Positions 1-48,940 of a stretch of 48,940 nucleotides of DNA are shown here, piece after piece; position 1 is the stretch's first letter; each line of letters begins with the position of its first letter. This DNA is from Diplocarpon mali (lineage: Eukaryota; Ascomycota; Leotiomycetes; Helotiales; Drepanopezizaceae). The position numbers were made by a program, and so were the translations under genes. Location of the stretch: positions 1 to 48,940 of the forward strand of contig JAENRP010000321.1 of NCBI GenBank assembly GCA_024741835.1, read 5' to 3'. Under the pieces are notes generated by a model. It was not told the DNA's origin. It made no database searches and saw only the letters and a list, made by a program, of their open reading frames with translations.

Positions 1-3000
1 AAGGACTTTATAAAATTTAAAGTATAATACTAACTTAAATTAGGGTTATAATTAGTTTATTTGATTTAATACTTTAGTTTTCCTTAAGATAGGCATATAC
101 TTAGTATCTTAGATACTTTATACTCTTTTTACTTAGCGATCTTTTCTATAATAGGCTAGGGTTATTTTTAATTTAATAAAGGGTTCTGCAGATCTTTAAA
201 TAGTAGCTTTAATATAAAGATATTATATATTATAAAACTTATAGGCAGCTTGATTTAATATAAATTACCTACTTTCTTAAGAACCTTAAAAGGACTATCT
301 TATTAATTAGCTAGTTTCCTACTAAAGTAGTAGTTCTTAAGATTTTTTATTAAAAGGTAGACTATATCTTTAGATTTCTAATTAATCTCCTTTTAGTATT
401 AATTTATAGACTTATGCATTTTCTTTTAAGTGCGTTCTATATTACCTTTTGCTATTTCTTAAGTTAAGTGCATCCTTTCTACTACTAGCTTAGCTTTTGC
501 TTAATTTAATCTCTTTTATAAGTTAGACAGTTTTAAAAAGATCTAGTCTTAATTTGTTTAAGGTATAACTTTATACTTAAGCTAATATAGGGTTATATTA
601 ATCGAAGTATAAAAGAGAGTAGATTATATATAATCTATTAATGGAATTAGCTTACTTTAATTATCTTAATAGTAATTAATAAAAGGCTATAGCTTTAAAT
701 TAATATACTTATTTATAATTTCTATTTAGCTATTAGTCTTCTTATAATATACTATAGAGAGTTTAATCTTAATATTAATAATATAGTAAAACTCTTTTTA
801 AAATAAGGAAACGAATTAGAGGCCTTAGTCTAAGGTAATTATTTCTAAAGTATAGCTAAATCGATAAATCTATTAAATAAACAATTAGGCAGTTCCTTAA
901 GTATTAATATCTTTTTAATAAGGAGTTAATATAGCGCTTTTACTAAGTTGGTTTATAAAAACTAGGATTTAATTAAAATTATAATTATTAAGAGGGAAAT
1001 CCTTAAAATCTATATATAAGTGCTATATAGGATAATTAAGAATAGGAAAGGGCTATAAGAGGCCTTGTTATTTAATTGTCTTTAAATATAAGAATTAATA
1101 AGGTCTATAGTTTATAATAAATCTTTTGCAATCCGAACTTATCTTAACTTAATAGTACTTAAGAGTAAGAAGCTAATAGGTCTTTAAGCTATTAAGGTAT
1201 GCGCTTAAAGGTTAGTTATAAGCTTCTTAAATTAGATAAGTATATAAGGGAGTATTATAATATATATAAAGACGCTCTTTAAAGTAAAGTAATTTGTCTT
1301 TTAAGAAGTAGTTCTTAAGGAGGTTAGTACGAATCTTTTAAAAGGATTTGCGATTATTTTAATAAAGCTTTTTAATTAAATTAAAGGAATCCTTAGGTTA
1401 ATTTAAGGTTGAATTAAGAGTTTTAGTTAATATTAGGACTAAGGTGCCTTTGGCAGATTTGGCGAGAAATTTTTCGGCTAATTCGGTATTAATTCAAAGG
1501 TCTAATTAGACTAAGGAAATTAGAACCTAAGATTGGCTATCTAGCTTCGCTTATTTATAAACCGGCATATCTTACTTTTAATAGCTAAGAATATTAGCCT
1601 TTTAATTGTCTTTATTAAAAGTGTATATAATTTGAAAATTAAAGTTAGATAGAAATTCTATCTATTAGTACTATTTTATAATTAAAACCTTAGTAGTTAT
1701 AAAGTACTTAAGGGAGCGATAATCTAAGTAAATATTAACTCACTCTTTAAATAATATAAGCTTAAGTTTCTATTTATAATAGGATTTAATAATAGTAAAG
1801 AGTTCCTTATTATATATTTCCTAATTAGGTTTATAGCTAGAGAGTATATGCGAATAGAAGCTAATTAAATACTATTACTTATTAGAGTATTATTAAGAAA
1901 GTACTCTAGCGATAATGCTATTAAAAGTATTAGTTTCTAGCTTTATAAGTAAGTTAGGGTTAAAATAGTAAATCTATTAAATTAAGAGTAATTGCTTATA
2001 AAGCTCTTTAAAAGTGATTCGGTACTCTTCTATCTAATTCTAAGGTATTATCAGTTAGGTTAAAATAAAGAGGGGTTTAGCAATTAGCTTAAAGTTGCAA
2101 ATGAATTATTAATAGAATCTGCAAAATCCTAAGTAGGACTTTACTTTAGTAATAGTTTTTAAATACTTTTAATTATATAATAGTTCGACCTTTTTAAGGT
2201 TTAGTTCAATCCTAGTTACTATTAAGATATATTTAAGATATTAAGTTTAAGTAATATAGAACTCGCACTTTTTAATATTTGCTTAAAGGCTAGCCTTTAA
2301 GAGTCGTTTTAGCACCTTTTCAATATGACCCTAATGCTCTTTAATATTTTTAAAGTAAATTAAAATATTATTTAAATATATTATATAAAAATCATTTAAG
2401 TAATTTAAAAGAACGTTATTTATATATTACTAGTAAGTACTAAGTCTATTATAAAGGCCAAATAGAAGAACCTTATATTTATAAGATTTATACCTTATTT
2501 AAAAGGTAGTATATTCCTTTGATTTAAGGTCTATTTATATCTGATTAAAAGCGGCTCGAATATCTAGTTTTATAAAGATCTTGGCCTTAGATACTTACCT
2601 TAAAAGCTTATCTATCTTTAGAATCAGGTAAGCGTCCTTTTGAATTAGTATATTTAGCTTCTAGTAGTCTATATAAAATTGGAGGCTACTATCGGCCTTC
2701 TTTATAAATAGCACTAGCAAAGCAAAGGGGCTAGTGCTAGTCTTAATAAAGCCTTTATTTAAATTCTTAAGTAAGTACTCCTTTATAATCTTAAGCTTTT
2801 TAGTAGATTAATAGTAGAGGGGCGAAAAGGCATTAGGCAAGGGCCCTTTTAGCTATATCTTATAATTATAGTACTAATAGGAAGGAAGGGTATTTATATC
2901 CCTTTTTAAAAAGGCTTATCTTAAAGATCGGTACTATTTTAAGAGTCGATTATTAATTAGCTTTTTAATATTAGGATTCCTAGGCTTATATCTTTCCTTT

Positions 3001-3740
3001 AGAATCCTATTTACTTTATAAATATTAGTTTAAAAGAACTCAATCTCCTTACGCTTTATATTATAATAAAAGGCATTAATACTAATTTTGCAAATAGGAA
3101 TTGTAGATTTAAAGCATTTATAAATAGGGTTAGAATATAGTCAATTTATATTAGACTATTTTCCTAGATCTAGCTTAGTTATAAGTAAGGGCGCTAGCCT
3201 AATAATAGCAATAGGGATCTTGCGCTTAATTAAAACTATTAAATTAATATAAGACTATCTTCTATTAATTTATTAAACTTTATTTATAGCTATTTCCTAT
3301 TCTTTATAATTGATATTAGTTTAATAATTGGATTAGATCTAAAGTCCTTTAAAAGGGGAAAGACAAATAACGATTTCCTTTATAAATTAAGAAGATAGGG
3401 AATAATATAAAGGCTATATAAATCAGTTTTCCTTTAAATTAAGTTTAAGTTAGAATCAGCGTATCTATTTAACTTTAATAATAGTATTATACTAGCTTAG
3501 GTTAAGAATAACCTAAGGATAGTTATAGATACGCCTTCTATTAATTGTTAAGTAAAAGCGTATATAGTATATAGCTTATACGCAAATAGTATTTTAAAAT
3601 CTATAAATAGGAATAAGGGCTAAAAGAGGAAGAATTTTAAAGTTAATCGCTTTTAAAAGATATATAAAAAGGGAATAATTTAAAAATAGGTAATTAAGGG
3701 CTTTAGTATCTACTAAAGCTAATAATAATACTTTAAGTCC
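1..3740 (-). pseudogene. pol: Gypsy-B protease-RT-RNaseH-integrase remnant (minus copy)
   Basis: Degenerate chromovirus-type pol. In order on the minus strand: aspartic protease motif near 3700-3713 (V-D-T-K-A-L, where D-T/S-G is expected); RT entry region near 2640-2830 with the typical SPFA...VLFVKK and F-C-x-D-Y-R-K-L-N blocks; RT catalytic box near 2353-2379 reading Y-L-N-N-I-L-I-Y (both aspartates of Y-L-D-D turned to asparagine, as G-to-A gives), followed by a KKCEF block; RNase H and integrase core between about 2200 and 650; integrase C-terminal region near 250-650. The last 150 bases look like a chromodomain-type tail (V-K-W-x-G-Y-like, W lost), a tentative reading. The element cannot be active. 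Confidence 0.83.
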
Positions 3741-5170
3741 ATTTATACTAATAGTATAAGAGGTTAGGAATTGCTTCTCTTTTATTAAAGAGTTAAGATC
3801 TAGCTTTAATAAGTCGTACTTTCGTAAGCTTAAGTAAGAGTCTTTTCCTAAGCCTTTTTATTTTTCTAATTTTCCTTTATTTCGACCCTATTCTTAATTA
3901 AGTCTAAAGTTAAATTAGCTTCCTCTATATCTTCTAAAGTATTAATCTTATTTATAAAAGGGCACTTAGTCTTATAGTAACTAGTTTTATTATAAGTCTA
4001 ATAGGTAGCTTACTTAAAGGGCAAAGTAAGAGAATTAGCCTTAGTTAATATATCTTAGTAAAAAGGGGTAGTAGGCTTTAGGGCTAATGACTTAGAAACT
4101 TAGGTAGTACTACTAGCACTTAGACTATAAGCGGTCTTATTAAAGAGTAAACCAAATGTCTTTTAATATAATATTAAAGTTACCTTACTTTTAATTAAAG
4201 GGTTAAGAAGTTAGTTACTTTAGCATTTAGTATTAAGGGCATTTAATTAGTTAACTATAATAGTATAGTCCTTCCTTTAAAAGGCCTTAGCTAAGGCGTA
4301 GGTAGCTTTAAGCTAAAGGATAATCTTATTTTATATAAAGAAGAACTACTCAAATCTTAAGACCTCTTCTTAAATCGCAGTAGATTGGAATTAGGCTTAA
4401 AACTAAAGGAAAGTTTCTTTAAAATAACCGGCTTCTCTTATATAGAAGTAATAGAAAGTAGATTAAAATAGGTCTACCTTTTAGCTAATTAAAAAGTAAT
4501 TGCTTAGTAGTTCTATTATCTTTTAATAGTTTTAAAAGGGATTAGTCTTTAAAAGGTACTAAGGTTTAAGGTATATTTAGGCTTATCTTATAGTAAATCC
4601 TTAAATAAGGGCTTAGCAAGCTTGCTTATTTAAATATAAGTTGATATTAACTTATAATCAGTCTTAGACTAAAGCTAACTACTACTTATATATTAAGAAG
4701 GTTCTATTATTAAAGGGGGTGATCTTTTTAATTAGCTGAATTTTTAGTCATTTTATATTTATATTAACTTTTAAAGGAGGCTAGGTCTTGTTTTATTAAA
4801 GGTAGGTAGATTTTCACTTAATAGTCTAATATATACGCTAAGCTATCTCTTAACTTTAATAAGCTAGGGTCTTTAGGCCTAAGATAGCCTAGGTAATCCT
4901 ATTAATCTTACTTTATAATTATTAATTAGATTAATCTTAGCATTATAAGGATTCCTTTAAACTTAAGACTATTTCTTATAAGATATTTAGGTTTAAAAAG
5001 TCTTATTTATTTTAATTAGCTTAGCTATAGTATTATTATCTTTTGCCCTTAGCAGCAGAAGAAGGTCTGGCCTTAGGAGCTAGGGTAAGGGTATTCCTTA
5101 TAGAAGCTGGTTCCTTAAACGAACCGGGTATATTCCAAGTTGACTAACTTCCGGCTAATAGGGAATTCAT
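3740..5170 (-). pseudogene. gag: Gypsy-B gag remnant (minus copy)
   Basis: Degenerate capsid/nucleocapsid gene. The candidate start is the ATG at 5170 (minus), matching the ATG at 8908 of the plus copy. A zinc-knuckle remnant lies near 3960-4000: it reads Y-N-K-T-S-Y-Y-K-T-K-C, where a CCHC box (C-X2-C-X4-H-X4-C) would be expected, so cysteines and the histidine have become tyrosine or other residues as C-to-T change predicts. Many in-frame TAA/TAG codons are present. The protease-pol frame follows in the -1 frame (worked out on the plus copy). Nothing suggests the gene works. Confidence 0.72.
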
Positions 5171-5380
5171 TTTACTAATTTTAGTTTCGATAGTAATTCG
5201 GTTAAAAAGGGGTTCTATAGAAAAAGGGTTTTAATAGTATAGTGCTTTCTTAACTTTTGCCTATAGTACTTTTATAAAAGGAGTAATTAAGAAAATCCGG
5301 CTAGTAAAAGCGTTCCTTAATTATACTAATTAATAAGCTATACTTAAGCTCTTAATTTGTCTAAGAGATCTTTAAGATCC

Positions 5381-5785
5381 TAACTCTATCGAAAGTCGAA
5401 ATAACCGCAAATCGATTTTCAAAAGGGGTAGGATATTATTAAAAGCTATCCTTAGTAGAGAAGAACTTCTTTATTTAATATAATAATATAGAACTGCTAA
5501 AGTGCAAGATTAAGTATAGTAGTAAGAAGTAGTATAAAAGGCATATTCTATAGGTCTAATATAAAAGAAATAAAGAAGTTAGAGAACCCTTCTTATAGGA
5601 GAGCCCTTCTCCCTTATATATATAAGTAGCTTAAGGCTCTTTGCCTATTTACGTAATATTATATAAGAATATCCTTTTGCACCTTTAAGGTCGATTCGAA
5701 ATAACCTTATATCGAATCGAGATTGTAAAACCTTAAAACGCCATACTCTTAGGTAATTGCACTAGTTGGGGGTGCAGCTGTTACA
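5381..5785 (-). repeat. 5' LTR of Gypsy-B (minus copy)
   Basis: 405-bp LTR beginning TGTAAC on the minus strand at 5785. Exactly the same length is recovered for the inverted partner at 8293-8697. It holds a TATA-like tract near 5612-5630, read on the minus strand ahead of the gag leader. A perfect 9-bp inverted repeat (tcgattcga / tcgaatcga at 5691-5699 and 5712-5720) could form a hairpin. The inner boundary is set by where a terminal CA would be expected (TA here) and is less certain than the outer one. Confidence 0.82.
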
Positions 5786-7000
5786 AATGGAAAGGTATAT
5801 ATTCTTAAGTTAATTAATACTCTTTATATACCTTAATCACCTATCTACTTATACTTAAGTAGTAAACTTAATAAAATCAAAGGCTTCTATCGAAATGGTA
5901 AGCTATTCCTATCTAATAAGAAGGAAATTTGCACTATTGATAATAATATATATATTAATAAGGAATAGCCTTCTACTAATTCCTCTAGTTATATAAGTGG
6001 ATATACTCTCCTAGCTGCTATCGAGAATGGACCTCTTGATATTAAGCTCTAGCACTATCGATTAGGCCATACTAGCCTATAAACGGTTAGAAAGATCTAA
6101 TCTACTATTACTAATATATAGATTAAGGAAATAAAATCAAGGAAGACGCGAATTTGCGCTCCTTATAAGAAAGGCAGACCTCTTTGATATATTAATAAAT
6201 GTTTAGCTCGCCCTTAACCTATAAAGGCACTTAATAAGCTATATATCGATATAGTTCATCTAAAGCCAACTGGCCTTAATAGTTATAAATACGCCTCTAT
6301 CTTCACTTGCTTAGTTATAATAGCTAAATAGGGATAGACCTATATAAATAAATCTAATGCTTTTAAGGCAAATAAGAAAATGATCAGCCTCTTATAAACT
6401 TAGTATAATCGCATAATCAAGCGGTAGAGAACTGATAAAGGCAAGGAGTACTCTCTTATATAGATGCGAATACTTATAGAAAACCTTAGTATAATTTTAA
6501 AAGAATCTACTTTATATATATTAGAATAAGATAGCAGATTAGAACGATTAATTAGTATACTAATGGAAAAGTTGCAAATAGCTATAATTAATTAAAATAT
6601 CCCCTCCTTTCTCTAGCCTTACCTCCTTCTTTCGGTTATATATATTACCAATCTTACTGCCTCTAATATTCTAAGCGGCAAGACTCTACATAAGGTCTTT
6701 TAGGACGATATCGAGCCTAATAAGCCTTATACTCCCTTAGTTAAGCATCTTCAAGTATTAGGCTATTGCGTCTATATGCTAATTAAGAAAGAAAAGCGAA
6801 CTTAAAGCAATAAACTCGCTCTAAGAGCAGAGGTAGGTACTCTTATTGGATTTGATAGCAAAAGTATCTATCAGATTTATATACTATCGCAAATAGGTAA
6901 AAAGATTATTCGATTATCTTACGTTAGATTCGATAAAGATGGCCTGATTATAGAGCTATACCTTAAGGAAAACTCTTCTTCTTAATTAAGGGGTGATTTC

Positions 7001-7023
7001 ACTCCTAGGCCAGGACCGCGAGT
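7001..7023 (+). repeat. PAL motif, Copia-C copy 1
   Basis: 23-bp near-palindrome with arms ACTCCTAGGCC and GGACCGCGAGT around a single A. In the polyprotein frame it reads T-P-R-P-G-P-R-V. This is among the least mutated copies in the window. Confidence 0.85.
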
Positions 7024-7045
7024 CAATTCTAACTCTTACGATTTT

Positions 7046-7068
7046 ACTCCTAGGCCGGGACCGCAAGT
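7046..7068 (+). repeat. PAL motif, Copia-C copy 2
   Basis: Second copy, 45 bp (15 codons) downstream of the first and in the same reading frame, encoding T-P-R-P-G-P-Q-V. Arms are ACTCCTAGGCC and GGACCGCAAGT. Confidence 0.85.
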
Positions 7069-8100
7069 CGATTTAGGAGAAGCTGAGCTTCTAACTTTAA
7101 GAAAGAGAGGAAGACCTCCTAGTTTAAAGAACAAAGCTTACCCTTAGCCTTCCGAGAAAAGAGCTACTCGCTTAACTTATGCTCTTAGATTCAAAGCTAA
7201 TAACTCTAATAATAAGGAAGCCTATTTAAGCGCCTTCTATATGGCCTTACTCAACTCTCTATACCCAAATGACCCGAAAACAGTCGAATAAGCCTTCTCT
7301 TACGCTAATGCTAATAAATGGCGATCTGCGATCAACTTTAAGTATAATTCCCTCGCTTATAAGAATATATAGGTAATAGTAAAACACTTAAAACTCTTTA
7401 AAGACGATAGAGTACTTAGATTAAGGCTTATCTTTAAAATAAAAAGAGACTAAAATAGGGAAATCTCTTAATAGAAGGTCAGATTCGTCGTTTAAGGCTA
7501 TATATAATAATAAGGTTGAGATTATAACTAGACATTTGCTAAAGTATGCAAATCTGCAGTTTAGAAGATCGCAATTACGCTCGCAGCGCTATATAACTTT
7601 AAGCTAGATTAATTCGATATTAAGATAGCTTTCCTTAATTTAAAAGCTAACTCTAATATCTATATTAAATTACCTCTTAGATATACTTAAGATAAGGTCG
7701 TTCTTTTATCTTAAGACTACTATCTCAAGCTTCTTAAGGCCTTATATAGCTTAAAGTAATCTCTACAACTATAGTAAGAAAAGCTACGGTCTAAGCTATA
7801 AAAGCTCGATTTTCAACCTTTTGATACTAACAATTATATATATATCAACCGCGCCTCTCGGATTCTTATTATCACTTATATCGACGACTTCCTTATAGTA
7901 GCTAAGAAAGGTAATATATATGATAAGTTCAAGAGAGATCTTCGCAACCTCTTTAAGATTATAGGTAGCGAACCGGCTAACTACTTTTTAAAAGTACGTA
8001 TAGTTAAAGATTGATAAAATAGAACGATCTCACTTTATTAAGACGCCTATATTAATAAGGTTCTTAAACGTTTTCATATATATAGGTTCTATACCGGTAA

Positions 8101-8292
8101 TCGATATTCACGTGAATATAGTTGAGTACTTATTATTAAAAAGAATCTATTATAATATCTGTCTATTTCTATATGACTGAGATAGTACCTTTATACCTAT
8201 GAATGTCCTCCCTTCTATAGTCCCTCCTAGCCGCATATAGATATCCTTCCGAAGTCCTCTGGCTAAACAGCCGTCCGAAATACATACGAAAC
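8101..8292. other. Unassigned, less AT-rich spacer
   Basis: DNA between the end of recognisable Copia-C RT and the plus-strand Gypsy-B LTR. It is richer in G+C than its surroundings and keeps several CG and CA dinucleotides, so it looks less mutated. A perfect 16-bp palindrome (atattcacgtgaatat) lies at 8104-8119. I recognise no coding sequence. It could be a remnant of single-copy host DNA or of another element that was not repeated enough to be mutated. Confidence 0.5.
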
Positions 8293-8697
8293 TGTAACGG
8301 CTGTACCCCTAATTAGTGCAATTACCTAGGAGTATAGTATTTTAAGGTTTTACAATCTCGATTCGATATAAGGTTATTTCAAATTAACCTTAAAGGTGCA
8401 AAAGGATATTCTTATATAATATTATATAAATAGGCAAAGAGCCTTAAGCTGCTTATATATATAAGGGAGAAGGGCTCTCTTATAAGGAGGGCTTTTTAAC
8501 TTCTTTATTTCTTTTATATTAGACTTATAGAATACGCCTTTTATACTACTTCTTACTATTATACTTAATCTTACATTTTAGCAGTTCTATATTATTATAT
8601 TAAATAAAGAAGTTCTTCTTTACTAAGGATAGCTTTTAATAATATCTTACCCCTTTTGAAAATTGATTTACAGTTATTTCGACTTTCGATAAAGTCA
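8293..8697 (+). repeat. 5' LTR of Gypsy-B (plus copy)
   Basis: 405-bp LTR starting TGTAACGGC, the inverted partner of 5381-5785. It contains a TATA-like tract (tatatatataag, near 8455-8466), and its end has a small hairpin (gacttt / aaagtc at 8681-8696). Flanking bases gaaac (8288-8292) may be one half of a target duplication. The 3' LTR of this copy is lost because the element is truncated at 33533. Confidence 0.83.
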
Positions 8698-8907
8698 AGA
8701 TTTTAAAGATCTTTTAAATAAACTAAGAGCTTAAGTATAGCTTATTAACTAATATAATTAAAGAACGCTTTTATTAATCGGATTTTCTTAACTACTCCTT
8801 TTATAAAAGTACTATAAGCAGAAGTTAAGAGAGTACTACGCTATTAGAACCCTTTTTCTATAAAACCCCTTTTTAAACGAATTACTATTAAAACTAAAAT
8901 CGGTAAA

Positions 8908-10330
8908 ATGAATTCCCTATTAGTCGGAAGTTAGCAGATATGGAATATACTTAGTTTATTTAAAAAAGCTGCTTCTATAGGAAGTACCCTTACCCTAGCC
9001 CTTAAGGCCGGACCTTCCTTTACTATTAAAGGCAAGAGATAATAATACTATAATCGAGCTAATTAAGATAAATAAGACTTTTCGAACCTAAACGTCTTAT
9101 AAGGAATAGTCTTAGGTTTAAAGGAATCCTTATAACGCTAAGATTAATCTAATTAATAATTGTAAAATAAGATTAATAAGATTACTTAAGCTATCTTTAG
9201 CTTAAAGACCCTAGCTTATTAAAGCTAAAAGACGGCTTAGCGCATATATTAGACTATTAAGTAAGAATCTACCTACCTTTAATAAAGTAAGACTTAGCCT
9301 CTTTTAAAAGTCGATATAAATATAAAACGGCTAAAAATTCAGCTAATTAAAAAGATTACCTCTTTTAATAATAGGACCTTTCTAATATATAAGTAATAGT
9401 TAGCTTTAGTCTAAGACCGACTATAAGTTAATACTAACTTATATCCGAATAAGTAAGCTTGCTAAGCCCTTATTTAAGGATCTACTATAAGATAAGCCTA
9501 AACGTACCTTAAACCTTAGTACCTTTTAAAGACTAATCCTTTTTAAAACTATTAAGAAATAGTAGAACTGCTAAGCAGTTACTTTTTAATTAATTAAAAG
9601 GTAGACCTATTCTAATCTACTTTTTATTACTTTTATATAAGAGAAGCCGGTTATTTTAAAGAAACTTTCCTTTAGTTTCAAGCCTAATTCTAATCTATTA
9701 TAATTTAAAGAGAGGTCTTAAGATCTAAGTAGTTCTTCTTTATATAAAATAAGATTACCCCTTAGCTTAAAGCTACTTACGCCTTAGCTAAGGCCTTTTA
9801 AAGGAAGGATTATACTATTATAATTAACTAATTAAACGCCTTTAATATTAAATGCTAAAGTAACTAACTTCTTAACCCTTTAATTAAAAGTAAGGCAACT
9901 TTAATATCCTATTAAAAGATATCTGATTCGCTCTTTAATAAGACCGCTCGCGGTTTAAGCGCTAGAAGTACTACTTAAGTTTCTAAGTCATTAGCTTTAA
10001 AGCCTATTACCCCTATTTGCTAAGATATATTAGCTAAGGCTAATTCTCTTACTTTGCCCTTTAAATAAGCTACCTATTAGACTTATAGTAAAACTGGTTA
10101 TTATAAGACCGAGTGCCCTTCTATAAGTAAGATTAATACTTTAAAAGATATAAAGGAAGCTGATCCTACTTTAAACTTAATTAAGAATAGGGTTAAAACG
10201 GAAGAAGATTAAGAAAATAAAGAGGCTTAGGAAAAGACTCTTACTTAGGCTTATAAAAGTGCGACTTATTAAAGCTAGATCTTAATTCTTTAATAAAAGA
10301 GAAGCAATTCCTAACCTTTTATACTATTAG
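8908..10330 (+). pseudogene. gag: Gypsy-B gag remnant (plus copy)
   Basis: Degenerate gag, starting at an ATG (8908) conserved in the inverted copy and following a leader at 8698-8907. The frame runs with many TAA/TAG stops through a capsid-like region to a broken CCHC zinc knuckle near 10081-10125 (T-Y-S-K-T-G-Y-Y-K-T-E-C). Protease follows in the -1 frame, with the overlap at about 10300-10340. Retention of the G-x-x-x-T-E-C end supports a nucleocapsid reading; the capsid part is assigned by position only. Confidence 0.72.
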
Positions 10331-10772
10331 TATAAATGGACTTAAAGTATTATTATTAGCTTTAGTAGATACTAGAGCCCTTAGTTACCTATTTTTAAAT
10401 CGTTCCCTTTTTATACATCTTTCGAAAGCGACTAGCTTTAAAATTCTTCCTCTTCTAGCCTTTATTCCTATCTATAGATTTTAAAATACTATTCGCATAT
10501 AAGCTATATACTATATACGCTTTCACTTAATAATTAATAGAAGGCGTATTTATAACTGCCCTTAGGTTATTCTCAACCTAGGCTAGTATAATACTATTAT
10601 TAAAGTTAAATGGATATGCTAATTCTAACTTAAACTTAATTTAAAGGAAAACTAATTTATATAGCCTTTATATTACCCCTTATTATCCTAATTTATAAAG
10701 GAAATCCTTATCTATCTTCTCCCTTTTAAAGGACTTTGGATCCGATCTAATTATTAAGCTAATATTAATCGT
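10316..10772 (+). pseudogene. pol: Gypsy-B protease and linker, interrupted by Copia-A
   Basis: Start of the Gypsy-B pol frame. The aspartic-protease active site reads V-D-T-R-A-L at about 10365-10382 (expected D-T-G-A; GGA to AGA is a G-to-A change). The frame continues to 10772, where Copia-A is inserted, and resumes at 32761. Its frame is -1 relative to the zinc-knuckle frame, so a -1 ribosomal frameshift or separate start was probably used originally. Confidence 0.75.
10768..10772 (+). repeat. Target-site duplication of Copia-A (left)
   Basis: atcgt directly before the Copia-A LTR; the identical pentamer follows the other LTR at 32756-32760. Confidence 0.9.
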
Positions 10773-10967
10773 TATTAAGATAGGTGATACAGCTATCACT
10801 CTGATGTATTATCATATGACCCTATTGCTTAGTCAGTAGGATATTGATACGTATATAGCTGTAGGGAAGAAAGGGGTAACCTTCCTTCCTTAACTCTTAC
10901 TAATATATCGACTATCGACCTTTAGAAGCCTCCTTTACCTACTGCGCCGACTTACTTAAGCTTAATA
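10773..10967 (+). repeat. 5' LTR of Copia-A
   Basis: 195 bp, paired with 32561-32755 at the same length. It starts TATTAA (ancestral TG turned TA) and ends caata or taata (ancestral CA turned TA). The two LTRs differ mainly by C/T and G/A changes. A TATA-like stretch (gtatatagc) lies near 10852. The sequence just inside, ggttataagcc, is a plausible worn primer-binding site of the tRNA-iMet type common in Copia. Confidence 0.9.
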
Positions 10968-11368
10968 GGTTATAAGCCCCGGATAAACCGATAATAGATT
11001 ATTAACTTCCCTTAGAAAGCACTTGCGCTGCAACTATTAGTAGGAAGTTGAACGAGACTTATAGTAAGAGGCGAGCAATCGGCGAATAAGAGGTGTAATT
11101 CCCTATTTAGCCAACCTGTATTATAAGAGGTATGATTCCTTGCTTTATAACCCCTTTGGTACTATAAGAGGTGTGATTCCTTGCTTTATTATATTTTATA
11201 AGAGGTGTGATTCCCTGCGTTATAGCCTAAAAACCCTTTTCGATAAGAGGACTTCCTCCTTATTTAATATTTCTATAATACCTGCTATTTAATCATTTCA
11301 ACTTTTCGATAGGAGGAGTGCCTTTAACTATTTAATTTATTTGATTTTTTAACGCAATTCTATTCGAA
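10968..11368 (+). repeat. Copia-A leader with imperfect tandem repeats
   Basis: Untranslated leader between LTR and gag. From about 11085 to 11235 a unit of roughly 34-41 bp recurs four times (each with ataagaggtgtgattcc or a close variant, at about 11086, 11122, 11163 and 11197), with weaker relatives near 11240 and 11313. A role in RNA packaging or dimerisation would fit the position but is inference. Confidence 0.7.
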
Positions 11369-12895
11369 ATGGCAATAGCTTCCGATTCCGATCGAAACAC
11401 TAGACCTAGAGACCTCTAACTCTCTTAAAAGAACTAGTAATAATAGTTTGACAATTTAAAGCTTTACTTTAAGAGCAAAGGCATTAAAATAGCGATTTAA
11501 AAGACACTTATTAAATATGCGAGAATAGCCCCTTATACTCCTTCTATCGATTCGTTTACTTCTACTTTAATAGCTAATATAACTGCTAAGGATTTGCTAA
11601 ATATATTAAATAAGCTTAGCTTAAGAGCTTTAGTAGATAATAATTAAGAACCCTAAAGGCAGATTTTAAATATAGAAAAGGAAAAGGAGTATAGGCTGGC
11701 CTTAGCTAAATGTAAGCTTAAGATTAATAGAGGTTTAAGCGATAAAGACTGAGATTTTATTTAAATTTATAATAATGCAAAGATAAGATAGGATACTTTA
11801 AAGGTAAAATACTCTTATACAACTGCCCTTAATACCTAGTATCTGCTATAGCAGATCACTTTATTTTAATATAAAAAAGACAAAGATAGTAAGGATATAG
11901 ATATAAATATAGACTTTACTTAATCTATACTACATAAAGCAAAGAGGAGAGTAAGAGTTGCAAATCTTAAGATAGCTATAACTTTTAAGGAAACTTAGCT
12001 TTTTAATTTCCTACTTAATAGCCTTCTTCCTAAGTTTGCTATTGCGAAATAATCTCTTCTTATCTAACCTAACCTTAAGATTTATAAGAAGATCGACCTC
12101 CTTTAAACTATTAAGTAAGACCTTAAAGGACGCTTTAAATCGGCAAATACTGCATTATAAGGCAACAATAAGCCTGAAAAGAGAAAGGAGCGCGGGACAA
12201 GCCCTTAAGCTTATTAGGGATACTACTTCTATAATAGTACTTATAATATTACTAATTATAAAGTTAAAAGGCAATTGATTGATATAATTGCTAGCTTTAA
12301 TATTAAGAAGCAATTAAAGCAGAAGTTAAGAAGCAAACTATCCTTATCCTACTAAAGGCCGTAACTATTAAGGAAAGGCAAAGGAAAAGGCTATTTAGCT
12401 AGAACTTTAGCAGATACCTTTAATAAAGATAGTAGGTTATCTAAACCTAAATCTACTTCTAATAATTTAGATAATAATTATAATAAAAATACCTATATTT
12501 TAAAAGCCGATCTTTATAAGATCCTTGAATCTAATTGATATAATAATACTAATTGTATAGTATATATGACTAATAAACCCTACCTATTTAAAGGCCTACT
12601 TATTAAAATAAAAAGGCGCTCTATTAAGGTTAGTAGTAGAAGGTTATATATAGACTCAATAGGTATAGTAAAGATGAATATCGCTAGCATTTCTTTCCTT
12701 TTATAAAATGTTCTCCTTATACTTAGCTTAAGTATCAATCTTTTATCTAGCTATAAGATTTATATAGAATTGAATTATATAGGAGTTTTTAATAATCAAT
12801 TTATATAGTTTATAAATAATAACTATAAAGTAATCTTTAAGGCTAAAATTAAAGATAGACTTTATATTATTTTAAAGGTAATATTATAGAAATTG

Positions 12896-13365
12896 ACTCC
12901 TAGGCCAGACCTATAAGTGGATTCCTTTAAGGAAAGTATACTCTTTACCCTAATACAATTAAGTAAGGATAAGGAGAATAGATGGACTCTTAAGCTAAGA
13001 TCGCAAGTAAAATTTGCGAAAATAACTCTTAAGCTAAAACTATAAGTAGATTATAAAGTATCTTTAAAGATAACTCTTAAGCTAGGACTATAAGTGAATT
13101 TAGTAGAAATAACTCTTAAGCTAAGATTGTAAGTAGATTTTGCAAATTCGCTAATAATGACTCTTAAGCTAAGATCGCAAATGAAATTCGTAGAAATAAC
13201 TCTTAGGCTAGGACTGCAAGTGAAATTCGCGAATTTATTAAAGATGACTTTTAAGTTAAAACTGCAAGTAGATCTTACTATTTCTAGGAAATCGACTTTT
13301 AAGCTAGGACTATAAGTAGATCTCGCGGTTTTATTAAAAACGACTCCTAAGCTAGGCTTATAATT
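12896..13365 (+). repeat. PAL array, ten copies, in frame in Copia-A
   Basis: Ten 23-bp PAL copies start at 12896, 12986, 13025, 13073, 13112, 13160, 13199, 13247, 13295 and 13343. Start-to-start distances are 90, 39, 48, 39, 48, 39, 48, 48 and 48 bp, all multiples of three. All lie in the polyprotein frame and encode a repeated octapeptide (T-P-R-P-D-L-Q-V in the first, T-L-K-L-x-x-Q-V in most others; the first, third and other copies may have stops at Q). The array sits between protease and GAG-pre-integrase. All ten have the same orientation. Confidence 0.88.
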
Positions 13366-14302
13366 AGAAAATAGTAAAACCTTAAACTGCTATTACTAGT
13401 CCTTTCTAGCTGCTAATAATAAAGTATCGACTAATAATAGGCTATTAAAGCTATTAGAAGCCGAAAGCTTATTAAAGTATTAGCTAATATATAGAAGATT
13501 CGCATATTTAAAGCTAGAGAAATTAAGGGGCTTATATAAGGTTTTAACTTTAAAATAGAAGATCTAAGTATTAAAGGATCGCCTAGTATACCGAATTTGC
13601 AAGCTAATAAAACTTTAAAATCAGATGCAAACTAAGCTTAATCTATAGAAAGATTCAATACTAGCGCTAATATTTATTAATACTATTAGACTATTTATAA
13701 CTTTAATTAAAGGAAATAATTGGTTTTCTTAAATAGTAGATAACTCCATTTAGTAAATATAGACTATTTGCGCTAGGACTAAATCTAAGCTTATAGAAAA
13801 GCTAGAAACTTAGAAAGTGATAGAGGAACGCTAGACCTAATTAAAGCTAATAGCTATTAGATTTAATAACGCATTAAAGATTAAGGCAAAGCTTAATAAA
13901 TAGGTAAAATAAGGAGTTTGCTATAAACTAACTATAATATATAAAGGTTCTTATTAAAATAGCATTATTAAGCGAAGCATTTAGTAAGCAAAGACTAACT
14001 ATCGTACTCTATTGCGAAATGCTAACCTACTATTAGAATTCTAAGACCTTACAGTTAAGGCAAATATATACTTACAAAATAAAACAAGTAGTAGACTAAT
14101 AGTTAATAGTACTTAAATATCACTATATAAGGCATATTTTAAATAGAAACTAAGCCTAGACTATATCTGCGTCTTTAAAAGCGTCTGCTACTCTTATATT
14201 AGCCTAAAGTCCTAGCCTATAGGTATAAAAAGTAAGAAGCTAATAGATTAAGGTAAAGAGTATATATTTATTAAGTATATTAAATAGATAATAAAGCAAT
14301 AG

Positions 14303-14308
14303 ATAGTA
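14303..14308 (+). repeat. Target-site duplication of Gypsy-A copy 1 (left)
   Basis: atagta before the LTR, repeated at 30101-30106. Five bases is usual for Gypsy elements, so one base may be a chance match. Removing one copy restores the Copia-A frame exactly. Confidence 0.85.
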
Positions 14309-14551
14309 TAGAGACCTAAGATGGATAGGTCTTGTGATATATATCATATAATTGACGCAGGATAGTAGGAGGATAAAAGGGCCATCTTCTGTATATAGAG
14401 ATAGCGCGTATTGCTATAGTATTAAATATACCCTATACTTAGGACTTATTCCTAATATCTTATCTAAGAGAGCCTACTTATAGTGCTTCCTCCTTTTGTT
14501 TTTAGGTCTTCCCTTAGGCCTATTCTTATATTATCTCCCTTTAGTTTTATA
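14309..14551 (+). repeat. 5' LTR of Gypsy-A copy 1
   Basis: 243 bp, identical in length to the 3' LTR at 29858-30100. It begins TAGAGACC (TGGAGACC in copy 2, so TG turned TA here). A TATA-like tatataga lies near 14391-14398. The sequence just inside, TAGTGACCTACGC from 14553 (TGG turned TAG), is a candidate primer-binding site. Confidence 0.92.
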
Positions 14552-15299
14552 TTAGTGACCTACGCAAGGACCGATTTCTTAAGATTTCCATCCTTATATA
14601 ACCTTATTAATCTTTTGGTTTGTAGATAAAAGACTGGCCTTTGAAATACGTCTTTGAAATACTTATAGTATTTTAATTAACTTTAAAACCCTTATCCTTA
14701 ATTGCCTAGTTACTTAAAACTATTGATTTTCGTTTAGCAACTATTAATAACCTTAGATTTTCCCTTTTCAGCTCTGCTTTGAAAACCCCTATTTTCTTTT
14801 TTAACTCCGAGATTCTCGGAATTTTCGGCTTTTCAATATGAAAAGTTTAATAAACCTTATAATAGCAATCTCAAATAGTAGTAGTTTTAAGTACTTAAGT
14901 AATACTAAGCGCAAACTCTAATAGGAAGTGCCTCCTTAGAATCTTTAGAAATCCGAATCTGATAATTCAGCCGCCTTAGCTTAATAGAACTTTAAAAATT
15001 GCCTTAGAATCGTCTCTAAAGACCCCTTTATTCTAAAGACTAATAGGAATTGGCCTAAAGGCTAAGAAGAATCTTAGATATAAACCTTATCTTAGAAATT
15101 GGTCTTAGATTAAGTAAACCTTATTTTATTGCGATTAGTTGCAACGCTCCTATTAGCTGTTTAGTACCTACTTAGAATCTTTTAGCAAACTCGGATTAAA
15201 CTTTTAGCAGAATCTAGAATTCTACTCCTAGGCCTAGCCTATAAGTGGAAGGATAAAAAGATATCTTTAAACAACTTAGGACTACTACTTACTTTTTTA
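14552..15299 (+). other. Gypsy-A copy 1 leader
   Basis: Noncoding region of about 750 bp between LTR and gag. Apart from the candidate primer-binding site at its start and one PAL motif at 15224-15246 I see no feature. The PAL copy here is noncoding. Confidence 0.65.
15224..15246 (+). repeat. PAL motif in Gypsy-A leader
   Basis: Arms ACTCCTAGGCC and AGCCTATAAGT; noncoding, upstream of gag. Counterpart in copy 2 at 34575. Confidence 0.82.
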
Positions 15300-18119
15300 A
15301 TATTAATACTTGAAAATACTAATAATAATAATAATTTTAAACTTTTTACTAACCCTTTATCCGAATCTTTTCAAACTCGTCTTAATCACTTTAAGATTAA
15401 CTCGGATTCTGAACGCTTTTTAAGCCCTTTTGAATTTCGAAGTACTCCTTTTAATAATCAATCTTATAATATCAAAGCTTCCCCTTTGCCCTTTATAGAT
15501 TCTATTAACCTAGACAGTTAGTATAAAACGATAATAGCCGCATTTAGGACTATTATTAGTCACTTTCCTCTTCCTAGTTCCCTTAGCGCTCCTCACTTTA
15601 TAGGCGCTAATATTACTAATTTCCTTAAGTAATATAAGAAAACTTATTACGATTTTGGTATTATATAAGAGGATATGATTTCTCGACTTCCTTGCTATTA
15701 TAATTATATAAGTAAGAATATTATTAAGTCCCTCCTTAAATGGAAAACTTATAGTTTATAAGAACTCCTTATTAAGGCCCTTAAATCTGAATTTCGCGAA
15801 TTTGATAGATAGTAGATTCGCAATACCTTAGCTTTCTTAAAGGAATTTATTCTAGTCACTTATACTCCTAAGGAACTTAAAAACTACTATTGGACTTTTA
15901 CTTGTATATTAAATACCTTAATTAGCTAGAAAATACTTAGCGAAGTTGAAAGAGGCTGCCTTTTCTTACTTAGATTACCTATTAGCCTTTGAAACAAGAT
16001 CATTAAGCATTTTAGGATTAATGAGTAAGACCTTATAACCTTTGCCTTATTTAAGGAATTCTTAGCCTTTACTTTAAAATCAGATCTTAATAAGAGAACT
16101 ATTAATGCTATAGAGTAGGAAAAAGCCCTTACTCCCTTTTATACTAAAGACCTTAAGAGCCTGGTCTAAGAATACTTAAAGGTTCTAGAAGTTATAAAGG
16201 AGGCAAAGAAGAACTTAGTAGTCATACCTTTTACTCGCGGTCCTGACCTAGGAATAAGATCTAACCTTAAAATTAAGGAATTTAAAACCTAATTTGCAGA
16301 ACTCCGAATCTAAAGCTTAGAAACTAGGATTAATAATCTCTTATAGGAAAAATAGCATATTCCCTAATTTGGTAATAGATAAAACTCGGCTACTATAAGC
16401 CAACCTAGTGGTTCCTATTATCAGACTCTTGCTTTTTGTCATTTAGAATAACTAGCTAATATAAGAACGCAATAGCTGGCTAAAGAAGGAGGAATTAATC
16501 CCAACTAGCACTTTGCTAATATCAATACTATAGGGTACTAAGGAAACGGCAATAGAAGACAACTAACTTGCAACTTTTGCAATAATAAAGAACCTAACTG
16601 CGCTCTATATAAGTATTGCAACGATTGCCCTCTTTTCCTTCGTTTTATTAACACTAGGGTTATATATATTAATAAGTATAAGATGCTTTGCATTAAGGAT
16701 CCTAGGCCAGAAGCTATCCCTATTAAAAAGTACTAGAATCGCTTATAGTTATAGACTGTTCGAACGATGATATATAGTATAAAATAGGACGAGAATTTAG
16801 TCGAATGATAGCGTATTATAGATATAAATATTAAAATCCCAACTTATATATATATAAGTCCAATTAGCAATCTACCTAAGGGAGTTCTTAAGGACTTAGC
16901 TTCTAATTAAACAGCTATAGAAGTTAGAGGCATTTCTATCTTAGGATAGGTTAATAATAATATATTTGCTAATATTAATGCTATTTCTATATCTAGAAAC
17001 CCTCGGAATACTTAGTGTCCTTCTAGATCTACCACTCCCTTAATACTAATAAAACCAGCCAAAGTCTAAAAATCAATGCGTATAACTTAAGAATCTTAAT
17101 ATAGAGTTTAAATGTTAAAAGATACTTAACAATCTAGAACTGCAGTAGACGAGGATAAAGCCGATATAGTAGACAAATTGATTAGAGATATAATAGACAA
17201 AGATAGCTTTAAGCTTAAAGATTAAGAAGTTAAAGTTATTGCGCAGACCCTTAACCTTAAGCGAAAGAGATAGATATTAAAATAGGAGAAATTCGTCGAC
17301 AAATACGCCAGTTCAATTACAATAGAGAAAGCTATAAAGAATATTATAGCCTAGTAAATTAACCTTATATTTAAAGACCTATTTAGTTTAATTAAACGCT
17401 TTAATAAAGTGCTAGGAAAGCATATCCCAGTTGCTTTTAAAGATTTGAATAATAATAAGGAAATGGAAATTGTAATGCAAAAGAACTTTAAGAAGCACTT
17501 AGCCTTAATTAAATATCTCTAGATTATAAAAGACAAAGGAACCCAAAGGTACTATAATATTATAGCAATGGCTTTAATATCTCAGAATATTAATTGAAAT
17601 TATTCAATAGTTGCAATAAAAAGCCCTATTATTATTTATTCTATAGAAGAATCAGTTAAAGCAAAGGCTTTAATCAATTATAGTTCAGAAGTTAATACAA
17701 TAACTAGAAAAGTAGTAGAAATAGCTCAATTGACAATTGTTAGCGATTAACTCCTTATTTATTCGACTATCTTTAGATTAAAATACAATTTTAATAGATA
17801 GGTGAAAAACGTAAAGGTTAGAATTAGAAGAATTGTTAATTATATTGACTTTCTAATAATAGAGAATTCTTTAAATAATATTCTTTTAAAAATGCCCTTT
17901 ATTTTAAAATCTTAGCTAATATTTAACTATCCTAGAGATAGGCTTATAAAAGCTAGCCTTTAGAATACGGATCGATCCTTAAAAGGATAAATAGTTATCG
18001 CAAGAGATATAGTCGAATTCTAAAACGAGGTTTTAGGAAACGATTAGCTAGCATAAGGGCTAGGCTTAATGCTAGTAAAGGAAGGCATTTAGCAAGGAGT
18101 TATAGCGAAAGAAAGGTGA
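15300..18119 (+). pseudogene. gag: Gypsy-A gag-protease remnant (copy 1)
   Basis: One frame of about 940 codons. The start is inferred at the ATA of 15300 (ATG with the G-to-A change expected from RIP). A poly-Asn N-terminus follows, then a capsid-like region to about 16200, then a cysteine-rich box at about 16569-16628 of pattern C-X2-C-X6-C-X5-C-X2-C, which is not the canonical CCHC knuckle. An aspartic-protease-like motif lies near 17661-17700 (A-L-I-N-Y-S-S-E-V-N, expected D-S-G-S-E-V-N). The frame closes at TGA 18117 (TAA in copy 2). Pol follows in the -1 frame. Stops in the body are mostly TAA/TAG at Q or W positions. Confidence 0.83.
16233..16255 (-). repeat. PAL motif in gag, reversed orientation
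   Basis: Reads ACTCGCGGTCC then GACCTAGGAAT, with the CCTAGG arm on the right, i.e. opposite orientation to most copies. In frame, encoding T-R-G-P-D-L-G-I. Confidence 0.82.
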
Positions 18120-18148
18120 GTTTATCGATTTTGAATAATAGTGATTTA

Positions 18149-18171
18149 ACTCGCGGTCCTAGACTAAGAGT
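18149..18171 (-). repeat. PAL motif in pol N-terminus, reversed
   Basis: ACTCGCGGTCC and GACTAAGAGT-type arms; in the pol frame it encodes T-R-G-P-R-L-R-V. It lies about 30 bp after the start of the pol frame. Confidence 0.8.
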
Positions 18172-18310
18172 CAAATCTAGAATTTTAAAAAATAGTATAA
18201 TCGGCGTTTTATTAGCTTAATAATTAAGAAAAAAGAAAAATAAAGTAGAAAAGAGAGTTCGTTTTACAAATTTCGATAATTCACTAATCATTTTAAAAAA
18301 CCTAAAAACT

Positions 18311-18333
18311 ACTTATAGGCCAGACCTGCAAGT
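18311..18333 (+). repeat. PAL motif in pol linker
   Basis: ACTTATAGGCC and AGACCTGCAAGT arms; encodes T-Y-R-P-D-L-Q-V in the pol frame, 162 bp (54 codons) after the previous copy. Confidence 0.8.
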
Positions 18334-20277
18334 GAAAAATAATAAAATTACTAATAACATTTCCATCTATATACTTTAAATTAATAACTTAGAAAATCTT
18401 TTATTTGTTTTTAAAAAGGAAAATTCGGATCGTTTTATAAGATTTGATAAAAAAGGAAAGAAGTAGAGAAGTATAGTACTAGCTAATATTCGAACTATAT
18501 ATAAAAGCAAGGCTGATAAAGTACAACCGGTAGATTAGGGAATCTTTAATGGCTTAAAGCCTAGAGGACTAGATGATTGGTTTAAATAAAATGAGAAGCT
18601 TCGACCTCTGAAGCTAAGTGGCAAATTCGATAAGTTTATTATAAGTAGATTTTCTAATAAACCTATTAGATATCGACTAATAAAAGAACGTTTCGATATA
18701 CTGAAAATTAGAAAAGACTTAATAAAGTAAGAACGCGAACTACTTTATAAAACCTTAACAAATTGAGAAGGCGCCTTAGCTTTTGACTAAATGGAACTTG
18801 GCTAAATTCAAGAAGAGGTCACGCCTTATATTAAGATTAAGACAATACCTTATAAAGCCTAGTAAGAGAAAACATTCGGGGTCCTTAAAGCTTTTTAAGA
18901 AAAGGTAATCGAAATGTTAAAGGATAGGTTAAAGTAAGGTATTCTCGAGTTTTATAATAGCCCTTATAGGAACAAATGGTTCTTAGTTGCTAAGAAGGAG
19001 AAGGGAACTTATAGACTAATAACAGTAGTAGTAGAGATGAACCGAGTAACTGTTAAAGACGCCAACGTTCCTCCGAATATAGATAAGTTCTTAAATGAAT
19101 TTGTAAGATTAACCCGCAGCTCTTTTATTAACTTCTTCTTTAGATATAACCAATTTATTCTTAATATTAAATCGAGAGATATAATAGTAATTCAAACCCC
19201 TCTTAAGCTACTTCAAATGATAAGATTACCTTAAGGGGCTATAAATTCGATCGCTTAATTTGTCTAAGTAATCTATAAGATACTAATAGATTGTATACCT
19301 AATATTGCGCTCCTTTATATAGATAATATAAGAGTAAAAGGATCAAGATCATTCTATAATTATAAAGAAGTTCTCCTTAGCATACGACGATTTATAATAG
19401 AACACATTCAGAACCTAGACTAAGTACTTATATAATTCGAAAGGGTAAAAGCAACAGTTGGTCCAAAGTTATAATACTATCTCCTATTAATAGAAATTAT
19501 TAGTTTCATTACTGATTCCAATAGCCGAAGTCCTTAGAGGGCTAAAGTACTTAAAATCGACAAATAGAAGAGGTATAATAATATGGCAGAAGCTTGCGCA
19601 TTTATTAGAGTTATAGTATACTATTGCATTTAGATCAAGGATTTCGCTAAAAAGGCAGTACCTATTTACTCCTTGTTTTAGAAAAGGGCTAAGTTTCAAT
19701 AGGAGAAACCTTAAATAGAGATTATAAAACAACTAAAGCAAGCGTTGCTTAAGGCGCCTTATTTGATTAAAATAGACTATAGAGCTAACGCTAGGCTAAT
19801 TATACTAATAGTTAATATAAGCTTAATCAAATAGGGTGCTATCCTTTAATAAGCTAATAGCTAGTAGAAAAGACATTTAGCTCGCTTTGAAAGTAGTCTT
19901 TAGAATCTAATAGAGACAAAGTATAATACTATTAAACGGGAATGCAAAGGCGCCCTAAAGGTAATAAAAAAGATAAAAAGCGACCTCTATAGCACTTACT
20001 TCATTTTCGAAACTAATACTAAAGTGCTAGTAAAACAATTGAATAGAGCTATAAGCGACCTACTAAGAGCCTTGCTAATAAAATGGATTGCTTAAATAAG
20101 ACTAATAGACTTTGAAGTCAAATATATTCTAAGAATGAAAAATACCGCTGCCGATAGCCTTTTAAAAAGAACTCGGCCCTACCCCTTTGATTTAATTAAA
20201 GAAGACGAAATAGATATTAATAAGTAGGTAGAAAACGAAGTTGGTTATCTATTAATATATCGCCTTAAAGGGACTCG

Positions 20278-20300
20278 ACTTATAAGCCCAGCCCGCGAGT
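20278..20300 (+). repeat. PAL motif between RNase H and integrase, other phase
   Basis: ACTTATAAGCC and AGCCCGCGAGT arms. Unlike every other coding copy it lies in a shifted codon phase, reading R-L-I-S-P-A-R-E-S, so here the DNA and not the peptide is what is shared. Confidence 0.82.
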
Positions 20301-21817
20301 CAAATAAGAGAATTTTATTACCTAACTACTTAAGTGACTTTAAAGAAATTATAAAGTTTTTAATCACACTTAAATGACTAAAGACGGTTGCTCTTAAGGA
20401 TTTTCAGAAATTCAAAGCTAAAGCTCTAATTTATCTAATGCAAGGAAGACGATTATTTAAAAGGAGTAATAACTTATTCCCTATACAACTCTGCTTAGAT
20501 AATGAAAAACTAAAGGCTAAGGCTATCTAGGATATTTATAAGGAAACTGGCTACTAAAGAGCTAAGTCCACTTATTACTAACTCTTAAGAAAATTCTTTT
20601 GGAAAGGCTCTTTTAAAGACTGTAAAGCTTTTATAAAGAGTTGCGTCCCTTATTAGAAACGAAAACCTAATTGTAAGGAAAATCCCTTATTCCTAACTTA
20701 GCCATTAGGCCTTTTCTATAAAGTCAGCCTCAACATTATATAAGTACTAACTACTAAGAATAGGATAATATATTTTACTTTAGCAAAAGAAGACCTATTA
20801 GGATAGCTTAAAGGATAACCTTTAAGATCTGCTAACTCTGAATCTATTATAAAGTTCCTTTAAGAAGACGTGGTCTATTGCTATAGACTTTTTAATAGAT
20901 TAACTATTAATAAAGGCCTTAAAAACAAAGGAGTAGTTAAAGCTTTCTTATGAAAATATAATATTAAATAGGTTCAAATCTTAGCATATAACTCAAAAGC
21001 TAATAGAATAGTAGAACAAGGATACTATAACATTCTTAATAGTCTATTTAAAGTTACTTATAAAGGATTTAAGGATTAGATAAAACGCTTTTATAAAATA
21101 CTCTTTGCTTATCGAACGATAATCTATAAACCGACTGGAGTTATACTATTCTTCCTTATCTATAGCAAAGAGGCATAGCTCCCTCTTAAATCCTAATAGC
21201 CTATTTAAAGATTGTTCGACTATAGTCAAATTCAGAACCGTTCCAATTTGCTTATAATAAGATGCCGACAACTTAAGCTCTAAGATATAGATATAAAGGA
21301 AATCATTTTGCAAAAGAAACAATATTAGGAAAAAGCTAAGGAAGCGTAGGCTACTTCTAAAGTACTTAAAACGCACCCTATTCGAAAAGATAATCTTATC
21401 CTAGTTTATAATATTATAAGAAGTATTAATATATCAGCAGATACTAAACTTGACTATTAATAGCTTAGTCTATTTAAGGTTAAATCTAAGTAGAAAGATA
21501 AAGGATACTATTCTCTTTAGGAACTTAATAGAGTCGATATTAAAGGAACCTTCGCAGCCAATTGACTAAAGCGCTTTTATTAATGCGACTAGACCTTATT
21601 CCCCTTAGAAGACAAATTAGAAATTGATATAACCTCCGAATCCTCTATAAGAACCGACGGCGATATAAGCAATTTTAAACCCTTAGATAAAGACTAAGAT
21701 TTTTCCAATTTGACCTATAAGCCGGTCCTATAAGTAAAGAATATTAAAATACCTAACTAATTGCAACCTTAAGTTATTATTCTTAAAATATCTAAAGAAC
21801 GCAAGTAGGAATACTAA

Positions 21818-22150
21818 ACGATTTCTTAGCCTATTAATTATCTTACCTTCCTTTAATCCTTATTTTTACATTTTTAGCAAGGTCGCCTCCTTTATTATTT
21901 AAGATATAGATCTTTTAGGATCACTTTAAATTCTTGCCTACTTTGACTTATTTTGCATTTTTAATATTAGCCTTTAATTATAATATTCCTATTACTTTCC
22001 TTAAATAATAAATAAAAAGTCCAATTTCCTTAATATATATATAGTAAACCTATTATAGCTTATATGCCCTTTTAATTCTTATACCCTATTGAACTCTCTT
22101 ATTTATACTACCTATCTTTCATAAGCAATATACCTTTAAAGAACTTACAA
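21818..22150. other. pol-X1 intergenic region (copy 1)
   Basis: About 330 bp, pyrimidine-rich, with a TATA-like run (atatatatatag, near 22035-22046) about 110 bp upstream of the X1 ATG. It could drive a subgenomic transcript for X1, which is inference. No PAL copy. Confidence 0.5.
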
Positions 22151-22975
22151 ATGGTTTTATCTACTACGATAAAAGATAAATAAGCACTAGTTATAAACTT
22201 CTCTTAAGATAGTAGAGCCATTATATTATTAAAGAGCTTCAAATCGACCTATATAGCCTTAGGAGATATAAAGTAATAAAAACTCCTTTTAGCTTACGCG
22301 AATGCTATTAGCAACCTTTTAACCTAAGTAGCCCTTAGAATTCTCTAATTTAACGATTTCCTAACCAAAGAATTAAGACTAAAGGGAATCTCTAAAGAGG
22401 AATTCTTAGCTAATGCAGATCAATATATAACCTTAGCTAATACTTTCAAAATAGACTAAGATAAAAGAGAAGAATCTATTTAATAATTGGATAATTTAGC
22501 TACTAATAAGAGAGGACTCCTATTTCGTTTGCACTTCCTAATAAATATTAATTCTAATAATAGAAGATAAGTATTATTAAAAATTCTTAAGGAAAATACT
22601 CCTATCGCTAGAGCTATTCAGATTCTCAATTTCTTTATCATTTAAGAAGGAGTAGTAAAATTCCAAGGCAATCGAATTCGCAATCGCAGATTTATAGGCC
22701 TATTTAATATAATACTTATAGTAGCTAATAAGGCTATAAAAAGATCAAATTAAGCTGCAGATATTACCCTACCTAATAGTACTATTATTAATATGCTAGG
22801 ACTCCGCGCTTTTACTTATAGTTTGCTTATTTTAAAAGAGAACTGGACTCTTATAATAGGGTTTAGATAAGATTTCTTTAATAATAAAAAAGGGAATTAG
22901 TTATTTATAATCAAGCCTACTTTAAAATTCGCTTCTTAACCTAAAGATATAAGGAGTGCTAAACTATATGATTTA

Positions 22976-22998
22976 ACTTGCGGTCCTAGACTAGGAGT
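22976..22998 (-). repeat. PAL motif in X1 (1), reversed
   Basis: ACTTGCGGTCC and GACTAGGAGT-type arms; in frame, T-C-G-P-R-L-G-V. It lies at the position aligning with the X2 copy at 26899. Confidence 0.82.
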
Positions 22999-24361
22999 TA
23001 GAAACGAGAATTTTAAAACTGGACCTAACCTGCCTTTTGCTAAAATGATTCTAGAAACCGCTGCCGAATAAATTGCTTAAACACTTAACGCAGTCTCTTT
23101 AGAATTTTCGAAATCTTTAAAGGACTCTCCTTTAGCTAAACGACCTATTTTAGCTTGACCTTTAAAAAGGATAGATCGTTTAATAGCTACTTTAGCTAAT
23201 TTGCAATTTGAAACTAAAGGATTGCGCGCTCGCTTAAACTCCTTCTTTAATAACTTAAAAGAGCTAATTCTTAACTTCTTTATATCTATATATAACCGTT
23301 TTAAAAACGATAATATAAGAGAAGACCTTATTCCTACTGCTCTAGAGACAACTAAGAGAGCCGTTAGATAGATTTAATAGCTTATCTTAGATAAGTTCGC
23401 CTCTATAGATATTATTCAATTCTTTAATAATTATAAAAGTCAAGAACTTAGTCTTTTAAATACTAAGCAAGACTATTTTATCTTATAAGAAAGAGAACGC
23501 AAAGAGGAATCTATTGATTAAGATATTTGTAATTATAATAATATGCCTTAATCGGTCATTCTCAACCTTAAGCTTAGAGAACGATATAATATTCAAGTGT
23601 CCTTTATAATAAAGACTTGCTTTTAATAGTATCTTTCTAGCGTAGGAATCGAAGGGAGAAGACTTTACGACCTTTATATTCGCTCTCTTTTAGTTTACTA
23701 TAGTCTTAATTATAAAGGATTTGATATTAATAAAATTATTAAATACCTCGAACTTCTTTATATAGTAAAAGATATCAATCTTTTTCTAATCCACCTTAAT
23801 AATCAATTCTTTATCTCTTCAAGGATACGCAAATCCAACCTATTAATAATAGAAGCATCTTTAAGTGCTATAAAATTCAAGGCTAATCCTAAAGCCTTAA
23901 AGGCATTAGAGCCGATTGAATAGGACAATTCCTTCTTATTAATATTACTAAATAATAAATAGTAAGAGGAAATAGAGGAAGAAGGGTCAATTATGATACC
24001 TGAACCCTTCGGATGCCGCTTCTTAACCGACAATTTTACTATCGATAATAGTGCTTTTATAAGTATATTCCTTTCTATTATAAGATAAGAAGTAGAGATA
24101 TATCTTTATTACTTCCGCCCTATAGATAGCGCAACCTTTATACCTTCTTATTTTCTTTATAATATAATATTTAGTCTTACTTAATAAGTCCTTTAAATGT
24201 ACTATAGACTCTACCTCTTAATTATAATAGCAAGAAGTAGAGGAACCTATTAGCTTATAGCCTACCCCGAACCTCCTTAATTAATTGGCCTTAGTCTTTA
24301 TAATTAAGTTATTTTAATAAAAAGAGATATAAGTACTATTAATAAAGAAATTCCGATTTTC

Positions 24362-24384
24362 ACTCGCAGTCCTAGCCTGCAAGT
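24362..24384 (+). repeat. PAL motif in X1 (2), both arms CGC-type
   Basis: ACTCGCAGTCC and AGCCTGCAAGT: neither arm has CCTAGG, so this copy is almost fully symmetrical. In frame, T-R-S-P-S-L-Q-V. Aligns with the X2 copy at 28315. Confidence 0.8.
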
Positions 24385-25246
24385 CAATTTTATTAAAAAG
24401 CAAGTCTTAGATTATCAGATCCTATTAATCGGATAAGGGCCAGCTTCTAAAAGCCTTAATAAGTAGGTCGGCTCTTAATCGAATGTGAAACTCACTCTAT
24501 TTGTAAAGAAGATAAGTCGATAGACTTCTTAAGCACTTAATTCAAAATCTCAACTAGCTCAAATGACCGCAAAATTAAAGCGAAAGGAGATCTTATAACC
24601 TATTACTAATAATAGCAATCTAATTATAGTAATAATAAAATAGGAATACCTTCTTAAAATGCTTTTGGACAATCCTTATAAGACTGGTAGTTTTATAACC
24701 TTTTGCAATAACTATATAGCTATTTATAATAAGAATACCTTGGAAAATAAGAATTAAATCTTTAACCTTATCTTTTTAATCTCTACTCTAAAGCAACCTC
24801 TAGTACTTCGATAGATTAATATAAGTAGGACCACTGCACCTTTCAAGGCAGCTTTTCATCTTAAGAACTGCAGCAGCCTCTTTAAAGCTATTATTAGTCA
24901 ACGCTCTTAAACAGATCTATCGGTTATAATTAAAGTATAAGAGTTGTTTCTTTTTAATAAAGACGAATTGAAAATCTACCTTATAAAATATAATCAAAAG
25001 CTCTTTAACGCCCTTATTAAAGCCTAAACAAATGTTATAAATACTAAGTCGCTTCTTTATAGACTTAAGTCTTAAGGATAATATAATAAAGTAAATGCTA
25101 TCTAAAAGCCTAATATACTAATTAATAAAGGCATTATTATAAGAAAATTTAGAAAAGAGACAAACTAAGACGCTAGTATAGTATCAGACCTTAATTTAGG
25201 AACCAATCCCTTATTTTTACCCTTAAGTTTAGAAACGCTAAGACTA

Positions 25247-25269
25247 ACTTATAAGCCTGGCCCGCGAGT
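25247..25269 (+). repeat. PAL motif in X1 (3)
   Basis: ACTTATAAGCC and GGCCCGCGAGT arms; in frame, T-Y-K-P-G-P-R-V, near the X1 C-terminus. Aligns with the X2 copy at 29137. Confidence 0.82.
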
Positions 25270-25519
25270 GAGGTTAGACTCGGCTGGCTTAAGCCTATAA
25301 GAAGGTTCGGATGAACCTCGGTCACTAAATCTAGAGATACTAATAGAAGATCCTTTAAAAGAGGTCCCTAAAGCTGAGAAATCGCTAAGAAATAAGAACT
25401 AATATAAAAGAAGAAGATTTTAAAGTGATAATAGAACTAACAATTGAGTCGACTTAAGCCTAAAGAATTAAGTCTACTACCCTCCCCTTTGAAAACCATT
25501 TAGAGAGATTGCGAATTAG

Positions 25520-26064
25520 AAGTTGAATTTTTTTAAAGATTATCTACTTTCTATATACTTATACCTCTTTATTTTTAACCTATTATTCTATTCTATATAT
25601 ATTCTTTATTTACTTTACTCTTTATATAATTTATTCTTTGATTATTCCCTTTATATACAACTTTCTAACGCTTACTTTTAAAATGTCTTCTTTACCTTTG
25701 ATAATTATCATTTACCAATTGTAGGTCCTTATATACGTTATACCCTACTTTTGTTCCTACTTCCAAGCTTATTATACCTACTTTTCCTATATATACTAGC
25801 GCGATTTCAAACTCTATAAATAAGCCTCTCTTTATACTACGATTTTACTTTTTTTACTTTTTCTATAACCCTACTAGACCTATAATACTAGTACTACTAC
25901 TATTATCTTTTATTATTAATCTTTTCTAGTACAAGCCTCCTATATTGTTAATCTTTCTTAAATAATCATCTCTTTATTTAGAACTACTCCCCTCTATTAA
26001 ATAATTCATTATAGCACTACTAAGCTTAAGCAAAAGAGCCATACTTAAGAAGAATACGTCAGTT
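25520..26064 (+). promoter_or_regulatory. X1-X2 intergenic region with promoter-like TATA
   Basis: About 545 bp, very pyrimidine-rich on the plus strand. It has a good TATA box (ctataaataag, 25814-25824) about 250 bp before the X2 ATG, followed by C/T-rich sequence, as in many fungal promoters. The TATA box is identical in copy 2 (45166-45176). This suggests X2 could have been transcribed on its own. Caution: A/T-only sites are not RIP targets, and AT-rich DNA makes TATA boxes by chance. Confidence 0.4.
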
Positions 26065-26898
26065 ATGGCTTTAGGCAGCAAACCCCTGAATACCGCTAAT
26101 AACAAACTAATATTAAAGGGTAACTTTTCATAGGACGGAAAAGCTCTAAGATCATTAGAAGATATAGTAAGCACTTATAGAACGTTAGGTGAAATAGAAT
26201 AGCAAGTATTCCTAAACTCATTTATAGAAGTATTAAACTATAGAATTTCTACTATAGAAAAAGGATTTTTAAGCTTTGATGATTTTCTTAAGAATAAGCT
26301 TAAGATAAAAGGGATCGATTGTAAAAAATTTCTATAAGAATATTAAGGGTATACCAATTCAATGGATTTATTTTAAAAAAATCGAAATAAGAAGAATAAG
26401 TGTATAAAAAGATTATTGCAATTTATAAGTAGCACCTATAGTACACTTTTCCAGACCTACTTTATAACTGATATTACTACTAATAATGCCCTGCGAGGGC
26501 TTGGCAAAATCTTTAAAATATACTAACTAATAGCAAAGGCCATATAGGTATTAAATTATTTCACTATCTAAGAAGGTATAAAAAAGCTATAAGGAAATAG
26601 CATCAGAGGCAGAAAATTTATTAAGTTCTTAAGCACTATTATACACTCTACTATTCAGATTATAAAAGATAAACCTTTATAGTATAATAATTTTGCACTT
26701 CCCGACTAAACTATTCTAGATATACTTAGCCTTTAATAGTCGTAATATAATCTACTTATTATAAAAGAAAAGATGACTTATCTTATTAAGTATACTATAA
26801 ATTACTTTAATAATAAGTTAGAGAAATAGGAGTTTATTATCCCTATTACCTTAAAAATGCTACTACCTTTGGTAGGAATAACTGATAAGGAGAATTTG

Positions 26899-26921
26899 AC
26901 TTATAGGCCTAGCTCATAAGT
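26899..26921 (+). repeat. PAL motif in X2 (1)
   Basis: ACTTATAGGCC and AGCTCATAAGT arms; in frame, T-Y-R-P-S-S-stop-V (Q turned stop). Confidence 0.8.
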
Positions 26922-27084
26922 GGAATCAGCATATAAGGAGAATGTCCTTAAGTCAGAGGTACTTATAACACTAGGAACTTAAGCAGCTGACCTGCCTAAC
27001 TACTATTCCTTTGACTTAGACGAATTTAAGTCACTATCCCCAGAAATGCCTCGAATACTTTAAATACTAATAGTAAAGAAAATA

Positions 27085-27107
27085 ACTTATAGGCCTGGCC
27101 TATAGGT
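27085..27107 (+). repeat. PAL motif in X2 (2), no X1 counterpart
   Basis: ACTTATAGGCC and GGCCTATAGGT: a near-perfect palindrome. In frame, 186 bp (62 codons) after the previous copy. I found no matching copy in X1. Confidence 0.82.
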
Positions 27108-28314
27108 CAATACACGTAATATTATAGACTCGGAAGATGAATTGTCTAATAAAGAAATAGGTACTATTACTAATATGCTGGAAATTTTTAATAATACTAA
27201 AAAGGATACCGCTGATATTGTACAATCTTTCCCTAATAACTTGTAAAAATTTGTTTTTAAATTCTATAAGTTAATAATAAAGCGTTTAAGAAAAGAAGGT
27301 CAAAGAGAAGTCTTATTAGCATAGGAAGGGACGATAAGAGCCGTTAAGCAGATTATAAAACTGCTATAAGATGAATTTTCTATAGATAATATCATATAGT
27401 TCTTTATTAAGTATAAGAAATTGAAGGGTGACTTTTATATTCTTAAAGAGAAATCCGAAGTTAATATAAATATCATCTCTATAAAATATTATCAGGTCCC
27501 CTTTAATATAAAGATAATACTATAGTATAGCAATAGTTTTAAGATAGTAGTAACACTAGAAATGAAGATAAGACTTGCAAAGTTTATAATAGGAATGTTT
27601 AAGGACTTCAATTTTGAAAAGTTCTACGCCCTTTATAAACGCCAATATGCGCAGTACTATAGATTAGCAATAATAGGCCTTATTAATAAAGATATATCGT
27701 CTAATATCTACAAATTTTACACCGCTCCTAACCCGACTTTGTTTTTATTACATCTAGGAAATCATGCAATTGTGGCCACTAGCAATAGAATAGCAAGCCA
27801 AGTTAAGAAGGATATATCATTAGGCTTCTCTAAGTTCAAAGTGGCACCTAAAGCCTTTAAATTGTTTTATAATATCGCATAGACCCCTGCCTAGTATAAC
27901 GCTATACTAACTATTAACAACTTTATATCATTCTATAGCAAAGGCTTTTTAAATATGCCTAAGTTGTTTAGCTACGCCTTTTTAAGCGCTATACGCATAT
28001 ATAATCATAGTAATCGTAGAAAGAATTCATTTTTAACATTAGCATAAGAAGAACTAGAAATGTACTAATACTACTTCTAGACCTTAGATAAAAAGCCAAA
28101 CCCCCCCTTTGCCTACCTCCATAATATAATTTATAGCTTAATATAATAGATACTAAGGATATATTATAAATTATACCTAAGTGCTCTACTAACTTGACAT
28201 AAGTCTTTATATAAATTAGTAATATATCCTAAGCCTATATAGTTTATTAGAATTGACCACTACTCAAGAGTTATTACTACTAAGATTAATACTAATATAA
28301 GATTTATAAGATTA

Positions 28315-28337
28315 ACTCCTAGGCCTAGCTCGCAGGT
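28315..28337 (+). repeat. PAL motif in X2 (3)
   Basis: ACTCCTAGGCC and AGCTCGCAGGT arms; in frame, T-P-R-P-S-S-Q-V. Confidence 0.82.
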
Positions 28338-29136
28338 TAATCCATCTAATAATAGAACTATTGACTACTATATGATTCTAGTAGCTAAACAATCGATTAG
28401 AGAATTCGCTATTTGGGAAAAATCTTATAAATTATCAAATCTTATACCCTAACGCCTTAAGAATGCTTAGTAGATCTTACTAAATCTGGCTCGAAATGCA
28501 GCATAATAGAAAGAATTAAATATTAGAGAGAAGACACTTCTAAAGGAGTATATCTCTAATGAGACAACTCTATTCTTTATATTTACTAGATAAGGCATAT
28601 TCATTAATATAGAATCTACTAAAGAACTAGGAAAAGGTGGCTTTCTTACTATTAGCAATAACTATATAGAAGTTGTTAGCAATAACTCACTAGAGAATAG
28701 CATAGACTTAAAAGATTTTCTTATCAATTCTATTAGCATAAAGAGACCTAGCACTATAAGATAGAGTATTACTAGAGAATCGTTAGCCAAATTTCGTATA
28801 ATACTTAGTATAATAAAAGGAGGCCTACTATTAGAGGCACTTATAGGGAAACGGCTATAGAACGATCCATTAGTAGTAATAATAGTAAAGGAGTTGTTCT
28901 CCAAAGATATAACTCAGTTGATAATATATCTAAAGAAGCATAAGTAAGAACTTTTTAATAATTTCACCTATACCTAGAAGCTGATTCAATAGTTGGAACT
29001 ACAACTATACAGGGATAAGTCCTAGACTAAGACGAAAGGCACTAATAATAATATTAAGGCTAATAATATGATTGATAAGACGATCCTTCTTAAAAAGTAT
29101 AGCATTAAGAAACCTTATACTAAACCCTCTAATACA

Positions 29137-29159
29137 ACTCCTAGGCCCGGCCCGCAACT
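29137..29159 (+). repeat. PAL motif in X2 (4)
   Basis: ACTCCTAGGCC and GGCCCGCAACT arms; in frame, T-P-R-P-G-P-Q-L, close to the X2 C-terminus. Confidence 0.82.
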
Positions 29160-29561
29160 CGTATCAATTAAAGGTAAAGAAAAGGAAGTATTATCTATTG
29201 AATTGCCCGCCTTATTACCCTCTATAGCAGAAGACTCTCTAAAGGATAATAATAATAATAAAGAGGATGATAACAATAACGCCATAATATAAGTCTCCCT
29301 TCCTATTAGCAGAAGCCGTCAAACTATACTAGCATCTATATAAAATACTAAAGCTCCTGCAATACTAAGACCAGACTCTTCTAATACTAATAGTGAACTA
29401 TTAAAAAGAAGTAGGCGCTCTATAAAGAGAGTATTATCTAATGATAGTTCTCCCTATCCCTTAAAGAGAACTAAGGAAAATTAATATCTAGGTTAATACT
29501 ATTTTTAATTGTTTTTACAACTCTATAGCTTATTTGTTTATTTTACTAGTTTCGTTTTCTA

Positions 29562-29584
29562 ACTCCTGGGCCCGGCCTATAGGT
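29562..29584 (+). repeat. PAL motif in Gypsy-A tail
   Basis: ACTCCTGGGCC and GGCCTATAGGT arms; noncoding. It ends 15 bases before the sequence gap. Confidence 0.82.
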
Positions 29585-29599
29585 GAAAAGCGCATATAT

Positions 29600-29671
29600 N
29601 NNNNNNNNNNNNNNNNNNNNNNNNNNNNNNNNNNNNNNNNNNNNNNNNNNNNNNNNNNNNNNNNNNNNNNN
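29600..29671. other. Assembly gap (72 N)
   Basis: Run of N inside Gypsy-A copy 1. The true length is unknown. Confidence 0.99.
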
Positions 29672-29857
29672 AAAAAACTCTCCTTTTTTTCTTTTACCTT
29701 TGATAATAATATAGCCCTAGTTTAGGCCTTTTAATATATTAGTTTTCTCGCACTTAGGGTTTGCTAGTAATTAACATACTATTACCTTGACCTATATTAT
29801 TCTATATTCTTTGCTAATAGTAGTAGAGGCCACTACTTTTATTATTTAAGATATATA

Positions 29858-30100
29858 TAAAGACCTAAGATAGATAGGTCTTATAATATATATCATATAA
29901 TTGACGCAGGACGGTAGGAGGATAAAAGGGCCATCTTCTATATATAAAGACAGCGCGTATCGCCATAGTACTGAATATACCCTATACTTAGGACTTATTC
30001 CTAATATCTTATTTAAGAGAGCCCGCTTGTAGTACTTCCTCCTCTTGTTTTTAGGTCTTCCCTTAGGCCTATTCTTGTATTGTCTCCCCTCAGTTTTATA
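29858..30100 (+). repeat. 3' LTR of Gypsy-A copy 1
   Basis: 243 bp, matching 14309-14551 along its length with transition differences. It begins TAAAGACC (both G of TGG turned A). Followed by the target duplication atagta and the resumption of Copia-A. Confidence 0.92.
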
Positions 30101-30106
30101 ATAGTA
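30101..30106 (+). repeat. Target-site duplication of Gypsy-A copy 1 (right)
   Basis: atagta, the partner of 14303-14308. Confidence 0.85.
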
Positions 30107-32260
30107 TATACGCTAGATCTAAGGTGAGTAATTATATCCTTAGTAGTTAAGTTTAATAAATTTTAAAATAGGAGAGAGCTATCCTTAAAGCTTTGCATAC
30201 CTAAAGATTCGCAAGGTATACTACTCGATAGTAATACTATTAAGCCGAACTAATAACCCCTTTCTCTTAGCTTAGGTATATTAAGCGCACTTGCTAATCG
30301 ACGACCTATTAGTCGCCTAAAGGCCGAATAGACTATTCCTATTATCTGCGAACTACTTAAAGTATAGAACAACTTTAATATTATTATCCTTTTAATTAAA
30401 GTACCTATAGTAAAGGATATTCCTAAAATAGGTATAAGTAACAATAAGCCTCTACTACTAGAAAGCGGTTCCTTAAATAATAAGCCTATAGAACCTATAG
30501 CTAAACCTCTATCTTTAAAGAGGAATAAAGACCTAGAATCGGAAGATACTTTAAATAAATAAGAGTCTAAGCGTATCTAAGCTATAATAGCATATAGGAT
30601 TTATAAGCTCGAACTTTAATAGAGCTTTAATAAAGATAATGCGTTCCTAGCTGCTAAGGAGATAATAAAAATCTCTCTTTCAAAGATATATAATAAAGCT
30701 ATTAACGATCTGGAGAATAGAGCAGTATAAAGTGAGGCAATCTAAAAGGAGATAAGCTCTCTTACTGCAAATGGTATATAGATAGAGGAACTAATGCTAA
30801 AGGACGTGAACCTAGTATTAATAAAGTAGGTTTTTATAATTAAGATATATATAAATAGAACCCTAGAGTATTATAAGGCAAGGCTTATAGCTAGGGGCTT
30901 CTTCTAGTAGTATAGAAAAGACTACTTTAATACATTTGCATTAATAGTTTATATAAATACCCTTTATATATTTATAGTAATAGTAGCCGCTAAGGACCTT
31001 GAATGCAAATAGTACGATATTAAAAATGCATTTACTAAAGCGACTATAAAGGAACGGATTTTTCTCTCCTAACTTAATAGTATTCTTATATATATTGGCC
31101 ACTCTCTTTATATACTCTGTAGTATCTATAGGCTTAAACAATCAGCTTATAATTAGAACCTCTTATATAGCTCTACTTTAATAGAAATAGGATTCGTTTA
31201 AAGCTTAGCTAACCCTTATTTATTTACCTATGCTAAGCGTAGAATTAGGTTGCTACTATATATCGACGATATTACTATAGCTGCAAAGATAACTACTTAA
31301 TTAGATTGGTTTTTTATAATGATTCGGAAACGTTTTAATACTAAGGATCTAAGGGGAATTTATAAGATCCTTAGTATCTGCATTATAAGGAACCGCTTTA
31401 CTTAAGAACTCTAGTTAAACTAAGAGCAGTATATTAAAAAGATCCTAGATCAAATAGGACTTTCTGCTTATACTCCTAACTTTAAGCCAAAGCGTACTCT
31501 AATCAAAGGAAAGTATAATAAGTTAAAGCCTACTAATAAAAATAAGTAGAAAGGAGATCTAAAGAAGTACTAATAGGATATTAGAGCGATTATATATACT
31601 ATAGTATATATAAGACCAGATATTGCCTTTATTATTAAGCAACTTAGTTAAAACCTAAAGGATCTAATAATTCGATATGAAAATGCAATTAAGCGACTTA
31701 AAAGGTACCTTTAATTGATAATCATATAAAAGGTAAGATATAGACTAATGAAATATATAAGCGTAAAGCTTAAGGTATATACTAATTCCAATTAGGCAAA
31801 TATAAAAGGTTGGAAAAGTATATCTAAAAGCGTAGTAGTACTATATAGCAAACCTATATTATAAGAAAGTAAGAAGTAGAAATCAGTAGCTATCGCAAGC
31901 ACTAAGGCCAAATATATATTAATATTATTAAATTATAAGTAAGGATTATAGATCGCTTAAGTTTTAAAAGATATAAGTTTCGCTAAGTATATTAAATAAG
32001 ATAGGAACTATATTAATCTTTAAGTAAATAATATAAAAGCGATTGCACTTATAAAGAATCCATACTTATATAAGCGATTAAAATATATTAATATTACCTA
32101 CTACTTTATTTATAACCTTATTATAAAGAATAAGTTATCAATTACCTATATTCTAACTAATTAAATAGTAGTAAATGAATTTATAAAGCTATTAAAGACA
32201 ATTGTAAAGTTTAAAGTATTTAAAGATATACTAAGATTATAAAAGATAGTAGGGGCTTAA
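30107..32260 (+). pseudogene. gag-pol: Copia-A integrase end, RT and RNase H remnant, right part
   Basis: Continues the Copia-A polyprotein in the same frame after Gypsy-A is removed. Integrase end and linker occupy about 30107-30780; the RT entry block is near 30854-30905 (Y-K-A-R-L-I-A-R-G-F, expected Y-K-A-R-L-V-A-x-G-F); a C-K-Q-Y-D-I-K-N-A-F block is near 31005-31035; the catalytic box Y-I-D-D-I is intact at 31259-31273. RNase H follows, with an I-A-S-T-K-A-K-Y-I block near 31895-31920 (expected S-S-T-E-A-E-Y). The frame ends at TAA 32258. Together with 11369-14308 it makes about 1,700 codons, normal for a Copia polyprotein. Stops within are mostly TAA/TAG. Confidence 0.88.
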
Positions 32261-32274
32261 TAGGCTTAAGGACG

Positions 32275-32422
32275 ACTCCTAGGCCTGCCTTGCGAGTTAG
32301 GTTATATAGTCTTATAAAGGAAAGTTTTTAAATCGACTCTTAGGCCTAGACCGCAAGTCAAGTTATATAATCTTATAAAGGAACGCTTTTAGAAATTTAA
32401 CTCTTAGTCCTACCCTATAAGT
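32275..32422 (+). repeat. Copia-A 3' tail repeat with three PAL motifs
   Basis: PAL copies start at 32275, 32336 and 32400, within a tandem unit of 61 and 64 bp that also carries a shared stretch (ataatcttataaagga and variants). The spacings are not multiples of three, in keeping with a position beyond the polyprotein stop. A possible broken fourth copy (ctaactgcaagtcaa) lies at 32523-32537. The short purine tract aagtaaagg (32552-32560), directly before the LTR, is a candidate polypurine tract. Confidence 0.8.
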
Positions 32423-32560
32423 AGGATTGGTGATTTTAATAGAGGTTACTATTAATTGATTATTTTTAATTTAAAGAGATACTTAAGAGTTGGATTAGTA
32501 TAAAAGGATAGTTATTATTTTCCTAACTGCAAGTCAATCAAAGTAAGGTCTAAGTAAAGG

Positions 32561-32755
32561 TATTAAAATAAGTAATATAGCTATTACTTTAATATATTAT
32601 TATATAACCCTACTGCTTAATCAATAGGATATTGATACATATATAGCTATAGGGAAGAAAGGGGTAACCTTTCTTCCTTAACTCTTACTAATATATCAAC
32701 CATCGACCTCTAGAAGCCTCCTTTACCTACTGCGCCGACTCACTTAAGCTCAATA
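32561..32755 (+). repeat. 3' LTR of Copia-A
   Basis: 195 bp, partner of 10773-10967; followed by atcgt. Confidence 0.92.
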
Positions 32756-32760
32756 ATCGT
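32756..32760 (+). repeat. Target-site duplication of Copia-A (right)
   Basis: atcgt, identical to 10768-10772. Confidence 0.9.
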
Positions 32761-33533
32761 AAAGAATAGGAAATAGCTATAGATAAAGCTTAATAGATTA
32801 ATAGAAGATAGTCTTATATTAATTTAATAGTTTTAATTAAGCGCAAGATCCCTATTACTATTACTAGGCTAGCGCCCTTACTTATAGCTAAGCTAGATCT
32901 AAGAAAATAGTCTAATACAAATCTACTATAATCTAACCCTATTTGTAAATGCCTTAAAGCTGCAGTTCCTATTTGCGAAATTAATACTAACGCCTTTTAT
33001 TATAATATAAAGTATAAGGAGATTAAGTTCTTTTAAACTAGTATTTATAAAGTAGATAGGATTTTAAAGGAAAGATATAAGCCTAAGAATCCTAATATTG
33101 AAAAGCTAATTAATAATCGACTCTTAAAATAGTACTAATCTTTAAAATAAGCCTTCTTAAAAAGGGATATAGATACCCTCCCTTCCTATTAGTACTATAA
33201 TTATAAGATATAGCTAAAAGGGCCCTTGCCTAATGCCTATTTGCCCTTCTACTATTAATCTATTAAAGAGCTTAAGGTTATAAAGGAGTACTTACTTAAG
33301 AATTTAAATAAAGGCTTTATTAAGATAAGTACTAGCCCCTTTGCTTTACTAGTACTATTTGTAAAGAAGGCTAATAATAGCCTTTGATTTTGCATAGACT
33401 ATCGGAAGCTAAACGTATTAACTTAGAAGGACGCTTACCTAATCCTAAGGATAGACGAGCTTTTAAGGCAAGTATTTAAAGCTAAGATTTTTATAAAACT
33501 AGATATTCGGGCCGCTTTTAATCTGTCGTGTAT
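32756..33533 (+). pseudogene. pol: Gypsy-B pol, right part, cut within RT
   Basis: Resumes the Gypsy-B plus copy after Copia-A. The frame runs through the protease-RT linker to the RT N-terminus: P-L-P-N-A-Y-L-P near 33222-33245, S-P-F-A-L-L-V-L-F-V-K-K near 33338-33370, F-C-I-D-Y-R-K-L-N near 33389-33415, and F-I-K-L-D-I-R-A-A-F-N near 33490-33531. Sequence identity with the minus copy stops after aatc at 33533, before the Y-x-D-D box. Pol is therefore truncated by a break or insertion there. Confidence 0.88.
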
Positions 33534-33657
33534 AATACCGCTCGGCCAAAATGTGAATCCATACCTTAAGGCGCGTACTAGCATATTTAGCCTATTTTCT
33601 ATATAATATACCCCCTAGGTCGCTAGAAGAATAGTTTTTCCAGCGGCCTAAGTACTA
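33534..33657. other. Unassigned junction segment
   Basis: 124 bp between the broken Gypsy-B RT and Gypsy-A copy 2. It begins tgtcgtg and is richer in G+C and CG than the elements around it. No coding sequence or match inside the window was found. It may be a remnant of host DNA or the edge of another element. Confidence 0.55.
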
Positions 33658-33902
33658 TGGAGACCTGAGATGGATAGGTCTTATAATATATATCACATGA
33701 TCGGCGCAGGCCGGTAGGAGGATAAAAGGGCCACCTTCTATATATAGAGACAGCGCGTATTGCCATAATACTGAATATACCCTATACTTAGGACTTATCC
33801 CTAATATCTTATCTAAGAGAGCCCGCTTGTAGTGCTTCCTCCTCTTGTTTTTAAGTCTTCCCTTAGGCCTATTCTTATATTGTCTCCTTACTAAGTTTTA
33901 TA
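33658..33902 (+). repeat. 5' LTR of Gypsy-A copy 2
   Basis: 245 bp, beginning TGGAGACC with the TG start kept. It is about two bases longer than the LTRs of copy 1 because of a small difference near its end. Confidence 0.92.
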
Positions 33903-34650
33903 TTAGTGACCTATATAAGGACCGATTTCTTAAGATTTCCATTCTTATATAACCTTATTGATCTCTTAATTCGTAAATAAGAGACTGGCCTTTAAAATAC
34001 GTCTTTAAAACACTTATAGCATTTTGATCAACTCTAAAACCCTTATCCTTAATCGCTTAGTTATTTAAAACTGTCGATTTTCGTTTAGCAACTATTAACA
34101 ACTTTAGACTTTCCCTTTTCAGCTCTGCTTTAAAAACCCCTATTCTCTTCCTTAACTCTAAGATTTTCGGAATTTTCGGCTTCCTAATATGAAAAGTTTA
34201 GCGAACCTTATAATAGCAATCTCAAATAGCAATAGTTTCGAGTACTTAAGTAATACCAAGCGCAAACTCTAATTAAAAGTGCCTCTTTAGAATCCTTAGA
34301 AATCCGAATCTAATAATTCAGCCGCCTTAGCTTAATAAAACTCTAAAAATTGCCTTAGAATTATCTCTAAAGACCCTTTTATTCTAAGGACTAATAGGAA
34401 TTAGCTTAAAGGCTAAGAAGAATCTTAGATATAAATCTTATTTTAGAAATTAGTCCTTAATTAAGTAAACCTTATCTTATTGCGATTAGTTATAACGCTT
34501 TTATTAGCTATTTAGTACTTACTTAAAATCTCTTAGCAAACTCGGATTAAACTTTTAGTAGAATTCGGAATTCCACTCTTAGGCCTAGCCTATAAATAAG
34601 AGGATAAAAAGACGTCTTTAAACAATTTAAGACTGCTACCTACTTTTTTA
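33903..34650 (+). other. Gypsy-A copy 2 leader
   Basis: Counterpart of 14552-15299, noncoding, with the PAL motif at 34575-34597 and a candidate primer-binding site at the start. Confidence 0.65.
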
Positions 34651-37470
34651 ATATCAATACTAGAAAATACTAAAAATAATAATAATTTTAAACTTTTTAC
34701 TAACCCTTTATTTAAATCTTTTCAAATTCGTCTTAGTCACTCTAAGATTGACTCGGATTCTGAACGTTCTTTAAGCCCTTTTAAATTTCGAAGTACTCCT
34801 TTTAGCAATCAATCTTATAATATCAAAGCTTCCCCTTTGCCTTTTATAGATTCTATTAACCTAAACGGTTAGTATAAAACGATAATAGCCGCATTTAAGA
34901 CTATTACTAATCACTTTCCCCTCCTTAGTTCCTCTAGCGCTCCTTACTTTATAGGCGCTAATATTACTAATTTCCTTAAGTAATATAAGGAAACTTATTA
35001 CGATTTTAATATTATATAAGAGGATATGATTTCTCGACTTCCTTACTACTATAACTATATAAGTAAAGATATTATCAAATCCTTCCTTAAATGGAAAACG
35101 TATAGTTTATAAGAACTCTTTATTAAGGCTCTTAAGTCTGAATTCTAAGAATTTAATAGATAGCAGATTCGCAATACCTTAGCTTTCTTAAAAGAATTTG
35201 TTTTAGTCACTTATACTCTTAAGGAATTTAAAAACTACTATTAGACTTTTACTTATATATCAAATACCTTAATTAGCTAGAAAATACTTAGCGAAGTTAA
35301 AAGAGGCCGCCTTTTCTTACTTAGATTACCTATTAGCCTTTGAAATAAGATTATCAAGCATTTTAAGATCAATAAGTAAGACCTTATAACCTTTGCCTTA
35401 TTTAAGGAATTCTTAGTCTTTACTTTAAAATCAGATCTTAGTAAGAGAACTATTAATGCTATAGAGTAGGAAAAAGTCCCTATTCCCTCTTATACTAAAG
35501 ACCTTAAGAGCCTGGTCTAAGAACACTTAAAAGCTCTGGAAGTTATAGAAGAGGTAAAGAAGAACCTAGTAGTTATACCTTTCACTCGCAGGCCTAACTT
35601 AGGAGTAAGATCCAACCTTAGAATTAAGGAACTTAAGACCCAATTTGCAAAACTCTAAATCTAAAGCTTAAAAACTAAGATTAATAATCTCTTATAGGAA
35701 AAATAGCATATTCCTTAGTTTAGTAATAGATAAAACTCAGCTATTATAAGCCAACTTAATAGTTCCTATTATTAGACTCCTGCTTCTTATTATTCGGAAT
35801 AACCAGCTAATATAAGAACGCAATAGCTAGCTAAAGAAGGAGGAATTGATCTTAACTAGCACTTTGCTAATATTAATACTATAGGATACTAAGGAAACGG
35901 CAATAGAAGACAATTAACCTATAACTTTTGCAATAATAAAGAACCTAACTATACTTTATATAAGTATTGCAACGATTGCCCTCTTTTCCTTTGTTTTATT
36001 AATACTAGGGTTATATATATTAATAAGTATAAGATACTTTGCATTAGGGATCCTAGGCCAAAAGCTATCCTTATTAAAAAGCACCAGAATCGCTTATAGT
36101 TATAGACTATTCGAATGATAATATATAGTATAAAATAGGATAAGAATTTGATCGAACGATAGCGTATTATAAATATAAATACTAAAATCCCAACTTATAT
36201 ATATATAGGTCTAACTAGCAATCTACCTAAGGGAGTTCTTAAGGACCTAGCTTTTAATCAAACAGCTACGAAAGTTAAAGGCATCTCTGTCTTAGGATAA
36301 GTTAATAATAATATTTCAGCTGATATTAATACTACTTCTATATCTAAGAACCCTTAGAATTCTTAGCGTCCTTCTAGATCTTCTACTCTACTAATACTAA
36401 TAAAACTAGCCAAAGTCCAAAAATCAGCGCGTATAACTTAAGAATCTTAATATAGAATCTAAACGCTAAAAGACACCTAATAATCTAGAACTATAGTAGA
36501 TAAGGATAAAGCTGATATAGTAGACGAATTGATTAGAGATATAATAAACGAAGATGGCTTTAAGCTTAAAGATTAAAAAGTTAAAGTTATTACGCAGACC
36601 CTTAACCTTAAGCGAAAGAGACAGATATTAAAATAGGAAAAATTCGTTAATAAATACGCTAGTTCAATTATAATAGAGAAAGCTATAGAGAATATTATAG
36701 CTTAGCAAATTAACCTTACGTTTAAAGACCTATTTAGTTTGATTAGACGCTTTAATAAAGTGCTAGGAAAGCATATCCTAATAGCCTTTAAAGATTTGAA
36801 TAATAATAAGGAAATAGAAATTATAATATAAAAGAACTCTAAGAAGCACTTAGCCTTAATTAAATGTCTTTAGATTATAGAAAACAAAGGAACTTAAAAG
36901 TATTATAATATTATAATAATAGCTTTAATATCTTAGAATATTAATCGAAATTGTTTAGCAATTGCAATAAAAAGCCCTATTATTATTTATTTAATAGAAG
37001 AATTAGTTAAAGCAAAGGCTCTAATTGATTATAGTTTAGAAGTTAATATAATAATTAGAAAAGTGGTAGAAATAGCTTAATTGATAATTGTTAGCAATCG
37101 ACTCTTTATTTATTCAACTATCTTTAGATTAAAATACAATTTTAATAGATAAGTGAAAAATATAAAGGTTAAAGTTAAAGGAATTGTTAATTATACTAAC
37201 TTTTTAGTAATAGAGAATTCTTCAAATGATATTCTTTTAAGAATGCCCTTTATTTTAAAATCTTAGCTAATATTTAACTATTCTAAAGATAGGCTTATAA
37301 AAGCTAGCCTTTAGAATATAGATCGATCCTTAAAAGGACAAATAGTTATCGCAAGAGATATAGCTGAATTCTAAAATAAGGTTTTAAGAAATAATTAGCT
37401 AGCATAAGGGCTAAGCTTAATGCTAATAAAGGAAGGCACTTAGCAAGGAGTTATAGTAAAAGAAAGGTAA
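34651..37470 (+). pseudogene. gag: Gypsy-A gag-protease remnant (copy 2)
   Basis: Counterpart of 15300-18119. The cysteine-rich box near 35920-35980 has lost two cysteines to tyrosine (L-T-Y-N-F-C; P-N-Y-T). The frame closes at a TAA where copy 1 has TGA. One reversed PAL motif lies at 35584. Confidence 0.82.
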
Positions 37471-40400
37471 GTTTATCGATTTTAAATAATAGTGATTTAA
37501 CTTGTAGTCCTAGACTAGGAGTCAAATCTGGAATTTTAAAAAATAGTACAATTAGCGTTTTATTAGCTTAATAATTAAGAAAAAAGAAAAATAAGATAGA
37601 GAAGAGAGTTCGTTTTATAAATTTCAATAATTTACTAATTATTTTAAAAAACCTAAAAACCACTTATAAGCTAGACCTGCGAGTGAAAAATAATAAAATT
37701 ACTAATAATATTTCCATTTACGCACTTTAAATTAACGACTTAGAAAATCTTTTATTTATTTTTAAAAAGGAAAATTCAGATCGTTTTATAAGATTTAATA
37801 AAAAAGGAAAGAAGTAGAGAAGTATAGTACTAGCTAATATTCGAACTATATATAAAAGCAAGGCCGATAAAATACGACTAGTAGATTAGGGAATCTCTAA
37901 TAGCTTAAAGCTTAAAGGACTGGATAATTAGTTTGAATAAGATAAGAAGCTTCGACCTCTAAAGCTAGGTAGCAAATTCGATAAGTTTATTATAAGCAGA
38001 TTTTCTAATAAACCTATCGGATATCGACTAATAAAAGAACGTTTCGATATACTAAAAATTGGAAAAGACTTAATAGAGTAAGAATGCGAACTACTTTATA
38101 AAACCTTAATAAATCGAGAGGACGCCTTAGCTTTTGATTAGATAGAACTTGGCCAGATTTAAGAAGAGGTTACGCCTTATATTAAGATTAAGATAATACC
38201 TTACAAAGCTTAGTAAGAGAAAACATTCAAGGTCCTTAAAGCTCTTTAAGAAAAGGTAATCGAAATATTAAAGGATAGGCTAAAGCAAGGTATTCTCGAG
38301 TTTTATAATAGCCTTTATAGGAATAAATAGTTCTTAATTGCTAAGAAGGAGAAAGGAACTTATAAACTAATAATAGTAGTAGTAAAGATGAACCGAGTAA
38401 CTATTAAAGACGCTAACGTTCCTTTAAATATAGATAAATTCTCAAATGAATTCGTAGGATTAACCTGCAGCTCTTTTATTAACTTCTTCTTTAGATACGA
38501 CCAATTTATTCTTAATATTAAATCAAAAGATATAATAGTAATTCAAACCCCTTTTAAGCTACTTTGGATAATAAGATTACCTTAAGGGGCTATAAATTCG
38601 ATCGCTTAATTTATTTAAGTAATTTATAAGATACTAGTAGATTATATACCTAATATTGCGCTCCCTTATATAGATAATATAAGAGTAAAAGGATTAAGAT
38701 CATTCTATAACTATAAAGAAGTTCTCCTTAGCATATAATAATTTATAATAAAATATATTTAGAACTTAAACTAGGTGCTTATATAGTTCGAAAGGATAAG
38801 AGCAACAGTTGGTCCGAAGTTATAATACTATCTCCTATCGATAGAAATTGTTAGTTTTATTATTGATTCTAATAGCTGAAGTCCTTAAAAGGCTAAAGTA
38901 CTTAAAATCGATAAATAGAAGAGGTATAACGATATAGCAGAAGCTTGCGCGTTTATTAGAGTTATAGTATACTATTGCATTTAGATTAAGGATTTTGCTA
39001 AAAAGGCAATACCTATTTACTCCTTATTTCGGAAAGGGGCTGAGTTTCAATAGGAGAAACCTTAAATAGAGGCTATGAATCAATTAAAGCAAGCGTTACT
39101 TAAGGCGCCTTATCTAATTAAAATAGACTATAGAGCCAACGCTAGGCTAATTATATTAATAGTTGATGCAAGCTTAATCAGATAGGATACTATCCTTTAA
39201 TAAGCTAATAGCTAGTAGAAAAGACATCTAGCTTGCTTTAAAAGTAGTCTTTAGAATCTAATAGAGATAAAGTATAATACTATTAAATAGGAATATAAAG
39301 GCACTTTAAAGGTAATAAAAAAGATAAGAAGCGACCTTTATAGCACTTACTTCATTCTTAAAACTAATACTAAAGTGCTAATAGAATAATTAAATAGAGC
39401 TGCAAGCGACTTATCAAGAGCCTTACTAATAAAATAGATTACTTAAATAAGACTAATAGACTTTGAAGTCAAATATATTCTAGAAATGAAAAACACTACT
39501 GCTAACGGCCTTTTAAGAAGAACTCAGCCCTACCCCTTTGATTTAATTAAAGAAGACGAAATAGATATTAATAAGTAGGTAGAAAACGAAGTTAATTATC
39601 TATTAATATATCGCCTTAAAGGGATTTGACTTGCAAGCCTAGCCTATAAGTTAAATAAGAGAATTTTATTACCTAACTACTTAAGTGACTTTAAAGAAAT
39701 CGCAAAGTTTTTAATTATACTTAAATGACTAAAGACGGTTGCTCTTAAGGATTTTTAGAAATTCAAAGCTAAAGCTTTAATTTATCTAATATAAAGAAGA
39801 CGATTATTTAAAAGGAGTAATAACTTATTCCTTATATGACTCTACTTAAACGATAAAAAACTAAGGGCTAAGGCTATCTAGGATATTTATAAGGAAACTG
39901 GCCACTAAGGAGCTAAGTCTACTTACTATTAACTCTCGAGAAAATTCTTTTAAAAAGGCTCTTTTAAAGACTATAAAGCTTTTATAAAGAGTTGCATCCC
40001 TTATTAGAAATGAAAACCTAGTTATAAGGAAAATCCCTTATTCCTAACCTAGCTATTAGGCCTTTTCTATAAAGTCAGCCTTAACGTTATATAAGTACTA
40101 ACTACTAAGAATAGGATAATATATTTTATTCTAATAAAAGAAGACCTATTAGGATAGCCTAAAGGACGACCTTTAAGATCTGCTAACTCTGAATCTATTG
40201 CAAAGTTCCTTTAAAAAGATGTAGTCTATCGCTATAGACTTTTTAGCAAATTAACTATTAATAAAGGCCTTAAAAACAAAAGAGTAGTTAAAGCTTTCTT
40301 ATGAAAATATAGCATTAAACGGGTTTAAATCTTAGCGTATAACTCAAAAGCTAATAGAGTAGTAGAATAAGGATATTATAATATTCTTAATAGTCTATCT

Positions 40401-41168
40401 AAAGTTACTTGCAGAGGATTTAAAGATTAAATAAAATGCTTTTATAGAATACTCTTTACTTATCGAATAATAATCTATAAACCGACCGGAGTTATACTAT
40501 TCTTCCTTATTTATAATAAAGAGGCATAGCTCCCTTTTAAATCCTAATAGCCTATTTAAAGATTGTTTAACTATAGTTAAATTCGGAACTATTCCGATTT
40601 ACTTGTAATAAGATACTAATAACTTAAGCTCTAAGATATAAATATAAAGGAAATCATTTTATAAAAGAAATAATATTAGGAAAAAGCTAAGGAAGCGTAG
40701 GCTACTTCTAAAGTACTTAAAACGCACCCTATTCGAAAAGATGATCTTATCCTAGTTTACAATATTATAAGAAGTATTAATATATTAATAGATATTAAAC
40801 TTAACTATCGATAGCTTAGTCTATTTAAGGTTAAATCCAAGTAGAAAGAAAAGGGATACTATTCTCTTTAGGAACTTAATAGAGTTGATATTAAAGGAAC
40901 CTTCGCAGCCAACTGACTAAAGCACTTTTATTAATACAACTAGACCTTATTCCCCTTAGAAGACGAATTAGAAATTGATACAACCTCCGAATCCTCTACA
41001 AGAACTAATAGCAATATAAGCAATTTTAAACCCTTAGATAAAGACTAAGATTTTTCCAATTTAACTTATAAGCCGGTCTTATAAGTAAAGAATATTAAAA
41101 TACCTAACTAATCGCGACCTTAAGTTATTATTCTTAAAATATCTAAAGAACGCAAGCGGGAATACTAA
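37467..41168 (+). pseudogene. pol: Gypsy-A RT-RNaseH-integrase remnant (copy 2)
   Basis: Counterpart of 18116-21817 in the same -1 frame. The RT box is Y-I-D-N-I near 38667-38681, as in copy 1. At the codon of 21806 copy 1 has TAG while copy 2 keeps CGG, a direct example of a stop made by C-to-T and G-to-A change. PAL motifs at 37500, 37662 and 39629. Confidence 0.89.
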
Positions 41169-41501
41169 ACGATTTCCTAGCCTATTAATTATTTTACCTT
41201 CCTTTAATTCTTATTTTTACATTTTTAGCAAAGTCGCCTCCTTTATTATTTAAAATATAGATCTTTTAAAATCACTTTAAATTCTTGCCTACTCTAACTT
41301 ATTTTACATTCTTAATATTAGCCTTTAATTATAATATTCCTATTACTTTCCTTAAATAATAAATAAAAAGTCCAATTTCCTTAATATATATATAGCAAAC
41401 CTATTATAGCTTATATGCCCTTTTAATTCTTATACTTTATTAAACTCTCTTATTTATACTACCTATCTTTTATAAGCAATATGCCTTTAAAGAACTTATA
41501 A
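41169..41501. other. pol-X1 intergenic region (copy 2)
   Basis: Counterpart of 21818-22150; the same TATA-like run is present. Nothing further seen. Confidence 0.5.
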
Positions 41502-44500
41502 ATGGTTTTATCTACTGCGATAGAGGATAAATAAGCACTAGTTATAAACTTCTCTTAAGATAGTAGAGCTATTATATTATTAGAGAGCTTTAAATTAACC
41601 TACGCAGCCTTAGGAGATATAAAGTAATAAAAACTCCTTTTAGCTTATGCGAATGCTATTAGCAACCTTTTAACCTAGGTAGCCTTTGGAATTCTCTAAT
41701 TTAACGACTTCTTAACTAAAGAATTAAGACTTAAGGGAATCTTTAGAAAGGAATTCTTAGCTAATGCAAATTAATATATAACCTTAGCTAATACTTTTAA
41801 AATGGATTAAGATAAAAGAGAAGAATCTATTCGACGATTAGATAATTTAGCTATTGATAAGAGAGGACTCCTATTTTATTCGCGCTTCTTAATAAATATT
41901 GATTCTAATAATAGAAGACAAGTATTATTAAAAATTCTTAAGGAAAACACTCCTATTACTAGAGCTATTTAGATTCTTAATTTCTTTATTATTTAGGAAG
42001 GAGTAGTAAAATTCTAAGGTAATCGAATTCGCAGTTGCAGATTTATAAGCCTATTTAATATAGTACTTATAGCAGCTAATAAGGCTATAAAAAGATCAAA
42101 TTAAGCTGCAGATATTACCCTACTTAATAGTACTATTATTAATATGCTAAAGCTTTGCGCTTCTACTTATAGTTTGCTTATTTTAAAAGAGAACTGGACT
42201 TTTATAATAGGGTTTAAATAAGATTTCTTTAATAATAAAAAAAGGAATTAGTTATTTATAGTCAAGCCTGCCTTAAAATTCGCTTTTTAACTTAAAGATA
42301 TAATAAGTACTAAACTATATAATTTAACTTACGGTCTTAGACTAGGAGTTAGAAATGAGAATTTTAAAACTAAACCCAACTTGCCTTTTATTAAAATGAT
42401 TTTAGAAACCGCTATTGAATAAACTACTTAAACGCTTAGCGCAGCCTCTTTAGAATTTTCAGAATCTTTAAAGGACTCTCCTTTAGCTAAACGACCTATT
42501 TTAGCTTAACCTTTAAAAAGGATAGATCGTTTAATAGCTACCTTAGCTAATTTGCAATTTGAAACTAAAGGATTGCGCGCTCGCTTAGACTCCTTTCCTA
42601 ATAATTTAAAGGAGCTAATTCTTAACTTCTTTATATTTATATATAACCGTTTTAGAAACGATAATATAAGGGAAGACCCTATTCCTACTACTTTAAAGAT
42701 AATTAAGAGAGCCGTTAAATAGATTTAATAGCTTATTTTAAACGAGTTCGCCTTTATAGATATTATTCAATTCTTTAATAATTACAAAAGTTAAGAACCT
42801 AGTCTCTTAGATGCTAAGCGAGACTATTTTATCTTATAAAAAAGAGAATATAAAGAGGAATCTATTAATTAGGACATTTATAATTATAGTAATATACTTC
42901 AATCGGTTATTCTCAACCTTAAGCTTAAAGAATAATATAATATTCAAATGTCCTTTATAATAAAGACTCGCTTTTAATAGTATCTTCTTAATATAGGAAT
43001 TAAAGGGAGAAGACTTTGCGACTTTTATATTCGCTCTCTTTTGGTTTACTATAGTCTTAATTATAAAGGATTTGATATTAATAAAACTATTAAATACCTT
43101 GAACTTCTCTATATAATAGAAGATATCGATCTTTTTCTAATCTACTTTAATAATCAGTTCTTTATCTCTTTAAAGATATATAAATCTAACCTATTAATAA
43201 TAGAGGTATCTTTAGATGCTATAAAATTTAAAGCTGATCCTAAAGCCTTAAAGGCATTAGAGCTAATTAAATAGAACAATTCTTTCTTTTCAATATTATT
43301 AAGTAATAAATAGCAAAAGGAAATAAAGGAAGAAGGGTCAATTGTAATGCATAAACCCTTCGGATGCCGCTTTCTAATCGACAATTTTACTACTAATAAT
43401 AGTGCTTTTATAAGTATATTCCTCTTTATTATAAGATAAGAAGTAGAGATATACCTTTATTACTTCTGCCTTATAGATAACGCGACCTTTATACCTTCTT
43501 ATTTTCTTTATAATATAATATTTAGCCTTACTTAATAAGTCCTTTAGATATATTATAGACTCTACCTCTTAGCTATAATAGCGAAAAGTAGAGGAGCCTA
43601 TTAGCTTATAGCCTACTTTGAACCTCCTTAATTGATTAGCCTTAGTCTTTATAATTAAGTCGTTTTAATAAAGAGAGATATAAGTGCTATTAATAAAGAA
43701 ATTCCGATTTTCACTCGCAGTCTTAGCCTATAAGTCAATTTTATTAAAAAGCAAGTCTTAGATTATCAGATCCTATTAATTAGATAAGGGCCAGCTTTTA
43801 AAAGCCTTAATAAGTAGGTTAGCTCTTAATCGATTATAAAACTCATTCTATTTATAAAGAAGATAAGTCGATAGACTTCTTAAGCACTTGGTTTAAAATC
43901 TCAACTAGCTTAAATAATTGTAAAGTTAAAGTGAAAGGAGATCTTACGACCTATTACTAATAATAGCAATCCAATTATAGTAATAATGAAATAGGGACAC
44001 CTTTTTAAAATGCTTTCAGACAATTCTTATAAGACTAGTGGTTTTATAGCCTTTTATAACAATTATACAGCTATCTTTAATAAGAATACCTTAGAAAATG
44101 AGACTCGAATCTCCGATTTTATCTTTTTAATTTCTACTTTAAAGCAACCTCTAGTACTTTAATAGATTAATATAAGTAGAACTACTATATCTTTTAAAGT
44201 AGCTTTTCATCTTAAGAACTGTAGTAGCCTCTTTAAAGCTATTATTAGTCAATGCTTTTAAATGGATCTATTAGTTATAATCGAAGTATAAGAGTTATTT
44301 CTTTTTAATAAAGACGAATTGAAAATCTACCTTATAGAATATAATCAAAAGCTCTTTAATACCCTTATTAAGGCCTAGACAAACGTTATAAATACTAAGT
44401 CGCTTCTTTATAGACTTAAGTCTTAAGGATAGTATAATAAAATAAATGCTATCTAAGAGCCTAATATACTAATTAATAAAGGCATTATTATAAGAAAATT

Positions 44501-44870
44501 CGGAAAAGAGATAAACTGAGACTCTAGTATAGTATTAGACCCTAATTTGGGAACTAATCCCTTATTTTTACCCTTAAGCTTAGAAACGCCAAGACTGACT
44601 CGCGAGCCTAGCCTATAAGTGAGGTTGGACTCAGCTGACTTAAGCCTATAAGATGGTTTAAATGAACCTTAGTTACCAAATTTAAAAGTACTAATAGAAG
44701 ATCCTTTAAGAGAGGTCCTTAAAGCTGAAAAATCGCTAAGAAATAAGAACTAATATAAAAGAAGAAGACTCTAAAGTAATAATAGAACTAATAATTAAGT
44801 CGACTTGAGCTTAGAGAATCGAGTCTACTACCCTTCCCTTTGAAAACCATTTAGAAAGATTGCAAATTAG
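41502..44870 (+). pseudogene. X1 remnant (copy 2)
   Basis: Counterpart of 22151-25519, same length, same start and end codons. The piece 43041-43274 is uninterrupted (77 codons) and contains the conserved K-F-K-A-D-P-K-A-L-K-A-L block shared with X2. PAL motifs at 42327, 43713 and 44598. Function unknown. Confidence 0.8.
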
Positions 44871-45416
44871 AAGTTGAATTTTTTTTAAGGATTATCTACT
44901 TTCTATATACTTATACCTCTTTATTCTTAACCTATTATTCTATTCTATATATATTCTTTATTTACTTTACTCTTTATATAATTCATTCTTTGATTATTCC
45001 TTTTATATACAACTTTCTAATGCTTACCTTTGAAATGTCTTCCTTACCTTTGATAATTATCATTTACTAATTATAGGTCCTTATATGCGTTATACCCTAC
45101 TTTTATTCCCACTTCTAAGCTTATTATGCCCACTTTTCCTATATGTACTAGCGCGATTTCAAACTCTATAAATAAGCCTCTCCTTGTATTACGATTTTAC
45201 TTTTTTTACTTTTTCTATAATCCTACTAGACCTATAATACTAGCACTACTACTATTATCTTTTATTATTAATCTTTTCTAATATAAGCCTCTTATATTAT
45301 TAATCTTTCTTAAATAATCATCTCTTTATTTAGAACTACTCCCTCTTATTAAATAATTCATTATGGTACCACTAAGCTTAAGCAAGAGAGCTATACCTAA
45401 GAAGAATATATCAGTT
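44871..45416 (+). promoter_or_regulatory. X1-X2 intergenic region (copy 2)
   Basis: Counterpart of 25520-26064, with the same TATA box at 45166-45176 and the same pyrimidine-rich run after it. Confidence 0.4.
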
Positions 45417-48400
45417 ATGACTTTAGGCAGTAAACCCTTAAACACTACTAATAATAAACTAATATTAAAGGGTAACTTTTCATAGGATAGAAAAGCTCTA
45501 AGATTATTAGAAGATATAGTAAGCACTTATAAAACGTTAGGTGAAATAGAATAGCAAGTATTCCTAAACTTATCTATAGAAGTATTAAACTATAGAATTT
45601 CTACTATAGAAGAAGGATTTTTAAGCTTTGATGATTTTCTTAAGAATAAGCTTAAGACAAAAGGGATCAATTGTGAAAAATTTCTATAAGAATATTAAAG
45701 GTATACTAATTCAATGGATTTGTTTTAGAAAAATCGAGATAAAAAGAATAAGTATATAAAAAGATTATTGCAATTTATAAGTAGCACTTATAATATACTT
45801 TTCCAGACCTACTTTATAACTGATATTACTACTAATAATGCCCTATAAGGGCTTAGTAAAATCTTTAAGATATACTAACCTATAGTAAAGGCTATATAGG
45901 TATTAAATTATTTTACCATTTAAGAAGGTATAAAAAAGCTATAAGGAAATAGTATTAAAGGTAGAAAATTTATTAGGTTCTTAAGCACTATTATATACTT
46001 TACCATTTAGACTATAAAAGATAAACCCTTATAGTATAATAATTTTACACTTCCTAACCAAACTATTTTAGATATACTTAGCCTTTAATAGTCGTAATAT
46101 AGTCTACTTATTATAAAAGAAAAGATGACTTATCTTATTAAGTATATTATAAATTACTTTAATAATAAGTTAGAAAGATAGGAGTTTATTATTCCTATTA
46201 CCTTAAAAATGCTGCTACCCTTAGTAGGAATAACTAATAAGGAGAATTTAACTTATAGGCCTGGCCTATAAGTGGAATCAGCATATAAGGAGAATGTCCT
46301 TAAGCCGAAGGTGCCTATAATACTAGGAACTCAAATAGCTAACCTGCCTAACTACTATTCCTCTAACTTAGACGAATTTGAGTTACTATTTCTAAAAATA
46401 CTTTAAATACCTTAAATACTAATAGCAAAGAAAATGACTCGCAGGCCCGGCCTATAGGTTAATATACGTAATATTATAGACTTAGAAGATGAATTGTCTA
46501 ATAAAGAAATAGGCACTATTACTAATATGCTAGAAATTTTTAATAATACTAAAAAGGATACCGCCGATATTATATAATCTTTCCCTAAAGACTTATAAAA
46601 ATTTATTCTTAAATTCTATAAGTTAATAATAAAGTATTTAAGAAAAGAAGGTTAAGGAGAAGTCTTATTAGTATAAGAAGAGATAACAAGAGCTATTAAG
46701 CAGATTATAAAACTGCTATAAGACGAATTTTCTATAAATAATATTATATAGTTCTTTATTAAGTATAAGAAATTGAAAAGTAACTTCTATATTCTTAAGG
46801 AGAAATCCGAAGTCAATACAAATATCATCTCTATAGAATGTTATTAGGTCCCCTTTAATATAAAGATAATACTATAGTATAGCAATAGTTTTAAAATAGT
46901 AGTAATATTAGAAATAAAGATAAGACTTGCAAAGTTTATAATAGGAATATTTAAGGACTTCAATTTTAAAAAGTTCTATACCTTTTATAAATGCTAATAT
47001 GCGCAGTACTATAGATTGGTAATAATAGGCCTTACTAATAAAGATATATTATCTAATATCTATAAATTTTATACCGCTCTTAACCTAACTTTATTTTTAT
47101 TATATCTAGGAAATCATATAATTATAGCTACTAGTAATAGAATGGCAAGCTAAGTTAAGAAGGATATATCATTAGGCTTCTCTAAGTTCAAAGTAGTACT
47201 TAAAGCCTTTAAATTATTTTATAATATCGTATAAACCCTTGCTTAGTATAATACTATACTAACTATTAATAACTTTATATTATTCCGCAGTAAAGGCTTT
47301 TTAAATATACCTAAGTTATTTAGCTGCGCCTTTTTAAGCGCTATGCGCACGCATAGTCATAGTAATTATAGAAAGAATTCATTTTTAATATTAGTATAAG
47401 AAGAATTAGAAATGTACTAATACTACTTCTAGACCTTAAATAAGAAGCTAAACCCCTCCTCTGCCTACCTTTATAATATAACTTATAGCTTAATATAATA
47501 GATATTAAGGATATATTATAAATTATACTTAAGTGCTTTACTAACTTGATATAAGTCTTTATATAAACTAGTAATATATCCTAAGCCTATATAGTTTATT
47601 AGAATTGACTACTACTTAAAAGTTATTACTATTAAGATTAATACTAATATAAGATTTATAAGATTGATTCCTAGGCCTGGCTCGCAGGTTAATCCACCCG
47701 ATAATAGAACTATTAACTACTATATGATTTTAATAGCTAAACAATCGACCGGAGAATTCGCTATTTAGGAAAAATCTTATAAATTATCAAATCTTATACC
47801 TTAACGCCTTAAGAATACTTAATAGATCTTACTAAATCTGGCTCGAAATGCAGTATAATAGAAAGAATTAAATACTAAAGAGAAGATACTTCTAAAGGAG
47901 TATATCTCTAATAAGACGACTCTATTCTCTATATTTATTAGATAAGGCATATTTATTAATATAGAATCTGCTAAAGAACTAAGAAAAGGTGGCTTTCTTA
48001 CTATTAGCAATAACTATATAGAAGTTGTTAGCAATAACTTATTAGAGAATAGTATAGACTTAAAAGATTTTCTTATCAATTCTATCGGCATAAAGAGACC
48101 TAGTACTATAAGATAGAGTATTACTAAAGAATCGTTAGCTAAATTTTATATAACGCTTAGTATAATAAAAGGAGGCCTACTATCAAAGGCACTTATAAGG
48201 AAACAGCTATAAAACGATCCATTAGTAGTAATAATAATAAAGGAGTTATTCTCTAAAGATATGACTTAGTTAATAATATATTTAAAGAAGTATAAGTAGG
48301 AACTTTTTAATAATTTTACTTATACTTAAAAGCTAATTTAATAGTTAGAGCTATAGCTATATAGGGATAAGTCCTAGACTAAGACGAAAGGCACTAATAA

Positions 48401-48836
48401 TGATATTAAGGCTAATAATATAATCGATAAGACAATCCTTCTCGAAAAGTATAGCACTAAGAAACCTTATACTAAACCCTCTAATACAACTCCTAGGCCT
48501 AGCCTGCAACTCATATTAACTAAAGGTAAAGAAAAGGAAGTATTATCTATTGAATTGCCTGCCTTATCTCCTTCTATAGTAAAAGACTCTTTAGAAGATG
48601 ATAATAATAATAAAGAGGATAATAATAATAATGCTATAATATAAGTCTCTCTCCCTATTAGCAAAAGCTATTAAACTATACTAGCATCTTTACGAAATAC
48701 TAAAGCTCTTATAATACTAAGACCGGACTCTTTTAATATTAATAGTAAACTATTAAGAAAAAGTAGGCGCTCTATAAAGAGAGTATTATCTAATAATAGT
48801 TCTTCTTATCTCTTAAAGAGAACTAAAGAAAATTGA
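45417..48836 (+). pseudogene. X2 remnant (copy 2)
   Basis: Counterpart of 26065-29484, ending TGA at 48834. PAL motifs at 46251, 46437, 47667 and 48489. The Asn/Asp-rich tail is kept near 48595-48635. Function unknown. Confidence 0.8.
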
Positions 48837-48940
48837 TATCTAAGTTAGTACTATTTTTAATTGTTTTTACAACTCTATAGCTTATTTATTTATTTTGCTA
48901 GTTTCGTTTTTTGACTCCTAGGCCCAGCCTATAAGTGAAA
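48837..48940. other. Gypsy-A copy 2 tail, cut by window end
   Basis: Noncoding tail after X2, ending with the PAL motif at 48914-48936. The 3' LTR is outside the window. Confidence 0.7.

Follow-up and report, generated by a model that had tools for sequence, protein, structure and literature searches.

Rickettsia palindromic elements (RPEs) and the palindromic elements of Wolbachia lie in-frame within protein genes at places that tolerate them and are also found outside coding sequences; in the parts of the reports cited here, orthologues carry repeats of this type at the same sites and the length of RPEs is about 100–150 bp (PMC3767692, PMC2229807). Bacterial REP elements, as described in the excerpt cited, are palindromes of 20–40 bp with high copy numbers that are extragenic and do not code for protein (PMC3733652). 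Short hairpin-like sequences in many copies are also represented by mitochondrial mobile palindromic repeats and hairpin elements, the first of these in fungi (excerpts of PMC7218506 and PMC2800124), whereas the Conserved Hairpin Site of the GalEa Copia elements is a 9-bp motif that immediately follows the 5′ LTR, where it replaces a primer binding site (PMC5445492, in part).

The unit described here, referred to as PAL, is a discrete near-palindromic DNA unit of 23–27 bp that is common to several unrelated retrotransposon families of the fungus Diplocarpon mali. It was noticed in a 48,940-bp stretch of contig JAENRP010000321.1, here called the window. Like RPEs, PAL lies in-frame within protein-coding sequence, and RPEs are the closest concept, as the preliminary description had suggested. 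It differs from the RPEs of the cited excerpts in being much shorter, with no counterpart of their long stem-loop, and in occupying fungal LTR retrotransposons of two superfamilies rather than the host genes of Rickettsia or Wolbachia; it is also locked to one phase, a comparison drawn from the PAL side only. Mitochondrial palindromic and hairpin repeats are mostly intergenic. Those of the excerpts cited are mitochondrial, whereas PAL is found in retrotransposons, coding and phase-locked; REP elements resemble PAL in size, palindromy and abundance but are bacterial and extragenic. The GalEa site shares with PAL the presence of a palindromic motif in fungal Copia elements, but the source excerpt gives a CTGATCAGT-like sequence at one place in one clade, whereas PAL has a different sequence and internal places. 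In the titles and abstract beginnings of CC0, CC BY and CC BY-SA papers, no such unit was described in retrotransposons.

The PAL consensus spans about 27 bp, YN-ACTC(C/G)YRG(G/T)CC-N-GG(C/A)CYR(C/G)GAGT-NR. With the first PAL base numbered 0, position −2 is a pyrimidine and position +24 a purine in all 26 lone representatives (several of which come from the same site and are hence not all independent), so that the conserved unit is wider than 23 bp. The perfect palindrome initially proposed as the ideal, ACTCGCGGGCC-N-GGCCCGCGAGT, has no copy in the whole genome, compared with 21 copies of ACTCCCGGGCC-N-GGCCCGCGAGT, which carries one fixed mismatch at positions 5/19. The occurrence of PAL in the window is real: against the claimed minimum of 41 copies, a window-trained profile (threshold, the best score in 5 simulations) finds 42 and one trained on a genome sample 38, and 20 window matches had at most 7 mismatches to the proposed ideal, versus none in 20 first-order Markov simulations. 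Both arm orders occur, in leaders, coding parts and tails, just as had been reported.

On the forward strand, a Copia-A fragment (5786–8080) carries PALs at 7001–7023 and 7046–7068, a 45-bp tandem pair in the integrase–RT linker, for which copy L036 provides an open reading, LTPGPGPRVNSHSHDFTPGPGPRVNSNS. The 5′ part of a Copia-B element (10757–14310, forward strand, from BLAST to copies L011, L016, L019 and L025) contains a phase-0 PAL array at 12896–13365, found by profile searches, with starts at 12896, 12986, 13025, 13073, 13112, 13160, 13199, 13295 and 13343 (13025 and 13160 called by the window-trained profile only) and a mid-array spacing of 39/48 bp. Its 3′ part (30104–32762, forward) bears tail PALs at 32275, 32336 and 32400. 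The array and these three copies (32275–32422) belong to a single Copia element into which Gypsy-A copy 1 has inserted, duplicating a 5-bp target, GTATA, at 14306–14310 and 30104–30108. Gypsy-A copy 1 (14311–30103, forward, 15.8 kb, LTRs 90.8% alike over 240 bp) has PAL starts at 15224, 16233, 18149, 18311, 20278, 21713, 22976, 24362, 25247, 26899, 27085, 28315, 29137 and 29562. Gypsy-A copy 2 (33660–48940, forward, cut by the window end) has them at the same places, 34575, 35584, 37500, 37662, 39629, 41064, 42327, 43713, 44598, 46251, 46437, 47667, 48489 and 48914; starts 21713 and 41064 were called by the window-trained profile only. The genome-trained (window-trained) counts are 2 (2) for the Copia-A fragment, 7+3 (9+3) for Copia-B and 13 and 13 (14 and 14) for the Gypsy-A copies. 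The preliminary description gave 13 per Gypsy-A copy; its family names have no certain mapping to ours, and the array and tail copies fall into one Copia-B. There were no matches in 1–5785, 8081–10756 and 32763–33659. The first of these parts includes Gypsy-C (633–2771, reverse strand), a further Gypsy family without PAL that is 58.6% identical to Gypsy-B copy L024.

In the genome search proposed in the preliminary description, a strict pattern matched 848 times on the forward and 851 times on the reverse strand, against 0 for its controls. A self-complementary pattern that tolerates RIP-type change matched 7,877 places (control, 0), and one that allows no such changes matched 58. Among 192 sampled copies, from loci mostly chosen for PAL presence, 190 lie within four LTR-retrotransposon families (two Copia, two Gypsy) and the other two in a repeat akin to one of these families. 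Of 10 Gypsy-A pieces, 9 had no Pfam family and the tenth fell below the cut-off; of 10 additional pieces from the four families, 4 had one. PAL was absent from 48 kb of GC-rich, presumably genic sequence in six stretches and from 16 kb of other LTR elements in four, and the single isolated match that was followed, C1:292109, sits in a Gypsy-A relative; no PAL was thus seen outside retrotransposons in the parts inspected (the 48-kb GC-rich sample and this isolated match, a minority of the 7,877 places). Between families, there is no flank likeness above chance beyond the unit and a few bases: none of 3,428 ungapped comparisons reached 13/18 matches (best, 12), which bears out the earlier view that unrelated Copia and Gypsy elements share the unit at unrelated positions. 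Segmental transfer with long flanks was considered and rejected on these comparisons. The intact degenerate pattern was found elsewhere in 14 prokaryote stretches (10 of them from Streptomyces) and one viral contig, against a chance expectation, calculated by hand, of about 4 in 257 billion bases of even composition and more in GC-rich DNA; a bacterial or viral source was considered and rejected.

Of the 16 coding site groups, 15 read PAL in one phase, phase 0 (P = 2e-6), where it encodes T(P/R)GPGP(R/G)V, a short proline–glycine stretch inside open frames. Where domains are identifiable, the coding PALs occupy the linkers that join them in the polyprotein. In Copia-A, this linker connects SH3_retrovirus with RVT_2; in Gypsy-B, PAL follows a protease-like stretch upstream of RVT_1 and also precedes the integrase region, where copy L024 has two (the protease and integrase labels were assigned by eye). 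Copia-A also has PAL in a gag-like region, so labelled by eye with no Pfam match. Homologous Copia-A linkers in P0002, P0003 and P0004 are without PAL, in a poorly alignable region and with two of the three proteins being metagenomic, and so is the linker of one other Copia family (piece L033). Inspection of the intact unit shows no stop in any of its six frames, and the phase lock therefore exceeds simple tolerance. The phase lock goes beyond the preliminary description, as does the observation that the palindrome is mostly due to the encoded peptide.

The preliminary description had proposed comparing occupied and empty sites. Projection from flanks gave 418 gaps, of which the smallest is 20, and no precise empty site in any family. 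At one Gypsy-A site, all 150 rows examined by eye, out of 460 candidates, keep three bases per query residue across PAL; per-site tables, the span of protein matches and diverged relatives revealed no precise empty site either. Accordingly, neither MITE-like precise empty sites nor a target duplication for PAL emerged from the projected gaps, the one-site rows and the site table, and recent hopping is not demonstrated; the insertion event was therefore not observed, nor were its exact boundaries. A freely mobile miniature, one of the earlier proposals, is so far unsupported by these results and by the absence of copies outside retrotransposons in the parts inspected. Within families, the number of units changes through deletions that join neighbouring PALs, and tandem units are gained and lost.

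The explanation that we favour, at about an even chance of being right, is that PAL is an RPE-like in-frame cassette that was passed between families before their amplification, was kept in one phase, multiplied and then decayed by RIP-type mutation. It would have crossed families at the DNA or RNA level, by insertion or by template switching during reverse transcription, and this passage would predate the amplification of the families. Coding copies may have persisted only at sites, and only in the phase, that allowed or profited from a flexible Pro-Gly linker; retrotransposition would then have multiplied PAL to about 7,900 places, and the copies would have decayed afterwards through RIP-type mutation. 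Probably non-coding copies, the one copy in another phase and conserved third bases point to a shared DNA unit. Counting for it, too, are the homologous linkers without PAL. Counted against the cassette are the failure to find a precise empty site or any machinery, the poor alignability behind the Copia-A linker comparison, a phase lock stronger than tolerance predicts and the fact that the encoded peptide by itself explains most of the palindrome.

Selection could instead act on the peptide T(P/R)GPGP(R/G)V, e.g. as a hinge or a protease processing site common to polyproteins, which we regard as unlikely; the palindrome would be a by-product, since CCN codons for Pro and GGN codons for Gly complement each other. 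The phase lock and the sites at domain joints fit this explanation, and random coding of TPGPGPRV already pairs 7–8 of 11 positions in 84% of cases, so that much of the palindrome can be put down to coding. Whichever codons are used for TPGPGPRV, 7 to 10 of the 11 pairs result and 5/19, the observed mismatch, is never among them, but 10/11 pairs are reached by only 1.6% of random synonymous codings. The positions with most transversions between copies (8 and 14) and the free positions in lone representatives (−1, 11 and 23) are all codon third bases, and there was no covariation within PAL beyond chance columns (largest excess, 22 vs 18.9 expected, at positions 8/14 in the 26 representatives). 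Other third bases are restricted, however, with T at position 2, the third base of the Thr codon, in 25 of the 26 lone representatives and Y at 5, R at 17 and R at 20 in all 26, while position 4, a second codon base, varies among copies. The restricted third bases suggest that the copies share an ancestral DNA sequence and are not peptides that converged. Also at odds with selection on the peptide are the coding site in another phase, Gypsy-A 5975, and the probably non-coding PALs in leaders and tails, including a full consensus in the Copia-A tail.

It is less probable still that PAL is a DNA-binding site, kept in many copies per element, at which a dimeric protein of the host or of the element would recognise each arm as a half-site. 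The CGG-N7-CCG layout is of a kind bound by Zn2Cys6 factors. PAL contains this layout, which makes Zn2Cys6 binding a candidate, and both arms present the same degenerate half-site, YN-ACTCSYRGKCC, without covariation; RIP-type change nevertheless hits the CGG triplets in most copies, and the coding phase lock is left unexplained. Leader PALs are retained between Gypsy-A relatives at about 62–72% identity, and PAL has fewer transversions than the flanking windows at all nine comparable diverged sites (ten were sought; the tenth gave no usable alignment), which is suggestive of constraint, but the combined P is 0.25 with windows that are not independent. An apparent threefold higher conservation of PAL over its flanks (transversions, alignments below 78%) was discarded, as misregistered array alignments were mixed in; in that set, transversions plus gaps at PAL were not lower than in the flanks (P = 0.20).

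An RNA hairpin, also raised in the preliminary description, is improbable, and the evidence for it is weak; it could, e.g., be a signal for packaging or dimerisation in the element RNA and promote template switching between families. An intact copy folds at −12.7 kcal/mol into a 9-bp stem, singly mismatched, that closes a 3-nt loop, yet its z is just −1.5; a mutated copy that is a perfect palindrome reaches −3.2. Of six natural 23-nt copies folded, three form a 9–10-bp stem and three do not; the restriction of sampled PALs to retrotransposons agrees with a hairpin, whereas compensatory changes are no more frequent than chance. Ordinary descent with tandem repetition, each family having made its own copies by local duplication of a chance sequence, would fit the fixed places within families and the changes in unit number but is barely credible and, as a full account, is refuted by the same 23–27 bp in unrelated superfamilies at scattered sites without shared flanks. 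As a whole, the earlier interpretation is partly supported.

Copia and Gypsy elements are generally regarded as lineages with separate evolution. A coding unit shared at the linkers of both would mean that the families exchange functional or parasitic modules below domain size, and PAL is abundant enough, at about 7,900 places, for its spread and the filter imposed by coding to be counted in strains and relatives. In a bolder version of the cassette, which we consider rather doubtful, PAL would be a self-propagating protein-coding near-palindrome of eukaryotes. Such a cassette of 27 bp would pass from one retrotransposon family to another, unrelated one, perhaps through template switching when the two share particles, and would survive in coding sequence in the Pro-Gly-linker phase; it would be either a parasite that lives on other parasites or an adaptive module common to retrotransposon polyproteins. 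We know of no earlier protein-coding palindromic repeat in eukaryotic elements, and PAL would be the first.

The ∼27-bp near-palindromic unit PAL (23-bp core) is present in the window in 42 copies with a window-trained profile and in 38 with a genome-trained one. In the whole assembly (49.37 Mb, 676 contigs, the window being contig JAENRP010000321.1) a strict pattern gave 848 forward and 851 reverse matches, a RIP-tolerant pattern 7,877 places and a pattern free of RIP-type changes 58 places, with none in the controls, so that the motif of the preliminary description is real. The perfect palindrome given there, two 11-bp arms around one base, has no copy in the genome, whereas a version mismatched C/C at positions 5/19 (first PAL base as 0) has 21. 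Among 199 sampled matches, three are perfect palindromes and 17 pair 10 of the 11 arm positions; the most frequent pairing is 7 of 11 (58 matches).

The window is AT-rich (GC 24–33% in 2-kb steps) and has no open frame of 200 aa, as expected from C-to-T change of the type that we infer to be RIP. A large inverted repeat (3309–5785/8293–10769, 89% complementary over 2.5 kb) flanks a Copia-A fragment on both sides and carries no PAL.

Carriers were mapped in the window and loci L007–L037 (20 chosen for PAL, six GC-rich, five chosen for reverse transcriptase). Four LTR-retrotransposon families, Copia-B (66), Gypsy-A (50), Copia-A (38) and Gypsy-B (36), hold 190 of the 192 matches, which bears out the claim that the motif spans Copia and Gypsy. 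The other two lie in L019, within a repeat with ∼40 matches genome-wide (42 listed) that adjoins a PAL mapping to the Gypsy-A leader and is therefore taken for a Gypsy-A relative. One isolated copy at C1:292109, on another contig, occupies the same leader site in a relative of that leader (63–66% over full alignments). No PAL was found in six presumably genic 8-kb regions (GC 0.46–0.52), in 16 kb of other elements (three Copia stretches and one Gypsy stretch: L033, L034, L035 and L037) or in window positions 1–5785, 8081–10756 and 32763–33659. Gypsy-A (window 14311–30103 and L017) is unusually long at 15.8 kb, with a second low-stop frame of roughly 7 kb after pol; seven pieces of it matched no Pfam family. 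Its copy 1 is nested in Copia-B between 5-bp target duplications (GTATA, 14306–14310 and 30104–30108), and L011 has the unsplit Copia-B site. The Copia-A gag-like piece had a single protein match (82% identity over 51% of the query) and a Gypsy-B piece two, all from Diplocarpon coronariae, in whose published genome of ∼51 Mb Copia elements make up 20.7% and Ty3 elements 5.7% (PMC11527701).

Reading phase was called from stop counts around each site, PAL itself left out. Fifteen of the 16 coding groups share one phase (P = 2.3e-6 under equal phases): Gypsy-A 3846, 4008, 8673, 10059 (assigned from the long frame, the local stop signal being weak), 10944, 12596, 12782, 14012 and 14834, the Copia-A gag-like and linker groups, the Copia-B array, and Gypsy-B 908, 2683–2773 and 4690–4735. 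The sole exception is Gypsy-A 5975. Left out as non-coding or unclear were Gypsy-A 921, 1930, 7410 and 15259, Copia-A 3583, Copia-B 5628, 5692 and 5756, and the two sites of the Gypsy-A relative. At 921 and 5628 the stop minimum on one or both sides belongs to a different phase; counting these two as coding would give 15 of 18 (P ∼6e-5, by hand). The best copy, which lies between the SH3_retrovirus and RVT_2 domains, is read as LTPGPGPRVNSHSHDFTPGPGPRVNSNS.

Every synonymous coding of TPGPGPRV leaves between 7 and 10 of the 11 positions paired (7 or 8 in 84%, 10 in 1.6%); for TRGPGPGV the range is 6 to 10, and shuffling the same letters gives 10 in 0.008%. The near-palindrome, mismatch included, is thus mostly a consequence of alternating Pro and Gly codons. 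Coding is probably not the whole story, because the Copia-A tail has the same letters with no frame open in both examined copies, 25 of 26 lone representatives have T at position 2, and all 26, not all independent, have a pyrimidine at -2 and a purine at +24. The tail PAL (L036:396 and like places), probably non-coding sequence near the 3' LTR, is often unmutated: among 50 listed places of the pattern free of RIP-type changes, 15 show its letters and flanks.

The precise PAL-free empty sites that would mark insertion were sought within families, and none appeared in projections, site table or spans. When the flanks of a copy were projected onto other copies, 344 of the 418 gaps measured exactly 23 and none was smaller than 20; the larger ones are consistent with additional array units. 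The per-site table, whose coverage excludes Gypsy-A 15259, shows PAL at covered sites, apart from one sub-threshold Copia-B copy and arrays of Copia-B and Gypsy-B that have lost units through deletions fusing neighbouring PALs. At Gypsy-A L017:8897, all 150 rows listed (150 of 460 candidates scored) keep three bases per query residue, by eye, down to 65% identity. Among the listed part of 219 matches to the Copia-A linker, with 149 of 204 candidates scored, the rows that run from residue 1 to 254 or 255 span 720 to 795 bp, by eye, against 765 in the query, and therefore lack at most about one 45-bp unit. Such fixed places suggest that PALs were already in the families before these amplified.

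The PAL peptide is absent from the homologous, loosely aligned linker of the database proteins P0002 and P0003 (both metagenomic) and P0004 (Podosphaera aphanis), and the linker that holds two PALs in Gypsy-B copy L024 has none in the PAL-free Gypsy-C of the window (633–2771, minus strand). These PAL-free linkers support a gain in the PAL families, in a comparison of sequences that gives no exact boundary. Diverged relatives have fewer transversions in PAL than in its flanks at all nine sites compared (combined P = 0.25). The annotated D. coronariae protein P0006 reads TTNPGPRVK and may derive from a Gypsy-B element in which a deletion ends within a PAL.

Rickettsia palindromic elements had been named as the nearest concept; PAL behaves like a protein-coding palindromic repeat without being one of these elements, from which it differs in size, host and carrier. 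Its spread and purpose are inferred; what the data show is an in-frame DNA unit common to the Copia and Gypsy superfamilies.
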